Assembly: GCF_000186865.1 (NCBI RefSeq)
Contig: NW_008705572.1
Span: 1,156,406-1,220,405 of the forward strand
Source of the DNA: Aureococcus anophagefferens
Lineage: Eukaryota > Sar > Pelagophyceae > Pelagomonadales > Pelagomonadaceae
DNA length: 64,000 nucleotides
Direction of reading: 5' to 3'
Shown here: in pieces, positions 1 to 64,000 of the stretch
Layout: each line of letters begins with the position of its first letter
Position numbering within the stretch: position 1 is the first letter of the stretch
Position numbers and translations under genes: made by a program
Notes under the pieces: generated by a model
Told to the model about the DNA's origin: nothing
What the model saw: only the letters and a program-made list of their open reading frames with translations
The model's database searches: none

Positions 1-2
1 CG

Positions 3-605
3 CGGGCCTACGACGACTACCTGGAAGAGGTCGAGGACGCGATCTACGCGCTCACGCGCGGCGGCGCGGCCGCCGAGGCGGCCGAGAAGAAGCTGAGCGC
101 GCACGCGGCGGCGAACGCCGACGGCGTCGCCGCGCGGGCCGCGGCGAAGATCGAGCAGGACCGGCTCGCGGCGGCGGAGATCGACGACGATCGGGCCGCG
201 GCGGACGCGGCCGCCGCGAAGCTCCGGAGCAAGCGGCGGCTCGACAAGCAGGCGAAGAGCGACGAGGAGAAGCACGCGCTCGCCTACGCCCTCGGCGACC
301 GCGCCGACGCGCCCGTGCGCCGGCCGCGGCGCCACGTCTCCGCCGCCGTGCTCCCCGCGCCGATCGGGCGGCCCGCGAACCCGCGCCACGTGACCGGAGA
401 CGCGCTCGCGAGGCGCCGCAAAGCCGGCGGCTGGACGGCCGATTTGTTCAAGAAGCGCGCGCGCGACGAGCTTCTGGCCGGCTGCGACGCGTCGGGCCTG
501 AAGCGCAAGCGGCCGCCCTACGCGCACCCGAGCGGCCTCCTCTTCGGCCAGCGGACGGCCCCGGCCGCGCACAAGCGGGCGAAGATCGTTAAGGCCGAGA
601 CTTAG
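3..605 (+). CDS. MAT1: MAT1/Tfb3-like CDK-activating kinase assembly factor, 3' part
   Basis: The reading frame is open from the window edge (frame starting at base 3) to a TAG at 603-605, so the N-terminal RING finger lies outside the window. The visible part begins with YDDYLEEVEDAIYALTRG, which matches the region after the RING in human MAT1 (YDDYLEEVEDIIFNLT). A long charged Ala/Glu/Lys/Arg-rich helix follows, as in the MAT1 coiled coil, then a basic C-terminal tail with FKKRARDELLAGCD. MAT1 stabilises the CDK7-cyclin H pair and anchors it to TFIIH in the nucleus. The family call rests on the short N-terminal block plus the helix; the tail is diverged. The stop codon overlaps that of the next, convergent gene in the tetranucleotide TTAG at 602-605. 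Confidence 0.75.
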   Translation, partial: RAYDDYLEEVEDAIYALTRGGAAAEAAEKKLSAHAAANADGVAARAAAKIEQDRLAAAEIDDDRAAADAAAAKLRSKRRLDKQAKSDEEKHALAYALGDRADAPVRRPRRHVSAAVLPAPIGRPANPRHVTGDALARRRKAGGWTADLFKKRARDELLAGCDASGLKRKRPPYAHPSGLLFGQRTAPAAHKRAKIVKAET

Positions 606-2356
606 TTTCTGAATACCGTGATGCGTCTTTGGATGGGGTCTCGGCAAGTAGGGCAACTCTCGAGCGGGGCCGCGCAGGCTTCGCAGGTAGAAAGATGGCG
701 GCACGGTAGGAAGCAGACCGCGGCGTCGGCTTCCATGCACACGCAGCACTCGTTGCGCTCCGCAAGGTCGTCCGCGCGGCGGCGCTCTGCGTCGCGCTGG
801 GTCGTGAGCTCGGTCTTGATCTCCTTGGCAGAGGTGGTCGCCTCGGCCGCGAGGGCGAGGCCGGAGCGCGGCGGCGGTTCGTCGGCGGCGCGCTCCGTCC
901 GGGCGCGCTTCGGCGCGGGCTCGTAGGTGGTCTCGCCGCTATCGACGTCGATGACCTCGCGGTTGAGCTGCGACCGAGCAGTGGCGAGCGCCTCGGCGGT
1001 AGATTTGAGCAGATGCGGCAGGAGCGATGTGCCGTGCCGGTTGTGAAATCGGTGGATCTGAAGGAACTTCAGCAAAAACGACGGCTCGGCTTTTAGGCGT
1101 GGCGAGACACACGACATGATCTTGCTGGCATCGCACATTTCATCGTTGTGTAAATGTTCCCAATTCGCCTGGAGTGAGTTCATCGCTGCGAGTGCAAAAT
1201 TTTCATCATCCCGCAGGCGCTCCGAGGCGTATCTGAACTCGACCACCGATCTCTCCATTGCCTCGCGGACAGTCTGTTCGTCATCCTTCAGGCGCTCTGA
1301 GGCGAGCTCCAAACTCAGTACACCTCGATCCCACTCTGGGTCCAGGTAATAAGCTTCCCGCAGGCGCTCCGAGGCGTACCAGAGAACGTCTTCGGGGTTG
1401 CAAGTATGGTCGTTTTCTTCTAGTGTAGTTTGTATGATAGTTTCGTCGTCGCGCAGCCTTTCCGAGGCGAACTCTAGGGTGCGCCACCCGCCTCTTTTCA
1501 CGGCCTCGAGAATGAGTTCTTCGTCGTCCCGTAAACGCAGCGAGGCGTACTCAATAACGTGATAGCCACCAACTTCTAGTGCCATGCGGACGATCGATTT
1601 GACGTCTTGGAGACGCGCCGATGCGTACTTGAGAGCACTGCCGTTTCTGTCCACGGCCCCGCGCACTGTTTCTTCGTCGTCGCGCAAACGCTCCGAGGCG
1701 AACTCGAGAGCACGAGCGTCTCGGTCCACGACCCGACGCACGAAATCATCGTCGTCGCGCAGCCTTTCCGATGCGAATTTGAGAGCAATACCGCTGGGGA
1801 AAATTTCTTCGTCATCGCGCAAACGCTCCGAGGCGAACTCGAGAGCAGGAGCGTCTCGGTCATCGACCCGACGCACGAAACCATCGTCGTCGCGCAGCCT
1901 TTTCGGTGCGAGTTTGAGAGCAATACCGCTGGCGAAACCACGCCTTCCAGATGCCAAAGCTGCGCGAACTATTTCCTCGTCATCGCGCAGGCGCTCCGAG
2001 GCGAACTCGAGAGCACCAGCGTTTCGTTCCACGGCTTCGCGCACGATTGACTCCTTATCGCGCAGACGCTGCGAGGCGTACTCGAGGATGGTATGCCTTT
2101 TTTTAAAAGCTGCCCTGTTTTTTAAAGCTGCGAGGACTATCGTTTCGTCATCTCGCAGGCGCTCCGACGCAAATCGCAGAGCATGTCCATCACTGGATTC
2201 CACAGCTGCGCGCACGATTTCGTCGCTGTCGCGCTGTACATCTGTGGCTTTGTAGAGGGCCACAAAGCCACCACCAGGGTCCTTAGCCAGAGCGAGGACC
2301 GACGCGTCCGAATTAGGCCTTTGAATTCGCCGCAGCTGGAGCCGGCTGGCCTCCAT
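602..2356 (-). CDS. DUF4116 repeat protein with C-terminal RING finger
   Basis: 584 residues starting at the ATG at 2356. The body is more than a dozen repeats built on the core FASERLRDDEEIVRAA, the signature of DUF4116, a repeat expanded in algae and giant viruses with no proven function. The last ~45 residues form a C3HC4 RING: CCVCMEADAAVCFLPC, then H-L and a CxxC pair ending SCPTCRDPI. A RING this close to the C terminus after a repeat scaffold suggests an E3 ubiquitin ligase whose repeats bind substrate; that is inference. An acidic/basic linker with an Arg/Lys cluster precedes the RING. A longer in-frame extension upstream of 2356 is Arg/Ala-rich and runs into the divergent gene starting at 2425, so I reject it. 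Only 68 bp separate the two divergent ATGs. Confidence 0.8.
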   Translation of the reverse strand: MEASRLQLRRIQRPNSDASVLALAKDPGGGFVALYKATDVQRDSDEIVRAAVESSDGHALRFASERLRDDETIVLAALKNRAAFKKRHTILEYASQRLRDKESIVREAVERNAGALEFASERLRDDEEIVRAALASGRRGFASGIALKLAPKRLRDDDGFVRRVDDRDAPALEFASERLRDDEEIFPSGIALKFASERLRDDDDFVRRVVDRDARALEFASERLRDDEETVRGAVDRNGSALKYASARLQDVKSIVRMALEVGGYHVIEYASLRLRDDEELILEAVKRGGWRTLEFASERLRDDETIIQTTLEENDHTCNPEDVLWYASERLREAYYLDPEWDRGVLSLELASERLKDDEQTVREAMERSVVEFRYASERLRDDENFALAAMNSLQANWEHLHNDEMCDASKIMSCVSPRLKAEPSFLLKFLQIHRFHNRHGTSLLPHLLKSTAEALATARSQLNREVIDVDSGETTYEPAPKRARTERAADEPPPRSGLALAAEATTSAKEIKTELTTQRDAERRRADDLAERNECCVCMEADAAVCFLPCRHLSTCEACAAPLESCPTCRDPIQRRITVFRN

Positions 2357-2424
2357 AGGATGAGCGATGGCAGCCTTTTTACGCAAAAGCTGGCTTGCAT
2401 TTTTCAACAAAGCCGCTCGACACG

Positions 2425-3552
2425 ATGAGGCAGCCCATAGCGCTCGCGCTGCTCTGCGCCGCCGTAGCCGACACCGCAACAAAACCGCACACGCTCGTGC
2501 TCTACGCGTACTCGCAGCACAGCGCCGAGGCCGTGGCGAACGTGCGCTATTTCCTGCGCTTCGGGCTGTCAAACGCGACCGACGCGACCTTCGTCTTCGT
2601 CGTCAACGGCTGCCACAGCGTGCAGTTCCCAGCGGACCGGCCCAACGTGCTGGTCGTCGAACGGCCGAACACGTGCTTCGACTTTGGCGCCTGGGGCGTC
2701 GGCTTGGAGGCCGCCGAGGCCGCCGGGATCGCCTACGACTTCGTAGTTTTACTCAACGGGTCCGTGCGCGGGCCCTTCCTGCCGGCCTACGAGCGGCGGC
2801 CCTGGTGGCGCGTCTTCACGGACGGCCTCAGCGTTGCCGACGCGCCGGGCCTGCTGGGCACGACGGCCAACTGCGCAGACCTCGACGCGTCGGACGCTCG
2901 CTCCGCGCACGTGCAGTCCATGGTGCTGGCCATGACGCGACCTACGCTGGACCGCGTCGGCCGACGGTTCCTCCAGAGCTGCCCGGCGGACAAGGCCGGC
3001 GCCATCTACGACGGCGAGCTGCCCCTGAGCCGGGCCGTGCTCGACGCCGGGTTAGAGCTTGGCGCGCTGCTCCTCGCGCACGGCCCTCGAGGCACGACGA
3101 TCCCGCCGCACCCGCCGGCCGACCTCCTCGCCTCCTGCGCCGCCGTGCGGGAGAACAGCGAGCTCGGCCTCGGCGACGTCTACTTTCCCGCGCTCGGCGG
3201 CGACGCGCTCGACGTGCACCCGCTGGAGGTCGTCTTCTACAAGACCGCGCGGTCCGGCGCGGGCCGGGCGACGCTCGACCGCCTCACGCACTGGGCCTAC
3301 TTCCACGCGGCCGGCGGCGCCCTGCGGGACCCGGCCGCGCGGCGCCGCGACTTCTCCGCGGACGCGCTCGTCGGCGACGACTGCGACCAGACGCACTGGC
3401 CCGTCGCCGACGCCGACGGCGCGGCATCGCCGGCGGCGCGGGACGCGGCGCACCTCGTCGCCCTCGAGGGCGCCCTGCGCGGCGCGAACGACGAGCTCGC
3501 GCGGCTCCGGGCGGAGAACGCGGCGCTCCGCGACCGCGCGGTCTACGTCTAA
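2425..3552 (+). CDS. Secreted/Golgi RgpF-like glycosyltransferase
   Basis: 375 residues. The ATG at 2425 opens a signal peptide (MRQPIALALLCAAVADTA). The motifs NTCFDFGAWGVGLEAA and VVLLNGSVRGPF resemble the DFGAY and 'NDS..GP' boxes of rhamnan-synthesis protein F type glycosyltransferases, which act on polysaccharides. The C terminus is a short Ala/Glu/Arg coiled coil. I expect a lumenal Golgi enzyme making cell-surface polysaccharide; donor and acceptor cannot be told. The stop (TAA 3550-3552) is 8 bp from the convergent stop of the next gene. A slightly longer in-frame start at 2395 would mask the signal peptide, so I prefer 2425. Confidence 0.65.
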   Translation: MRQPIALALLCAAVADTATKPHTLVLYAYSQHSAEAVANVRYFLRFGLSNATDATFVFVVNGCHSVQFPADRPNVLVVERPNTCFDFGAWGVGLEAAEAAGIAYDFVVLLNGSVRGPFLPAYERRPWWRVFTDGLSVADAPGLLGTTANCADLDASDARSAHVQSMVLAMTRPTLDRVGRRFLQSCPADKAGAIYDGELPLSRAVLDAGLELGALLLAHGPRGTTIPPHPPADLLASCAAVRENSELGLGDVYFPALGGDALDVHPLEVVFYKTARSGAGRATLDRLTHWAYFHAAGGALRDPAARRRDFSADALVGDDCDQTHWPVADADGAASPAARDAAHLVALEGALRGANDELARLRAENAALRDRAVYV

Positions 3553-3560
3553 AAGGAGAC

Positions 3561-5241
3561 TTACTTCCCCTTCGCGTAGAGGAAGTTGGCGTCGATGATC
3601 TCGGCGAAGTAGTCGTCGAGCTCGTCGAACTCGCAGAACTCGAGGCCGTGGACGAGGTCGATGGGCTTGTAGGCCGCGACGGCCTTCCGCATGGGTGGGA
3701 AGTCGCGCATGGCCTTGAAGACCGCGTGGTCCGGGTGGGGCCCCGCGGCCGCGTCGTCGCAGTACTGGAGCACGCAGGCCACGGGGAGGTGGTCCTTGGA
3801 GTTGGTGCAGTGCATGGCGTAGCGCGCGGTCGCGTCGAAGCAGAGCTCGCGGAAGATCTGCCGCTTCGACTTCACCTTGGGCCGGTTGAGGTACGCGAGC
3901 GCGTCGGCCTCGGCGGGCTGGAACGTGGAGATGACGTAGCCCGCGCCGCCGCGGCTCGACTTGCGGCTCGTCGACGGGGGCACGTCGCCGCCGAGCGCGC
4001 GCGCGACCATGGCGTCGAGCCGCTCGGCCTCGGCCTCGACGGCCGGCGGCACCGCGGCCGCGGGCGCGGCCGCGCCGTCGGGCAGCGGCGGCGGCGCCGG
4101 CAGGGACTGGCCCGGCGGCGCCAGGGGCGCGAGCACGGGCTTGACGGACGTCTGCTCCGCCGCGCGCGGCGCCTTCCGCGGCTTCGGGTCGCCGAGCGAC
4201 GCGCCGCCGCCGAAGGCGCCCACGGACCGGCTCCGCACGTACTCGAGCTCCGACGCCTGGGAGCTCCACTGGCTCGAGATGACCGTCGGCGGCGCCGGCG
4301 TGCGCGGCGGGATGGCCGAGCGACGCGTCCAGACGGAACGGGCCGGGCCCGCCCGGCGCGGCCTCGAGGGGGCCCAGCGGGTCCTTGGGCCGCTTCGGCA
4401 GCCTGCCCGCGCCGGCCTGGTGCTTCCAGCTCCCGCAGCGGAAGGGCTTGCGGCCCTGGCGCTCCTCCTCCGTGCGCTTGTAGGCCGGCACGGCCCGCGC
4501 CTTCGCGGGCGACGGCGCCGGCGCGTCGGGCTCCGCGTCCTCCTCGAGCATGGGCGCGTCGAGGACCTCCGCGGGCATCTTGGGCCAGACGTAGGCCATG
4601 ATCTCCTCCGACGACGTCGCCTTGGCGAAGGCGGCCATGTACTGCGCGCGCGCGCGCTCCTCGTGCCGCCGCCGCCGCTCCTTCGACGCCTTCTTCTCGA
4701 GCTCCATCCACTTCTCGACGAAGACGCGCCGCTCGTCGGCGCGGTCGTCCTCCTCGCGCGACGCGCTCAGCGCGTCCTCGGCGCCCATGGCCTCGCGGTT
4801 CGCCGCCTCGTCGTTCCGGAGGCCGTCGACGCCGAAGAACGTGTCGCCGAGGGACCGCTGCTCCGCCTCCTCGGCGCGCAGCTTCAGCGTCTCGAGCTCC
4901 GGCGTCAAGGTCACATAGACCGCCTCCTCCTTGCGCTTCGTGATGTCGCTGAGCTCCCGGAGGTAGGCCGCGAGCCGCCGGAATTCGACGGTGTCGTACT
5001 CGGCGACGGGCGGCGCCGCGTGCTCCTCCTTGACCTCCTCCTTGACCTCGAGCTTCTTCTCCGTCTCCTGCGTGAAGAAGCGGTTCCGCCCGCTCGCCAG
5101 GTTGAAGCTGTCGCTCCGCTTGAAGTTCTTCAGCTTGTGGTTCGCCATGGCGCGCAGCGACTCGGGCAGCTCCGTCTGCCCGCCGGCGCGCGCCGTCTGC
5201 ACGACGCTGCCCAGGCCCATGGAGTGGCCGGAGTGGGACAT
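3561..5241 (-). CDS. Unknown protein, two exons with a GC-AG intron
   Basis: I do not recognise this protein. Exon 1 (5241-4327) encodes a charged, coiled-coil-rich region (TQETEKKLEVKEEVKEEH, ELEKKASKERRRRHEERARA). Exon 2 (4256-3561) ends in a compact, probably globular domain containing IFRELCFDATARYAMHCTN and LEFCEFDELDDYFAEI. The two parts are in different frames. A 70-nt intron (4257-4326) with a GC donor and CAG acceptor joins them in phase 0 and gives 536 residues. The first six intron bases (GCGTCG) equal the first six bases of exon 2, a possible old target duplication. The alternative is a 1-nt assembly indel near 4310-4335. Start choices are the ATGs at 5241, 5220 or 5148. Confidence 0.55.
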
Positions 5242-5410
5242 CGGGGATGTCGGGACGGCGGGGTCCGTCGGGCGGCGCCGGCGCTTCGCGGCGCGCGCGG
5301 TGGCACGGCGGCCCCACCTCCAAACGCGCTACGACGGGGTTCACTACTAAAATAAATCCTCAAGGTGCCGTCTCTAACTGAGAGAAATCGACGATGGCGC
5401 TGGTAAGACG

Positions 5411-8139
5411 ATGACGAGCGGGTCGCTCGGCGCGGCGATGCGACGGCTGGCCGCCGCCGTCGTCCTCGGCGCCGCGGGCGGCACCTGCCCGGCGGGCTCC
5501 CGCCTCGCCGCCTGGCTGCCCGGCGTGCCCTGCGTGCCCTGCGTGGCGGGCAGCTACAGCAGCGCCAACGACAGCGCGCGCTGCACGGAGTGCGGCTACG
5601 GGTCCATCTCCGGCGACGGCGCGACCGCGTGTGCGAGCTGCGCGCCCGGGACGTTCGCGACCGTCGCGGGCCGGCCCTCGAACGTCTCCGGCGTCGCCTC
5701 CGGCGCGACGCGATGCCGGGACTGCCCCGCGGGCTACGCGAGCCAGGCGGGCGAGGCGCTCTGCGAGCCCTGCGCCGCGGGCACGACGAGCGCCGCCGGG
5801 GCCGCGGCCTGCGCCTTGTGCGAGCGCGGGTCCTTCCGCCGGGCCCCGGACGCCGCGTGCGAGCGCTGCGCGGATTTCGCGGGCTTCGACGCCGAGCGGT
5901 GCGCCGCGGGCACGACGCTCGCGACCGTACCGCTCCGACGGGGCTACTGGCGCGCGGCGCCGGACAGCGACGACGCCTACGAGTGCCGCGCGCGCGCCGC
6001 GTGCCCCGGCGGCGCGTCCAACGCGACCGCGACGGCGTGCGCGCCGGGCTACGCCGGCGTCGCGTGCGCGTCCTGCGCGCGGGGCGCCTACCGGTCCGGG
6101 GCGACGCGGACCTGCGAGGCCTGCGGCTCCGCGGGCGGGCGCCGGGCCGCACTCTGGGCCTACGGGCTCCTCGGCGTCGCGGCCGTCACGGGTTTGGGCT
6201 TCCTGAGCTGCTCGACGCGGAAGCAGACGGCCCAGAGCTTTTTCCTCGCGCCCGGGGGCCAGGTGGATGTCTTTTGGGGCATCCGCAACACCGTGGGCCT
6301 CGCGAAGCACGCCGTGGCGCCCCTCGCGAGCCGCTTCGAGACGGATCTGCTGTCGAACGGCGTCGCTCACCTCGCGGCGGACCTCGAGAGCCTGCCCGAC
6401 GCGCGGTTCCTGCTCCGGTGGATCACCAAGGCCAAGGCCGTCTTCACGTTCTACCAGATCCTGGCGACGCTGCCCGTGGCCTTGGAGGCGTCCGCGTTCC
6501 CCTCCGTGAGCTCGCGGTTCTTCGTCATTGCGAACGCGTTCTCGCTGAGCTTGCTCGACCTGATCCCCGCGGCCTGCTTCCCCGCGGCGTCGCCGCGCGC
6601 CGTCTACGTGAGGAGCTTCGCGCAGGCCATCTTCCTGCCGCTCGTCTTAGCCGGGGCGCTCTACCTGTGCTACCGCGCGAACGGCGTCATCTATGCCGAG
6701 GACCGGCGGCGCGTGCCGGGCTTCTACGTGACCCTATTCTTGCTGCTCGTCCACTTCTCGCTGATCTACTGCAGCTTCCAGGCCTTCCGGCCCTTCGCGT
6801 GCGAGTCCTTCGAGCTGGGCGGCGGCGAGGCGCGGGCCTACATGCGCGCGGAGCCGACGATCGCGTGCGACGGCGCGCTCTACCGGACCGCGCTGATCAG
6901 GGCAGGAAAAGGGTGATTCAACGTCGCTTCAACGTGAGTGTTCCGCGCGCGCGCGTTTCGGAAACAGCACCCACGCTTCGAGAGCGCTCCGAGCGATGAT
7001 CGCTCGTCCAAAAATCAGCCGAAACGAGCGGAAAACGACCGAGATAGGAGCCTTTGAAGTTGGGAATTTCGCACCCTTTTCCTGCCCAGGTGCTGATGCC
7101 CCTCGCGTGTGCGGCCCTCTTGCTCTACCCGCTGGGCATCCCCCTGCTCTACGGGTTCCTCCTCGTGAACGCGCGCGAGATCCTGCACCCGGGCGACATG
7201 GAGATCCACACGCGCGCGACGTTCGTCGTCGCGGAGGCCGTCGCCGAGGCCGCGCATCACGGCGCCGCGGAGACGCTCCACGACCACGCGTCGACGGACC
7301 ACCCCGTGCTGCCCAAGCTCGAGGACATGCGGCGGCTCCTCCACGCGGCGAGCCGCGAGGCGCTCGACGAGTTGAGGGCGGACCACAAGCGCGTCGTCAT
7401 GCGGAGCTCGCTCCGGAGCGACATCAAGTCCACGGAGGCGTACCAGGCGGCGCTCGCGCGCATCCGCGACGACCGGAGCGAGCACCGCGTGGACCAGGGC
7501 GCGACGGAGGACATCCGCAACTACATGTTCCTCTGGGGCTGCTACCAGCCCCGGTGCTGGTGGTGGGAGCTCGTCGAGGCGTCGCGGAAGATCGTGCTCA
7601 CGGGCGTCCTAGCCGTCGTCCGGCCGGGCTCCAAGTACCAGCTCTGCTTCGGCTACCTCGTCTCCCTGACCTACGCCGTGCTCTACGCCAAGTTCCGGCC
7701 CTTCAACGGCAAGGACGACGAGCTCATCGCGGAGAGCTGCCAGTGGTCGCTCGCGTGCGTGCTCTTCATCACGCTCGTCTGGGACGGCTTCCTCCCGCCG
7801 GCCGTCGCCGCGGGGCTGCTCGCGGGCTTCGGCCTCGTGCCCGTCGTCGTCACCGCCGTCGTCATGCGCCGCGAGGTGCAACGCGACCGCGCGCGGCGCA
7901 AGCTCCTCCGCGACAAGAGCGAGCGCCGCATCAAGCTCATGGCCGCCGTCCGCAAGACCGTCGAGGTCAACGCGCTCGCGCGGCCCCACCGCCGCGACAG
8001 CCCGGCGCGCGAGGGCCGGCGGCTCCGCGCGGACGACGGCGACCACACGCCGGTCCGCGCCTTCGACGACGGCGCGAGCGCCAAGTACGAGGAGAAGCGG
8101 CCGCCGCCGGAGGAGGAGCTGGATGTGAGGGAGCTGTAA
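5411..8139 (+). CDS. GCC2/GCC3 (ephrin-receptor-like) cysteine-rich multipass membrane protein
   Basis: Two exons, 5411-6889 and 7090-8139, give 842 residues. After a signal peptide come several Cys-rich GCC2/GCC3 modules (CAPGTFATVAG, CRDCPAGYASQAGEALC, CEPCAAGTTSAAGAAAC) and a CxxC cluster. Hydrophobic segments follow from about residue 240 (ALWAYGLLGVAAVTGLGFL) onward. The C terminus is charged and probably cytosolic. Large families of this architecture occur in stramenopiles as putative surface sensors or channels; ligand unknown. The exons are separated by a 200-bp introner whose donor is GC (left duplication GCGCTGAT) while the right duplication reads GTGCTGAT. Splicing restores YRT|VLMPLACA. 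A mini-ORF starting about 5394 ends just upstream of the ATG. Confidence 0.8.
6898..7089 (+). mobile_element. Introner element, family A copy 1 (is the intron of the GCC2 gene)
   Basis: The intron 6890-7089 is an 8-bp target duplication (GCGCTGAT at 6890-6897 versus GTGCTGAT at 7090-7097) plus this element. Its ends are inverted repeats (GGGCAGGAAAAGGGTG and CACCCTTTTCCTGCCC). The right end supplies the acceptor CCCAG and the left duplication supplies the donor, here mutated or ancestral GC. It shares internal blocks with the copies at 55263 and 60497, including TCGTCCAAAAATCAGCC at 7004-7020. No protein is encoded, so it is non-autonomous. Introners of this design were reported from Aureococcus (established knowledge); the match is my reading. 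Confidence 0.88.
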
Positions 8140-8341
8140 AAACCGTCGATCGGGGGTTTCGGCACTGCAACTTGGACCAGGTGTGGCAACAACAACCCAA
8201 TGTCGGAGATCGGCTTTTGTGTGAGAGGCTGCTGGTCGCGATCTCCAGGGGCTTCGCCGCCAAAATCGGGGCCCGCCCAAGCCCCGCGAGGACCTCGTCG
8301 GCGTCGCGTGACTCATAGTTCGTCGCGACCGGTGAACCACC

Positions 8342-9469
8342 ATGCGCGTGCGGAAGTGCTGCGTCGAGTGCAGCAAAAGAAGAAAGAAGCTGAGCGAGTG
8401 CCGGCCGCGCGGCGCGGGGAACAAGTGCTGGACGTGCAACAAGTGGAACCGGGAGTGCAGCTTCGTCCACGAGTACCCCGCGAGCCTCGAGGGCATGGTC
8501 TTCGAGCCGTCGCGCGAGGAGAAGCGCATCGCGCGCGAGGCCGAGGCGCGCGAGGCCGCGGCGCGCGACGCGGCCGCCGGCCTTTCCGCGGCGCCCGCCG
8601 CGAGCGGCCGGGGCCGGGGCCGGGGCCGGGACCGCGCGGCGACGGGCGGCCGCGGCGACTTCAATGAGGAGTCGCGCAAGCGGCCGCGGCCCGAGGGCGG
8701 CGGCGGCGGCGGCGGCGCGCCGCCGGCGGCGCGGCCGCGCGAGGGCGGCCGCATGTTCGAGCTCGCGTTCGCGGCGGCCCAGGCCGCGTCGGCGACGCTG
8801 CGCCAGAGCTCGCCGGGCCCCGGCGCCGACGGCGGCGACTCGGCGGCGGCCGCGCGGTCCCTCGCGCTGTCCGTGTCGCCCGGCGAGGCCGCGCAGGTCG
8901 CGCTCATGGCCTGGGCGGCCGCGAGCGACGCGCGGCCGCCGGCGCCCGCGCCCGCGCCGCCGGCGCCCGCGGCGCCCAGCATCTCGCCGGCGCCCGCGCC
9001 GGGCGAGCGGTCGCTCGTCGTCTCCGTGCCGGACATGATGTGCCTCGGGTCGTGCGCGCGGACCATCGGCGGCGCGCTCGAGCGCGTGCCCGGCACGGCC
9101 CTCGCCGGCGTCAACGTGCCCCGGCGCCTCGCCCACGTGCGCACGACGGCGGCCCCCGGCACCGTGCTCCGCGCGCTCGAGGACGTCGGCTTCGAGAGCG
9201 AGGTCGTCACGGACGTCGCGCTCGGGGTACCGCACGCGGGCGGCGCCTGGGCCGACGAGGAGGACGTCGAGTGGGACCTGGCGGACACGCTGGGCCTCGT
9301 CTCCGCGGGCTGCTCGCGCCGCCAGGGCGGCCGCTGCGCGTGCGGGCCGTCGTGCATGTGCCACTTCTGCCCCGTGCACCACCCGGAGCGCGCGGACGCC
9401 CTCGAGCGCGCGGGGCGCCGGGGCTCCCCGCCGGCCAAGGAGCCGGCGCACGCGGCGCCACCGTTCTAA
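8342..9469 (+). CDS. Zinc-cluster / HMA-domain metal-binding protein, candidate copper regulator
   Basis: 375 residues; the ATG lies in a CCACCATG context. The N terminus has a Cys cluster ([11 protein letters not shown], then [13 protein letters not shown]) like fungal-type zinc-cluster or short DNA-binding zinc modules with basic residues between the cysteines. An Arg/Gly/Pro/Ala-rich linker follows. Residues ~225-290 read as a heavy-metal-associated fold: [17 protein letters not shown] carries the MxCxxC metal site and ends with [15 protein letters not shown]. The C terminus has [16 protein letters not shown], a metallothionein-like CxC-rich patch. The combination suggests a metal-sensing nuclear regulator or a metal chaperone; this is inference. 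Confidence 0.65.
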
Positions 9470-9711
9470 AGGAAATCCGATGTTTGCGGCCGAGACTTTC
9501 GCGAAGTTTCTCGCGACTTGTATCGAAGTTTGTCTCGCGCGCGCGTCGACGGCAGTATCAACCTGTTGCCGTTGATGGCGATGAAGCAGTCGTGACGAGG
9601 AAGGACCGTCGCCGCCCGCTGCAGCGGAAATTGCCGCCGTCCCCTTGCGCACCATCGCCGTCCGACGCCGCCTCTGTGCCCGCGACAGCCTCAACGCACC
9701 CCAAAGTCCAA

Positions 9712-10224
9712 ATGCTGCGCCGGTCCCTCGGCCGCGTGCTCAGCAACGGCGCGCCGCCGGGGTCGCGGCCGCCGCTGCCGCCCTTCACGCTCGAGAGCGC
9801 CGTGCAGAAGGTGCGGGCCGCCGAGGACGCCTGGAACAACCGGGACCCGACGAAGGTCCCGCTCGCCTACACCGAGGACACGCAGTGGCGCAACCGGAGC
9901 GAGATCTTCACCGGCCGCGCGGCCGTGGAGCAGTTCCTCGAGCGCAAGTGGGCGCGCGAGCTCGACTACCGCCTCATCAAGGAGTACTGGGCCCACGGCG
10001 AGAACCGCATCGCCGTGCGCTTCGCCTACGAGTACCACCTCGCGGGCGGCGAGTGGATGCGGGCCTACGGCAACGAGAACTGGGAGTTCGACGACCGCGG
10101 CCTCATGCGGACGCGCCACGCGTCCATCAACGACATCCCCATCAAGGAGGAGGACCGCCTCTTCCACTGGCCCGCTGGCCGCCGGCCCGACGACCACGCG
10201 TCGCTCAGCGAGCTGGGACTCTAG
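9712..10224 (+). CDS. DUF1348 / NTF2-like (SnoaL-fold) protein
   Basis: 170 residues from the ATG at 9712. The core ([55 protein letters not shown]) is the nearly unmistakable DUF1348 pattern of bacterial and eukaryotic proteins of ~150 residues with an NTF2-like fold. No reaction is established for the family. About 20 N-terminal residues rich in Arg and Pro precede the domain and may be a weak organelle presequence. An upstream in-frame extension to 9558 is possible, but its composition is unlike the body. Confidence 0.85.
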
Positions 10225-11044
10225 CGAAAACCACACCGGAAAGCAAATGACGATTCGAACGACACCTCCGATAGTAAACCCCGTGTACAGTTCCCAGCGC
10301 GGCGGCGACCCTCGAGGTCCGCGACGGCCGTGAGTTGGCGGTCGAGTGTGGCGGCAGGACCGGGTCGCCCGTGACGAGCAGCACCGGCCGATCGAGAGTC
10401 GAATGCGCGTCGGTCCCCTGGTCGGTCCCGCGCCGAAAGGGCAGACTCGCGCCCCCATGCCCCTACCGATCCCCGCGCCACCCGCCCGGGCCCTCCAGCC
10501 CCGGCGATCGGACCAATGGAGCACAGGCTAGCGTCTAGCTTCTATGAGCTTTAATCGCTGAACTCAGCTGTGGATAAGCGACCAGCCACGATTTCCCCGG
10601 CGCCTACGACCGCCGACCCGAGACTCTGAGACTCGAGAACACGGGCTATGCTCGCGCGTCTGCTAACGATGCTTTGTAGCTCGACCCCCTCGCTCGACCC
10701 CTGCGCGACCTGACACGCGCGCCCGTACCCCTAGAGCCTCCCAACGGTCGGTACCGACCCCCGGAGTCCCACTTGCGTGCTGCAATTTGACTCAGTTATA
10801 TCGATTTTGTCGATTTTCGACGCCTCCGAGCGCTCCGACCGCGTCGCCAGACGTCCCCACAAGTCCATTTACGCGCTCAGGGCGCTCACATCAGCCTATG
10901 CAGTGATTTGGCGACGTTCCTGGGCCTGCTGGGCCGAGTTTGAGGCCGGTGTCACCCCCCGTCTCTTGACGGCGCTTCGTCCTCTCGAGCTCGAGCCTGA
11001 GCGCGGGCTCGCCGAACGCGCGTATGAACAGGGGCCGTTAGCGC
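10225..11044. other. Intergenic stretch, nothing recognised
   Basis: 820 bp between the DUF1348 gene and the 3' end of the kinase gene. Base composition is lower in GC than the flanking genes and no reading frame looks protein-like. I see no tRNA, snRNA or repeat. The part next to 11044 must hold the kinase 3' UTR. Confidence 0.5.
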
Positions 11045-13915
11045 CTAGGCCGACACGCTGGCGGCGGGCGGCTGGGGCTTCTTGACCTCGGAGATGAACT
11101 CGCCCGAGTCGGAGTAGACGCGGACGTCGCCGTTGGGCGCGCGGAGGATGACGGTGTCGCCGCCGCCGCCGTTGCTCGCCTTGAGCGCGCGGACGACGTC
11201 GCGGTCGAGGACGCGCTCGACGGCGGCGGCGGCGTCGGCGGCGCTCGGCCGGTCCGCGGGCCCGCGCGCGAGCATGCGCGCGAGGAGCGCGCGGATCTCG
11301 TCGAGCCCCGCGAACGTCGCGTCGCGCGCGAGGAGCGCGCCGCGGTCGTCGACGGACTGGGCGCCAACCAGAGCCCCGAGGCACGCGGCGCGCTCCATGG
11401 CCGTGGTGAAGCGCGGCCGGAGCATCTCGTAGAGCACGACGCCGAGCGAGTAGACGTCCGCCTTCTCGTCGTAGTCGTCGGACGCGAGCTGCTCCGGCGC
11501 CGCGTAGAGCCGCGTGCCGACGCCCACCGTAATGTCGTCGTCGTCCTCGGACCGCGCCACCGCGGCGACCTCCACCTCGTCGTCGTCGCCCTCGTCCGGC
11601 CCGCGCACGTGGCGGCTCAGGCCGAAGTCGCCGATCTTGACCGTGCCGTCGGCCGTGAGGAAGACGTTCGCGGGCTTCAGGTCCCGGTGCACGAGGCCGC
11701 ACTCGTGGACGTACTTGAGGCCCCGCGCGACCTGGGCGAAGATGCGCAGGGCCGTCGTCGCGTCGACGTCGCCCACGGACTGGGGCGGCCGCGCCTCGAG
11801 GTAATCGCGGAGCGTCCGCGACGAGCAGTACTGCATCTGGATGTGGAGCACGAGGTCGTAGACGACCTTCTTCGACGCCGGGGGCAGCGTCGGCGTCGCC
11901 CTGGGCGGGTCGCGGCAGCCCGTGGGCGAGGGCATGTCGCTGCCGCACATGTCGAAGGACTTGAGCCGGTTTCGCGACGAGAGCGCGGACGCGCCCGAGA
12001 GCGGCCGCGGGTCCCCATCGTCGTCGTCGCGCTCGAGGGAGAAGGCGCCGCCGAAGCTCGACAGGTCGCCGAAGGAGCCGCCGGACCGCGTGCCGTCGTC
12101 GCTCTCGGACCACTCGACGATGTCCGCGGGCACGCGCGCCGCCGCGCGCGCCGCGGGCGCCGCGGCCGTCGCTGTCGTCTCGTCCTCGAGGTCCGCGCGC
12201 GGGTCCGCGGCCTCGCCCTGCTCGAGCCAGGCCTGGTAGTAGCGCACGATGTTCGGGTGGTCCAGCAGCGCGAGGATCTTGACCTCGCGGAGCATCTTCT
12301 CGAGCCGCGGCCGCCACGCGGGCGCGGACGACAGGCGGATCTTCTTGATGGCGTACTCCGTGTCGTCGAGGCGGTTCGTCGCCCGCGTCACGGTCCCGAA
12401 GCCGCCGCCGCCGAGCGCCTCGTGCTCCTCGAACTCGAGCTCGTAGCGCGCGCGCGACACGAGCGGCCCCGACGACGACGCGTCCGACGAGGCCCGCTGG
12501 CTCCGCTCGCCCAGGGGCTCCAGCGGCTCCAGCAGCGCGCGCCGCTCGAGGGGCTCCAACCCACCCAACGCCGACGTCGACAGCGCGCGGAGCGGCAGGC
12601 TCCGGGGCCCGCCGCCGAGCTCGAGCTTCGGCGGCGCCGCGACGTGCGGCGGCCCGTCGAGCTGGGGCGTCGTCGGCCGCCAGGCCGGCGAGGGCGCCGG
12701 CTTCCGCCGGGTCCGGAGCGACGCCGCGGCGACGGCGACGAGCGCCGCGACCGCGAGCCCCGCGAGGCACCGCAGGGCGACGAGCTCGCGCCGGAGCGCC
12801 GCGGGCAGCGCCGCGGGCCGCGTCGCGGCCAGGGCCGTCGGCGGCGCGATGAGGGGCCGCGTCGGGTCGCCGGCCCAGGGCGCCGCGGGCGGCGCGCCGG
12901 GCGCGTCGGGCGCGAGGCCGAGCGGGAGCGGCGGCCGCGGGAGCTCCGCGGGCGGCGCGGGCAGCAGGCGCCGGGACCGCGCGTCGGCGAGGGTCCGGAG
13001 CTCCGCCGCCCCGGGCCCGCGCCGCTCGAGGGACACGAGCTCGCCGCCGGCCGCCGCCGCGGGCACGTCGAGCTCCGCCCAGCCGCCGCCGGCCGTCGCG
13101 CCGAAGACCGCCGTCGGCGCCGCGGGCATCTCCGCGGCCCAGAGCGCCGCGCCGCTCGGGCTCGACGCCTCCAACCGGTACTCGCCGCCCCAGGCGAGGC
13201 GCGGGAACGTCGGCGGCCGCGCCGCGGCGACGACGTCGACGCCGTCGGCGCCGCTTTGGCCGCGCGTCTCGTTGACGAGCGCCGCGAGCGACCCCCGCGC
13301 GGCCTCGGCCGACGACAGCCCGAAGGCCGATATCGACGACACGGTGACGTTCCAGGTCTCCTCGCCGCTCTGCGCGTCCATGGCCCGGACGACGTACTCC
13401 TCGCGCTGGAGGAGCGCGGGCGCGTCGCCCGCGCGGCCGAACGCGTCGCGCCGCGCGCCGTTGGACCCGTCGTCGGGGTGCACCCAGCGCACGCCGCCGC
13501 TGTCGACGTCGACGGCGAAGATCGTGCGGAACCGCTCGCCGACGAGCAGGCCGCACCGCGCGCCGCCGCCGCCGCCGCCGTCGCCGAGCGCGTCGCCGAC
13601 CGCGCACTGCATCGCCGGCGCGTCGAGGGCCGCGATCTCCGCCGCGCTGAAGGGCAGCTCGTCGATGGCCCCGTCGCCGCGCAGCTCGTAGATCGACCCG
13701 TCGAGCCCGGGCACGATCGCCTGCTCCGGGTTCGCGCCGCTCGCCGACACGAGCGGCCCGCCGCTGCCGAACGTGCCCACGGGGGCGCCGCTCCACGCGT
13801 CGAGCGTCACGACGCTGCCGTCGATCAGGGAGACGAGGACGCGCTCGCCGGGCGGGGCGAGGGTCGCGCCGAACGAGGCGAGCGCGACGACAAGCCGGAG
13901 CGGCTTCGGCGCCAT
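11045..13915 (-). CDS. EIF2AK3: PERK-like eIF2alpha kinase (ER membrane)
   Basis: 956 residues, uninterrupted. Residues 1-20 are a signal peptide. A lumenal region to ~360 has PQQ/beta-propeller-like strands (GSVVTLDAWSGAPVGTF, IVPGLDGSIYEL). A transmembrane helix lies near 373-398 (LRCLAGLAVAALVAVAAA). The kinase begins near 488 with GGGGFGTV; the AIKK lysine is near 523. A ~110-residue acidic Ser-rich insert splits the N lobe before LHIQMQYCSSRTLRDYL. HRDLKPANV is near 742, DFG near 763 and APEQL near 806. Lumenal propeller, single helix and an insert-bearing kinase with the IQM(Q)YC box is the PERK layout, which halts translation by phosphorylating eIF2alpha during ER stress. GCN2 or IRE1 are less likely: no HisRS or RNase domain follows the kinase. 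Confidence 0.85.
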   Translation of the reverse strand: MAPKPLRLVVALASFGATLAPPGERVLVSLIDGSVVTLDAWSGAPVGTFGSGGPLVSASGANPEQAIVPGLDGSIYELRGDGAIDELPFSAAEIAALDAPAMQCAVGDALGDGGGGGGARCGLLVGERFRTIFAVDVDSGGVRWVHPDDGSNGARRDAFGRAGDAPALLQREEYVVRAMDAQSGEETWNVTVSSISAFGLSSAEAARGSLAALVNETRGQSGADGVDVVAAARPPTFPRLAWGGEYRLEASSPSGAALWAAEMPAAPTAVFGATAGGGWAELDVPAAAAGGELVSLERRGPGAAELRTLADARSRRLLPAPPAELPRPPLPLGLAPDAPGAPPAAPWAGDPTRPLIAPPTALAATRPAALPAALRRELVALRCLAGLAVAALVAVAAASLRTRRKPAPSPAWRPTTPQLDGPPHVAAPPKLELGGGPRSLPLRALSTSALGGLEPLERRALLEPLEPLGERSQRASSDASSSGPLVSRARYELEFEEHEALGGGGFGTVTRATNRLDDTEYAIKKIRLSSAPAWRPRLEKMLREVKILALLDHPNIVRYYQAWLEQGEAADPRADLEDETTATAAAPAARAAARVPADIVEWSESDDGTRSGGSFGDLSSFGGAFSLERDDDDGDPRPLSGASALSSRNRLKSFDMCGSDMPSPTGCRDPPRATPTLPPASKKVVYDLVLHIQMQYCSSRTLRDYLEARPPQSVGDVDATTALRIFAQVARGLKYVHECGLVHRDLKPANVFLTADGTVKIGDFGLSRHVRGPDEGDDDEVEVAAVARSEDDDDITVGVGTRLYAAPEQLASDDYDEKADVYSLGVVLYEMLRPRFTTAMERAACLGALVGAQSVDDRGALLARDATFAGLDEIRALLARMLARGPADRPSAADAAAAVERVLDRDVVRALKASNGGGGDTVILRAPNGDVRVYSDSGEFISEVKKPQPPAASVSA

Positions 13916-15963
13916 GGCGTTACGCTTTTTTTTGCGTCAAACCGGCGAATTTCGCGCTGAAACTTTGTCGGGGGGTGGTGCACCCCTAAAGGGGGGGCGC
14001 AAACGCGTCTACTGCGTTCTAGACGTCCATCGGAGCGCGCGGCGTCGCTTTGTGCGGACCATCAGAAGCTGTCTCTATCTCGACGCGTGTTGGCTGTGGC
14101 CGCGGCGCCGGGGTCCAATGGCACACGAGCGCCGCCTCACGACCGCGTCCGCGCGCGCGCGCCGGCGCTTAAGCGCGAGTGTAAACAGAGGAAGGGGAAC
14201 TCCAACACAAATCCCCGAGGGCCTCGCAGCCAGCCGACCGACGAGTCGCGCCATGCGATGGCGGAGTTGCGGTGAACGTGACGACTCGGAAGAGCGATGG
14301 CTTCCCGTTCCTCGCGGTAGTTCACGAAGATGGACGCGATCGCGCTCATGGTCGTCCGCATGCCGACGACGAACGCCGACGCGGCCGCGGACTCTTGCGC
14401 CGACGAGCGCTTCGACCTCCGGCCTGGCGCACGGGGTATCCTGGCTCCTCTCAGGCCCGGGAGGCTCTCAGGATCAAGATTTGGTAGGCCTTTTGGTCCC
14501 GCGTCCTCACGCGATCGGCGAGCGGCAGCTCGGCGTGATCGCGACGCGGTCGAACGCCCAGGGCGGCATCGTCGTGATCGCGCCCTGCGACGGCATGGGC
14601 GTGCTCCTCAGGGCCTCCAGGTCCTCAAGTCCAAGCGCGTCAACTTGAAGGTCCGCATCATCGAGATCGAGCTGAATCACGGAAAAAAAGGGCTGTGGCG
14701 GCTCGAGCACGGGCAGCAGAAGCGCGCGAGCGCCGAGAAGTAAGCGCTAAGCTGGACGCAGCCGATCTCGTGGTGCCCGCCGCGCGGGAACTCGCTGAGA
14801 ATGTTTCCGAGGCCGACCGTGAGGCGTCAACAATCGCTTCTCAAGCTTTTACCCTGCCCACCCGGTCGACCTTGCCCTTTGGGAGCTGAGGCGCTCGGCT
14901 CGGAGAGCGGCCGCCGCGACATCGCGTGCGCGGCGCCCCCGGGGAGTGGGGCCGCGCGCTCCCGCATGTGCCTCGGGACCGTCCGTGGCCAGACCACTGC
15001 GAAGACGCCGCGCGCGAAACGGTCCGGGCGTCGTCGAAAACGCAACGGCCTCGTCGGAGCGTTCTCTCGCGACGGCTGGCGCGTGTTGGACGTGTTCCGG
15101 ACCTCGCATGCCGGGTTTCTCCGGAGGAAGTGCGGAGAGGGTTGCTACGAAGAACATGTCTCGCGAAACCCGGCATTCGCCACCGTCGGACCACCCTACG
15201 GCCTCGGTTCCTCGATTCTCATCGATTGGCGGCGGTCAAAACGAGCCAGTGTGCGGCGCCGCGACGCCCCTGGACGTCCAGAGCGGTTCCGATGCCCTCT
15301 CACGACCGATCACTGGGGCTCCGCTGGCCCGCGCGTCAGGTGAACGCGGCACTCGACAGCTACAGCTTGGGCGCCTCCTGCCAGCGCCTCGAAAACGACA
15401 CCAACACGGTCTACAGCGACGACGCGCCCACGAACGCGGACTGGCGCTGGCGTTGCGTCGAGACATCTTGTCTCGACTCCAGAAGACGCTCGGCCATCGA
15501 AACGGTGCTCTGCGCGCCTGTTTTCCTGCCGTTGGTGCCTCGCCAGTACACCCTAGCCGTACTAAACCAGTACAAACGCGTCGTATACGGCCGTATATAC
15601 TCGCTTCGGCGCCCCGCGCGACCGCCTGGGGACCGGGCGGACTCCCTGGGCTAGCGTGGACGTGCGTGGCACCCGCCGCCGTCGGGTGGACACGCGTACG
15701 TGGCGCTCGCGCACGCCGGAAATCTCCAAAAACCGACATTTTCGGCCATAACTTGTGCCAATCGATGACCTAGCATGATCGGCTGCGGTTCCGGAGCCCC
15801 AGATAAACGTCCATCACGACGAGACAAGCAGGGGGTCCGCGGTCGAGGTGCCCAAAATCGTCGATTTTCCAGTGGCGTGGGCAGGGTAAAGCTTTGGCCG
15901 CCGAGCGGCAGCCAACTCGGCCGCGTCGCTTTGCGCCGACGCACCAGCGCTGCACAACTCGTC
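13916..15963. other. 2-kb gap with no convincing gene
   Basis: Longest gene-free stretch of the window; it must contain the PERK 5' region and the promoter of the U2AF-like gene. Composition is mixed and less codon-like. 14330-14743 holds protein-like fragments (listed separately). Near 15588 there is a short self-complementary AT-rich run (GTATACGGCCGTATATAC). No RNA gene was identified by eye. Confidence 0.45.
14330..14743 (+). pseudogene. Possible degraded or multi-exon gene, unresolved
   Basis: Three short protein-like pieces occur in order but in different frames: MDAIALMVVRMPTTNADA from the ATG at 14330, then QLGVIATRSNAQGGIVVIAP around 14530-14585, then NLKVRIIEIELNHGKKGLW to a TAA at 14741-14743. 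No AG acceptor and GT/GC donor pair links them cleanly, and one junction would need an 8-nt gap. I do not recognise the protein. It could be a decayed gene, a gene with assembly indels, or chance. Confidence 0.25.
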
Positions 15964-17352
15964 ATGAGCGGCCGCTACTACAGCCGCGGCAGCCGCGACA
16001 TCGTCGACGAGCGCGACCGCCCGGTCCGCGAGGAGCGCTACCGCTACGAGGAGCCGCGGCGCTACGAGCGGCGCGGCTACGACCGCCCGCGGACGCTGGA
16101 CCGCGAGCGCGGCTACGACCGGCGGCGGCGCGACGACGACGGCTACGACCGGTCGCCGCGGCGCGACGACGACGGCCGCGACCGGTCGCCGCGGCGCGAC
16201 GACGACGGCTACGACCGGCCGCGGCGCGACCGCCGGAGGGACCGCGCGCCCGAGCCCGCGGCCGAGGCGCCGGCCGCCGCGCCCGAGCCCGTCGCCACGC
16301 TGAGCGCCTACTCGACGTCGCGGGCCCGGTCGGCGACGCCCGGCGACCGGTCGCCGGACCGGCGGCGGCGGCGCGCGCCGAGCGCGTCGCCGAGCGCGTC
16401 TCGCAGCGCGTCGCGGAGCGCGTCGCCGAAGAGGCGCAAGGCGTCCAAGTGGGACGACCCCGCGCCCGGCCACCTCGGCGGCCCCAGTCTGGCCGCCGCC
16501 GTGCTCGGCGAGCCGGGCGACGCGTCCGCGCTCATCGGGCAGGCGGCGGCGATGGGCCTGCTCCCGGGCCAGCTGCCCGGGTCGAAGAAGCAGCGCGAGG
16601 TCTACGTGGGCAACCTGACGCAGAACGTGGTCACGGCGGAGACGCTGCGGGACCTGTTCGTGTCCCTGGCCCAGGCGCTGCCGGCCTTCGACGCCGCGCG
16701 GGGCCCGCCGGTGCACAACGTGCAGATGTGCAGCGGCGGGACCTACGCGTTCGTCGAGCTCCGGGACGAGGCGCTCGCGTCGACGATGATGAAGTTCCAC
16801 GGCCTGGAGGTCGCCGGGCGGCCGTTGAAGATCGGGCGGCCGGGGGGCTACGTCGAGCCCGCGCTCGGGCCCGCGGTGCCCATCGACGTGCCGAACCAGA
16901 TCCTCCGCGAGCTCGGCGTGTCGGGCGTCGAGTCCGCGTACCGCATCCCCGCGCACGTCTCCTCGGAGGGCGCGCTCCAGATCAAGAAGCAGCGCGAGCT
17001 CTACGTGGGCAACCTGGCCGCGGGGACCGTGACGGCGGCCATGCTCAAGGAGCTCTTCACGGAGCCGCTAAGGGCCGCGCTCGAGATCCCGCCGGACGAC
17101 CCGACGCCCCTGGTGCTGTCCGCGGAGATCGAGCCCAAGGGGGCCTTCGCCTTCGTCGAGTTCCGCGACGACGCGACGGCGACCTTCGCGCTCAACTTCT
17201 TCCGCGACATGGAGTTCTGCGGCCGGCCCATGCGCGTCGGACGGCCCGCGGGCTACGTCGACGCCGCCGCGCTCGGCGCGTTCGGCGCGGGGCTCGCGTC
17301 GGGCCTCGGCGCCGTGCCGCCGGCCATCGCCGGCTTGGGCGGATTTTCGTGA
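15964..17352 (+). CDS. U2AF65-like splicing factor: RS domain plus two RRMs
   Basis: 462 residues from the ATG at 15964. Residues 1-~165 are Arg/Asp/Tyr/Ser-rich with three 11-residue repeats of DDDGYDRSPRR type, then SASPSASRSASRSASPKRR, an RS region. Two RRMs follow: REVYVGNL (~210) to LKIGRPGGYV (~297), and RELYVGNL (~344) to MRVGRPAGYV (~433). 'YVGNL ... FAFVEFR ... LKI.RP..Y' is the pattern of U2AF65 RRM1, and both RRMs resemble RRM1 rather than an RRM1/RRM2 pair. There is no visible C-terminal UHM and the protein ends in a Gly/Ala tail. It likely binds polypyrimidine tracts in the nucleus. In an upstream extension (15775) the composition changes, so I start at MSGRYYS. Confidence 0.8.
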   Translation: MSGRYYSRGSRDIVDERDRPVREERYRYEEPRRYERRGYDRPRTLDRERGYDRRRRDDDGYDRSPRRDDDGRDRSPRRDDDGYDRPRRDRRRDRAPEPAAEAPAAAPEPVATLSAYSTSRARSATPGDRSPDRRRRRAPSASPSASRSASRSASPKRRKASKWDDPAPGHLGGPSLAAAVLGEPGDASALIGQAAAMGLLPGQLPGSKKQREVYVGNLTQNVVTAETLRDLFVSLAQALPAFDAARGPPVHNVQMCSGGTYAFVELRDEALASTMMKFHGLEVAGRPLKIGRPGGYVEPALGPAVPIDVPNQILRELGVSGVESAYRIPAHVSSEGALQIKKQRELYVGNLAAGTVTAAMLKELFTEPLRAALEIPPDDPTPLVLSAEIEPKGAFAFVEFRDDATATFALNFFRDMEFCGRPMRVGRPAGYVDAAALGAFGAGLASGLGAVPPAIAGLGGFS

Positions 17353-17863
17353 CGTAATAGGTGCTGCTTAGGCCTTCTTTGTGGCAGGTCGGCCAGGAGT
17401 CGCGGACTCGGAGGCCGCGCCGCGCGCGGCTCGATCGTCGACGTCGGCTGCGCCACGCCCATGGCCCACCGTCGGTGCGTGCTAAGGGCGTTGCCGGGCT
17501 CGGGTTGCGGGTTGAGCCTCAAGTTGCGCCTTCAACTCAGCAGCCTTCCTCAATGTTGAGTTCAATCCATGTCATCTTGAGTCTGACGAGTTGGATCGGA
17601 AGGATCTCAGGGCACTCTCTCGGAGCGTCCCGGATCCCCGTCGTGTGCGCCGCGTTCTGCGCGGCGCGACGGTCCTGAACATGGCCTCCCGGCCGCCCAA
17701 GAGCGCGCACATCGATCGGGAAACCTGTCGAAGCAGTGTCGACGACGCCGGACGCCACTGCCACCCGTGTCAGGAAGAGGTGTCCAGAACAAGCTCGTTC
17801 GGAGAGACGGACGGCGCCGGCAACCAGGAGAACGTCGCGAGGCACATCCCGCGCAACGAGACC
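17353..17863. other. Intergenic region and possible 5' leader
   Basis: Between the U2AF-like stop and the next likely start at 17864. The interval 17681-17863 is open in frame with the next gene (ATG at 17681) but its composition is less coding-like. I see no RNA gene or repeat. Confidence 0.4.
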
Positions 17864-18649
17864 ATGACGTCCGAGGTCGCGCGCCTCCTGGCCCAGCTCG
17901 GCACGCGCGGCGCGGTCCTGTCGAGCAAGAAGCGGACGCTGAGCCTCCGGAATCTCGCGTCCGCGGGCGACGACGTCGCCTACGTGCCGCTCGCGGGCGA
18001 GCAGGCCGTCGCCGCGCCCTGGGACCTGCCCTGCGGCGGGACGGACGACGTCGTCGTGCGCGCGACGCCCTTCGTCGCGCCCGCGGAGGTCATGCGCGCG
18101 CGCGTGCGCCACGTCGAGGGCGGCGCGACGTTCGACCCCGCGGGCTTCGCGCCGGACAAGTACGTCGTCCGCGGCGACGCCTTCCGGCCGCGGCTCCCCG
18201 CGGGCGCGCCCTACCTGCGCTTCGAGGGCGGGTCCCTGGACCGGGGCCACGCGCTCGCGCGGGGATCCCACGCGTTCCTCCGGCTCCGCGGCGAGAGCCA
18301 CCTCCGCGTGGCCGCGGCGCCGCGCGCCTTCGGCGGCTGCGGGAGCGACTACGCGTGCCTCGCGCTGTCGCCGGCGCCGGCGAGCGTGCTCCTCCGCGGC
18401 GAGCTCGAGACGGGCGGCGACGGCGAGCTCCTCCGCTGGATCTCGCGCGGCGGCACGCTCCGGCTCCGCCGCGGCAGCGACCTCGACCTGCCGCCGAGCC
18501 TCGCCTGGGAGTACGTCGACGGCGTCGCCTTCGCCTACGACGCCGACGCGGACCACCGGTCCAAGATCCAGCGCCTCGCGGGCGCGGGCTTCGCCGTCAA
18601 GAGCGACGACCCCTCGCCCGCGTGCGTGACGCGGACCATCGACTTCTGA
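17864..18649 (+). CDS. Hypothetical protein
   Basis: 261 residues from the ATG at 17864, or 322 from the in-frame ATG at 17681. I do not recognise it. The sequence is hydrophilic, with short beta-like segments such as KYVVRGDAFRPRL, HAFLRLRGESHLRVAA and GGTLRLRRGSDLDL, and ends FAVKSDDPSPACVTRTIDF. There is no signal peptide and no transmembrane segment. The strand-rich repeats could form a beta solenoid or lectin-like fold; this is only an impression. It is convergent with the FkbM gene, 203 bp between stops. Confidence 0.6.
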   Translation: MTSEVARLLAQLGTRGAVLSSKKRTLSLRNLASAGDDVAYVPLAGEQAVAAPWDLPCGGTDDVVVRATPFVAPAEVMRARVRHVEGGATFDPAGFAPDKYVVRGDAFRPRLPAGAPYLRFEGGSLDRGHALARGSHAFLRLRGESHLRVAAAPRAFGGCGSDYACLALSPAPASVLLRGELETGGDGELLRWISRGGTLRLRRGSDLDLPPSLAWEYVDGVAFAYDADADHRSKIQRLAGAGFAVKSDDPSPACVTRTIDF

Positions 18650-18852
18650 CCTTTTCTCCGGGCCACGCGGCGCCGCGACACGCGCGCCGCGGACCCCTCG
18701 CGGCCCAGCATGGGCCCGCGACTAATTTGAATCACGACGGACTGGGGTCGTCCGCGCGTGCTCGCGGACGGGCTCGGCGGCGCGGAGCAGTCGCGGACGC
18801 GTCCGCGGCGGAGGCGTCGACCGACGCGCGAAAGAAATGCGACACCTTACGC

Positions 18853-20107
18853 TCAGCTCGGGTCGTACGCGCGGAAGCGGCGGAGCGTCTCCACGGCGCA
18901 GGCGTCCTCCCGGCGCGCGCAGACGACGTTGCTCCAGGAGTGCTTGTGCGTCCACGTGGGGTGCCAGCACCGCGTGATCGTCACGAGCTTCCCCTTGTCG
19001 AGCGCCCAGAAGCACTCGTAGCCGAGGTCGTCGAGCTCTCCGATCGTGTCCGCGAGCTCGAGCTTGGACCAGGCCCGGTAGCGCTGGTGCTCGAACTCGA
19101 GGTAGCGCACGCGGCCGGACGCGAGCGCGCGCGCGGCGCCCCGGAGCACGAGTGGGTCGTTGCCCTCGGCGTCGACGCTCAGGATCGCGGGCGCGGCGCC
19201 GCCTGCGAAGAGAGAGCGGTCGCGACGGTCCCGCGCTCTCGGACTCGGGCTCACTTTCGGGTTCTGACTCGGGTTCGCTCTCGGGTTCGCTCTCGGGTTC
19301 ACTCCCCTTTGAAATCACACTCGCCGCTCCGGGACGCCGGCCGCCGCCGAACTCCGCGTCCACGAGGTCGTCGACGGTCGTCACGGTGACGTTGCGGAAG
19401 GCCGACGCCGCCGGCAGGCGCGGCGGGTCGTAGGGCGGGTTCGCGCCGCGGCCGCGGCCCTGCGCGCTCGTGCCCTTGCCGCGGCCCGCGCGGAGCCGGC
19501 GTCGCACGCCCCACGTCTCCATGCCGAACTCGAGCCCGACGGGGAACGGCGCGCTGCCCGGCGCGTCCATGGCCGCGGCGTCGACGACGCGGAGCACGCG
19601 CGCCCAGGGCGGCTCCGCCGCGGCGACTTTCAGCGCGTCGACGTTCGCGGGCAGGGGCTCGACGCAGGCGACGACGGGCGCCGCCGCCGACGGCGCGGGC
19701 CGGGACACGAGCGGGTAGTCGCTGCGGCACTGCTTGCACTCGCCGCAGGGGATCGCGGTCGCGTTCGCGACGGCCTCGAGGCGCCGCGTCCACGCGGCCG
19801 CGGAGTACGCGGCGTCGCCGGCCGCGAGGCGCGCCCAGCCGACGCAGTCGTAGGCCTTGTTGCCGCCGACGACGAGCACGTTGCGGTCGCCGTCCTCGGG
19901 AAGGCAGTCGCGCGCCAGCGGCCCGAGCCAGACGGCGCTCCGCGGGCAGGCGCTCGCGTGCTTGCCGCCTAAAGCCATGAAGGCCGCGTCGTTGGCGTCG
20001 GCCTCGCTCGCGTTGCACCCGTAGGACCCGGGGTCGTGCGCCTGGCCGCGCGACACGGCAATGATGGCCAGCGCGCGCAGCGCTCGCAGGGCCTGAAGCC
20101 TCACCAT
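18853..20107 (-). CDS. FkbM-type methyltransferase, secretory, two exons
   Basis: Exon 1 20107-19321, GT-AG intron 19203-19320 (118 bp), exon 2 19202-18853; 378 residues. It begins with a signal peptide (MVRLQALRALRALAIIAVS). Exon 1 holds the Rossmann part (NVLVVGGNKAYDCVGWARL, VVACVEPLPANVDALK, FRNVTVTTVDDLVDAEF). Exon 2 opens with AILSVDAEGNDPLVLRGA, the FkbM 'IDVEG.E..vL.GA' signature, followed by VRYLEFEHQ. The family transfers methyl groups to sugars or small molecules from S-adenosylmethionine; the signal peptide suggests Golgi/ER glycan methylation. The intron consists largely of 12-bp repeats (GAACCCGAGAGC and variants). If retained it would add an acidic Glu-Pro-Ser run and shift the frame. 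Confidence 0.72.
19221..19311 (-). repeat. 12-bp tandem repeats inside the FkbM intron
   Basis: On the minus strand the motif GAACCCGAGAGC recurs about five times with variants (GAACCCGAGTCA, GAGCCCGAGTCC). It fills most of the 118-bp intron and stops just before the pyrimidine tract CTCTCTCTTCGCAG. Confidence 0.75.
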
Positions 20108-20148
20108 CGTGATGCGGGCAGCCTTTTGGAAACTTCAACGACGTGGAA

Positions 20149-22347
20149 TTACGCGGGCTCCTCGGCGAGGAGCGCCTCGAGCGCCTCCCAGTCGCGGTAG
20201 AGGACGTCGACGCGGGCCTGGAGCGCGAGGCGCGCGTCGTAGAGCGCCGTGACCTTCGCCGTGTCCGCCGCGGCGGCCTCCATGTCGCCGTCGATGCCCG
20301 CGAGCTCCGCCTCGAGCGCCTCGATCTGCGGCTCGAGCTTCGCGATGTCGCGCGGCGCGTTGTGGCGCCGGCGCCGCAGGTCGCTCTCGCGCTTCTTCGC
20401 GGCTTTGTCGTCGGCGCCGTCGTCGACGACGAAATCGTCGTCGTCGTCGTCGTCCGGCGCCGCGTCGAGGAGCTCGAGGTACTCGGTCATCGATCCCGGA
20501 AACGACGACACGTAGCCGTCGCCCGGGAGCACGAGGAGCGTGTCGCAGGTCGCGTCGAGCAGCGACCGGTCGTGGCTCACGAGCAAGAGGGCGCCCTTGA
20601 AGTCGTCGCTCAGGAAACGCTCGAGGCTCTGGAGCGCGCCGAGGTCCAGATCGTTCGACGGCTCGTCGAGGATCATGACGTCCGGGTTCGCGTCCAACAC
20701 CGCCATCATCTGGAGCCGCCGCTTCTCGCCGCCGCTGAGCTTGGCGATGGGCGCGGCCCAGGCCGCGCCGTCCTCGAACTGGTAGCGCTTGAGGAGCGTC
20801 GACGCGGCCGCGATCAAGTCGCCCGACGCGACGGCCCCCGACGGCCGCCGCGAGATGACGTCGAGCGCGAAGTCCATGGGCGTCGCCGCGCAGGCCGCCT
20901 CGCTGAGCGGGGTCTGCGCGTAGTAGCCGACCTTGATGTTCGCCAGCACGATGGCGTCGTCGTCGCCGTCGTAGCGCGCCGCGTCCGCGGCGGCCGCCGC
21001 GATGTCCTCGTCCGTCGCGCCGACGAGCCGCCCCTCGCGCGCCGCCTGCGCGACGATGGCCTTGACGAGCGTCGACTTGCCCGCGCCGTTGGCGCCGACG
21101 ACCCCGATGCGGTCGTTGTGCGCGATCTCGTAGGAGAACTCGTCGAAGAGCCGCTCCTCGTAGTCTTCGTCGTCGACGGTCGCGACCCCCGCCCTCGCGC
21201 CGAGGTCGTCGATGGTCACGACCGTGCGCTTGCGCCGCTCCTCCGTGCGCCGCGCGTCGTCGGCGGCGCCGGCCTCGAGCCCCAGGTCCCCGCGCTGCTT
21301 GACGTCCTCGGCCTTGTGCTGGAGCACGTCGACGCGCGCGATGCGCTCCGTGGACTTGGACTGGCGCGCCTTTGCGCCGCGCCGCAGCCAGGCGAGCTCG
21401 TCGCGGAGCTGGGACCGCGCGGCCGACGCCGCCGACTGGGAGTCGGCGAGGCGCTTCGCCTTGCCCTCCAGATACGCCTCCACGAGGCCGCCGGCCCGCG
21501 TCGAGTGCTCGTACAGCTTGCCGCCGTCGAGCTCGACCAAGGACGTCGCGACGGCCTCCGCGAAGGTGCGGTCGTGGCTCACGAAGACGACGGTCTTCGA
21601 ACTGAGCACCTCCGACGCGAGGTAGTCCTCGAGCCAGCGCACGGCCCAGAGGTCGAGGTGGTTCGTCGGCTCGTCCAAGACGAGCACGTCGCCGCCGGAG
21701 AGGAGCGCGCCCGCCAGAGACACCCTCTTGCGCTCGCCGCCGCTGAGCTCGGCGACGGAGCGGCCCTGGAGGTGGTCGATGTTGAGTTTGGCCGACGCCG
21801 TGGCGACGGAGGCCTCGACGGCCCAGCCGTCCGCGTCGCTCATCGCGTCCGACGCCCGCTCGAACCGTTTCGCGAGCGCCGCGTCGCCGGGGTCCGCCTC
21901 GTAGGCCGCCGCCGCCGCGGCGTAGGCCCGCGCGGCGGCGACGTCGCGGCCGTCGCCGCTCAACAGCACGTCGCGCACGGACTTGGCGCCGTCGCCGGGC
22001 GCGGTCAGCGGCTCCTGCTCGACGCACGTGACCTTGGCGCCCTTTTTCACGCGGACGCCGCCGCCGTCGAGCGCCTCCGTGCCGGCGATGACGCCCAGCA
22101 GCGTCGACTTGCCGCAGCCGTTGTGGCCGACGACGACGCAGCGCTGGCCCTCGCGCAGCGTCAGCGACGCGTCGTCGAGCTGGAGCCGCAGGCCGTCGTG
22201 GGACTTGGCGAGGTTCTCGCACCAGACCACGGGCTGCGCGCTGTCGTGGAGTAGAGTTTGTCGGGGGCGATGCTGTGGCGATTTGCTGAAGGCTGCGGCG
22301 AGAGTGACGACTGCAACAGCGGTCAGGCAGCGCATGACGCAGGCCAT
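20149..22347 (-). CDS. ABC-F ATPase (Uup/EttA type), probably plastid-targeted
   Basis: 732 residues. Two ABC modules: Walker A GHNGCGKST (~72), signature LSGGERKRVSLAGALL, Walker B VLVLDEPTNHLD; and GANGAGKST (~415), LSGGEKRRLQMM, VMILDEPSNDLD. No membrane domain is present. A Lys/Arg-rich linker joins the modules, and the C-terminal ~70 residues form the coiled coil typical of Uup. ABC-F proteins act on ribosomes, relieving stalls. The N terminus (MRCLTAVAVVTLAAAFSKSP) is a signal peptide ending in an AAAF motif, the plastid signature in stramenopiles, so I place it at the plastid ribosome. ATGs at 22347 and 22335 are both possible. The stop is only 41 bp from the start of the FkbM gene on the same strand. 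Confidence 0.87.
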   Translation of the reverse strand: MACVMRCLTAVAVVTLAAAFSKSPQHRPRQTLLHDSAQPVVWCENLAKSHDGLRLQLDDASLTLREGQRCVVVGHNGCGKSTLLGVIAGTEALDGGGVRVKKGAKVTCVEQEPLTAPGDGAKSVRDVLLSGDGRDVAAARAYAAAAAAYEADPGDAALAKRFERASDAMSDADGWAVEASVATASAKLNIDHLQGRSVAELSGGERKRVSLAGALLSGGDVLVLDEPTNHLDLWAVRWLEDYLASEVLSSKTVVFVSHDRTFAEAVATSLVELDGGKLYEHSTRAGGLVEAYLEGKAKRLADSQSAASAARSQLRDELAWLRRGAKARQSKSTERIARVDVLQHKAEDVKQRGDLGLEAGAADDARRTEERRKRTVVTIDDLGARAGVATVDDEDYEERLFDEFSYEIAHNDRIGVVGANGAGKSTLVKAIVAQAAREGRLVGATDEDIAAAAADAARYDGDDDAIVLANIKVGYYAQTPLSEAACAATPMDFALDVISRRPSGAVASGDLIAAASTLLKRYQFEDGAAWAAPIAKLSGGEKRRLQMMAVLDANPDVMILDEPSNDLDLGALQSLERFLSDDFKGALLLVSHDRSLLDATCDTLLVLPGDGYVSSFPGSMTEYLELLDAAPDDDDDDDFVVDDGADDKAAKKRESDLRRRRHNAPRDIAKLEPQIEALEAELAGIDGDMEAAAADTAKVTALYDARLALQARVDVLYRDWEALEALLAEEPA

Positions 22348-22428
22348 CGCGTCGCGCGAAGAACTGCAACAAAACTCGCAAGCGCTAGCATGGGTGCGGC
22401 ATATTTGCCGCTGGCGTGATCGTGCGTG

Positions 22429-23277
22429 ATGCCATTACCACCGACGCCGCTGCCGGCCTTTCGAAAAACGATCGGACAGGTCCTCCGCACGGGCCTGAAC
22501 AGCAGCTTCGAAGCGACGGCGCCGCCGGCGGCCGCGCGCGCCGTGCGCCTCGACTGCCGCGGCGGCTTCGACGCGCCGACGGCGGGCCTCGCGCCCGGCG
22601 CCGTGCAGGCGAACCTCGTCGTCGTGCCGCGCGCCGCGGCCTTCGACTTTGCGCGCTTCTGCCTTTTGAACCCGCGGCCGTGCCCGCTGCTCGCGGTGAG
22701 CGACGACGGTTTCGCGCTCGGCGGCGACCTGCGGACGGACCTGCCGCGCTACCTCGTCTGGCGCGACGGCGCCGTCGCCGAGGAGCGGTCCGACGTCGCG
22801 GACCTCTGGACCGACGACATGGTCGGCTTCCTGCTCGGCTGCTCGTTCTCCTGGGAGGGCCGCCTCGAGGCCGCGGGGCTGACGCCGCGCCACGTGGAAC
22901 AACAAAGAAACGTGCCCATGTACCGCACGGCCGTGCCCAACGCGCGCGCCGGGCCCTTCGGGGGGTCGCTCGTCGTGAGCATGCGGCCCTACGCGGAGCG
23001 CGACGTCGCGGCCGTCGCCGCGGCGACGGCGCCGTTCCCCGCGGCGCACGGCGCGCCCGTGCACTGGGGCGACCCGGCCGACATCGGCGTCGGCGACCTC
23101 GGCGCGCCGGACTTCGGCGACGCCGTCGAGGTGCGACCCGGCGACGTGCCCGTCTTCTGGGCCTGCGGCGTGACGCCGCAGACGGCGCTCGCGGCCGCGG
23201 GCCTGCCGCTCGCGGTGACGCACGCGCCCGGCCACATGTTCGTCTGCGACCTGCGCGACGACGACCTAAGGGTTTAG
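22429..23277 (+). CDS. DUF1445 / UPF0317 family protein (D-glutamate cyclase-like)
   Basis: 282 residues, ATG at 22429. Conserved blocks: MVGFLLGCSFSWEGRLE, NVPMYRTAVPN, and the C-terminal VTPQTALAAAGLPLAVTHAP followed by GHMFVCDL, all typical of DUF1445 proteins (usually ~265 residues). In animals this domain is the N-terminal part of D-glutamate cyclase; bacterial members are called putative hydro-lyases. Length and motifs are complete, so it should be functional; substrate not provable. Its TAG stop (23275-23277) overlaps the TAA stop (23274-23276) of the convergent MFS gene. Confidence 0.85.
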   Translation: MPLPPTPLPAFRKTIGQVLRTGLNSSFEATAPPAAARAVRLDCRGGFDAPTAGLAPGAVQANLVVVPRAAAFDFARFCLLNPRPCPLLAVSDDGFALGGDLRTDLPRYLVWRDGAVAEERSDVADLWTDDMVGFLLGCSFSWEGRLEAAGLTPRHVEQQRNVPMYRTAVPNARAGPFGGSLVVSMRPYAERDVAAVAAATAPFPAAHGAPVHWGDPADIGVGDLGAPDFGDAVEVRPGDVPVFWACGVTPQTALAAAGLPLAVTHAPGHMFVCDLRDDDLRV

Positions 23278-24713
23278 ACGGACTTGAGCTGCGCGGACCG
23301 CGACCGCACGGGCCTCGCGGGCGGCAGGCGCTTCTCGTCGCCGAAGACGTCGAGGATCTGGGACAGCTCCCGCTCGCGCGTGCCGTCGTTGCGCGGGCAG
23401 GACGCGCTCTCGTGGGCCGCGTAGGCCGCCGCGAGGAAGAGGCCCCCCGCGGCGACGAAGACCGCGCCGGGCCCGACGCCGCGGCCGCCGGCCGCGCCGA
23501 GCGAGAAGAGCGCGCCCGACGCGTAGGGCCCGACGCCCCGCGACAGGAGGAGCACCAGGACGGCCATGGCGCCCTTGACGTAGGACGCGTCGGCCTCGGG
23601 GATCTCGAGCATGAGCTCCGCGCGCATGAGCGGCTCCGCGAGCCCCGCGGGGAAGTAGAGCAGCGCCAGCGCCAGCACGTCGCCGGGCCCGCGGCAGTAG
23701 AGCAGCCCGAAGCACTCGGCGGCCTTGGCGAGGAGCGCACCGAGGAGCGCGCGGTGCCGGAGCCGCGGGCCCAGCAGCTTCTCGGGAAGCGCGGGGAGGA
23801 AGAGGCCCTGCGCGACGAAGCGCAGGAGGTGCGTCGACGTGAGGAAGGCCGCGAAGCGCTGCTGGCGCATGCCGAAGCGCAGCTTGAAGTAGGGGAAGTA
23901 GACGGACGCCGCCGCGATGCCCGTGTGCGCGAGCGAGAACGAGCACACGAGCAAGAACGCGCGGCGGCTCGGCGGCCGCACGAAGAGCACGGACGCGCCG
24001 CGGAAGACGTCGGCGCCGCAGCGCGGCGGCGCGTCGTCGCCGTCGGCCTGGCGCTCCTCGTCGTCGAGGAGCCGCCGCCGGCCCTCGTCGTCGCGGCGCC
24101 GCGCGGACCGCGGCCACCCCGCGGCGACGACGACGGCGCCGACGGCCGACGCGACCGCGCCGGCGACGAAGGGCGCCGCCGGCGACACGCGGTGGTAGAC
24201 CAAGCTCCCGCAGGTCGCGCCCGCCACGCCGCCGAGGGACATGGCGCCGCCGAGCACCGCGTAGCGGCTCGCGAGCAGCGCGCCGCGGCCCGTGTCGAAC
24301 TTGCCCTCCTCCTTGCCCTCGCCGTCGCGGCGCGCGACCATGGCCGCCTGGGCCAGGGGCACGACGACGACGGACGCGCCGTGGAAGACGGCGAGCGCGC
24401 GGAGCGCGCGCAGCGACGACGCGACGCCGCGCGCCGCGTAGCAGGCCTCGACGCCGACGTCGATGAGGACGGCCGCGAGCGCCGCGCCGCGCGCGCGGCC
24501 GCGGCCGGCGACGGCGGCCATGACCGGCATGCAGACGCAGGCGCTCAGCGACGTGATGAGCGCGAGCTGCCCCAACACCCGCGCCAGCGCGCCGGGCTCG
24601 AAGGCCGCGCTGAGGATGTGGGGCAGCAGCGACTGCTTGACGCCCAGGAGGCTAAAGTGGACGAAGGTCACGAAGACCGGCGCGTGGAGCGTGCGCCACT
24701 CCATCGCGCGCAT
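23274..24713 (-). CDS. Major facilitator superfamily transporter
   Basis: 479 residues with about 12 hydrophobic segments in two sets of six, separated by a charged central loop (ARRRDDEGRRRLLDDEERQ). The first segments include ALITSLSACVCMPVMAAVAG and the last VGPGAVFVAAGGLFLAAAYAA. No substrate motif is recognisable. The C-terminal tail is cytosolic and basic. Start ATG at 24713; 221 bp separate it from the divergent ECHDC1-like gene. The 3' end overlaps the DUF1445 stop codon by 4 bp, so both transcripts must run antisense into each other. Confidence 0.75.
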   Translation of the reverse strand: MRAMEWRTLHAPVFVTFVHFSLLGVKQSLLPHILSAAFEPGALARVLGQLALITSLSACVCMPVMAAVAGRGRARGAALAAVLIDVGVEACYAARGVASSLRALRALAVFHGASVVVVPLAQAAMVARRDGEGKEEGKFDTGRGALLASRYAVLGGAMSLGGVAGATCGSLVYHRVSPAAPFVAGAVASAVGAVVVAAGWPRSARRRDDEGRRRLLDDEERQADGDDAPPRCGADVFRGASVLFVRPPSRRAFLLVCSFSLAHTGIAAASVYFPYFKLRFGMRQQRFAAFLTSTHLLRFVAQGLFLPALPEKLLGPRLRHRALLGALLAKAAECFGLLYCRGPGDVLALALLYFPAGLAEPLMRAELMLEIPEADASYVKGAMAVLVLLLSRGVGPYASGALFSLGAAGGRGVGPGAVFVAAGGLFLAAAYAAHESASCPRNDGTRERELSQILDVFGDEKRLPPARPVRSRSAQLKSV

Positions 24714-24934
24714 CGAACGCAGGTGCGATCGGACGCGCGCCGCGCTGGACGGCGCGCCGTGCAGGGACGCGCGGCTTGTCCACGCAGGCCGTCGCTCGCT
24801 ACAGGTTTTGCCACAGAGTGCGCGAACGGCTTCAAACTTTTGCTTGCCGTACGATGGTTGCGCTCTAAGCTCTTGCTGTCCAGCGACTGCTTCGGCAAGC
24901 TCGTTGTCGCCCGCAGAACTCGCGTGACGCGCTT

Positions 24935-25756
24935 ATGAAGCCACTCTCGCCCGCCGTGCGCGCGTTCAAAAACACGTTACGTCGCGCGCCGTCGCCGGGG
25001 CGCGTCGACCTCGAGCTCTGCGACGCGAGCGGCGTCGGCACGCTGACGCTGCGCAACGCCGCGGCGCGCAACGCGCTGTCGCCGCCCATGATGGCCGGGC
25101 TCCACGACGCCGTCGAGGCGCTGCGCGGCTGGGACGGCGGCGCGGCCGTCGTGGTGACGGGCGAGGGCGGCGCGTTCTGCGCCGGCGCGGACCTGTCGGC
25201 GGCGCGCGGCGGCGGCGCGCTCGCGACGCCCGAGGCCGGCGCGCTCATGAGCGAGCTCGTGGCCGCGACGCTCGCGGGCCTCCGGGACCTGCCGCTCGTC
25301 AGCGTCGCGGCCGTCGACGGCCACGCCGTCGGCGGCGGCGCGGAGCTGGCCACCGCGACGGACTGGCGGTGCCTCGGCGCGGGCGCGACGCTGCGCTTCG
25401 TGCACGCCAAAATGGGCGTGTCGCCGGGCTGGGGCGGCGCCGGGCGGCTCGCGGCGCTCGCGGGGCGGCCCGCGGCCCTGCGGCTGCTGCTCCACGCGCC
25501 GGCCGTCGGCGCGGCCGAGGCGATGGGGCTGGGGCTCGCGGACGCCGTCGGGGCCGAAGGCGAGCCCGCCGCGGACGCGGCGCGGCGCCTCCTGCTGTCG
25601 CCGGCGCTCGCGACCGCGGCCGGCCGAACGACCATCCGGGCGATCAAGCGCGCCGTGGCCGGCGGCGAGGCCGCGGAGGCCCAGGCCTTTGCGTCGACGT
25701 GGGGCGGCGCCGAGAACCTCGCGGCGATCGCGCGGAATTCGAAGGGGCGGCCCTAA
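24935..25756 (+). CDS. ECHDC1: Ethylmalonyl-CoA decarboxylase-like (ECHDC1) crotonase-fold protein
   Basis: 273 residues; crotonase superfamily. Seen: RNAAARNALSPPMMAGL, GGAFCAGADLSAARGGGAL (oxyanion-hole region) and DGHAVGGGAELATATDWR. The run LRFVHAKMGVSPGWGGAGRL and the C-terminal FASTWGGAENLAAIA match ECHDC1 (MGIIPSWGGTTRL; VFGTVWGGPANLEAIA) rather than ordinary enoyl-CoA hydratases. ECHDC1 removes ethylmalonyl-CoA (and methylmalonyl-CoA) made as side products by acyl-CoA carboxylases, a proofreading reaction. The propionyl-CoA carboxylase alpha subunit encoded at 51-53 kb is in the same pathway. The stop lies 18 bp from the convergent carrier gene. Confidence 0.8.
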   Translation: MKPLSPAVRAFKNTLRRAPSPGRVDLELCDASGVGTLTLRNAAARNALSPPMMAGLHDAVEALRGWDGGAAVVVTGEGGAFCAGADLSAARGGGALATPEAGALMSELVAATLAGLRDLPLVSVAAVDGHAVGGGAELATATDWRCLGAGATLRFVHAKMGVSPGWGGAGRLAALAGRPAALRLLLHAPAVGAAEAMGLGLADAVGAEGEPAADAARRLLLSPALATAAGRTTIRAIKRAVAGGEAAEAQAFASTWGGAENLAAIARNSKGRP

Positions 25757-25774
25757 GGGCTTTTTATAGGAGCG

Positions 25775-26790
25775 CTAGACGCTGAGGAGCATGTCCCGGC
25801 AGTTCATGTAGGTCGAGTACCTGTGGCGATTTCGGTCACCGCCCGGCGAAAGAACGTGGGACGCGGCGAACCGTGCCAGATCGCGCCGCCGAGGCTCTTG
25901 AGCACGAGCCGCGGCAGGAGGCCGCGGTAGAGCGCGCCCGGCCCCTCGGTCCGCGCGGCCTTGGCGAGGCCGTCGGCGAGGCTCCGGTAGTTGAAGTCGG
26001 CGCCCTTGGCCTCCTTGCCCTCGGACGCCCGGAGCTGGGCCATGATGCGCGTGCGGACGACGTCGATGGGCTCCGTCGCGGCCGTCGCGAGGCAGGCCGC
26101 GAGGGACCCGAGCGCCGCGTGGCTCAGCGACGAGTAGCGGCGGCCCGCGTCCAACACGCTGAACTGGACGACGGCGACGGCGACGTCGAGCGCCACCGTC
26201 GCGCCGAAGCCCATGTAGAGCGCCGCCAATCCCCCGCCGCGGACGATCTGGCGGACCGCGGCGGTCGCCGACGGGCTCAGGCCCGCCTGGACGCGCGTCT
26301 TGACGACGGAGCAGGGCACGCGCACGGACGCGCAGACGACGCCCGTGAGCACGCCGCTTAAAGGGGCGACGAGCGGCCCGGGGCACGAGGCGCCCCGCAG
26401 ACCCGCGGACGCGGCCTCGTACGTCGGCATGTAGACGAGCGCCGTGGGCACGACGGCGACGAGCGACGGCGCGAGGCCCGCGTAGAGGCTACTCGCGCGC
26501 GTCGACCGCAGCATGCGCGCCGCGCCGACGACGTCCTGCACGAGCGGCACGTTCCAGTGCTTCGTCGAGCGCGCCGCGCGGCCCGCGTCGTAGCCCGCGA
26601 TGGACGTCGGCATGGGCCGCGGCGGCGGCCGGCCCGCGACGGTCCGCAGCTGCGCGCCGAGGCCGAACTTGGGCGTGTCGCGGGCGTACTGGAGCCGCAC
26701 CTTCAGCGTGTCCAGGGGGTGCAGCGCGACGTGCTGCGCGAAGCCGGCGCACATGGACGCCGCCACGATCTCCAGCGCGCCGTTGAGCAT
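25775..26790 (-). CDS. Mitochondrial carrier family protein, two exons
   Basis: 319 residues from exon 1 (26790-25877) and exon 2 (25820-25775). Three carrier repeats: HPLDTLKVRLQ, VPCSVVKTRVQAG and EPIDVVRTRIMAQ, each a Px[D/x]xx[K/R]x[K/R] motif after an odd-numbered helix. Unspliced, the frame loses homology after LVLKSLGGAIW. A 56-nt intron (25821-25876) with a GC donor and CACAG acceptor joins to YSTYMNCRDMLLSV, which completes the sixth helix and a normal carrier C terminus. Position of repeats suggests the inner mitochondrial (or plastid) membrane; substrate class unresolved, with the SAM/amino-acid carriers the nearest guess. Confidence 0.8.
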
Positions 26791-26951
26791 GGTGGGTGTG
26801 TCGGCCGTGGTGTGTATGTCGTTGGCGTCGCGCCTCGCGCCGAGCTAGTGAGCGCGCGGTCGACCAGAGACCTTCGCCATGCCCGCACCCTTCGGTTTGA
26901 TTGAACTGCAACAACCGGTTCAACGGACGCCTCAAGCTTCTACGAGCCCTC

Positions 26952-28310
26952 TTACGACCGCCGTCGCCGCCGCGCCCGCCGCCTTGATCGCGCCCGCCGT
27001 CGCGGCGGCTCCGGCTCCTTGTCCGGCAGGCCGCCGAGGAGCGCCGCGCGCCGCTCCGCGCGGTCGGCGGCGTAGCCCGCGAGCCAGACGTCGACCTCGA
27101 CGGCGAGGTCGAGGAGCGCGTCGCCGCGCGCGAAGGGCCGGCCCTCGGCCGTGCGGAGGAGCTCGCACTCCGGCAGGTTGAGGAACTTGGTGTCGATGGG
27201 GATCTTCGCCGCGGCGCGCGCGAAGAAGAAGGCGCTCTGGTTGGCCGCGCACGCGAGCACGCGCCGCTGGTCCTCCGCGGGCGACGGCAGCGGCGCGGCG
27301 TCGGCCGCGGCGAGGCAGGCGAGGAGCCGCGTGGACACGGGGCACCGCGCCCGGGCGTTGGAGCTGTCGCAGCTCCACCGCTTGAGCGACGCGGGCGCGC
27401 CGCACGACGCGCGGTCGCGGCCGAGGCGGAGCGCGAGGATGCTCTTGGCCGTCTGCTCGTCGCCGTGGTCGTCGACGGCGCCGCCGTGGACGTCGAGGCT
27501 CAGCCCCGCGGAGCCGCCGTCGTAGCCGAGCGTCTTCTTGCGCGCGAGGACGAACGTGGGCCAGAGCAGCTCCTCGAGGGCGATGCCGAGGTGCGGCGGC
27601 ACGCGCGCGGCCCGCGCGACGGCCGCGTCGCCGAGGGGCGACTCGTCCAGGATCCACGCCGCGAACGCGAGCGCGGCGCCGCGCGCGTAGTAGGACCCCT
27701 CGTGCGTCGAGAAGGCCACGGCGTGCTCCCGCTCGAAGGCCGCGGCGTCGTCGCGCCAGGCGGCATCCGGCGCCGCGCCGAAGAGCGACGGCGCGTCGAA
27801 CCACGCGCCGCCGTAGCCGCTGTCCCAGGCCCGCTCGCACGCGGCGCGCTTCCCCGGCGTCATCGCGCCGCAGCCGAGGAGCGCCGTCCGCGCCCAGCCG
27901 GGCGTCTGGATCGCCGAGAAGTTGTGCCGCGCCACGTGCCGCTCCAGGAAGCCGCCGCCGGAGAAGAGGCGGCAGCTCGACGCGAACAACGCGACGTGCG
28001 AGAACGACAGGCCCAGCGACGCCGCGCGGCGCACGTTCGCCGCGTGCATGCGCGACACCATGCCGCAGGCGCTGCACGTCTCCTCGCGGTCCGACGCGAC
28101 GTGGACGCGCCCGCCGTCCCACTTCGCCGCGTCCGCCCGGCTGCGCCGCGACAGGTGGACCATGATGTGCGTGCTCGGCATCGTGAACGCCACGAGGTTG
28201 GCCACGGCGTCGTCGACGAAGCCCTGGTCCTCGAAGAGCAGCGACGACACGACGAGCTGGGCGGCGGCCGGCCCGGCGACGAGCCAGAGCAGCGGCCCGA
28301 GCCCCATCAT
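26952..28310 (-). CDS. Unknown secretory-pathway protein, possibly glycosyltransferase-like
   Basis: 452 residues from the ATG at 28310 (MMGLGPLLWLVAGPAAAQ, a signal peptide). Conserved-looking segments: FVDDAVANLVAFTMPSTHIM, VALFASSCRLFSGGGFLERH and LGIALEELLWPTFVLARKK. The 'EELLWPTF' run, acidic residues then an aromatic in the second half, recalls core-2/I-branching type enzymes but is too weak to claim. Two Cys-rich spots (CSACGM, CDSSNARARC) suggest disulfides. The C terminus is an Arg-rich tail. It is divergent from the beta-propeller gene, with a 422-bp shared upstream region. Confidence 0.6.
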   Translation of the reverse strand: MMGLGPLLWLVAGPAAAQLVVSSLLFEDQGFVDDAVANLVAFTMPSTHIMVHLSRRSRADAAKWDGGRVHVASDREETCSACGMVSRMHAANVRRAASLGLSFSHVALFASSCRLFSGGGFLERHVARHNFSAIQTPGWARTALLGCGAMTPGKRAACERAWDSGYGGAWFDAPSLFGAAPDAAWRDDAAAFEREHAVAFSTHEGSYYARGAALAFAAWILDESPLGDAAVARAARVPPHLGIALEELLWPTFVLARKKTLGYDGGSAGLSLDVHGGAVDDHGDEQTAKSILALRLGRDRASCGAPASLKRWSCDSSNARARCPVSTRLLACLAAADAAPLPSPAEDQRRVLACAANQSAFFFARAAAKIPIDTKFLNLPECELLRTAEGRPFARGDALLDLAVEVDVWLAGYAADRAERRAALLGGLPDKEPEPPRRRARSRRRARRRRRS

Positions 28311-28732
28311 CGAACAGCCCGGGCGGCACGTTTGGCCTGAGAGAATTAACGCAAACCAAGATTCTCTGGCAGCCCCAAACCTCGAACTTTGTGTGGCTGA
28401 GAGCTCCAAACCCCAAATTTCTGTGGCTCAGTTCCCGACGAGAGAGCTCCAAACTCAAACCTTGTGGCCGACGTGCGCCGCCTACAAGTCTCAAACGCAA
28501 ACCAAGTATTTTCCAACCCTCCAAACCTCAAACCTCAAACGTGCCGCCCGGGTCGACGTCACCTGTGCAACATCTGTGCAACTTTGACCTCGTCGAATGC
28601 TTCGACAGCTATGGCTGCCAACTCGCCTCGGTTGCGATGCGCCGGCCGTACAACGCGCGCTTAGAACCGTTCATCAATAGAGCGCCATTCATCAATAGAA
28701 CACCGTTCGTCATTAGAACGCGGTTCATCGAT
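28311..28732. promoter_or_regulatory. Shared divergent promoter region with CTCAAAC-type repeats
   Basis: Region between two divergent ATGs. It is unusually AC-rich on the plus strand and contains many short direct repeats of CTCCAAAC/CTCAAAC (around 28410, 28450, 28518, 28527, 28534). A GGCAGCC box sits at 28368-28374. Four 18-bp repeats end right at the downstream ATG. Promoter function is inferred from position. Confidence 0.4.
28661..28732 (+). repeat. Four 18-bp repeats abutting the start codon
   Basis: Units of exactly 18 bp (28661, 28679, 28697, 28715) share the core CGTTCATCAAT or close variants, and the fourth is followed directly by ATG at 28733. Read in frame with the gene they encode the hexapeptide series EPFINR/APFINR/TPFVIR/TRFID. 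An in-frame ATG at 28637 could therefore add them as an N-terminal extension. Confidence 0.8.
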
Positions 28733-29965
28733 ATGATGCTCCGCCTCGTCGTCGTCACGCTGAGCCTCGCCGCCGCGAGCGAGGTCGTGCTCGGCCCCTT
28801 TGGCCCCGTGAGCGGCGGCGCGGACGGCAAGCTGCTCGCGCGCCTGCGCAAGGACAGCCTCGGCCCGCCGGCCGCCGCGGCGTCGGCGCAGATCAATCGG
28901 CCCACGGGCCTGCTCGTCCACGGCGACCGGGTCTTCGCGAGCGAGTTCCAGCGGAACCGCGTGCTCGTGGCGCGGACCGCGCGCGCGGCGGCCGCGCGGC
29001 CCGAGGGCTCCGGCGCGTGGACCGTCTTCGCGGACGCGGGCCCGCACTGCGCGACGGACCGGCGGACGCGCGTGCTGTCCTGCGCGCGCCTCGACGGCGC
29101 CTGGGGTCTGGCGGTCCACGAGGACCTGCTCTACGTCAGCTCCTTCGGCAGCGACGAGATCCTGGCGTTCCACCGGAAGTCGCGCAAGTTCAAGCGGTCG
29201 CTCACCGGCGACCTCGACTCGCCCGAGGGCCTCGCCGTCGGCGGCGATTTTCTCTACGTGGCGTCGTTCCTCGACTCGCGCCTCGTCGCCTTCGACCTGA
29301 AGCGGGGCGGCCGCCGGACGCTCGCCCTCGGCACGCCCGTCGAGGTCGACTTCGAGGCGCTCGCCTTCGTCCCCGGCCGGTCGCCCTTCGACGAGGCGGC
29401 GACGCGCGGCGAGGCCGCGCGAAGCGCCGCGCTCTGGGGGCCGAGCGAGCCCCGGGAGACGGCGGCGCCGTTCGTCGACCGCCTCCGGGGGCCGGAGCAG
29501 CTCGCGCTCCTGGGCAACGCGTCGCTCGCCGTGTCGTCGCTCCACGACGAGAGCGTGCTCGAGATCGACGTCGAGAGCGGCCGCCTCGTGCGCGTCCTCG
29601 CGGACGGCGCGCGCGACGGCCGCTTCGCGGGGCCCCTGGGCATCGCCGTCGCCGCGCCGGACGGCCGCGTCGCCGACGCCGCGGGCGCGGGCGGCTGCGC
29701 GGCCGGGCGCGACCCGCTGCTCCTCGTCGCGTCCTACCGCTCCGACGCCGTCACGGTCCTCGGCGACGCCTGCGACGGGAGCCTGTCCCTCGACGACGAC
29801 CTGCTCCGCGGGCCGACGGCCATCGCGCTCGACCCGAGCGACGCGGGCGGCGTCTACGTGTCGGCCTACGAGACGTCCGCGGTCCTCTACTTCAACCTCT
29901 CCCACGTCGACCGCGACGCCGAGGAGCTCCTGCGGCGCGTGAGCATGGCCGCGCGGCTCGAGTAA
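28733..29965 (+). CDS. Secreted NHL/SMP-30-like beta-propeller protein
   Basis: 410 residues from the ATG at 28733, with signal peptide MMLRLVVVTLSLAAASEVV. Repeated blade-like motifs: RPTGLLVHGDRVFASEF, GAWGLAVHEDLLYVSSFGSD, SPEGLAVGGDFLYVASFLDS, GPLGIAVAAPDGRV and GPTAIALDPSDAGGVYVSA. 'GP.GIAV....G..YV' is characteristic of NHL/SMP-30 six-bladed propellers. It is probably extracellular or lumenal and binds a partner or small molecule; no catalytic residues are assignable. An in-frame start at 28637 would add an N-terminal stretch containing hexapeptide repeats and hide the signal peptide. Confidence 0.72.
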   Translation: MMLRLVVVTLSLAAASEVVLGPFGPVSGGADGKLLARLRKDSLGPPAAAASAQINRPTGLLVHGDRVFASEFQRNRVLVARTARAAAARPEGSGAWTVFADAGPHCATDRRTRVLSCARLDGAWGLAVHEDLLYVSSFGSDEILAFHRKSRKFKRSLTGDLDSPEGLAVGGDFLYVASFLDSRLVAFDLKRGGRRTLALGTPVEVDFEALAFVPGRSPFDEAATRGEAARSAALWGPSEPRETAAPFVDRLRGPEQLALLGNASLAVSSLHDESVLEIDVESGRLVRVLADGARDGRFAGPLGIAVAAPDGRVADAAGAGGCAAGRDPLLLVASYRSDAVTVLGDACDGSLSLDDDLLRGPTAIALDPSDAGGVYVSAYETSAVLYFNLSHVDRDAEELLRRVSMAARLE

Positions 29966-30066
29966 GAGTCGGAGGTGAAGGAAGCCCGAAATGGTGCAGT
30001 GGCAAGCAAGAGTCCGGCCTCTGTGGCGACGCACATTGGCGGCCGCCGCCGCCGCCAGCGAGGCGC

Positions 30067-32914
30067 ATGGAGCCGCCGGAAGCGCAGGCGCGCCTCGTCG
30101 CGGACGCGGAAAAGGCCGGCTACGACAACGACACGGCGTGCCTGGTCAACAGCCGCTGGCTCGCCCACTGGCGGCTCTGGTCGTCGCGGGACGCCTGCGG
30201 CGCGCCGGCGCCCGGCGCCATCGACAACGCGTGCCTCCTCGCCGGCGACGGGGCGCTCCAGGGCGGCCTGAACTGGCGCGTCCACTACGACGCGGTGCCG
30301 GAGGCCGCGTGGCGCCTGCTCGCGCGGTGGCACGGAGGCGGGCCGCGCCTCGCGTGCGCGGTCGTCGGCGGCGGGCGGATCGCGCTGGAGACCTGCCGCG
30401 CCGGCGGCGGCGCGCCGGCCCGGCCGGGCTGCCCCGTCGCGCCGCCGCCGACGGCGGCCTGCGCCGCGTGCGCCGCGCCGCTCGCGGTCGCGCGCGCCGT
30501 CGGCTGCGGCGGCTGCCGCGGCGTCGCGTACTGCGACGACCGCTGCCAGCGGAGCCACTGGAGCTCGCACCGCCGCGACTGCGGTCGCTTCGCGGAGCTC
30601 AACGCGGCGGAAACCGCCGCGCCCGCCGCGCCGCGGCGGTCGCCGCGGAAGAAGAAGGCCGCCGCCGCCGCCGCGTCGGGCCCCGCGCACGCGACCTTCG
30701 GCGCCGCCGCGGCGGCCCCGCCGCCGCCGAGGCCCGACGCGGCGGCCGAGGCCGCGGCGGCCGCAAAGCTCCGCGGGTCCGCGGCGACGGCGTCGTCGAC
30801 GGGCCTCGCGAACCTGGGCAACACGTGCTACTTCAACGCGTCGTTGCAGTGCCTGTCGCGCGCGGCGCCCCTGAGCCGCCACTTCCTCAGCGACGGCTTC
30901 GCGGCGGACGTCAACGAGGCCAACCCCATGGGCTGCGGCGGCCGCGTCGCGCGCGAGTACGCCGCGGCGCTCAAGGTCGCGTTCCACCGCGGCGACCGCG
31001 TGCACAGCCCGCACGCGCTCCTGCGGTCCATCGTGCGCCACAACGCCGACTTCGAGGGCCGGCGCCAGCACGACGCCCACGAGCTCCTGACGACGCTCCT
31101 CGACGGGCTCCACGAGGATTTGAATAGGGTCCGGGGGAAGAAGCCCTACTTCGAGACGCCCGAGTCGACGGGGCCGCGCGACGACGCGAGGGTCGCGGCG
31201 GCGACGTGGGCCCAGCACCGGCGGCGCAACGACTCCGTGGTCGTCGACGCGCTCCACGGGCTGCTGCGGTCGACGCTCGAGTGCCCCGTCTGCGGGTCCG
31301 TGTCGACGCACTTCGACCCGTTCTCGACGCTGGAATTGGAGCTCGCGGACGCGCCGGGCCACCGGAGCGTCGACGAGGACGACGACGTCGACGACGAGTT
31401 GTGCGCCGACGACTCGGACGACGGCGTCGACGTCGCCGACGGCTTCGTCTCCCTCGCCGAGGACGGCCGCGGCGCGGTGGGCGCGCCGGGCGCGCGGCTG
31501 CCCGGGGACCCGGCGGACCGCGCGGCGCTCGTCCGGGGCGCCGCGGCGGCCGCGCTGGGCTGCCCGGCGGACCGCGTCGAAGTCGTGGCCGTCCACGCCT
31601 TAGGCGAGCGCGACGTCGACTCCGACGACGACCTCGGCTTCTGCTGCGAGCGGCCCTTCGCCGCGGGGCCGCCGAAGCGCGGGAGCCGCTTCTCCCGACC
31701 GGTCGCGATCCGCGACGGCGACGCGGTGCCCCTGGGCGGCGCCTGGCGCGTCGCCGCCTACGCGCGGCCGCCGCCGGAGCACCGCGCCTGCGTCCTCGTC
31801 GCCGAGGGCGACGCGGGCGCGCCGCCGTCCGTCGTCTACTACCGGCCCGAGTGGCCCGCGGCGCGGCTCCTCGCGGCCGTCGCGCGCGCCGCGCGCCGCG
31901 CCGCGCGCCGCGACTTCGTCCTCCTCGACGACGCGCCGGCGCTCCTCCGGCTCCACGTCGCCGCGCGGCCGCCGCCGGCACCGGCCGACGGCGCCGCGGC
32001 CGACGACGACGACGACGGCGCGTCGAGCTCGTCGTCGTGGTGCGCCGCGGAGTCGCGCGCCGCGCGGCGCCGCGCGAGGCGACACGAGGCGCGCGGCGCC
32101 GCGCCGGACGACGGCGACGGCACGGCCGGCGGCCTGCTCCGCGGCGCGGACATCGCCGTCGTCTCCGTCGACTGGCCGCGGACGCTCGGCGCCGCGGCCG
32201 CCGCGGTCGCGCGCGCGGGCGACGCGCCGAAAACGCGGTCCCGCGACGACGTCGCGCGCGCCGTCGCCTACGCCCGGGCCGCGCGCGCGGCTTCGGCCGC
32301 GCTCCGCGCGGACCCGGACCCCGCCGCGGCCGCGCGGCGCCGCGCGCGGCGCGCCGTGCGGTGGCGGTCGCGGCGCGCGCTCGCGCGCGCGGCGCGCCAC
32401 CGGCGCCGCCGGGAGGCCGTTGAGCCTCGAGGGCTGCCTCCGGCGGTTCACGGCGCCGGAGCGTTGGACGCGGACAACCCGTGGCGCTGCGGGTCCTGCG
32501 CGGCGCCGCGGCGCGCCGTGAAGCGCATCGCCCTCTGGCGCGCGCCCGAGATCCTCGTCTGCTGCCTCAAGCGCTTCGGCGGCCGGGGGAAGCTCGACGG
32601 CGACGTCGACTTCCCCCTCGACGGCCTCGACCTCGCGCCCTACGTCGCCCACGGCGGGCCCGGCCTCGTCTACGACCTCTTCGCCGCGGGTTCACCGCGT
32701 CTCGCGATATCGTCTTCCTTTTTTGAAACCGTCTTCTCCTTAGGTGACGAACCACTTCGGCGCGTCCTTCGGCGGCCACTACACGGCCTTCGCTCGCGAC
32801 GACGACGGCGGCTGGCTGAAGTGCGACGACTCGGCCGTGTCGCCCGTGCCCGCGGCCGTCGTCAAGTCGAGGGCGGCCTACGTCTTGTTTTACAAGCGGC
32901 GCGCGACCTCGTAA
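30067..32914 (+). CDS. Ubiquitin carboxyl-terminal hydrolase (USP) with MYND zinc finger
   Basis: Exon 1 30067-32685 and exon 2 32744-32914, about 929 residues. A MYND finger lies at ~132-174 (CAACAAPLAV..., CDDRCQRSHWSSHRRDC). The USP domain starts with GLANLGNTCYFNASLQCL (catalytic Cys ~254), then QHDAHELLTTLLDGL, the zinc pair CPVC (~406) and a long acidic insert. It ends with the His box after the intron: YDLFA|VTNHFGASFGGHYTAF. That junction needs a GC-AG intron (32686-32743, 58 bp). The conserved box LSLEGCLRRFTAPER (32420-32464) is in the +1 frame relative to its neighbours. So the true CDS needs another intron or frame change before 32420 and one base more near 32462; the concatenated frame given is approximate. 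It should remove ubiquitin from proteins, nuclear or cytosolic. Confidence 0.75.
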
Positions 32915-32937
32915 CTCGAGCTACGAATCATGTGTCT

Positions 32938-35562
32938 TTATTCGGTTCCAGTGGGCGCGGCGAGCGCTGGAAGCGGGGCCTCGGCGTTCGCCGCGGGCAT
33001 GACGAGCGAGTCGCGGACGAAGGCGAGGTACGCCGTGGGCACGTAGCCGCTGCTCCGGCTCGTGAGGTGCTCCGCGAAGAGCCAGCCCGACGCCGCGTCG
33101 AGCTCGGCCTTGAGGACGAGGACGAAGTCGCCGGCGTCGAGGCTCATCTCCTGGGGCTCCTCCTTGGCGAACGCGTGCGTGGCCTTGCACATGCAGATGC
33201 CCGCGCCCGGCGCGTCCGGCGCGGGCGCGGGCGCCGCCGGGTCCGCGGCCGTGCGCGAGAGCCAGTAGCGGCTCACGGCGGAGACGACGCGGCGCGGGGC
33301 GAAGATGATGGTCCCGACGCGCTGGAGCGTCCTCTGCGACGCGCGCCGCGAGAGCGCGCGGCCGCCCGCGAGCAGCGCCGCGGCGGACGCGCGGCGCGAC
33401 GATTGCCGCCGCGCCGGGGCCGGGGCCGGGCCCGGGGCCGCGCCGGGGGACGCGAGGGGCGCGGGCGCCTCGTCGCCGCGCGCGCTCGACAGCTCGCCGT
33501 CCCCCGGGAGGAACTCGGCGACCTTGTGGCGCACGAAGGACGCGAGCGACGCCTCGCTCCACTCGCTCACGACGGGGCTCGAGTCATCAAGGAGCGCGTC
33601 GGCGGTCACCAAGGTGATCTGGTTGATCTGGTTGATCTGGTTGATCTGGTTGATCTGGTTATATTGGTTGATCTGGGTGATCTGGTTGATCGCGGGGCTC
33701 GGCTCCGGCGCGTCGGCGGTGTGGGCGCTCGGCTCCGGCGCGCCGGCGGTGTGGGCGCTCGGCTCCGGCGCGCCGGCGTCGTCGGCGGCGGACGTCGGGG
33801 GCGACGAGGCCGCGGCGGCCGACGACGGCGGGAGCTCGTCCCGGGCGTCGTCCGCCGGCGGCGGCGCGTCGCCCCCGTCCTCGCCGGGCGCCGCGGCCGC
33901 GGGCGCGCCCGGGTGCAGGACGGATCGCACGACGCCGCCGACGAAGCCCTCGAGCTCCGCGGCGCCGGCCTCGGGCTCCGCGGCCGGCGCCGCGTCGGCC
34001 GGCGGCGCGGCGTCGGGCGTCTGCGCGCGCTTGGGCTTCTTGCCGCCCTTCTTCGGCGGCGGCGCGGCCTTGCCGGGCGTCGCGCGGCCGGGCTTGGGCT
34101 TCGCGGCGGCGCGGACGGCCCAGCCGGCCGCGCGCGCGCTCTTCCGCGGCGCGGCCTTGGCCGCCGGGCCGCTCCGCGCGGGCGCCTTGCCGCGCCCGGC
34201 CTTGGCCGACGCCGGGCGCTCCTTCGCGGGCGCCGCGCGCTCGTTCGCGGGCGCCGCGCGCTCCCGCGGCCTCGCGGACGCGGGGCGTTTCCGCGCGTTC
34301 CCCGGCGCCTTCGCCGCCTCCTGCCGCCGCGGCTCGTCGTCGAAGGGCTCGTCGCCGAAGGGCTCGTCGTCGCTAAACGGGTCGCCGAGGGGGTCGTCGC
34401 CGAGGAATTCGTCGCCGAAGGGCTCCGCATCCAAGGGCTCGCGGTCCGGCGCCCGCGTCGGTTCGCGCCGAGGCCCCCGCCGGTGGTCGTGGAGGACGGG
34501 CTTCGCGCGCTTCGGCTTCGCGTCGTCGTTGTCGAAGGTCAACGCCTCGCCGGGGGGCAGCTCGTAGTTGTTGCGCCGGCCGACGGCGAGCGCGCTCTCC
34601 TCCTCTTGCTTTGCCCGCGTCCGCCGGTGGTCGTGGAGGACGGGCTTCGCGCGCTTCGGCTTCGCGTCGTCGTTGTCGAAGGTCAACGCCTCGCCGGGGG
34701 GCAGCTCGTAGTTGTTGCGTCGGCCGACGGCGAGCGCGCTCTCCTCCTCTTGCTTTGCCCGCGTCCGGCGGTGGTCGTGGAGGACGGGCTTCGCGCGCTT
34801 CGGCTTCGCGTCGTCGTTGTCGAAGGTCAGAGCCTCGCCGGGGGGCAGCTCGTAGTTGTTGCGCCGGCCGACGGCGAGCGCGCTCTCGAGAGGCGGGTCG
34901 CTCCAGACCTCCGCGGGCGCCGCGGCGGGCGCCGCCTCGGGGGACCGGAGCTGCTGGAAGCTGTTGGGCAGCGTCGCGACCTCGAAGGACGTCGGCGCGA
35001 AGTCCTCCGGGTACGGGTCGTCGCCGGGCGGCGCCGCGCCGTCGCCGGGCGGCGCCGCGGCGCCGCCGCCGGGGCCGCCCTCGAGGCGCCGCGGGTCGTC
35101 GTCCGCCGGCGGCGACGCCGGCGACGTCGTCGCCGGCGCCGGACCGCTCCGCTTCTTCTTCGTCGGCGTGCGCCGCGCGACGGCCGCGCGCTTGAGCGTC
35201 TGCTCGTAGGGCGTCTCGTCCGCGAGTCGTATCCAGTGGACGTCGTCGTCAGCCCGGACGACGGCGATCTCCTCGAGGGCCTCCTCGTACCAGGGCTTCT
35301 GGGCCTGCGCGACGGCCAGGCGGTGCCGCCGGCTGAACGCGCTCGTCTTGTTGAATTCGATCTCCGCGCGCCGCTCCGCGCGCCGCTCCGCGCGCGCCGC
35401 GCCGCCGGCCTCGTCGCAGATCACCGTGACCTCGACGGGCGCCGACTGCTCCGCGAACCAGCCGTTGAGCGCCGCCAGAGGCAGGGGCACGCCGTGCATG
35501 TAGACCATCGTCGGACCATCCGGCGCTGGGGTTGGGGGCTGCCTCCCAGGGCTGCCTCCCAT
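32938..35562 (-). CDS. Repeat-rich adaptor protein with C-terminal SH3 domain
   Basis: 874 residues (856 if the ATG at 35508 is used). The N-terminal ~120 residues look globular (VYMHGVPLPLAALNGWFAEQ, VEVTVICDEAGG). Three copies of a 48-residue unit follow, beginning SALAVGRRNNYELPPGEAL. Next comes a long Lys/Ala/Pro-rich disordered region with DEPFGDEPFDDEP and AHTAGAPEPS repeats, and an (INQ)n run. The last ~110 residues contain an SH3 fold: CKATHAFAKEEPQEMSLDAG, FVLVLK, GWLFAEHL and SGYVPTAYLAFV (ALYDY-, W- and P-Y-motif equivalents). I infer a scaffold binding Pro-rich partners, cytosolic or cytoskeletal. It is convergent with the USP gene (23 bp between stops). Confidence 0.7.
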   Translation of the reverse strand: MGGSPGRQPPTPAPDGPTMVYMHGVPLPLAALNGWFAEQSAPVEVTVICDEAGGAARAERRAERRAEIEFNKTSAFSRRHRLAVAQAQKPWYEEALEEIAVVRADDDVHWIRLADETPYEQTLKRAAVARRTPTKKKRSGPAPATTSPASPPADDDPRRLEGGPGGGAAAPPGDGAAPPGDDPYPEDFAPTSFEVATLPNSFQQLRSPEAAPAAAPAEVWSDPPLESALAVGRRNNYELPPGEALTFDNDDAKPKRAKPVLHDHRRTRAKQEEESALAVGRRNNYELPPGEALTFDNDDAKPKRAKPVLHDHRRTRAKQEEESALAVGRRNNYELPPGEALTFDNDDAKPKRAKPVLHDHRRGPRREPTRAPDREPLDAEPFGDEFLGDDPLGDPFSDDEPFGDEPFDDEPRRQEAAKAPGNARKRPASARPRERAAPANERAAPAKERPASAKAGRGKAPARSGPAAKAAPRKSARAAGWAVRAAAKPKPGRATPGKAAPPPKKGGKKPKRAQTPDAAPPADAAPAAEPEAGAAELEGFVGGVVRSVLHPGAPAAAAPGEDGGDAPPPADDARDELPPSSAAAASSPPTSAADDAGAPEPSAHTAGAPEPSAHTADAPEPSPAINQITQINQYNQINQINQINQINQITLVTADALLDDSSPVVSEWSEASLASFVRHKVAEFLPGDGELSSARGDEAPAPLASPGAAPGPAPAPARRQSSRRASAAALLAGGRALSRRASQRTLQRVGTIIFAPRRVVSAVSRYWLSRTAADPAAPAPAPDAPGAGICMCKATHAFAKEEPQEMSLDAGDFVLVLKAELDAASGWLFAEHLTSRSSGYVPTAYLAFVRDSLVMPAANAEAPLPALAAPTGTE
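33612..33690. repeat. 9-bp tandem repeat encoding (Asn-Gln-Ile)n
   Basis: TTGATCTGG is repeated about eight times with a few substitutions (TTATATTGG, GTGATCTGG). On the minus strand it encodes the INQ run of the SH3 protein. Period 9 keeps the frame, so copy number can vary without breaking the gene. Confidence 0.85.
34474..34888. repeat. Three 144-bp tandem repeats in the SH3-protein gene
   Basis: The anchor CGGTGGTCGTGGAGGACGGG recurs at 34481, 34625 and 34769, spacing exactly 144 bp (48 codons). The copies are almost identical at nucleotide level, including third positions, so the duplication is recent or is being homogenised. Confidence 0.9.
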
Positions 35563-35731
35563 AGCAGCTCACCCCCCCTTACTCCATCAAGCTGCAGCTC
35601 AATGGCGGAGCACGACGAGCTTGCGGCCTCTGGCGCATGGATCGCAGCTGCACATTGGGCATCGGCAACTGCACGGCTCTGTTGTCAGCCACCGTATTGT
35701 GACGTGTGACTTGTGAGGCATCGATTGCGCA

Positions 35732-36703
35732 ATGCACGGCGTATTCTTCATGGCGCTCGCGCTCCAACGGGCCGCGAGCCTGTCCATCGCCATCACGGGC
35801 AGCTCGCAGGGCATCGGCCTCGACGCGGCGAAGCGTCTGCTCGCCGAGGGCCACACGATCTACCACGGCTGCCGGAGCGCGGCGCGCGCGGACGCGGCCG
35901 TCGCCGGCGCCGGCGGCGGCGTGCCGCTGGTCTGCGACCTCGCGGACCTCGCGAGCGTCCGCGCGTTCGCGGCGGCGCTCCCCGACGACGTCGACGTGCT
36001 CTGCCTCAACGCGGGCGTCGCGCCGTCGACCAAGGCCGCCGCGCCGGCGCGCACGGCCGACGGCTTCGAGGCGTGCGTCGGCACGAACCATCTCGGCCAC
36101 TTTGCGCTCGCGGAGCTCGTCGCGCCGCGGCTCGCGGCGCGGCGCGGGCGGATCGTCGTCACGGCGTCGAGCGTGCACGACCCGGCGCAGCCCGGCGGCG
36201 CCGTCGGCGGCGCGGGCGGCGCGACGCTCGGCGACCTGAGCGGCCTCGCGAAGCTCGAGGACGGCGGGCCGACGATGGTCGACGGCGCGGCCGCCTACGA
36301 CGGCGGCAAGGTCTACAAGGACTCGAAGCTCTGCAACGTGCTCTTCGCGCGGGAGGCGCTGGCGCGGTACCCGGGCGTCGACGTGCGCTCCTTCAATCCC
36401 GGCTTCATCCCGTCGTCGGGCCTCTTCCGCGCGCCGCGCGAGGACAACTGGCTCGGCGCGACGGCGTTCACGCTCGTCGCGGGGCTGGTCGGCTTCGCGG
36501 TGCCCGTGGCCGTGGGCGGCGCGCGCCTCGCCTACGTGGCGACGGCCGACGGCCTCGCGCGAGGCGCGTACCTGTCCGCGGAGACGGGCTCGCGCGCGGT
36601 GACGTTCGCGGACGGCTTCGACGACGGCCTCATCTCGCCGGAGGGCGCGGACGCGGACCTGGCGGCGCGGCTGTGGGAGCGGTCGCGGGAGCTCGTCGCC
36701 TAA
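35732..36703 (+). CDS. Short-chain dehydrogenase of the protochlorophyllide-reductase (POR) type
   Basis: 323 residues. NADP-binding TGSSQGIGLDAAKRL (TGxxxGIG), NAG motif in LCLNAGVAP, and the catalytic YKDSKLCNVLFARE. The last is diagnostic: POR enzymes read YKDSKVCNML, with Tyr, Lys and the conserved Cys. It is followed by SFNPGFIPSSGLFR (POR: YPGCIAETGLFR, with the second Cys replaced by Phe). So it belongs to the POR clade of SDRs. It may be a light-dependent protochlorophyllide reductase paralogue or a POR-like SDR of unknown substrate; loss of the second active-site Cys argues for the latter. The N terminus (MHGVFFMALALQRAASLS) is a short hydrophobic leader without a clear AFAP. Confidence 0.7.
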   Translation: MHGVFFMALALQRAASLSIAITGSSQGIGLDAAKRLLAEGHTIYHGCRSAARADAAVAGAGGGVPLVCDLADLASVRAFAAALPDDVDVLCLNAGVAPSTKAAAPARTADGFEACVGTNHLGHFALAELVAPRLAARRGRIVVTASSVHDPAQPGGAVGGAGGATLGDLSGLAKLEDGGPTMVDGAAAYDGGKVYKDSKLCNVLFAREALARYPGVDVRSFNPGFIPSSGLFRAPREDNWLGATAFTLVAGLVGFAVPVAVGGARLAYVATADGLARGAYLSAETGSRAVTFADGFDDGLISPEGADADLAARLWERSRELVA

Positions 36704-36895
36704 GAAAGCAACTTCCTAGAGCGAAGCGAGATAGGAAGGTGGCTGGCTTCGTTAAATAACTTCAATATGGACTCAGCATCACTTCAGCTTTGACCTCGCT
36801 GACTCGGAGCGGAGCTTACCAAGTCTCGGATTCACAGCGTATGATCGAGAGCTTTCAGCTGTAACTTGAGATCCATCGGTTGCCATCCTCTCGCA

Positions 36896-37119
36896 ATGCA
36901 CCTGAGACGAACGGCTCTCGCCGCCCTGGCGGTCGCTACCACTGTCGTGGCCTTCGCCCCGCCCCGGGCGCCCCGGCCGGCGCCCCGGATTGTGACCGCG
37001 AGGCACGTGGACCTGACCACCATCGCCGAGGTCGTGGCGGGCGCGGCGGTCCTGGGCTTTGTGATCACGTCCCAGGACGAGACCAAGGACAAGGAGGAGC
37101 TGGTGAAGTTCATTCCCGA

Positions 37120-37154
<35 letters not shown>

Positions 37155-38152
37155 TCGTGCTCAACGAGGGCGACGTGTCGGAGGCGGACGTGCTCGCCTG
37201 CCAGGACAGCTGGGCCGGCGCCATCGCGGCCTGCAGCAAGATCTACGCCGAGGGCGGGGACTACATCGGGGCGGCCGCCGACGCGGCGAACGAGCTCTAC
37301 GGCTACGGCTTCACGAAGGTGCTCTTCAAGCCGACCAAGGCGGCCGAGTACCCGTTCCGCCCCACGGGCGCCGAGGCCATGTCCTACTTCGTCGGCGGCG
37401 GCGTCGTCGAGAACGGCTACGACGAGGACGCGGGCTTCGCGATCAACGGCGGCAACGGCTGGGAGAAGGTCGAGTTCTTCAACCACGGCATCGACCTCAA
37501 CGGCCCCACGGCCACGGCGATGGGCTACTACATCTTCACCGACGCCACCACCAAGGACAAGGTGCGCGTCGAGTACACCTTCGGGTACAAGCGGTGCTCC
37601 GACGGCAAGGTGCGCATCTACAACCACCACTCCTCGGTGCCGTACGGGGCGGCGCCCCCGGCGCCCGCGCCGATCACGGAGGAGGAGGTGCTCGACTGCC
37701 AGGCCAAGTGGGCCAACGCCATCAAGACCATCTCCAGCACGTACCTGGCCGAGGGCGACTTCATCGGGGCGGCCGCCGACGCGGCGAACGAGCTGTACGG
37801 CTACGGCAAATCGGAGGTCCTGTTCAAGCCCACCAAGGCGGCCGAGTTCCCCTTCCGCCCCACGGGCGCCGAGGCCATGTCCTACTTCGTCGGCGGCAAA
37901 CAGGTCGAGGGCGGCTACGACGAGGACGCGGGCTTCGCCATCAACGGCGGCAAGGGCTGGAAGGACGTCGTCTTCACGAACCACGGCATCGAGCTCCTCG
38001 GCCCGGCCGCCGTCGCCATGGGGTCGTACGTCTTCACGTGCGCCACGACGGGGGACGAGGCCAAGGTCGAGTACACCTTCGGATACCAGCGCAACGACGA
38101 CGGCAAGCCGCGGATCTTCCTGCACCACTCCTCCGTGCCCTACTCGGCGTGA
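36896..38152 (+). CDS. Plastid-targeted protein with two tandem NTF2/SnoaL-like domains
   Basis: 418 residues from the ATG at 36896. The N terminus MHLRRTALAALAVATTVVAF is a signal peptide ending VAFAPPRAPRP, a classic AFAP plastid motif. A hydrophobic helix and a (PA)n linker follow. Two ~125-residue domains are nearly the same: both contain GAAADAANELYGYG, VLFKPTKAAE, PFRPTGAEAMSYFVGG, GYDEDAGFAINGG and HHSSVPY. The fold looks like NTF2/SnoaL or CaMKII-association-like. No enzymatic residues are obvious. A recent internal duplication is visible at the DNA level. The protein probably sits in the plastid stroma or thylakoid lumen; function unknown. Confidence 0.75.
37121..37155 (+). repeat. 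6-bp repeat (CCCGCG)n encoding a Pro-Ala linker
   Basis: Five to six perfect hexamers separate the plastid leader from the first domain of the tandem NTF2-like protein; they encode [11 protein letters not shown]. Confidence 0.85.
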
Positions 38153-38221
38153 GCGCGAGCGCCGCGAAGCGGGACGCGACAAAGCGCGGCCGCTTAGTAA
38201 TATTCAGCCCCGAACGGCAAC

Positions 38222-40954
38222 TCACTCGGCCGCGGCGACGACGCGCGCCGCGCCGCGGCGGCCGCTGCCGACGCCGACGGCGCAGGCGTGGGCGCCGGAG
38301 GCGACGGCGTCGACGGCGACGCCGTCGAGGAGGACGCGCGCGGCGTTCGCGACGCAGACCGTGGCCCGGGAATTCGGCGGCACGACGACCGCGGTGGCCG
38401 TCGGCGTCGCGTTGACGGCCACGGGCCCCGCGAGCGTCGGGACGACGCCGTTCGCGAAGGTGAGGTTGCCGAGCTTGGGCTTGACCGTGAAGTTCCGCCA
38501 GGCCGGCGCGGTCTGGGCGACGCCGAGCACGCCCGCGGAGACGCCGACGAGCGCCGCCGTGCCCCAGGGGTGCGAGTAGGTGCCGCCGGCCCATGACTCG
38601 CGCGTCATCGTCGCGCCGGAGTCGCGCATCTCCGCGCACCAGGACTGGGCGTCGCACTTCGTGAGGGCCTCGAGCATCGCGGAGCCGTCGTCGACGTCGC
38701 AGGCCGCGAGCGCGCTCAGGTAGATAAACGCGCCGTAGGACCCGAAGCCCTCGAGCCCCCAGGCCTTGACGTCCGCGCACGCCGTCGCCGCGGCCGCGGG
38801 CTCGAGGAGGCCGTTGTAGAGGAACCACGCGGCCGTCGTCACGCCCGCGTGGCCGGCGACGTCCGCGCAGGCGCCGTCGCAGTAGCGGTTCGCGCTCGCG
38901 TTCCACATGTGCGTCTTCATCGCCGCGTAGAGGGCGTCGGCGTCCGCGGCGGCGGCCTTTGCGACGGCGCCGCCGGCCGTGGCCGCGAGCTTGCGGAGGC
39001 CGGCGACGGCGAAGGCCTGGTCGACGCTCAGGTGGTCCGAGGCGCGGAACATGGCGCCGCTCGGGCCGGGGAACCAGTCGACGATGTGGTGGCCCGGGCC
39101 CGCGGGCGGGCTCGAGCACTTGTTCGGCGGCTTGCTGCAGCTCAGCAGGCCCGTCGCGTCCGCGTCCGCCGGGTAGCGCGTGTCGTTGCGCAAAAGGTCC
39201 GCGTAGGTCTCGGCGACGACGGTCTCGCCCGTCGCCATGTAGTCGGCCCAGGCGAGGAGCGGCGCCATCTGGAGCCACTCGACGGGCCACGTCGGCGCCT
39301 CGAGGACGTAGGACACGCTGTGCCGCAGGAGCGCCGCGTCGCGCTGGACCCAGAGCCGCGCGGTGCCCGCGCAGAGCATGTCCGCCTCGTAGGGCCGCCG
39401 CTCGCGCGTGTTGCTGTCCGTGAACGTGTCGAGGACGCCGGCCTCCACCGTCCACCGCGCGAGCTCGTAGACGCCGTCGAGCGTCGCGTCGCTCGAATCG
39501 AACGACGACTCCGCGGCGTCGTAGGGGTACTCCGCGGTCCACGCGCCGACGTCGAGGTCGGTGGCGACGTCGAAGGACCCCGCGAGCACGTCGACCTGAA
39601 CGTAGCGGAACTCCATGTACTGGTGGGTCTCGTAGCGCATGGGGCCGCCGCGGAGCGTGAGGTTGAAGACGAAGCCCCAGGCGTCGCCCACGGTGCTGTT
39701 CGCGGCGCTCTCGCCCGTCGTCACGCGGAGCACGACGCCGTCGACGCCCTCGGCCGTCGCGAACGTGAGCCCCCCCTCGAACTCGCGGCCGAAGTCGCCG
39801 AAGAAGTGGCCGCCGACCTACGAAGACGCGGCGATCGTGTCGCCCGCCGCGCGACGCTGGCGATCGTTTCCCCGTGGCCGCGGGACGCCGCCGGCGACGG
39901 CGGCGAGCTTCACCGTCGCCGCCGCGTCGACGATCCGCACGGGCCGCGCGAGCTTCGGCGCGACGGCGCCGACGGCCGCGGCGGGCGCCGCGGCCGTCCA
40001 GTCGCCGCCGAGGGACGCGAGGGGCGCCGCGCGCCAGCGCACGGCCGCCGCGTCCGCGCCGAAGGCGGGCTCGAGGCGCGCGTCGGCGTTCTCGAGGCGC
40101 ACCTTGTACCAGCTCTTGGCGAGGGTCGGGCCCAGGTACGCGTCCGCGTCGAACGCGAGCCAGGAGCCGTCCGTCGCGTAGGACGTCGTCGTCCCGTCGC
40201 CGGCGACGACGTCGATCTGCACGAGGACGCCGCGCACCTGGGGGTGGGCGTCCTTCGACGCGACGCCCTGGGCCGCGACGGCGACGGCGCCGCCGTCGCC
40301 GAAGAATCGCGTGACGTCGTAGGTGTCGTAGGCGCCGGTCCGGAAGGTCGCGTTCGTGCCGTCGCGGGCCATGGGCGCCTCGCCGCGGCCCGGTCCGCAG
40401 CCGAGGAGCTCGCCGGCGACCCAGACCTTGTACGAGCAGAGCACGAAGTCGTCGCCGAGGCCCGACGCGTAGAGCGTCGCGCGCGCGACGCCCTCGACCG
40501 CCGGGACCTCGCCGCGGAGGAAGGCGAAGGCCGCCTTGCTGTTCGAGTGCCAGATGAAGGACGCGTTGGGGGCGAAGGCCGCCGCGGTGACAAAGGATCC
40601 CGTCGCCGCGGCCGACGCGCCGCACGCGTCGCTCGTCGTGGTCACGGTCCAGGCGTAGCTCGCGCTACCGTTGAGCGCGGCGCCGCCGTAGGCCGCCAAA
40701 GCCGTCGGCGAGGCGACGGTGCCGGAGTCCCAGATGACGGCGTCGGCTGCGTCGGTGACGGTGATGGCGTAGGACGTTTGCATCGCGTCCGTGGCGTCAT
40801 CGCAGGGTGCCACCGCCCAGCGAAACATGGGCGACGTGGACACGCCGAGGGCCGGCACGGGCTTGAGGTCCACGACGAGCTGTGTAGGGGTGCCCGCCCA
40901 GGCGTAGGGCAGGAGCAGGAAGGGCAGCATGATGATTCGGCAGAAGGGCAGCAT
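38222..40954 (-). CDS. Secreted alpha-L-rhamnosidase-like glycoside hydrolase (GH78), two exons
   Basis: Exon 1 40954-39887, GT-AG intron 39818-39886 (69 bp), exon 2 39817-38222; about 887 residues from the ATG at 40954 (40978 and 40930 are alternatives). The signal peptide is MLPFCRIIMLPFLLLPYAWA. The N-terminal Ig-like domain has the GH78 start (VVDLKPVPALGVSTSPMFRW, AVIWDSGTV), then WYKVRLENADARL. The junction gives FFGDFGREFEGGLTF, the 'DfGq...G' box. The (alpha/alpha)6 domain has DTFTDSNTRERRPYEADMLC and a Trp-rich active-site helix region. It should hydrolyse rhamnosyl or similar linkages outside the cell or in a vacuole. The intron start and exon-2 start are nearly the same (GTCCCGCGGCCAC versus GTCGGCGGCCAC), like an eroded insertion duplication. 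Confidence 0.78.
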
Positions 40955-41016
40955 GTTTCGGCAGGCTGCACACACCATGCTTCCGAAGGAAGACGGCAAA
41001 CTGGCTGCTTTGTCGA

Positions 41017-41125
41017 CATTGCAGTTGTCGTTGCCGCGAGCCCCTCGGCGGGCTGCTGCGAGACGGACGGTCGCGGCCGCGTGGGACACGAGATCAGCTG
41101 CAGTTCACGTTACGATGCGAACAAC
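41017..41125 (+). pseudogene. Inverted fragment of the sulfotransferase-like gene
   Basis: On the plus strand this reads VVAASPSAGCCETDGRGRVG followed by HEISC. It parallels AAASPSTGCFKTDGHGRMTH and AVSC at the N terminus of the convergent sulfotransferase gene (minus strand, about 41830-41905). DNA identity is high across about 55 bp (GCGAGCCCCTCG[A/G]CGGGCTGCT). Only this small piece is present, then the frame runs into the antisense of the parent. It is a truncated inverted copy, not a gene. Confidence 0.65.
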
Positions 41126-41944
41126 TCAGTCGAACATGTGCTGCGGGTCCCGGGAGAAGCCGAAGGCGTCGAAGTCGCGCGCGTAGAGCCGGCGCACCTT
41201 GGCCGCCGTCGCGTCGTCGTAGTAGGCACGCTGGTCCCAGGGCGGCGACGGCTTGAAGGCCGCGGCGGACACGGTCCGCTTCGTCGACGCGCAGCTCGAG
41301 ACGCAGTGGCGGCTCGAGAAGTTGCGCCGCGGGTAGCCGAGCGCGGCGAGGAGCAGGAGCGTGTCGTCCTGCAGGTTGTTCGTCCTCAGCACGAAGGGGT
41401 TGGCCCCTCGCGGCAGGAGCTCCGACGCCGTGCGCACGGGCGGCGCGGCGAGGTTCGCGACCCAGCCGCGGAAGTGGGAGATTTGCTCGCGCTCGTCGAA
41501 GCCCCAGGGCTTGATCTCCTGGCCCCCGGAGATTTTCTTGTGCCACGCCGCGCTCGAAATCACGCGTCGAAACGGATTCGCGGCAAGCACGATCAAGAAG
41601 TCGTCCGGGCACCGGCCGCGCGGCGGCGCGTGCTCGTGCGAGCACGTGTCCACGTGGAGGTCTTTCGTGAACATGTCCGTGAGCGTCGACGTCCCCGAGT
41701 GCTCCGGCAGCAGCGCGACCCAGGTCCTATTCCGCGCAACGCCCCAGCATCCATTGCGGGCTATGCCCGTCGTGCAGCTCTTCGCGCAGGCCGGCTGGGT
41801 CTTGCAGGCGTAGCCGCCGTTGCGCGCGGAGCGGCCTTCGCATGAGACGGCGTGCGTCATGCGGCCGTGGCCGTCCGTCTTGAAGCAGCCCGTCGAGGGG
41901 CTCGCAGCAGCGGCGGCTAGGAGAGCTGCTGCCCATCTCATCAT
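41126..41944 (-). CDS. Sulfotransferase-like type II/secretory protein
   Basis: 272 residues; the ATG at 41944 gives signal/anchor MMRWAAALLAAAAASPSTG. An N-terminal Cys-rich patch (GCFKTDGHGRMTHAVSC, CKTQPACAKSC) is followed by WVALLPEHSGTSTLTDMF (a 5'-phosphosulfate-loop-like segment) and FLIVLAANPFRRVISSAAWH, equivalent to the 'vvRdPfeRllS' box of sulfotransferases. The end, VRRLYARDFDAFGF, is the usual 'l.....y..Df..fgY' tail. I infer Golgi carbohydrate sulfation using PAPS. The conserved Arg before DP is replaced (AANP), so activity is not certain. It is divergent (116 bp) from the GT25-GT2 gene. Confidence 0.6.
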   Translation of the reverse strand: MMRWAAALLAAAAASPSTGCFKTDGHGRMTHAVSCEGRSARNGGYACKTQPACAKSCTTGIARNGCWGVARNRTWVALLPEHSGTSTLTDMFTKDLHVDTCSHEHAPPRGRCPDDFLIVLAANPFRRVISSAAWHKKISGGQEIKPWGFDEREQISHFRGWVANLAAPPVRTASELLPRGANPFVLRTNNLQDDTLLLLAALGYPRRNFSSRHCVSSCASTKRTVSAAAFKPSPPWDQRAYYDDATAAKVRRLYARDFDAFGFSRDPQHMFD

Positions 41945-42060
41945 CTCGCAGCCCATCGCATCACGCCCGAGAGAAATGCAATGTCGACCCATTGATGTCT
42001 GGAAGCATGGGCTGCCTCATCAGAGAGATGCTACGCGAAACGTGTTGCTGAGACGACGCC

Positions 42061-44625
42061 ATGGCGGACGCCGACACCATCGCCGCGATGCTCGCGGGCA
42101 TCAAAATCTACTACATCAACCTCGACCGCGCGACGCTGCGACGCGAGGCGATGGAGGCGCAGCTCGCGCGCTGCGACGACGTCGTGCGCGTGGCGGCCGT
42201 CGACGGCGCCGCCGACGCGGCGGCGCCGGCGGCGCGCTTGCAGGCCTGGGGCCTCGAGGACGACGACCGATCGCCGGCGGAGCTCGCGTGCGTCCTGTCG
42301 CACGTCGAGGCCGCCGCGCGCGCGCGCGACGGCGGCGGCGACCTGAGCCTCGTGCTCGAGGACGACGCCTGCCTCGCGCACGTCGCCGTACCCCTCGCGG
42401 ACATCGCCGCGCGCGCGCCGGACGGCTGGACCGTGCTGCAGCTCGCGTGCAACAACGCGGACGCGCAGCGCGCGTCGCTCGCGAACGGCGCGCCGTTCGC
42501 GCCGTGGCGCCGCGACCACTGGGGCGCGGGCGCGTACCTGCTGTCGCGCGCCGGCGCGGCGGCCTGCGCGGATCCGTCGACATTCTCGCCGCGGCTCGGC
42601 AAGCTCGTCGCCGACGAGGCCGTCTTCTGGCGCGCGGGCGCGTACAGCTACACGCGCCCCTGCGTCGGCGACCTCGCGGTCGACGGGTCCGCGATCCAGT
42701 CGGCGGACCACACGGAGCTCGTCCACGGGCCGTCGCGGGCGCTGACCCGCGCCTACTTCTCGGGCGCCTGGCACGACCGCCGCGTGCTCGGCGCGCTCTT
42801 CGACGGCCGCGCCGCGCTCGCGCTCGTCGCCCGCTTCGTCGCCGGCGACGCGGACCCGGCCGCCGTCGACGCGTGGGTCGCGGACGCGCTCCAGCGCGGC
42901 GCGACGTGGGTCGCGCTCTTCGGGCCGAAGCCGGACGCGCTCGCGGCGCGCGTCGCCTGGCTCGGCGGCCAGGCGACGTGGGGGGCCGCGGCCGCGCCGG
43001 ACCCGGCCGCCGCAATCGCGGCCGGCCGGCGGCTCCGCGCGCGGCACGTGGTCTGGCTCCCGTCCGGCGCCTTCCTCGCCGGCCCGCCGCTCGCCGCCGC
43101 GCTCGACGGCGACGACCCGGCGGCCGCGCGGCGCGCCGCGCGCCACGCGGAGCGGCCGCTCGCCGGCGGCGGCGGCGGCACGGCCTTCCGCCTCGACGGC
43201 GGCGCGGGCGCCGGGCCGCCCCACGCGGCGCTCCGCGCCGTCGCGTCGCGCGTCGCCGAAGAAATCCTCCCGCCGCCGCCGGCGCCGCCGCCGGACCACC
43301 TCTGCTGGCGCGCCAAGAGCTCCGGCGCCGTCGTCCGCGCGGGCGTCGACAGGGCGAGCGCGGTCGTCGGCGAGGTCGCGCGCGGCGGCGGCGTCGTCCT
43401 CGCGCGCGACCCCTTCATACGCGCCGCCGACGGCACGCAGCGCTGCGCCGTCGCCGCGCCGCTCGTCGGCTTCGCGTCGCTCAAGGCCCTCGAGCCCTGG
43501 GGCCGCGCGACGACGCTCTACTGGGAGCTCAGCGCGCTCCGGGACCGCGCCGCGGGCGGCGCGGCGTACTGGAGCGACGGCTCCGACGACGGCTCCGACG
43601 ACGAAAGCGGCGACGCGCCCGCGCGCGCCTACGACCCCGTCGAGCGCTGGGCCGCGGGCGCGCGCGCCTTCGGCGATCTGGCCGCGCGCGCGCGCTACGC
43701 GGTCCGCGGCGCCGAGGCCCGCGCGGGGCCCGGCCGCCTCTCGGCGCCCTGCGCGCTCGACGAGGCCGCGTGGGCCGCGGGCGCGCCGCCGGGCCCCTGG
43801 CCCTGCCGGGGCCTCGCGCTGCCGCCGCGGGGCGCGGTCGCGGGCCGCGTCTCCGTCGTCTGCCCGACGACGTTTGCGCGGCGCCCCTTCCACGCGCTCC
43901 TCCTCGCGAATGCGCGGTGTCAGACGTGGCCCGACGTCGAGCTCCTCGTCTACGACGACGGGCCGGCGCCGTCGCCCCTGCTCCGCGGCGCGCGGGACTG
44001 CCTCTACGTCCACGGCGGCCGGGACCCGCGCCTGTCGCTCGGCGAGAAGCGCAACCGGCTCCTCGCGCTCGCGACGGGCGAGTACGTCGCGAACTTCGAC
44101 GACGACAACGTCTACGCGCCGACCTACCTCGAGGCCATGGTCCGCCGCCTCGACGCGTCTGGCGCGGGCCTCGTGTCGCTCGACGAGGCCTGGGTCGCGA
44201 CGCTCGCCGGCGCCGCGGCGAACGGCGCGGACGCCTGCCGGCGCCTCGGCGGCTTTCACGCGCGCGGCGAGACCTTTCTCCACCGCAACGTCGCCCTCGC
44301 CGCCGCGGCCTACGCGCCGCTCAACGTCGGCGAGGAGGTCGGCCTCCTCGCGGCCCTCCCGAACACGGCCGTCGTCGACGACGTCGGCCTCTTCCTCCAC
44401 GTCGAGCACGGCCGCAACACCGTCGACTTCGAGCTCCTCGACGGGAGGGAGGAGGACGTCGCCTTCACCCAGCTCCTCGGGCGCGCCGCGCTCCCGGCGG
44501 CCGCGCCCCTCCGCGGCTCCTGGCCCGCGCGCGAGCTCGGCGAGCTCTGGCGCGCGCTCGCCGCGGCCGACGCGCCGCCGCCGGTGCCGCCGGACGCGGC
44601 GGCGACCCCGGAGCGGGGCGCGTGA
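42061..44625 (+). CDS. Bifunctional GT25-GT2 glycosyltransferase with central SH3b-like segment
   Basis: 854 residues. Residues ~14-240 match glycosyltransferase family 25: IKIYYINLDRATLRREAMEA, CVLSHVEAAARA, LVLEDDACL and HWGAGAYLLSRAGA. A middle region contains VRAGVDRASAVVGEVARGGG and GFASLKALEP, like the SH3b-type repeats common in algae. The last ~250 residues are a GT-A family 2 domain: VSVVCPTTFARRPFHALLL, DVELLVYDDG, GEKRNRLLALATGEYVANFD and DDDNVY (DXD). No signal peptide, so cytosolic-facing or leaderless; the family usually works on lipid-linked or protein-linked glycans. Its stop is 2 bp from the convergent stop of the next gene. Confidence 0.75.
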   Translation: MADADTIAAMLAGIKIYYINLDRATLRREAMEAQLARCDDVVRVAAVDGAADAAAPAARLQAWGLEDDDRSPAELACVLSHVEAAARARDGGGDLSLVLEDDACLAHVAVPLADIAARAPDGWTVLQLACNNADAQRASLANGAPFAPWRRDHWGAGAYLLSRAGAAACADPSTFSPRLGKLVADEAVFWRAGAYSYTRPCVGDLAVDGSAIQSADHTELVHGPSRALTRAYFSGAWHDRRVLGALFDGRAALALVARFVAGDADPAAVDAWVADALQRGATWVALFGPKPDALAARVAWLGGQATWGAAAAPDPAAAIAAGRRLRARHVVWLPSGAFLAGPPLAAALDGDDPAAARRAARHAERPLAGGGGGTAFRLDGGAGAGPPHAALRAVASRVAEEILPPPPAPPPDHLCWRAKSSGAVVRAGVDRASAVVGEVARGGGVVLARDPFIRAADGTQRCAVAAPLVGFASLKALEPWGRATTLYWELSALRDRAAGGAAYWSDGSDDGSDDESGDAPARAYDPVERWAAGARAFGDLAARARYAVRGAEARAGPGRLSAPCALDEAAWAAGAPPGPWPCRGLALPPRGAVAGRVSVVCPTTFARRPFHALLLANARCQTWPDVELLVYDDGPAPSPLLRGARDCLYVHGGRDPRLSLGEKRNRLLALATGEYVANFDDDNVYAPTYLEAMVRRLDASGAGLVSLDEAWVATLAGAAANGADACRRLGGFHARGETFLHRNVALAAAAYAPLNVGEEVGLLAALPNTAVVDDVGLFLHVEHGRNTVDFELLDGREEDVAFTQLLGRAALPAAAPLRGSWPARELGELWRALAAADAPPPVPPDAAATPERGA

Positions 44626-44627
44626 CG

Positions 44628-45434
44628 TTACGGGGCGCGCATGCCGAGCCGGAGTCGCCGCGCGGCGTGCGTCATGTCGACGCCGTGGCCGGCGCGCCGC
44701 GGTTGGCGCCCGGAGGCGCGCCGGAGAATGGGCTGGGGCCGGATGCGCGTGCCCGCGGGCGCAGGGTAGCGCTGCCAGTCCGCGCGGTCCGCGCGCGCGC
44801 GCGCGGATCGCGCGCGCCGACCGGCCGCGGCGTCGGGCGGCGGCCGCGCGACGGGCCGCGCGGACGCCTCGTAGCTGACGATGCGGCCCCGGCCGTGGGC
44901 CCGCGAGACGCCCGGCCTGCCGGCGGCCGTGGGCTCGGCCTCCTCGAGGAGCGCGGCCCGCCGGTGCTGCCCGAGCGCGCCCGTGAAGAGCGACGCCGTG
45001 TGGCCGAGCAGGAGCTGCGAGTCCGCGCCGCAGACGTCGCTCTCGACGCGCTTCGACCAGCGGTCGCCGCGGCTCGTCCGCGGCGCGGCGGCGTCGGCGC
45101 CCGCGGTCGCGTCGGCGTCGCCCGCGAAGCCGCTGTCGAACTCGCGGTCCCAGCGGCCGCGGTGCACGAGCTCGCGCTCGGGCTTCGCGTACGCGCTCGG
45201 GTCCGCCGTGCCGTGGCGCTGGACCATGGCGAGCTCGCGCGAGAGCTCGGCCACGGACACAACCTTCTCCGTGTGGTGGATGTGCTTCTCGGCGATGGCG
45301 GACTTGAACAAAATGGACTCGGGGGGGCCCTGGGTGTGCGGCGTCGCCTGTCGCCGCGCGGCCTGCGGCCCCGGGAAGAGCGATGGCTGCTCGACGGTCG
45401 ACACGCGGCGGGCCGCAGCGCGCAGGCGGTCCAT
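44628..45434 (-). CDS. Hypothetical basic protein
   Basis: 268 residues from the ATG at 45434 (frame extends to 45491 without an ATG). I do not recognise it. The best conserved-looking part is ESILFKSAIAEKHIHHTEKV, followed by SVAELSRELAMVQRHG and VHRGRWDREFDSGFAG. The second half is Arg/Ala/Pro-rich and probably disordered. No membrane segments. A GGCTGCC box is 18 bp upstream of the ATG. Possibly a cytoskeletal or axoneme-like small protein; this is only a guess from composition. Confidence 0.55.
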   Translation of the reverse strand: MDRLRAAARRVSTVEQPSLFPGPQAARRQATPHTQGPPESILFKSAIAEKHIHHTEKVVSVAELSRELAMVQRHGTADPSAYAKPERELVHRGRWDREFDSGFAGDADATAGADAAAPRTSRGDRWSKRVESDVCGADSQLLLGHTASLFTGALGQHRRAALLEEAEPTAAGRPGVSRAHGRGRIVSYEASARPVARPPPDAAAGRRARSARARADRADWQRYPAPAGTRIRPQPILRRASGRQPRRAGHGVDMTHAARRLRLGMRAP

Positions 45435-45537
45435 GGGGGTGTCGCTCTGGGGGCAGCCTTGCCGTGCACCAAAGTGCGTTGAGCTTTCCAACGGGATGCC
45501 TCACCAAGCGCGACAGACAGAGCCTCCTTACCCGCGC

Positions 45538-46920
45538 CTAGAAGACGAGGCGCGCGACGGGGATGCGGACGGGGACGCGGACGGGCACGCGCGCCGCGAG
45601 GGCCGCGAGGCGCCCGACGAACGCGAAGCGCGCGGGGTACGCCGCGAATTTGGGAATCGCGCGGATCGCCGCGAGGGCCCGCGCGACGCGCCGGGCGCGC
45701 CAGAGGACGAGCCCCTGCGGGACGAGGAACGCGGCGGCCGCGTGCGTGAGCGCGTGCGTCGCGACGCGGCGCACCAGGGCCCGGCCGCGGCCGGCCGGCG
45801 CGGCCGCGGCGGCCGCGGGCGCGGCGAGGCGCAGCGGCGCGGCGGCGTCCGCCGGCGCGGGGCCGGGCGCCGCGCAGCAGACGACGACGGGCGGGTCCGT
45901 GTGGACGAAGAGCACGCAGGCGCCGGCGTCGAGCTCGTCCGCGGACGGCGCGCGGACCGCGGGCCGCGGCCGCGCGAGCGCGGACCGGACGGCGAGGCAG
46001 ACGAAGGACGCGTTGAGCGCGAGGACGGCCAGCGCGAGCCGCAGCGCGCCCCGCGCGCCCGCGGCGCGCCGCGACTTCGGCTTGGCGGAGACCGCGCGCG
46101 GCGGCGGCGCGGCGTAGACCGCGCGCGGCGGCGCGACCTTGGGCGACGCGTAGCCCTCGACGTCCTCCGTGGGCGTGACGCGCGACGGCGGCGCCGCGCG
46201 CTCGACCGCCGTCGTCGGCGGCGTGAGCGCGCAGAACTGGCTCCAGCTCGACTCGCTCTCGAAGTAGTCGACGCGCGGCGGCGTGAGCTTCGGCGACGAG
46301 CCCGCGTCGACCGTGATGGGCGTCGGCGGCGGCGCGGCTTCGGCGGGGGGCTCCGCGGGGGCCTCGGCGGGGGCCTCCGCGGGCTCGGGCTCGGCGTCGG
46401 GCTCCGCGGGATCCACGGGCTCGGGCTCCGCGGGTTCCACGGGCTCGATGACGGCGTCGGCGGGCGCGGCCTCCGCGGGCTCGGCGACGGCGTCGGCGGG
46501 CGCGGCCTCCGCGGGCGCGACCTCCGCGCGGGCGCAGCACTTGTCGAGCAGCTTGACGAGCGGCGCGTCCGCCGCGTCGACGTTCGGTGGCGAGTTCTCC
46601 TTGTCCATGGTCGCGAGCGTCGTCGGCCGGCGCATGGGACGCCGCAGCGCGCTCTGCGCCCGGAGCCAGCGCATTGCCGGCGGGCCGTAGCGCGACGAGA
46701 GGTCGTGGACGAGCTCGTCCGCGCGGCCCTCGTAATGCTTGAGGATCAGATCGATGCGGCTGGGGATAGCGTTGTCCGCGTTAAAGAAGCTGTAGAAGTT
46801 CAGTAAGATTTCGCTGTTCATCACGATGCTCCAGCACTCCGGCGGCGTCGTGCGCGTGAGCCGCGGCGTATTCTTCGCTGTGAGCGGACGCCTTTGGCGG
46901 CGCATCTCGTCCTCCGTCAT
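45538..46920 (-). CDS. Unknown protein with N-terminal 'FYxxxN' helical motif and C-terminal membrane segments
   Basis: 460 residues from the ATG at 46920. The N-terminal third contains LLNFYSFFNADNAIPSRIDL, ILKHYEGRADELVHDLSSRY and G, a short helical motif (FY..yNp.k...vd.iL.kY.Gre.eL...L..KYG) that recurs in unrelated algal and oomycete proteins and has no assigned function. The centre is long Pro/Ala/Glu repeats (AEAPAEAPAEPPAEA). The C-terminal part has hydrophobic segments (GALRLALAVLALNASFVCLA and one or two weaker ones) with Arg-rich loops, ending PVRVPVRIPVARLVF. I infer a membrane-anchored protein with a cytosolic adaptor N terminus. Confidence 0.6.
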   Translation of the reverse strand: MTEDEMRRQRRPLTAKNTPRLTRTTPPECWSIVMNSEILLNFYSFFNADNAIPSRIDLILKHYEGRADELVHDLSSRYGPPAMRWLRAQSALRRPMRRPTTLATMDKENSPPNVDAADAPLVKLLDKCCARAEVAPAEAAPADAVAEPAEAAPADAVIEPVEPAEPEPVDPAEPDAEPEPAEAPAEAPAEPPAEAAPPPTPITVDAGSSPKLTPPRVDYFESESSWSQFCALTPPTTAVERAAPPSRVTPTEDVEGYASPKVAPPRAVYAAPPPRAVSAKPKSRRAAGARGALRLALAVLALNASFVCLAVRSALARPRPAVRAPSADELDAGACVLFVHTDPPVVVCCAAPGPAPADAAAPLRLAAPAAAAAAPAGRGRALVRRVATHALTHAAAAFLVPQGLVLWRARRVARALAAIRAIPKFAAYPARFAFVGRLAALAARVPVRVPVRIPVARLVF

Positions 46921-47269
46921 CACTCGACCGCGTGCCAAACAAGCCAAGTTGTATGCTCGTGGAGATTACAGCCGAGCGTCGAACCAGTCAAGCTGTATAC
47001 ACGCAGACGCTACGCGAGTGTTCCAAGCCAGTCAATGTACGTGGACGTGGACGAAGGTCACGTAGAGGAGCCGTGCGGTGCTGTCGCCGACGAAGAGCAC
47101 GAGCGGCGCCTCCGCGGCGAGGGCGCGCTCGAGCTCGCCGCCGCGCACAACCGAGTCCGGCCTTGGGCCAAAAGCCACCGACTTTTCGGCACCATCGACC
47201 CAAAACACATACCGTAGCAACGAGCCGTAGAGAAACCTCCGAAGAAGACGATTACCCGCCTCAAATTTC
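46921..47269. other. Intergenic region with an SGNH-like coding fragment
   Basis: Between the previous gene and the thioredoxin gene. On the minus strand 47032-47220 is an open 62-codon frame containing PLVLFVGDSTARLLYVTFV. 'LVFVGDS..R' is the opening of SGNH/PC-esterase type proteins, but the frame ends at once in a VHVHVH repeat. It may be a truncated relic. Short direct repeats (AGCCAAGTTGTAT, AGTCAAGCTGTAT) lie at 46940-47000. Confidence 0.3.
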
Positions 47270-47868
47270 CTAGTTCTCCTTCTTCGCGCCGAGGCAGTGG
47301 GTCTCGACGAAGTGGCGGAGGTTGTTCTCGTTGGCGCCGGAGAGGGCCCCGGCGAGCGCGCCGTCGCGGTAGACCTGGAACGTGGGCATCATCGTGACCT
47401 TGGCGGCCTCGGCGACGTCCTCGAGGTCGTCGACGTCGACCTTGACGAAGGTCGCGGCCTCGTCGAAGGTCGCCGCGAGGCGCTTGAAGAAGGGGTAGAT
47501 CTTCTGGCAGGGCTTGCACCACGGCGCCGTGAAGTCGACGACGAGCGCGCGGCCGCCGGCCGTCGCGGCGATTTTCGCCTGCCAGTCCTCCGCGGACCTG
47601 CGAACGCGCGGCGTCGCGCGACGCGCGCTCGTCCGCGCGAGCGGGCGCGGGCCGCGCGCGAGACGTAGGGCGTGTCGGCGAGCTCGGCGTCGGGCCGGTC
47701 GTCGAGCGCGCGCGTCGCCTCCGGCGGCGCGGCGTCCGCGCGGCCGAGCAGCCGAAGCACGGGGCCCGCGCAGCGCTCCCACAGGTACTTGAGGCCGAAG
47801 AGCACGAGGGGCCAGATGGCGTTGATCGGGATGCACACACCGCCAAAACAGATCAGTCCGCCGCTCAT
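47270..47868 (-). CDS. Membrane-anchored thioredoxin-like protein, two exons
   Basis: Exon 1 47868-47660, exon 2 47597-47270; 178 residues. Exon 1 encodes MSGGLICFGGVCIPINAIWP then LVLFGLKYLWERC, a hydrophobic hairpin resembling UPF0729-type small membrane proteins. Exon 2 is a thioredoxin fold: ALVVDFTAPWCKPCQKIYPF (active site WCKPC), FVKVDVDDLEDVAEAAKVTM and MPTFQVYRDG (cis-Pro). The frames differ; a 62-nt intron (47598-47659) with GC donor and GCAG acceptor joins YVS|SAEDWQAKI. Other GC donors (e.g. after DT) fit too. The protein probably reduces disulfides next to a membrane. It is divergent (186 bp) from the Asp hydroxylase gene. Confidence 0.72.
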
Positions 47869-48054
47869 CGCGCCGCTCGCACGCGCCGCGCGGCGTCGAC
47901 GATTCGTGCGTGGGTCGGACGGCGCGGCGGCGAAGGCGTGGGGGACGCAGGCGCTGGCGCGGTCGACGGACGCGCGGCACGCTGTGCCACAAGGCCTGTG
48001 GCAGATCGATTGCACTCGAGTATGGGCGTCGAAGTTCGTCGTCCGGAGCGACCC

Positions 48055-48993
48055 ATGTTCGTGGCCCTGATGCTCACGGCGGCGCTCGCGTTTCGCCCGT
48101 CGACCCCGCGGCGACCGGCGTCCCGCCTCCGCGCCGGCGACGCGCCCGAGGGTCCCGCCTGGCGGAGCGAGCTCGACGCCATCGACGAGGCCATGTGGCG
48201 GCGGCTGCGCCGGGAGCTCTACGGCGGGCCGGACTGCGGCGCCCCGTCGTCGCTGCGGCGCTTCGAGGAGTACTGCGGCCTGCGGCGCGCGAACGTCGCC
48301 GACGACTTCCGCGTCGTCGACGGCGGGCGCCGCGCGATCTACCTCGAGGAGCAGTACCCGAACCTCACGGCGCGGGCCATCTGGGACGCGGGCGACTTCG
48401 GCTGGATCGAGCGCGTCGTGGCCCGCGTGCCGGACCTGCGGGAGGAGGTCGCGGGCCGCGCGCTCGGCTGGCGCGAGGGCAAGTGGGTCGACACGTACGG
48501 CCACGACGGCGCGTACGACAGCGGCTGGGGCATGGTCCACCTCCGCGACGACCGCTTCCCGCGGGCGACGCGCGCCCTCGCCGGCGCGCCCCTGGCGCCG
48601 CGCTACGCGTCCATCGCGCGCCAGCGCGCGGGCCGCGCGATCCACACGCACAGCGACCGCGTGCCGTGGATCCTCACGTGCCACGTGGCCCTCGAGGGGC
48701 CCGACGACGCCGCCTACATGGTCGTCGACGGCGAGCGGCTGCCCTGGACGCCGGGCCGCGCGACGGTCTGCGACACGACCTTCTTCCACTCCGCGCACAA
48801 CGACCACGCCGCGCGCGACATGCACCTGCTCCACGTCGACTTCTACCACCCGGACCTCGGCGACGACGAGCGCCACGCCCTCGGCCTCCTCCACGCCTAC
48901 GAGGCGGACGCCGCCGCCGACCGCCGCGCCGCGCTCGCGCCGGGCGTCTCCGCGCTCGAGGCCGCGTTCCGCGCGTCGTCCGCGGAGAAGTAG
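48055..48993 (+). CDS. Aspartyl/asparaginyl beta-hydroxylase-family dioxygenase, probable plastid leader
   Basis: 312 residues from the ATG at 48055. The leader MFVALMLTAALAFRPSTPRR is a signal peptide with an AFRP (AFAP-like) motif. The C-terminal half is the AspH cupin: AIHTHSDRVPWILTCHVALE (first metal His), DDAAYMVVDG, W-TPG, then TVCDTTFFHSAHNDHAARDM and HLLHVDFYHPDL (second His and 2-oxoglutarate Arg region). Family members hydroxylate Asp/Asn in EGF-like or other domains using Fe(II) and 2-oxoglutarate. The target is unknown; location in the plastid or secretory pathway is inferred from the leader. Convergent with the amino-acid transporter (91 bp between stops). Confidence 0.75.
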   Translation: MFVALMLTAALAFRPSTPRRPASRLRAGDAPEGPAWRSELDAIDEAMWRRLRRELYGGPDCGAPSSLRRFEEYCGLRRANVADDFRVVDGGRRAIYLEEQYPNLTARAIWDAGDFGWIERVVARVPDLREEVAGRALGWREGKWVDTYGHDGAYDSGWGMVHLRDDRFPRATRALAGAPLAPRYASIARQRAGRAIHTHSDRVPWILTCHVALEGPDDAAYMVVDGERLPWTPGRATVCDTTFFHSAHNDHAARDMHLLHVDFYHPDLGDDERHALGLLHAYEADAAADRRAALAPGVSALEAAFRASSAEK

Positions 48994-49084
48994 CGGGGGC
49001 GAGGGCCGCGGCGCCGCGCATGTATTATACCGGGGATGGACATGCCCGCTCGCCGATCGAGAGGTCTCCGCCCACTTTTTAAGG

Positions 49085-50584
49085 CTAGTGGCCGTAGGCC
49101 TTGGCCGAGGCGCCGCGCGTCGCGGCCAAGGCCATGAGCGCGGCCATGGCCGCGAGGCAGGCGCCGACGAAGAGCACGAGGCCCGCGTAGATGGGCCGGC
49201 GCCGCCGCCGGAGCGCCGCGGGGAGCGCGTCGTCGGGCCCCGCGTCGTCGAAGTCCGCGACGTGGGTCAGGTGGCCGCGGAACCAGGCGGCGACGGACGC
49301 CTCGTCGCGGAGCGGCCGGTCCGCGGCGAGGCGGAGCGCGAAGGGCGCCGCGAGCGCGAGCGGAGCGACGAGCATCGCGCCGGACATGGACACGAGGAGC
49401 GTGAAGGCCTTGGGGCTCATGAAGAGCCAGCCGACGGCCCAGGGCGCGCCCGCGCCGAGCGCGAGCGCGGCGCGCTCGTCGAGCTCCGTCGCGAGGTTCC
49501 GCGTGGCCATGACGCAGGACACGGGCACGCCGGACGCGATGACGAGCCAGCCGAAGGCGAGCGCCGCGCTTCGGACGGCCCAGGGCGTGCCCTTCTCCGC
49601 GAAGTAGGTCAGCGCGTTCCAGTCGAGGCCCTCGAGCGCGGCGCCGCAGACGAGGCCGAAGACGACGAAGAACGCCGTGCTCAGCGCCGCCGTCGAGTAG
49701 ACGACGCGCGACGCGCGCACGTCCGGCTTCTTCTCGTTGAGCCACGTGCTGATGAAGATGCCGTACATGAGGTTGAAGAGCACGAGGCCGCTCGTCTTGT
49801 CCTGGGAGCCCGACGCGGCCCGCAGCGCGAAGCCCTCGGTCGCCGCGCGGAGGAGGCCGTGGCCCGCGAAGACGACGAGGCACGCGAGGCACGCGGCCGC
49901 GGACGCGTACTGCAGCCCGAGCGACGCGCGGATGTCCGTGAGGCAGAAGGGGACGAGCGCCGCCGCCGTCAGCGCGTAGCCGAGCGTGAGCACGATCTCG
50001 CCGTGGAAGTCCTCGCCCGTGAAGAAGGGCTGGCACGACGCGCGCTGGCCGCAGTGGTCGAGGGACCACGACCGCAGCCGCAGCGGCTCGGCCCACGAGT
50101 CGAAGACGAAGACGCCGTAGGATCGGCCGAAGGCGTAGGCGAGGGCCGTGTCCGTCGTCGACGCGACGGTCGTCACGGAGCTCACGACCTGGATCACGGC
50201 CGCGAGGTAGAAGCCCACGTGGCTCGCGACGTACGCGCGCTCGCCGATCCACTCGCGGAACGGCGCGCCGAACTCGACCTTTTTCGTGAACTCGGCGTTG
50301 CCCGGCATGAGCGCCACGGTCTCGCAGCGCACGACCGTCGCCAGGGCCGCGAGCGCGCCGCCGGCGGTCAGCAGGATCGTCGGGAAGAGCCAGCCGGAGA
50401 CCTGGTAGAGCTTCGGGAGCGCGACGACGCCCGGCCCGATGATCGCGTTGACGAAGACGACCATGGAGTCGCGCTCGTCGAGCGTCTGGCTCGTCTCGTT
50501 CTCGTTGGGTATGCTGTCGTAGTTATCCCTCGGCCTCTCGCGCCCACCGAGCAGGCGGTCCATGGACGTCGAGATCTTCATCAT
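49085..50584 (-). CDS. AAAP-family amino acid/auxin permease-like transporter
   Basis: 499 residues with about 11 hydrophobic helices. It starts with a cytosolic N terminus (two ATGs at 50584 and 50581), then FVNAIIGPGVVALPKLYQVS, the helix-1 unwound GxG region typical of AAAP/SLC38 transporters. A lumenal loop with Cys (DHCGQRASCQ) sits between helices 4 and 5, and KTSGLVLFNLMYGIFISTWL follows. The C terminus has one last helix and a short tail. Substrate cannot be deduced. It is unrelated in detail to the second AAAP-like gene at 54.5 kb, which is more SLC38/Trp-permease-like and has a leader. Confidence 0.75.
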   Translation of the reverse strand: MMKISTSMDRLLGGRERPRDNYDSIPNENETSQTLDERDSMVVFVNAIIGPGVVALPKLYQVSGWLFPTILLTAGGALAALATVVRCETVALMPGNAEFTKKVEFGAPFREWIGERAYVASHVGFYLAAVIQVVSSVTTVASTTDTALAYAFGRSYGVFVFDSWAEPLRLRSWSLDHCGQRASCQPFFTGEDFHGEIVLTLGYALTAAALVPFCLTDIRASLGLQYASAAACLACLVVFAGHGLLRAATEGFALRAASGSQDKTSGLVLFNLMYGIFISTWLNEKKPDVRASRVVYSTAALSTAFFVVFGLVCGAALEGLDWNALTYFAEKGTPWAVRSAALAFGWLVIASGVPVSCVMATRNLATELDERAALALGAGAPWAVGWLFMSPKAFTLLVSMSGAMLVAPLALAAPFALRLAADRPLRDEASVAAWFRGHLTHVADFDDAGPDDALPAALRRRRRPIYAGLVLFVGACLAAMAALMALAATRGASAKAYGH

Positions 50585-50976
50585 CGTGGCGTGAGGCGTC
50601 GCTTATCTAGGGAGGTTCGCGGGGGTACCACTTGTGTGATCACGGCGTCATCGCACACGGCTACGGTCGCGAACGGTCGACTAGGGGGGTGCCCGCCGAG
50701 GGCAAAAGGCGTCTCGTGTGCGCGCGGAGGTGATCCAGCAATCGACGAGGTGGTGGAGTTTCGATCGACGAGCCGCCGGCGATTCCTCCACAAGCACCTC
50801 ATTTCTAAATTTCCCTACAGGTGTCTACAGGTGTCCCGGTAGGTTTATTCATCTGCCGTATATTCCGAGCTCGTCACAACAACCACGACGAAATCGAAGC
50901 GGAACACGCCAAAATGCGCGATGTCTGCAAGAAGAAACCTTCAAAAGAAGACCCGAGGCGATTACGCGCGGGCGCG
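50585..50976. other. Intergenic stretch, nothing recognised
   Basis: 392 bp between the transporter start and the 3' end of the carboxylase gene. Lower GC than coding regions; an imperfect direct repeat (CTACAGGTGTCTACAGGTGTC) lies at 50814-50834. No RNA gene or ORF supported. Confidence 0.45.
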
Positions 50977-53525
50977 CTACTCGTCGTCCTGGACGAAGGC
51001 GATGAGCATCTGGTCCGCGGCGACGACGTCGCCGACGTCCGAGAGGAGCTTGTCGACGACGACCTTGTGCTCCGCGCGGAGGATGTTCTGCATCTTCATG
51101 GCCTCGACGATGGCGAGGGGCTGGCCCGCCTCGACGGTCTCGCCCTCGCCGACGGCGTAGGAGAGGAGCGTGCCCGGCATGGGGCACTTGAGGCCGCTGA
51201 GCGAGTCGGGCTTCGGCGGCGGCAGGGCGAACTTGGCGAGCTCGGCCTCGTTGGGCGACGACACGGCCGCGTCGACGCGGACGCCGCGGACCTGTGCCGA
51301 AACCAACCACTGGTTTGGGGGGTCCCCACCAAACTTGAGAATTCTCTAGCTCGGTCAAATCAAAGTCGATTCGGCTGATTTTTGGACGGATCGATCGCTC
51401 TCGTCGAGTTCTCGAAGCACAGTGAAAGAGTCTGGTCCAAATCGTTCGAATACGCTCACATTGAAGTCGGGTTGAATATTTGGTTTCGGCACAGCCGCGG
51501 ACGCGGAGCGCGTGGTCGAAGCCCGGCGCGGGCGCCGCGTCGACGTACTGCACGCGGACCTCCTCGCCGGCCGCGGAGTCGTAGGCGACGACGGCGTCGA
51601 CGAGGGGCCTGGGCCAGGCGTAGTTCCGCAGGACCACGGCGGCGCCGTCGACGACGTAGGCGTCCGGCCCCGCGCCGGGCGACACGTCGAACGTCGCCCG
51701 CGCGGCGGCGTCCGCGCGCGGCGCGAGGGCCACGACGGCGGGCGCCGGCGGCGGGTTCGCGCCGCGCGCGGCCCGCGCGGCGGCGTCGACGGCGTAGGCG
51801 AGGGCCGCGAGCTCCGGCCCCGCGGTACCGCAGCCGGCGACGCCCGCGAAGACGCGGGCCTCGTCGAAGCCCGCGGCGTACTCCTCCTCGATGAACTTGG
51901 TCGTGTAGGTGCCCGAGAGGAAGGTCGCGTTGCCGCAGATGTCGCGGCAGAAGGGCACGTTGTGGGCGAGGCCCTCGACGACGTAGCCGTCGAGCGCCGC
52001 GCGCGCGTTCGCGAGCGCGTCTTCCCGGTCTTTGCCCGTCGCGACGAGCTTGCTGATCATGGGGTCGTAGTAAATCGATATCTCCGCGCCGTCCTCGATG
52101 CCGCTGTCAACGCGCACGGACGCGGCCTTGCCCGTCGCCGTCCAGCCCGCGCCGAAGTCGAAGTGGCTCGCGCCCGGCGGGTCGCCGTACGCCGTGAGCA
52201 CGCCGACGTCCGGCAGGAAGTTCTTCGACGCGTCCTCGGCGTAGACGCGCGCCTCGACGGCCCAGCCGTCGATGGGCACGAAGCAGGGGTCGGCCCCGGC
52301 GCCCAGGAGCCGGTCCGGCAGCCGCTGGCCGTCCGCGACGAGCAGCATGAGCTCGACTAGGTCCTCGCCTGTGTGGAAATCAAATATTCAACCCGACTTC
52401 AATGTGCGCGTATGCGACCGTTTCGACGCGAGGTTTTCTGCTGTGCTTCGAGAACTCAACGAGAGCAATCGGTTCGTCCAAAAATCAGCCAAATCGACTT
52501 CGATTTGACCGAGCTAGAGATTTCTGAAGTTTGGCCCCGACGTCCCAGCTCACTGGTTGATTTCCACACAGGTCCTCGCCCGACACGGCCTCCGTGATGG
52601 GGTGCTCGACCTGGAGCCGCGTGTTCATCTCGAGGAAGTAGAAGGCGCCCGTCGCGCCATCCACCAACATCTCCACGGTCCCCGCGGACTCGTAGCCGAC
52701 GGACCGCGCGAGCATCGCGGCCTCGCGCTGCATCTCCGCGCGCAGCGCCGGCTTGTCGCTCAGAAAGGGGCTCGGCGCCTCCTCGACGACCTTCTGGTTC
52801 CGCCGCTGCACGGAGCACTCGCGCTCGGGGAACGTCGCGACGTTGCCGAACGCGTCCGCGACGACCTGGATCTCGAGGTGCCGCGGCGACTGGACGAACT
52901 TCTCGACGAGCATGCGGTCGTCGCCGAAGCTGCGCACGGCCTCGTCCTTGGCCAGGGGCCACTGTTCCTCGACGTCCTTGGCGTCGAAGGCGACGCGCAT
53001 GCCCTTGCCGCCGCCGCCCGCGGACGCCTTGAGCATGACCGGGTAGCCGATGTCGGCCGCGATCGCGAGCGCGTCGGCCACGTCGGCGACGGCCTCGGCG
53101 CCGCCGGGGATGACGCTCACGCCCGCCGCCGTCGCGATCTCCTTGGACCGCAGCTTGTCGCCCATGTCGTCGATGGCCGCCGCCGGCGGGCCGACGAACG
53201 CGTGGCCCGCCGCCGCGACGGCGCGCGCGAACTCCGCGTTCTCGCTGAGGAAGCCGTAGCCCGGGTGCACGCAGTCCGCGCCGCTCGACGCCATGCACCC
53301 GAGCACGGCGTCCACGTCCAGGTAGCTCGTCGACGCCGCGTTCCCGTAGCCCACCTGCACGGCCTGGTCCGCCATGCGCACGTGGCGCGACAGCGCGTCG
53401 GCCTCGCTGTGGATCGCCACGGTCTCCAGGCCCATGCGCTTCGCCGTGCGCATGACGCGGCACGCGATCTCGCCGCGGTTCGCCACCAATATCCGCTTCA
53501 AACCCAAGGCCTTGGGCGCGGCCAT
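50977..53525 (-). CDS. PCCA: Propionyl-CoA carboxylase alpha (biotin) subunit, three exons split by two introners
   Basis: Exons 53525-52580, 52368-51503 and 51291-50977 give 708 residues. Biotin carboxylase: [52 protein letters not shown] (ATP-grasp loop) and [16 protein letters not shown]. The central part [20 protein letters not shown], followed by [10 protein letters not shown], and [13 protein letters not shown] match PCCA rather than MCC or acetyl-CoA carboxylase. The C-terminal biotinyl domain has VEAMKMQN (biotin Lys ~670). It carboxylates propionyl-CoA to methylmalonyl-CoA with a beta subunit. The visible ATG (53525) gives [12 protein letters not shown] with no mitochondrial presequence, so a 5' exon may be missing. 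Both introns carry introner ends; the first uses a GC donor. Confidence 0.9.
51292..51494 (-). mobile_element. Introner element, family B copy 1 (PCCA intron 2)
   Basis: The intron is 51292-51502 (211 bp, GT-AG in the gene sense). The duplication GTCCGCGG occurs at 51495-51502 and 51284-51291. Ends are inverted repeats CTGTGCCGAAACCAA and TTGGTTTCGGCACAG. The intron-internal core (GTCCAAAAATCAGCCGAAT on the minus strand, 51370-51390) is shared with family A. Splicing restores [14 protein letters not shown]. Confidence 0.88.
52369..52570 (+). mobile_element. Introner element, family B copy 2 (PCCA intron 1)
   Basis: The intron is 52369-52579 (211 bp). Ends TGTGTGGAAATCAA and TTGATTTCCACACA are inverted repeats. 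The duplication is GGTCCTCGC (52360-52368 and 52571-52579), extendable by a base on either side. In the minus-strand gene the donor is GC (GCGAGGACC) and the acceptor CACAG; splicing gives VSGEDLVEL. The internal core CGTCCAAAAATCAGCC (52475-52490) is on the plus strand, i.e. opposite to copy 1 within the same gene. Confidence 0.88.
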
Positions 53526-53710
53526 CGTTTCTGCCAATCGGGAGCTTCTGCCACTCGGGGATTTCTGGCTGCACGGTGAGGCCTCGAGGTTGAAGCCCAA
53601 GTTGAAGAGGGGCCTAACGTATCCCGCCGGCGGGATGCGTCACTCCCACCCCACCGCGAGGGAGATAAGCGAGGGCGCCTTACCCGCCGGCGCGCGCGCC
53701 GCGGCCGCGC

Positions 53711-54376
53711 CTAGGCCTTGACGCGCTCCATGTACTCGCGCTCCGCGCACTTGACCTTGATCGTGTCGCCGATCTCGACGAAGAGGGGCACCTGGATCTC
53801 GGCGCCGGTCTCGAGGGTCGCCGCCTTGCTCTGGCCGCTGGACGCCGCCTTCTTGAGGCCCGGCTCCGTGTACGTGACCTCGTACGTGTCGGAGCTCGGG
53901 AGGTTGATGTCGACGACGACCTCGCCCCACTTGACGATGGACACGGTCATGCCGTCCTTGAGGAGGTCGCAGCTCGCGATGTCCTCCTTCTGGACGCGGA
54001 TCTCGTCGAACTCGACGCTGTCCATGAAGACGATCTCGTCGCCGTCCTCGTAGGAGAAGACCGCCTCGTTGCTCTCGACCTGGGCCTGCTGGAACGACTC
54101 CGTCATGCGGAACGTGTCCTCCACCGTCGCGCCCGTCACGAGGTTCTTGAGCTTCGTGCGCACGACCGCGGCCTGGCGCGCCGTCTTCGACTGCTGGAAC
54201 GACATGACCTTCCAGACGCCGTCCTGGTACTCGATGGTCAACCCGTTCTTGAAGTTGCCCGGCGTCACGACGCCGGCGGCCAGCGGCGCGCAGCGCGGCG
54301 CCGCGACGCGGCCCACGGGCGCGAAGGCGCCGCACGACGCGACCAGAGCGAGCAGACCGAAGCGCGACCACGCCAT
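53711..54376 (-). CDS. efp: Plastid elongation factor P
   Basis: 221 residues. The leader MAWSRFGLLALVASCGAFAP is a signal peptide ending in GAFAPV, a textbook AFAP plastid motif. The rest is a full EF-P: domain I FKNGLTIEYQDGVWKVMSFQ, with the tip loop SKTARQAA where E. coli has the modified-lysine loop KPGKGQAF, then VVRTKLKNLVTG. Domains II/III follow (FMDSVEFDEIRVQ, TYEVTYTEPGLKKA, GAEIQVPLFVEIGDTIKV). EF-P helps ribosomes at polyproline stretches. The tip residue is Arg rather than Lys, as in EarP-type EF-P. Divergent from the amino-acid transporter gene by 130 bp. Confidence 0.88.
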   Translation of the reverse strand: MAWSRFGLLALVASCGAFAPVGRVAAPRCAPLAAGVVTPGNFKNGLTIEYQDGVWKVMSFQQSKTARQAAVVRTKLKNLVTGATVEDTFRMTESFQQAQVESNEAVFSYEDGDEIVFMDSVEFDEIRVQKEDIASCDLLKDGMTVSIVKWGEVVVDINLPSSDTYEVTYTEPGLKKAASSGQSKAATLETGAEIQVPLFVEIGDTIKVKCAEREYMERVKA

Positions 54377-54506
54377 AGCTGCGGAGCGTCAGATTGCAAA
54401 GCTCAAGTAGGCTAAAGTTGATCTCCTTGCCCTCTCATAAAACCTTGACGCAAAGGCAGCCCCGTGCCGCCATCAATATCGTCGTCACACGCATCATCAA
54501 CCGAAG

Positions 54507-56063
54507 ATGCTGCGCGCCGCCATCGTCCTCGCCGCCGCGCTGGCCGCGCACGGCGCCTCGACGCCGCGGCGGCGCCTCGGCGCGCTGCGTCGGCGGGACG
54601 CGCCGTCGGCGCGCCGGGCCGCCGCGCCGTTGGACGTCCAGGGCGGCGGCGCGGCCGGCGGCGGCGACGGCGTCGCGGCCCGGGCCGAGCTCGACGGCGC
54701 CGTCTTCAACCTCGTGAACAACGTCGCGGGCTGCGGCTTCCTCACGCTGAGCTCGGGCATGGCCGGCTCGGGCTTCGTGCCGTCCGTCGCCGTGCTCGCC
54801 GCGCTCGGCGCGATCTCCTGCTTCACGTTCCTCGCGCTGGGCGAGGAGTGCGCGGCCTACGGCGCGACGGACCTCCGGGGCCTCTGGGCCAACGCCGTGA
54901 GCGAGGACACGGCCTGGCTCGTCGACGCGTCCGTGGGCCTGTTCTGCGGCGCGGCGCTCGTCATCTACCACGGCGTCGTCGGCGACGTCTTCGGGCCCGT
55001 GGTCGGCCGGTGGGTGGCGGGCGGCCACGCCACGGCCATCCTGGCCGTCGCCGCGGGCTGCCTCTGGCCCCTCTGCCAGCTCGACCTCGCCGCGCTCGCG
55101 CGGTTCTCGCTCGTGGGCTGCGCGTCCGTCGCGGCGACGGCGTGCGTCATCCTGCTCCGGAGCGTCGACGGCTCCTACGCGCCCGGCGGCCGCTACTTCG
55201 ACGCGCCGGCGACGCGCGCGGGCGGCTGGCTCGGCCTCGCGCCGAAGATGCTCGTGCTGAGCAGAGCAGGAAAAGAGTGCTTCATTCCGCGCGCGCGCGT
55301 GCCGGAAATAGCATCCACGCGTCGAGAGCGCTCCGAGAGATGATCGCTCGTCCAAAAATTAGCCGAAACGAGTGGAAAATGACCGAGAGAGGCGCCTCCA
55401 AAGTTGGGAATTTCGCACTCTTTTCCTGCCCAGGTGCTGAGCGCGAACCTGGGCCTCGCGTACATCGCGCACTACAACGCGCCGCCCCTCGCGGGCTCGC
55501 TCGCGCCGGGCCGGGAGCCCGCGGAGGCCGCGCGCGACTTCTCCGCCGTGACCGTGCGGTCCTTCGCCGTGCTGATCGCGCTCTACGCGGCGGTCATGGT
55601 CGCGGGCGCGGCCACGTTCGGCGACGCGGCCGCGCCGAACCTCATGGTCAACTACGCCGACGCCGACGCCCTGGCGCAGATGGCCAAGCTCGCGACGGGC
55701 GCGTCCATCATCTTCGGCTTCCCCCTCGTCTTCTCCGCGTTCGCGAACTGGGCCTACTCGCTCGCGCCCGCGCCCGTCTTCGCGGCCCTCAAGTCGTCCA
55801 AGGCCGCGAGGCTCGGCGCGTCGGGCCTGCTCATCCTGCTCACGGTCGTCGTCGCCCTCAACGCGTCGGACATCGGCCTCCCCGCGGGCCTCGCGGGCTC
55901 GCTCCTCGGCGGCTTCGTCGTCTACGTGCTCCCGGCGGCCGTCAAGTGGCAGCGCGCGGCGACGGCCGCGGAGATGGCGGGCTGCGCGGGGCTCGCGGGG
56001 CTCGGCGCCGTGCTGGCGCTCCTCGGGGCGTCCCAGGTGCTCGCCCAGTACGGGCTGCTCTAG
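54507..56063 (+). CDS. AAAP/Trp-permease-like amino acid transporter with N-terminal leader, two exons
   Basis: Exon 1 54507-55253 and exon 2 55434-56063; 458 residues. The leader MLRAAIVLAAALAAHGAS suggests signal-peptide-type targeting (ER, or plastid envelope if bipartite). Membrane part: VFNLVNNVAGCGFLTLSSGM (helix 1), ending with VLALLGASQVLAQYGLL; roughly 10-11 helices. Helix 1 (N-x-V-x-G-x-G) resembles AAAP/Tyr-Trp permeases. The intron is a family A introner (55254-55433, GT-AG, phase 0); splicing restores KMLVLSANLGLAYIAHYN. Substrate unknown. Confidence 0.75.
55263..55433 (+). mobile_element. Introner element, family A copy 2 (intron of the transporter gene)
   Basis: The intron 55254-55433 (180 bp) comprises the duplication GTGCTGAGC (55254-55262; repeated at 55434-55442) plus this element. 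Ends GCAGGAAAAGAGTGC and GCACTCTTTTCCTGC are inverted repeats. The donor is GT from the duplication and the acceptor CCCAG from the element. Core TCGTCCAAAAATTAGCC is in the same orientation as in copy 1. Confidence 0.9.
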
Positions 56064-56145
56064 GCCGCGCGCGGCCTTTTTTCGCCGTCCTAATCTCATT
56101 GGAGCGGCGTCCCTGGATTCTCTCGCAAGTGTCGACACGACGGAG

Positions 56146-56153
56146 AAAAAAAA
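56146..56153 (-). terminator. RNA polymerase III terminator of tRNA-Sec
   Basis: A run of eight T on the minus strand (A8 on plus), 9 bp after the tRNA 3' end, as expected for Pol III termination. Confidence 0.75.
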
Positions 56154-56162
56154 GAGAACTGG

Positions 56163-56249
56163 CGCAGTGAAGGTCGAATCGAACGACTGGGCATCTCTGC
56201 CCCTACCGATTTGAAGTCGGCACCCCACACCAGTGAGGATCATCTCTGC
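56163..56249 (-). tRNA. tRNA-Sec: tRNA-Sec (anticodon UCA)
   Basis: 87 nt on the minus strand; the anticodon TCA is at 56212-56214 in the loop of CCGACTTCAAATCGG. The D arm CCTCACTGGTGTGGGG and the whole 5' half (GATGATCCTCA..TGGGGTGC) are almost identical to vertebrate tRNA-Sec. A long variable stem GGGCA/TGCCC, T arm GTCGTTCGATTCGAC, 9-bp acceptor stem (one A-A and one U-U mismatch, the latter also in human) and discriminator G all fit the 9+4 selenocysteine tRNA. It decodes UGA as Sec with SBP2/eEFSec. A Pol III T8 terminator follows. The gene is head-to-head with the Nudix-SpoU gene, 117 bp apart. Confidence 0.92.
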
Positions 56250-56366
56250 CTGTTGCGAACCGTGGATGTGGATGTCGATTTTGCGCGCGGACGATCGCCC
56301 GGCGACGATCACCCGAGCTCCGGCTGAGCCAGAGATTTGGATGCCTGCGATGGCAGTGTAACATCG

Positions 56367-58640
56367 ATGTATTGGGGCGGAGTGCGATGCGTCGCTGACC
56401 CGCACACGGGCGAGCCGACCACAGAAGCGCAGCGTATCCTTTATGCCGACGCCGACGAGTACACGCTCCTGCTCTTCCTCGACAGCGAAACGCGGCGCAT
56501 CCTCCTCGAGGTGCCCAACGCGCTCGGCTGGCGCCTGCACTACGGCGCGCGCGGCAAAGACGTCGCCGCGGCCGTCGCGGCGTCGGGCGTCGTCGGCGCC
56601 GGACCCGCGGACGCGGTCGGGCTCATGCTCTTCACGTTCCGCGGCGCGCCGGACCGCGCGATGCGCGTCCGCGTGCACGCCGTCGCCGTCGCGGCGCCGC
56701 AGCCCGCGGGCGCCTTCGTCGCGTACGACGCCGTGCCCTACGAGTCCATGTGGCGCGACGACGCCCTCTGGCTGCCCGGCGTCCTCGACGGCTCGGGCCG
56801 CGCGTTCGCCGGCCATTTCGTGTTCGCGGGCGGCCCGGGCAAAGACGCGCCGCTCGTCGCGCACAACTGCGCGTCGTCGCCGAGGAACGACGCGCCGCTC
56901 GTCGCGTGCGCGTCGTCGGAGCTCCCCGTGCGGTCCTACTACCGGGGCGCCGCGCCGCGCGCGGGGACCGTCGCCATCGCGCGGCGCGCCGGCCGCGACG
57001 TGGCCGCCGCCGCGCTCCTCGCGGCGATCGACCCCGCGGCGGACCTCGCGCGCTGGGCGCCGCTCGCCTACGACGACGGCCGGGGCGGCTGGGTGCCGCT
57101 CGACGACGTCGCGACGGTGCGCGTCGACGCCGCCGAGGCCCGCGTCGAATTCGTCGACCGGTGCCAAAGCGCCGCGATATCGACACCGCCGCGCGACGGC
57201 TTCTTCGGCGTCGGCATCGTGCGGGGCAAGACGGGCGGCAACGACGGCGTGCTCTGGCGGTCCGCGGCCCAGCTCGGCGCGGCGTTCAGCTTCAGCGTGG
57301 GCGCGCGCTTCGGCCGGCTCGACGGCGCGACGGACGCGATCGACGCGTGGAAGACGGTGCCCAATTTTCGCTACGACAGTTTCGCCGACTTCGCGAAGAG
57401 CTCGCCGCGGGGCGCGGCCTGGGTCGCCGTCGAGATGGGCGGCGAGCCGCTGGAGACCTTTGTGCACCCGGACCGCGCGGTCTACTTTTTGGGGGCCGAG
57501 GACCACGGCGTGCCCAAGGACGTGCTGCGCGCGTGCCGCCACGTCGTCTCGCTCCCCGCCGCGCGGTCCGCGTCCTACAACGTCGCCGTCGCCGGTGCTT
57601 TGGTCATGTACGACCGGCTGTCGAAGCGGAACCGGCCGGCGGCGCCGCCGCCGCCGCCCCGTTTGGCGGTCCGCGACGACGCGCCCGAGCGGGACGCGCC
57701 CGCGCGCCTGCCCGTCGTCCTCTTCCAGCGCGACGCGGCCGCCGCGCCGCGCGTCGCGGCCTACCTGCGGTCGCGCCACGGCCTCGCCGCGCAGCGGCCC
57801 TCGGCGCGGCCCGGCGACGCGGACACGCTCGGCGGCCTCGAAATCAAAACGCTGGCAACGCTCGGCTTCGCCGTCGCCTCGCCCGGCGACGGCGACGCGG
57901 CGCGCGCGGCCGCCGCCGTCGCCCGCGACCCCGTGATCGCCGGCGCCGCCGTGCCGCGCATCCTCGTGCTCGAGCGGCGCGCCGCGGGGCTGGAAGGGAT
58001 CGGCCTGGACCCGGCGCTCGCGTACCGCGTCGCCGCGGCGCCCAAGGCCCTGGAGCGCCGCGTCGTCGCCGCGCTGCCCGAGGCGATCCGCCTCGACCCC
58101 GTGGGCGCGACGCACGTGCTGAGCGTCGTCGAGACCGACGGCGGCGTCCTCTACGGCGTCGCCGCGAGGGAGCGGATCCCCGCGGCGACGCCGGGCAAGC
58201 CGCCGGCGGGCTTCGCGGTCCTCGAGGAGCTCGCGCGGCGGGGCGCGCTGCCCCCGGCGCCGCGGGGCGCCCTGGTCGTCGTCCTCCCGGGCTGCCCGCC
58301 GGGCTTCGCCGCCTACCTCGCGCGCCGCGGCGACGCGGTCGACGCCGGCGGCGGCGGCGGCGGCCCCGTCGCGGCGCTCTTCGCGGACGGCGGCGACGCG
58401 CCCGCGCGCGCGGTCGAGGTCGCCGCGGGCCACCTCCCGCGCCTCGACGGGCCCTTCGTCTTCACCGTCGCCCCGCGGCACCGCCGGACCGACGCCGACC
58501 TCGCGGACGACGCGCGCGCGCGCCTCGAGGCGCGGTTTCCAACGCTCCGCGCGGCGCGGGCGTCGTGCCTCTGGCTCTTCGCCAACGCCAAGTTCGAGCG
58601 CACGGTCGTCGTCGACGTCCGGCCGCGCGCGGAGGGCTAA
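56367..58640 (+). CDS. Fusion protein: Nudix-like + SpoU/TrmH RNA methyltransferase + THUMP/RlmM-like tail
   Basis: 757 residues from the ATG at 56367. Residues ~15-190 look Nudix-like without an intact GX5EX7REUXEEXGU box (LLLFLDSETRRILLEVPNAL, then RDDALWLPGVLDGSGRAFAG). Residues ~277-420 are a SpoU/TrmH SAM-binding knot: FFGVGIVRGKTGGNDGVLWR, AVYFLGAEDHGVPKDVLRAC and SASYNVAVAGALVMYDRL (motifs 2 and 3). From ~470 the tail resembles a THUMP domain (AYRVAAAPKALERRVVAALP) followed by an RlmM/FtsJ-type region (LVVVLPGCPPGFAAYLARRG; ASCLWLFANAKFERTVVVDV). SpoU enzymes 2'-O-methylate rRNA or tRNA. The catalytic state of the tail is doubtful: the GAAPGGW box reads LPGCPPGFAA. Confidence 0.65.
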   Translation: MYWGGVRCVADPHTGEPTTEAQRILYADADEYTLLLFLDSETRRILLEVPNALGWRLHYGARGKDVAAAVAASGVVGAGPADAVGLMLFTFRGAPDRAMRVRVHAVAVAAPQPAGAFVAYDAVPYESMWRDDALWLPGVLDGSGRAFAGHFVFAGGPGKDAPLVAHNCASSPRNDAPLVACASSELPVRSYYRGAAPRAGTVAIARRAGRDVAAAALLAAIDPAADLARWAPLAYDDGRGGWVPLDDVATVRVDAAEARVEFVDRCQSAAISTPPRDGFFGVGIVRGKTGGNDGVLWRSAAQLGAAFSFSVGARFGRLDGATDAIDAWKTVPNFRYDSFADFAKSSPRGAAWVAVEMGGEPLETFVHPDRAVYFLGAEDHGVPKDVLRACRHVVSLPAARSASYNVAVAGALVMYDRLSKRNRPAAPPPPPRLAVRDDAPERDAPARLPVVLFQRDAAAAPRVAAYLRSRHGLAAQRPSARPGDADTLGGLEIKTLATLGFAVASPGDGDAARAAAAVARDPVIAGAAVPRILVLERRAAGLEGIGLDPALAYRVAAAPKALERRVVAALPEAIRLDPVGATHVLSVVETDGGVLYGVAARERIPAATPGKPPAGFAVLEELARRGALPPAPRGALVVVLPGCPPGFAAYLARRGDAVDAGGGGGGPVAALFADGGDAPARAVEVAAGHLPRLDGPFVFTVAPRHRRTDADLADDARARLEARFPTLRAARASCLWLFANAKFERTVVVDVRPRAEG

Positions 58641-58719
58641 CGCGGGTTTTAGGACGAGGAGCAAGCCTACGGCACGTTGACGACACGTTGGCCAGGAGGC
58701 AGCGCGGCCACTGCGAACG

Positions 58720-61191
58720 ATGCGCTTCGCTCTCCTTCTCGCGACCCATGCGGCCTTGTTCGCGGCCGCCTGGGCGCCGCCAAGGCACAATTCGCCGCGC
58801 AGACCCGCAGCGCTGCGCGGACCGGCAGCGCTGCGCGCCGCGCCGGACGACCTCAGCGGCCTGCCGCGCGCCGAGCTCGAGGAGCTCGCGCGGCGGCTCA
58901 CGAGCGAGAACGCGGCGCTGCGGCGGAGCGTGGAGGCGCCGCGGACTTCCTTCTCGCTGGGCGCGGCGTCGCTCTGCGCGGGCTTCGCCTTCGAGTCCTA
59001 CAACGACCCGGACGGCGCGCGCTGGGAGCGGGGCGCGGACGGGTGCGACGTCGCGTTCCGCGACGCGTCGTTCGTGCGGTCGTGCTACGCGGGCGCGCTC
59101 ATCGCGCGCGTCGTCGAGGCCCGGGGCCTCGAGGGCCAGCAGGACCTCCAGGAGATCGCCCTGACGGGGTCGGCGAGCGACCCCTACGTGCGCCTCGCGG
59201 TCGTCGAGCGGTCGCCCCGGGGCTCGCAGCGCGAACGCGCGTCGAACGCGACGGACGTCGCGCGCACGGAGACGGTCTGGCGCGGCGGCGACAACGCCGT
59301 CTGGCCCGACAACTCCCACTGCCTCTACGTGCGCGACCCGGCGGCGGCGAGCCTCGCCGTGCGCGTGACGGAACCCGCGTCCGCTCGAGATCGCGCGCGC
59401 GCGGAAACAAACCGCGTAGGTCTACGACGAGGACGTCGCGTCCGACGACGACCTGTTGGGCGTCGCGGAGCTGCCCCTGAGCGACATCCTGAAGGCGGGC
59501 GGCGCGGCGACCTTCGAGCTGCCGCTCGCGGTCGACGCCGAGGACCGCGTCGACTTCGACGGCCGCTTCGCGGTCGCGGGCGCGGCCGCGGCGGCCATGG
59601 CGGGCGTCGCGACGGGCGGCGTCGCCCTCGCCGCGGCGGCGGCCGCGGCGACGGCGGCGCGCGTGTCCAACGACCGGGGCCGCGGGAGCCTGACCGTCGA
59701 GCTCCGCTACGTCGCGTTCGCCGACGACGCGGACGTGGCCGCGCTCGACGAGTCGGGCGCCTTCGAGCGCCTCGAGGCGCCCGCGGGCCCGCGGGGCGCG
59801 TCGCCCGAGGCCGGCGTCGACTGGAGCGCCCTCAACGCGGCCGCGGCGCCCGACGCGGGCGACTTCACACCGCTCTGCTTCGTCGACCACCAGAGGACGG
59901 GCACGCAGGCGGGCCTCTGGCGCGACGACCGGCGGCGGCGGTTGTTGATCTCCTTCCGGGGCACGTCGGAGCCGCGGGACCTGGTGACGGACGCGTCCGC
60001 GCTCATGACGCCGTGGCGCCGCGACGCGGATTTGGCGAGGGACGGCTACGACGACTGCGTCCCGAGCGCCCTCGGCGACGCCCTGGTGCACGCGGGCTTC
60101 CGGGGCGCTCTAGATTCCGTCGCGCGGCGCCTGAAGCAGCTCGCGGTCTACGCGGCGACGGACGCGGGCGGCCGCGGCGGCCTGCCCGACGCGTCCGCGC
60201 CCGACGCGCTCCGAGGCTGGGAGCTGATCGTGACGGGCCACTCGCTCGGCGGCGCGCTGGCGACCCTGTTCGCCTACGACGTCGCGCCGGGCGTCGACGC
60301 GGCCGCGGCGCTGCCCGTGCGCGCGCCCGTGTCGCGGCCGTGGTTCCTGCCGCCCGTCGCGGGCGCGGCGCCCGGCGCGCCGCCGCCGGCCCTCGACCGC
60401 CCGAAATTCGCCCGGACGACGCTCATCACCTTCGGGGCGCCGCGCGTGGGGGACGGCGCCTTCGCGGCGACCTTCGACGCGACGGTCGCCGGGCACGGGG
60501 CAGGAAAAGAGTGCGAAATTCCCAACTTCAAAGGCTCCTATCTCGATCGTTTTCCACTCGTTTCGGCTGATTCTTGGACGAGCGATCATCTCTCGGAACG
60601 GTCTCGAAGCGTGGATGCTTTTTCCGGAACGCGCGCGCGCGGAACACTCACGTTGAAGCGAACTTGAATCACTCTTTTCCTGCCCAGGCCGGGCACCGCG
60701 TCGTCAACGGCCAGGACGTCGTCGCGCGGCTGCCGCGCGGCTTCTCCTACGCCCATTGCGGCCGCACGGTCTTCATCTCCGACGACGCGAGCGAGCCCGC
60801 GCTCTGGGTCGAGGGGTCCGACGACCGCGCGTGCCCGCTGAAGCGGGGCGACGGCTCGCTCACCGGCGTCGCCGCGTCCGGCGGCTCGTCCGCGCTCGCG
60901 GGGCTGCTCGAGGCGGCGGGCGCCGAGGCGTCCCAGGTGAAGCCGTTTGATCTACGGTCCGCGGCGGCGGGCGCCGCGCGCCTCGGCCGCGCGGTCGAGT
61001 CCGCCGCGCGGGCCGCGTCCGCGCGCGACGTCGCCGAGGCCGCGGGCCTCGACGGCGGCTTCGTCGACGCGGAGCTCAAGATGGTCCGCGCGATCGCGTC
61101 CGGCGACGCCCTCGCCCACCACCTCGAGCCGTCCTACTTCGAGGGCATGAAGCGCGCGCTCGCCGCGGCCGACGGGGCTAAGGCAGCGTGA
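58720..61191 (+). CDS. C2-domain class 3 lipase, plastid leader, three exons
   Basis: Exons 58720-59364, 59420-60487 and 60688-61191; 738 residues. The leader MRFALLLATHAALFAAAWAP has an AxW-AP motif resembling AFAP. A coiled coil (ELEELARRLTSENAALRR) is followed by a C2 domain (GALIARVVEARGLEGQ, DPYVRL, SLAVRV|YDEDVASDDDLLG, joined by a 55-nt GT-AG intron). The lipase_3 core: RLLISFRGTSEPRDLVTDAS, VHAGFRGALDSV, VTGHSLGGALATLFAYD (Ser in GxSxG) and TLITFGAPRVGDGAF. After an introner comes the second catalytic region AGHRVVNGQDVVARLP. It hydrolyses acyl esters (galactolipids or TAG) near plastid membranes; the C2 domain suggests Ca-dependent membrane binding. Confidence 0.82.
60497..60687 (-). 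mobile_element. Introner element, family A copy 3 (lipase intron 2), inverted
   Basis: The intron 60488-60687 (200 bp) is the duplication GCCGGGCAC (60488-60496; repeated 60688-60696) plus this element. Ends GGCAGGAAAAGAGTG and ACTCTTTTCCTGCC are inverted repeats. The core (minus strand CGTCCAAGAATCAGCC) is inverted relative to copies 1 and 2, yet the splice arrangement is the same. The donor is GC and the acceptor CCCAG. Confidence 0.9.
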
Positions 61192-61280
61192 CGGGAAACT
61201 TTAGCTTTCCCAGGTCGCGAATGCAAAATGGCCAGGCATGATGTGATGGGGCAGCTCTCCTTTCCTGAATAAATCGCGCC

Positions 61281-64000
61281 ATGTCCTTCTCCGACGCCGA
61301 GGGCGACATCGCCGTCGTCGAGTTCACGATTCTCGACGCGCACGACGCGGCGATGGCGCTGTCCCTCGTGCGCGCTGCGCTGGCGCTGACGAAGCACGCG
61401 TCGGCCGTCGTCGGCGTCGTCGCCGTCCACGGCGAGTGCGGCGGCACGGCGCTGGCCTACCTCGAAAAGTCCGAGGCCGCCGAGCTCTTCGCGCGGCGCT
61501 GGGACGGCGCGGCGCTGCGGTCCGAGCCCGAGCGGGCCGTCGCGACGGCTCGGTGCGCGACGACGTCGCTCGCCGACGAGCTCGCGCGCGTCGCGCGCGG
61601 CGGCCTGGCGCCGGCGAGCGTCGCCCTCGCGCCCTGGGAGAACGGCGGCGACGCGCCGGCCTGGCGCCTCGCGCTCCACGTCGCGCTCGCGGTGCGCTCG
61701 CGGCTCGACGGCGTCGCCGCCGCCGTCGACCGCGAGGACCGCGAGGCGGCGCTCCACGCGTTCCACGAGCGCGCCCACCCGGCGGCGGGGCGCCGCGGCT
61801 GGGACGCGCCGACTCCGGCCAAGTTCGACCGCGAGCGGGAGAAGTGGAGCCTCGACGCCGCGGGCCCGCCGCCGCTCGCCGTCGACGCGAACGGCGCGGG
61901 CTGGCAGCACTGCTACGCCGTCGCCAAGGTGCGCCTCTCGCGGAGCGACTGGCTCGCGCTCCACGAGGCGCGGGCGCGGCACGGCGCCGCCGCCGAGGAC
62001 GGCGAGGATCTGGCGGCGCTGACGGATCCCGCGGGCAACCGGTGGACCGTTTACGCGCAGGCCATCGAGCCGTCGCTCGCGGCCGCGGGCGGCGGCCGGG
62101 GCACGGGCGGCCGCGCGGCGGCGCGGGGCGCCGTCGGCGCCGCGGCCGCGCGGGACGCGGCGGCGCCGGGCGCGCGCGAGGCGTCCGCGGGGGGTTCCGC
62201 GCTCGCGGTCTTCGTGCGCGCGGACTTTGGCGCGGGCCGGCCCTTCGGCGCGGCCATCGAGGCGAAATTGGGCGTCCACGCCGTGCGCCACGACGGGTCG
62301 CGGCTCCACGGCTGCCGCGGCGCGGCCGAGCTGCCCCAGACGCGCGAGCTGCTGCGGCACGAGCTCGCGCCCGCGTCGAACCTCGCCTACGACACGCTCG
62401 GCTGCGTCGTCATCGACCACGTCGCGCCCGCGCGCCGGGCCCGCGACGCGGACCAGGAGGCCCTCGACGCCGCGGCCGAGGCCGCGCGCCTCGCGCTCGT
62501 CGACGACGCGGCGGCGTTGGTCGCCGCGCGCCGCGGCGGCGGCGGCGGCGACGCGGCGCGGCTCTGGGCGCGGCTCGACGGCCGCGCGGCGGACTGCCGG
62601 CGCCTCGCGGCCCTGGCGGCGGCGTCCGCGGCGGACCGCGCGCGCGCCGACGCCGCGCGGCGGAGCTCGCTGAAGGCGCCCTGGGCGACGGCGCTCGACG
62701 ACGTCTTCGGTCCGGACGGAAGCCTCGAGCTCAACGTCGCGCTCGCGCCGACGCGGCGCATGAAGGGCCTGGACACGTGGCGCGCCGTGCGCTGGCTCGG
62801 CGCCCAGCACCCGCGGCGCGTGAGCCTCCAGCCGCCCGTGCTCTTCGAGTACTACGCGGAGGCGCTCGCGTGGGGCGACGCGGGCGCGACGAAGGCCGTC
62901 GGCCGCATGCTCCTCGACGGCGGCGAGGGCGAGCCGGGCCGCCACGCCCTGCTCTACGCGCCGCCGCGGGCGCGGGGGCCGGCCTCGGTCTTCTGCGCGC
63001 TCTGCCGCGCCATGGAGCGCAGCGGCGACCCGTCGGAGATCGCCGCGTCCGCGGCGGACTACGTCGCGTGCTTCGACTGGGTCCGGTCCGTCTGCGGCCG
63101 CGGCGCCTTCGCCGCGGCGCTCGCGGACCGCGGCGACGACGCCTTCGGCGGGGCCGCCGTGCTCCACGCGCTCTGCGCGGCGACGCCGTCGACGGCGAAC
63201 CGGCGCGCGATCGCGGCGCTGCTGAGGCTGGGCGCGGACCCGCTCGCGGCCGCGGGGCCGCCGGCGGCCTTCGGGAGCGACGCCGACGGCGACGACGACG
63301 AGGCGGCCCGCGGCGGGCCCCTCTTCGCGCTGGGCGTCGCCTTCGAGAGCAGCAACGACGGCGCGGCGCACGCGCTCGTCGCGGCCGTCGGCGACGCGCG
63401 GCGCCGCGGCGCCGCGGGCGACGGCGGCGTCCTGGGCGCCGTCGTGCGCGACGCGCTGCGCCACGCCTTCACGAACACGGCCATGGGGCTCCACCTCCAG
63501 CTCCTGCTGGCGTCGCCGGCGCTCGAGCGGCCGACGCTCGACGCGCTCCGCGACCTCCACATCGACGCCGTCGCGGGCCGCGGCGACGCGCGCCTCGACT
63601 TCTACACGCCCGTGATCCGGTTGGTGAAGAACGCCAAGGACATGGGCCTGCGGCCCGTCGAGATCCGGCCCCTGAACTACATCGAGTACGCGCACGCGTC
63701 CATGGACGTCGCGCGGCGGCTGCTCCAGCGCGAGGGCCACTCCTTCGCGGCGAGCCGCCAGGACACGGCGAGCCCCGCGGAGCGGCGCAAGATCCTCCAG
63801 GCGCGCCTCGCCCTCGAGTCCTTCATCAAGCGCGAGGACCGCGCCGCGCGCGCGGCCGCGGACGACAGCGACGACGACGACTGGGACAGCGACGGCGGCG
63901 ACGCGCGGCCCGGCGGCGACGCGCCGACGCCCCGGGCCGACGACGGCGACGGCTGGGACGCCGAGCCCGCGCCCAAGAGCGCGACGCGGCCGAAGAAAAC
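61281..64000 (+). CDS. Unknown large protein, 5' part (runs off the window)
   Basis: Open from the ATG at 61281 to the window end, at least 906 residues. It begins MSFSDAEGDIAVVEFTILDA. I do not recognise it. The N-terminal ~200 residues look globular (SAVVGVVAVHGECGGTALAY, GWQHCYAVAKVRLSRSDWLA). The middle is Ala/Arg/Asp-rich with low complexity. A later part has ankyrin-like helices (ANRRAIAALLRLGADPLAAA). The visible 3' part is basic/acidic (ADDSDDDDWDSDGGDARPGG). No signal peptide, no membrane segment. Candidates: ankyrin-containing scaffold or large adaptor; undecided. Confidence 0.6.
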   Translation, partial: MSFSDAEGDIAVVEFTILDAHDAAMALSLVRAALALTKHASAVVGVVAVHGECGGTALAYLEKSEAAELFARRWDGAALRSEPERAVATARCATTSLADELARVARGGLAPASVALAPWENGGDAPAWRLALHVALAVRSRLDGVAAAVDREDREAALHAFHERAHPAAGRRGWDAPTPAKFDREREKWSLDAAGPPPLAVDANGAGWQHCYAVAKVRLSRSDWLALHEARARHGAAAEDGEDLAALTDPAGNRWTVYAQAIEPSLAAAGGGRGTGGRAAARGAVGAAAARDAAAPGAREASAGGSALAVFVRADFGAGRPFGAAIEAKLGVHAVRHDGSRLHGCRGAAELPQTRELLRHELAPASNLAYDTLGCVVIDHVAPARRARDADQEALDAAAEAARLALVDDAAALVAARRGGGGGDAARLWARLDGRAADCRRLAALAAASAADRARADAARRSSLKAPWATALDDVFGPDGSLELNVALAPTRRMKGLDTWRAVRWLGAQHPRRVSLQPPVLFEYYAEALAWGDAGATKAVGRMLLDGGEGEPGRHALLYAPPRARGPASVFCALCRAMERSGDPSEIAASAADYVACFDWVRSVCGRGAFAAALADRGDDAFGGAAVLHALCAATPSTANRRAIAALLRLGADPLAAAGPPAAFGSDADGDDDEAARGGPLFALGVAFESSNDGAAHALVAAVGDARRRGAAGDGGVLGAVVRDALRHAFTNTAMGLHLQLLLASPALERPTLDALRDLHIDAVAGRGDARLDFYTPVIRLVKNAKDMGLRPVEIRPLNYIEYAHASMDVARRLLQREGHSFAASRQDTASPAERRKILQARLALESFIKREDRAARAAADDSDDDDWDSDGGDARPGGDAPTPRADDGDGWDAEPAPKSATRPKK

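Follow-up and report, generated by a model that had tools for sequence, protein, structure and literature searches.

Five introns of Aureococcus anophagefferens as putative mobile elements with a borrowed splice donor

Five introns in a 64,000-nucleotide stretch of the Aureococcus anophagefferens genome (the window; part of contig 12 of a 49.05 Mb genome in 86 contigs) are built around copies of a short repeated element. How does such an element come to be an intron, and what do the element and the host gene each contribute to its removal? Judged from sequence, the five introns appear to be small mobile elements for which the splice donor is borrowed from the host gene and the acceptor is brought by the element. 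They very probably belong to the introners, as non-autonomous, cut-and-paste, MITE-like DNA transposons that sit in coding sequence and are removed as spliceosomal introns.

Anatomy, copies and target duplication

Read directly, each of the five introns consists of one copy of a target duplication plus an element, at the coordinates given in the initial annotation. The total lengths also agree, being 200, 211, 211, 180 and 200 bp for introns 1 to 5, or 8 bp plus elements of 192, 203, 203, 172 and 192 bp. Two families can be distinguished. Family A (introns 1, 4 and 5) is 192 bp long, or 172 bp in intron 4, where alignment places an internal deletion that accounts for the 180 bp total. Family B (introns 2 and 3) is 203 bp in both cases, and both copies lie inside the gene for the propionyl-CoA carboxylase alpha chain (PCCA).

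The three family A introns are on the forward strand. Intron 1 comprises the upstream 8-bp duplicate at 6890–6897 (GCGCTGAT, with a GC donor) and the 192 bp element at 6898–7089 (core sense to the gene, ends CAG..CAG); the downstream duplicate, GTGCTGAT, forms the first eight bases of the next exon at 7090–7097. These two duplicates match at 7/8 positions, and those of the other four introns match at 8/8. Intron 4 has its upstream duplicate (GTGCTGAG, GT donor) at 55254–55261, the shortened 172 bp element at 55262–55433 (core sense, ends CAG..CAG) and the downstream duplicate at 55434–55441. Intron 5 follows the same plan, with the upstream duplicate (GCCGGGCA, GC donor) at 60488–60495, the 192 bp element at 60496–60687 (core antisense, gene-sense ends CGG..CAG) and the downstream duplicate at 60688–60695.

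The PCCA gene is on the minus strand, and its introns are read from high to low coordinates. Intron 2 begins with the upstream duplicate at 51495–51502 (GT donor), continues with the 203 bp element at 51292–51494 (core sense, CTGTGCCG..CGGCACAG) and is followed by the exonic downstream duplicate at 51284–51291, which reads GTCCGCGG on the minus strand. For intron 3, the upstream duplicate lies at 52572–52579 (GC donor), the 203 bp element at 52369–52571 (core antisense, CTGTGTGG..CCACACAG) and the exonic downstream duplicate at 52361–52368, GCGAGGAC on the minus strand.

A 17-bp core is found in all five elements, at 7004–7020 (intron 1, plus strand), 51373–51389 (intron 2, minus strand, one mismatch), 52474–52490 (intron 3, plus strand), 55348–55364 (intron 4, plus strand, one mismatch) and 60565–60581 (intron 5, minus strand, one mismatch). 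The window holds five matches to this core at three or fewer mismatches against 0.03 expected, and none of 100 shuffles reached five. As annotated, some copies of the core point along the host gene and others against it, and PCCA alone contains one of each (introns 2 and 3). Two long low-GC stretches of the window, at 36699–36923 and 50782–50975, are without A or B end motifs and resemble gene borders.

A genome-wide search with the core, which the initial annotation had proposed as a check, returned 2,110 exact matches (1,042 and 1,068 on the two strands) and none for the reversed control. The 17-mer was also present in three viral contigs of IMG/VR; their flanks are by eye unlike the element, and we took these as chance matches rather than as viral carriers. 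Copies were compared by a blastn search of the window together with 30 loci and 20 stretches of 10 kb each. The sample is non-random, since exact core matches on contig C1 guided the choice of everything except the window. The 101 matches, less two duplicates (leaving 99) and 20 partial copies, gave 79 full-length copies, of which 52 are family A and 27 family B. Mean column agreement with the consensus was 94% across the 52 A copies and 90% across the 27 B copies, and the element with its duplicate measured 200 or 211 bp in 41/52 and 23/27 copies, respectively. As in introners generally, these are many highly similar introns at unrelated gene positions.

The duplication had been annotated as 8–11 bp; across the 79 copies it is instead exactly 8 bp, with flank agreement at the level of chance one base beyond either side. 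At the eight positions, the flanks agree in 47–52 of 52 family A copies (14.6–30.1 expected) and in 25–27 of 27 family B copies (8.0–14.3 expected). When shifts of up to 4 bases were allowed, at least seven of the eight bases matched in 73/79 copies and all eight in 64/79; with fixed boundaries, all eight matched in 63/79. A duplication of fixed length, characteristic of introners of the TIR/TSD type, is present as 8 bp in both families. The terminal inverted repeats of DNA-transposon introners, which had been annotated for every element, are perfect over 15 bp in the consensus of family B and are interrupted at base 2 in family A, where the earlier description holds only in part.

Insertion, we infer, would duplicate 8 bp of the target through the action of a putative transposase. 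MITEs of the hAT type duplicate 8 bp of target and have an outer end resembling CAGGG. The elements here have both features in common with them, and we treat the hAT superfamily as a lead only. The hAT domains PF05699 and PF14291 had no match in the genome, and the control genomes were silent for them too; the full set of five transposase families (PF05699, PF14291, PF18758, PF10551 and PF12762) likewise had no genome match, with the controls positive only for PF10551 and PF12762. Within the sampled sequence, no longer (autonomous) element with matching ends was found, and a scan for unpaired family-A end motifs beyond the known copies returned only the duplicate copy in L007.

The lack of a transposase among the five Pfam families searched would suit spread via RNA, by reverse splicing or intron transposition and with no DNA transposase involved, as would the coding sequence that lies on both sides of 66/79 sampled copies. 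Such a route is hard to reconcile with the terminal inverted repeats of A and B and with their exact 8-bp duplications. Family B is moreover found in both gene orientations (among its 20 coding copies, 9 have a sense core and 11 an antisense one), which is not expected from reverse splicing, and we consider spread via RNA very improbable. Cut-and-paste transposition of DNA is the reading that we retain.

Reading frames, splice sites and host proteins

Both flanks of each copy were examined with a codon model for which the same sequence had served as training set. Both flanks were coding in 66 of the 79 full-length copies, and 13/79 were without coding signal on both flanks. Removing the element plus 8 bp restored strand and frame in 64 of the 66 coding copies, including all five copies of the window. 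Control removals of the element plus 0, 1, 9 or 10 bases left 0, 1, 0 and 1 of 66 in frame; removal with 11 bases again gave 64/66, because it yields the same frame as 8. Pairing flanks from different copies brought agreement of strand and frame down to 18%. Element boundaries are here intron boundaries, as in introners, and the frame is restored on removal.

Donors were counted in the 64 agreeing copies (the two of 66 that disagreed were left out), and only the codon model was used to decide gene direction. GC opens the upstream duplicate in 36/64 and GT in 28/64, against a GY background of 0.20; the last three bases of the element, in gene sense, are CAG in 64/64 copies. In the window, three of the five introns (6890, 52369 and 60488) have GC rather than GT donors. 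GC is 3.7 times as frequent as GT in the coding flanks (0.1585 vs 0.0423). The share of GT is 44% among donors and 21% among all GY dinucleotides of these flanks (p = 4e-5), so that GT is favoured, with GC still accepted. Eight of the 15 copies outside this set belong to family A, and in seven of these eight the duplicate opens with GY when read in the direction that the element's terminal base predicts; the exception, L026, is the one copy of 79 without a GY start in either sense. The arrangement annotated at first, with the duplication as donor, the element end as CAG acceptor and the right-hand copy opening the next exon, is supported by GY in 64/64, CAG in 64/64 and frame in 64/66 copies.

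A short series of steps would produce this arrangement. Where GT or GC opens the duplicate in gene sense, the upstream copy would become the donor, and the gene-3′ end of the element, a pyrimidine-rich stretch and then CAG, would become the acceptor. Splicing would then take out the upstream copy together with the element and leave the original exon sequence intact. Precise splicing of the elements is what we infer from frames, splice-site rules and protein homology taken together.

Ordinary MITE insertions, tolerated in genes, imprecisely spliced or lying in pseudogenes, might leave some copies without coding signal on both flanks, as in the 13/79 noted above. They would not be expected to follow the GY/CAG rule in every one of 64 coding copies or to restore the frame in 64/66. 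Since 200 and 211 are not multiples of three, an element of usual length would shift the frame if retained, the 180 bp of intron 4 being the exception. With two elements held by PCCA, a conserved enzyme, we find simple tolerance scarcely credible, and precise removal as introns is preferred.

Removing both PCCA introns gives a single open frame of 746 codons. Among the best matches of the spliced protein are four Aureococcus anophagefferens proteins with 88–100% identity over 69–100% of the query, and the best E against propionyl-CoA carboxylase alpha chains of solved structure was 9e-168. The intron-3 junction falls inside a conserved, gap-free alignment block (SGED-LVEL) of these solved-structure chains. 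In one structure alignment the second block begins right at the intron-2 junction, and in the other the junction adjoins a four-residue gap, so the structures say little about it. Elsewhere in the window, the intron 4 junction lies within an Aa_trans match and the intron 5 junction within a Lipase_3 match; the protein around intron 1 had no Pfam match.

At the intron-3 site, eight of nine close relatives (P0001 and P0003–P0009) are without extra residues, and the NCBI Aureococcus protein P0002 has exactly four, SGEDLCEDLVELM. Four residues are the expected product if the elements carried both splice sites, with the donor GT lying within the end (in family B, after CTGT in CTGTGTGG) and the mRNA gaining 12 nt (8 + 4). 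An introner family of Aureococcus sp., 77 bp by its coordinates, is described in the available text of PMC9860276 as adding 12 bp in this way. An internal donor would leave no need for a duplicate starting with GY, which is nevertheless present in 20/20 coding B copies (chance 20%). Six of these 20 have no GT at the frame-keeping internal place, three of the six having a GC duplicate, and the consensus A ends contain no GT in their first 14 bases. The absence of extra residues from P0001 and P0003–P0009 also counts against it, though some of these may lack the intron. We judge an internal donor improbable and favour the donor supplied by the duplicate. Gene models that avoid GC donors would then insert spurious residues, of which P0002 seems an example.

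Five of the relatives (P0001, P0004, P0007, P0008 and P0009) are continuous through both PCCA intron sites; the NCBI models P0002, P0003, P0005 and P0006 differ around the intron-2 site and are unusable there. P0007 and P0009 begin with M where their relatives have V, which would indicate a GTG start assigned by a prokaryotic gene caller, and therefore uninterrupted DNA. Their protein sequences suggest that these two genes were read from empty PCCA sites.

Ends of the two families and orientation of their bodies

The initial annotation saw two families of one superfamily, and the consensus bodies bear this out, with a local score of 80 against no more than 31 in 500 shuffles. Taken alone, the part left of the core scores 30 (shuffles up to 27) and the part right of it 24 (shuffles up to 28), the latter not significant. 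The core and motifs on both sides of it stand in the same order in the two consensus sequences, and A and B are likely to be one superfamily.

Family B has a true inverted repeat, CTG...CAG in 21/27 copies, and because its ends are symmetric it could serve as an intron in either insertion orientation. The ends of family A, of the GGCAGGAAAAG type, have an outer C-N-G in which N usually does not differ between one end and the other (identical in 38/52 copies); the perfect-repeat pair T...A (CTG..CAG) occurs in 0/52, with 12.3 expected if the ends were independent. Read in body orientation, the 52 copies show CTG..CTG (22), CAG..CAG (16), CTG..CCG (8), CGG..CAG (3) and one copy each of CCG..CAG, CTG..CGG and CTG..AGC. 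Read in gene sense, all 44 coding A copies end in CAG, with the body in both orientations (16 sense and 28 antisense). The second base at the gene-5′ end is A in 32, G in 10, C in 2 and T in 0 of these 44, one of the two C rows (L045) having a misplaced boundary. T at this base in 0/44 coding A copies vs 15/20 coding B copies gives a p of 1e-10.

The direction of family A appears to be set by its ends, with the body free to lie either way between them. In gene sense the element would read C-A-GGGCAG...CTGCCC-A-G, and one orientation of the ends would give the AG acceptor; since a single base pair of end asymmetry limits the AG acceptor in this way, A would be spliceable in one direction only. 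Across the genome, exact perfect-repeat A ends were found at 14 places (6 in the reversed control), of which seven seem to be offset starts, and CAG-core-CAG in one body orientation was found 249 times (reversed control 0); the two counts are not strictly comparable, as the second pattern needs an exact core and permits a wider length range.

The polarity of the A ends could instead have arisen by mutation after perfect-repeat elements had inserted, and would then not be inherited. About 7 plausible perfect-repeat A copies genome-wide, and the G and C variants at gene-5′ base 2 (10 G and 2 C of 44, one C at the misplaced boundary), fit such an origin. The absence of T at that base, so common in B, does not, nor does the predominance of A (32/44), not a letter expected to prevail after random decay from T. 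Mutation after insertion is in our view unlikely, and we continue with inherited polar ends.

If the two inverted repeats recombined with each other, the body would be turned round while the outer base kept its place, and the two body orientations of A would derive from at least one such event. On a tree of A bodies without their ends, the orientation label needs 8 changes, against 16.2 when shuffled (0/500 shuffles as low). Well-supported branches, which are 3 of the 49 inner branches, force two changes, and a single clade is not rejected (p-AU 0.07). Many independent inversions, which the 8 changes might imply, were not adopted as a reading; given the poor resolution of the tree and a single clade that the test allows, we propose that the body was inverted at least once.

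The two ends of an A copy also tend to match. They agree at repeat positions 9 and 11 in 45/52 and 43/52 copies (26.8 and 25.5 expected), and at position 7, where A-to-G changes are frequent, agreement is not above chance (43/52 vs 41.9). The letter at position 9 does not follow the body: copies nearest in body agree in 24.7/52 (random 26.9), and on the body tree this letter takes 15 changes at one end and 16 at the other vs 16.2 and 16.7 when shuffled, with no clustering. Position 11 is partly inherited with the body (37.1/52, random 25.5) and is clustered on the tree, at 11 and 12 changes vs 17.9 and 17.0. Of 35 pairs of copies with close bodies, 19 are unlike at position 9 at both ends and none at a single end. 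These patterns suggest that conversion, pairing or transposase choice keeps the two ends of a source element alike. The same pattern would follow from a small number of source elements whose bodies are almost identical and whose ends match; these explain it more simply than hypermutable repeat letters or repeated coordinated switching, and, the 35 pairs not being independent, we rejected both of these.

Two related families may then differ in their solution to the problem of orientation, B being bidirectional, and A unidirectional with a body that can be inverted between its repeats without disturbing splicing. We regard this contrast as an even call. If it is true, 'introner orientation' measured from the body differs from what insertion or splicing meets, and the single-base end rule becomes a testable account of why productive insertion is two-way in one family and one-way in the other.

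Comparison with known introners

Introner elements of Aureococcus anophagefferens were reportedly described by Huff, Zilberman and Roy in 2016 (Nature 538:533). The mechanism proposed here is the published introner mechanism, in a species where introners are already known. As far as the accessible portions of the papers go, Aureococcus introners have direct repeats and terminal inverted repeats of constant length (PMC7789003), occur in both orientations with co-opted splice sites (PMC10228655) and have a characteristic length near 210 bp (PMC9481584). The novelty first claimed for the mix of orientations and for the lengths must accordingly be given up, as both are in print in the latter two papers. 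Families A and B are likely to be published A. anophagefferens introner families, likened here by description and not by consensus sequence. The splice motifs are called 'canonical' in the text available from PMC7789003, which sits uneasily with GC donors in 36/64 copies.

Within the introner literature covered, partial texts that include PMC12768974 and PMC6310983 and leave most subscription work, Huff 2016 included, outside, the end rule of family A was not found stated. Nor did these texts give the contrast between symmetric B ends and polar A ends with the body in both directions. This contrast, the exact 8-bp length of the duplication, the majority of GC donors from GC-rich targets and the apparent annotation artefact are the additions that seem worth keeping.

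The element set is an unusually clean case of mass intron gain. Because the donor is drawn from the target, donor composition would follow that of the host. Target-drawn donors offer a direct explanation for the 39.6% of A. anophagefferens introns that are GC-AG, the origin of which is called an enigma in the portion of PMC3033335 available. Introners as a source of GC donors are not a new idea, since for Micromonas the link is already made in the accessible text of PMC3879977.

Among other introners, those of Symbiodinium microadriaticum have a 4-bp duplication according to the available text of PMC9860276, in contrast to the 8 bp of the Aureococcus elements described here. The introner elements of Micromonas pusilla comprise, as here, thousands of near-identical introns, and PMC3879977 and PMC4815162 give GC donors as 53% (IE-A1) or 43.5% (introner-containing introns), comparable with 36/64 in our sample. 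What sets the present elements apart from the Micromonas introners is that the donor would be whatever GY the target supplied, and that both body orientations are present.

Diverged copies, stray ends and a copy outside the donor rule

Among the 20 partial hits to the introner elements, those in six of the loci and ten-kilobase stretches chosen around exact core matches (L034, L035, L036, L037, L048 and L052) are diverged, incomplete copies of families A and B, the two end types that share the core, which suggests that older insertions coexist with young ones. End motifs resembling those of family B also occur outside any recognised copy, one (CTGCGCGGATTT) at window 5866–5877 and a second in L041 at 8785–8796.

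The family A copy at locus L026 is full-length, with an intact target duplication (8/8), and is a candidate non-intronic insertion. Its duplicate begins with GT or GC in neither sense, and the best coding frames of its two flanks disagree.

Other repeats in the window

Positions 1182–2261 of the window carry 13 diverged copies of a 60-bp unit, spaced mostly 60–93 bp apart in a background of lower GC, and these units may encode a repeat protein. A 144-bp unit is present in three tandem copies at 34477–34908, the other two having 99% and 86% identity to the first, and a pair of inverted arms of 62 nt each, 82% complementary and separated by 760 nt, lies at 41029–41912.

The gene model at PCCA intron 3

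The NCBI gene model P0002 of A. anophagefferens has four additional residues at the GC-donor intron (window 52369–52579), as if the annotation had passed over the GC donor and taken a GT within the element. Other Aureococcus gene models may contain the same kind of error.
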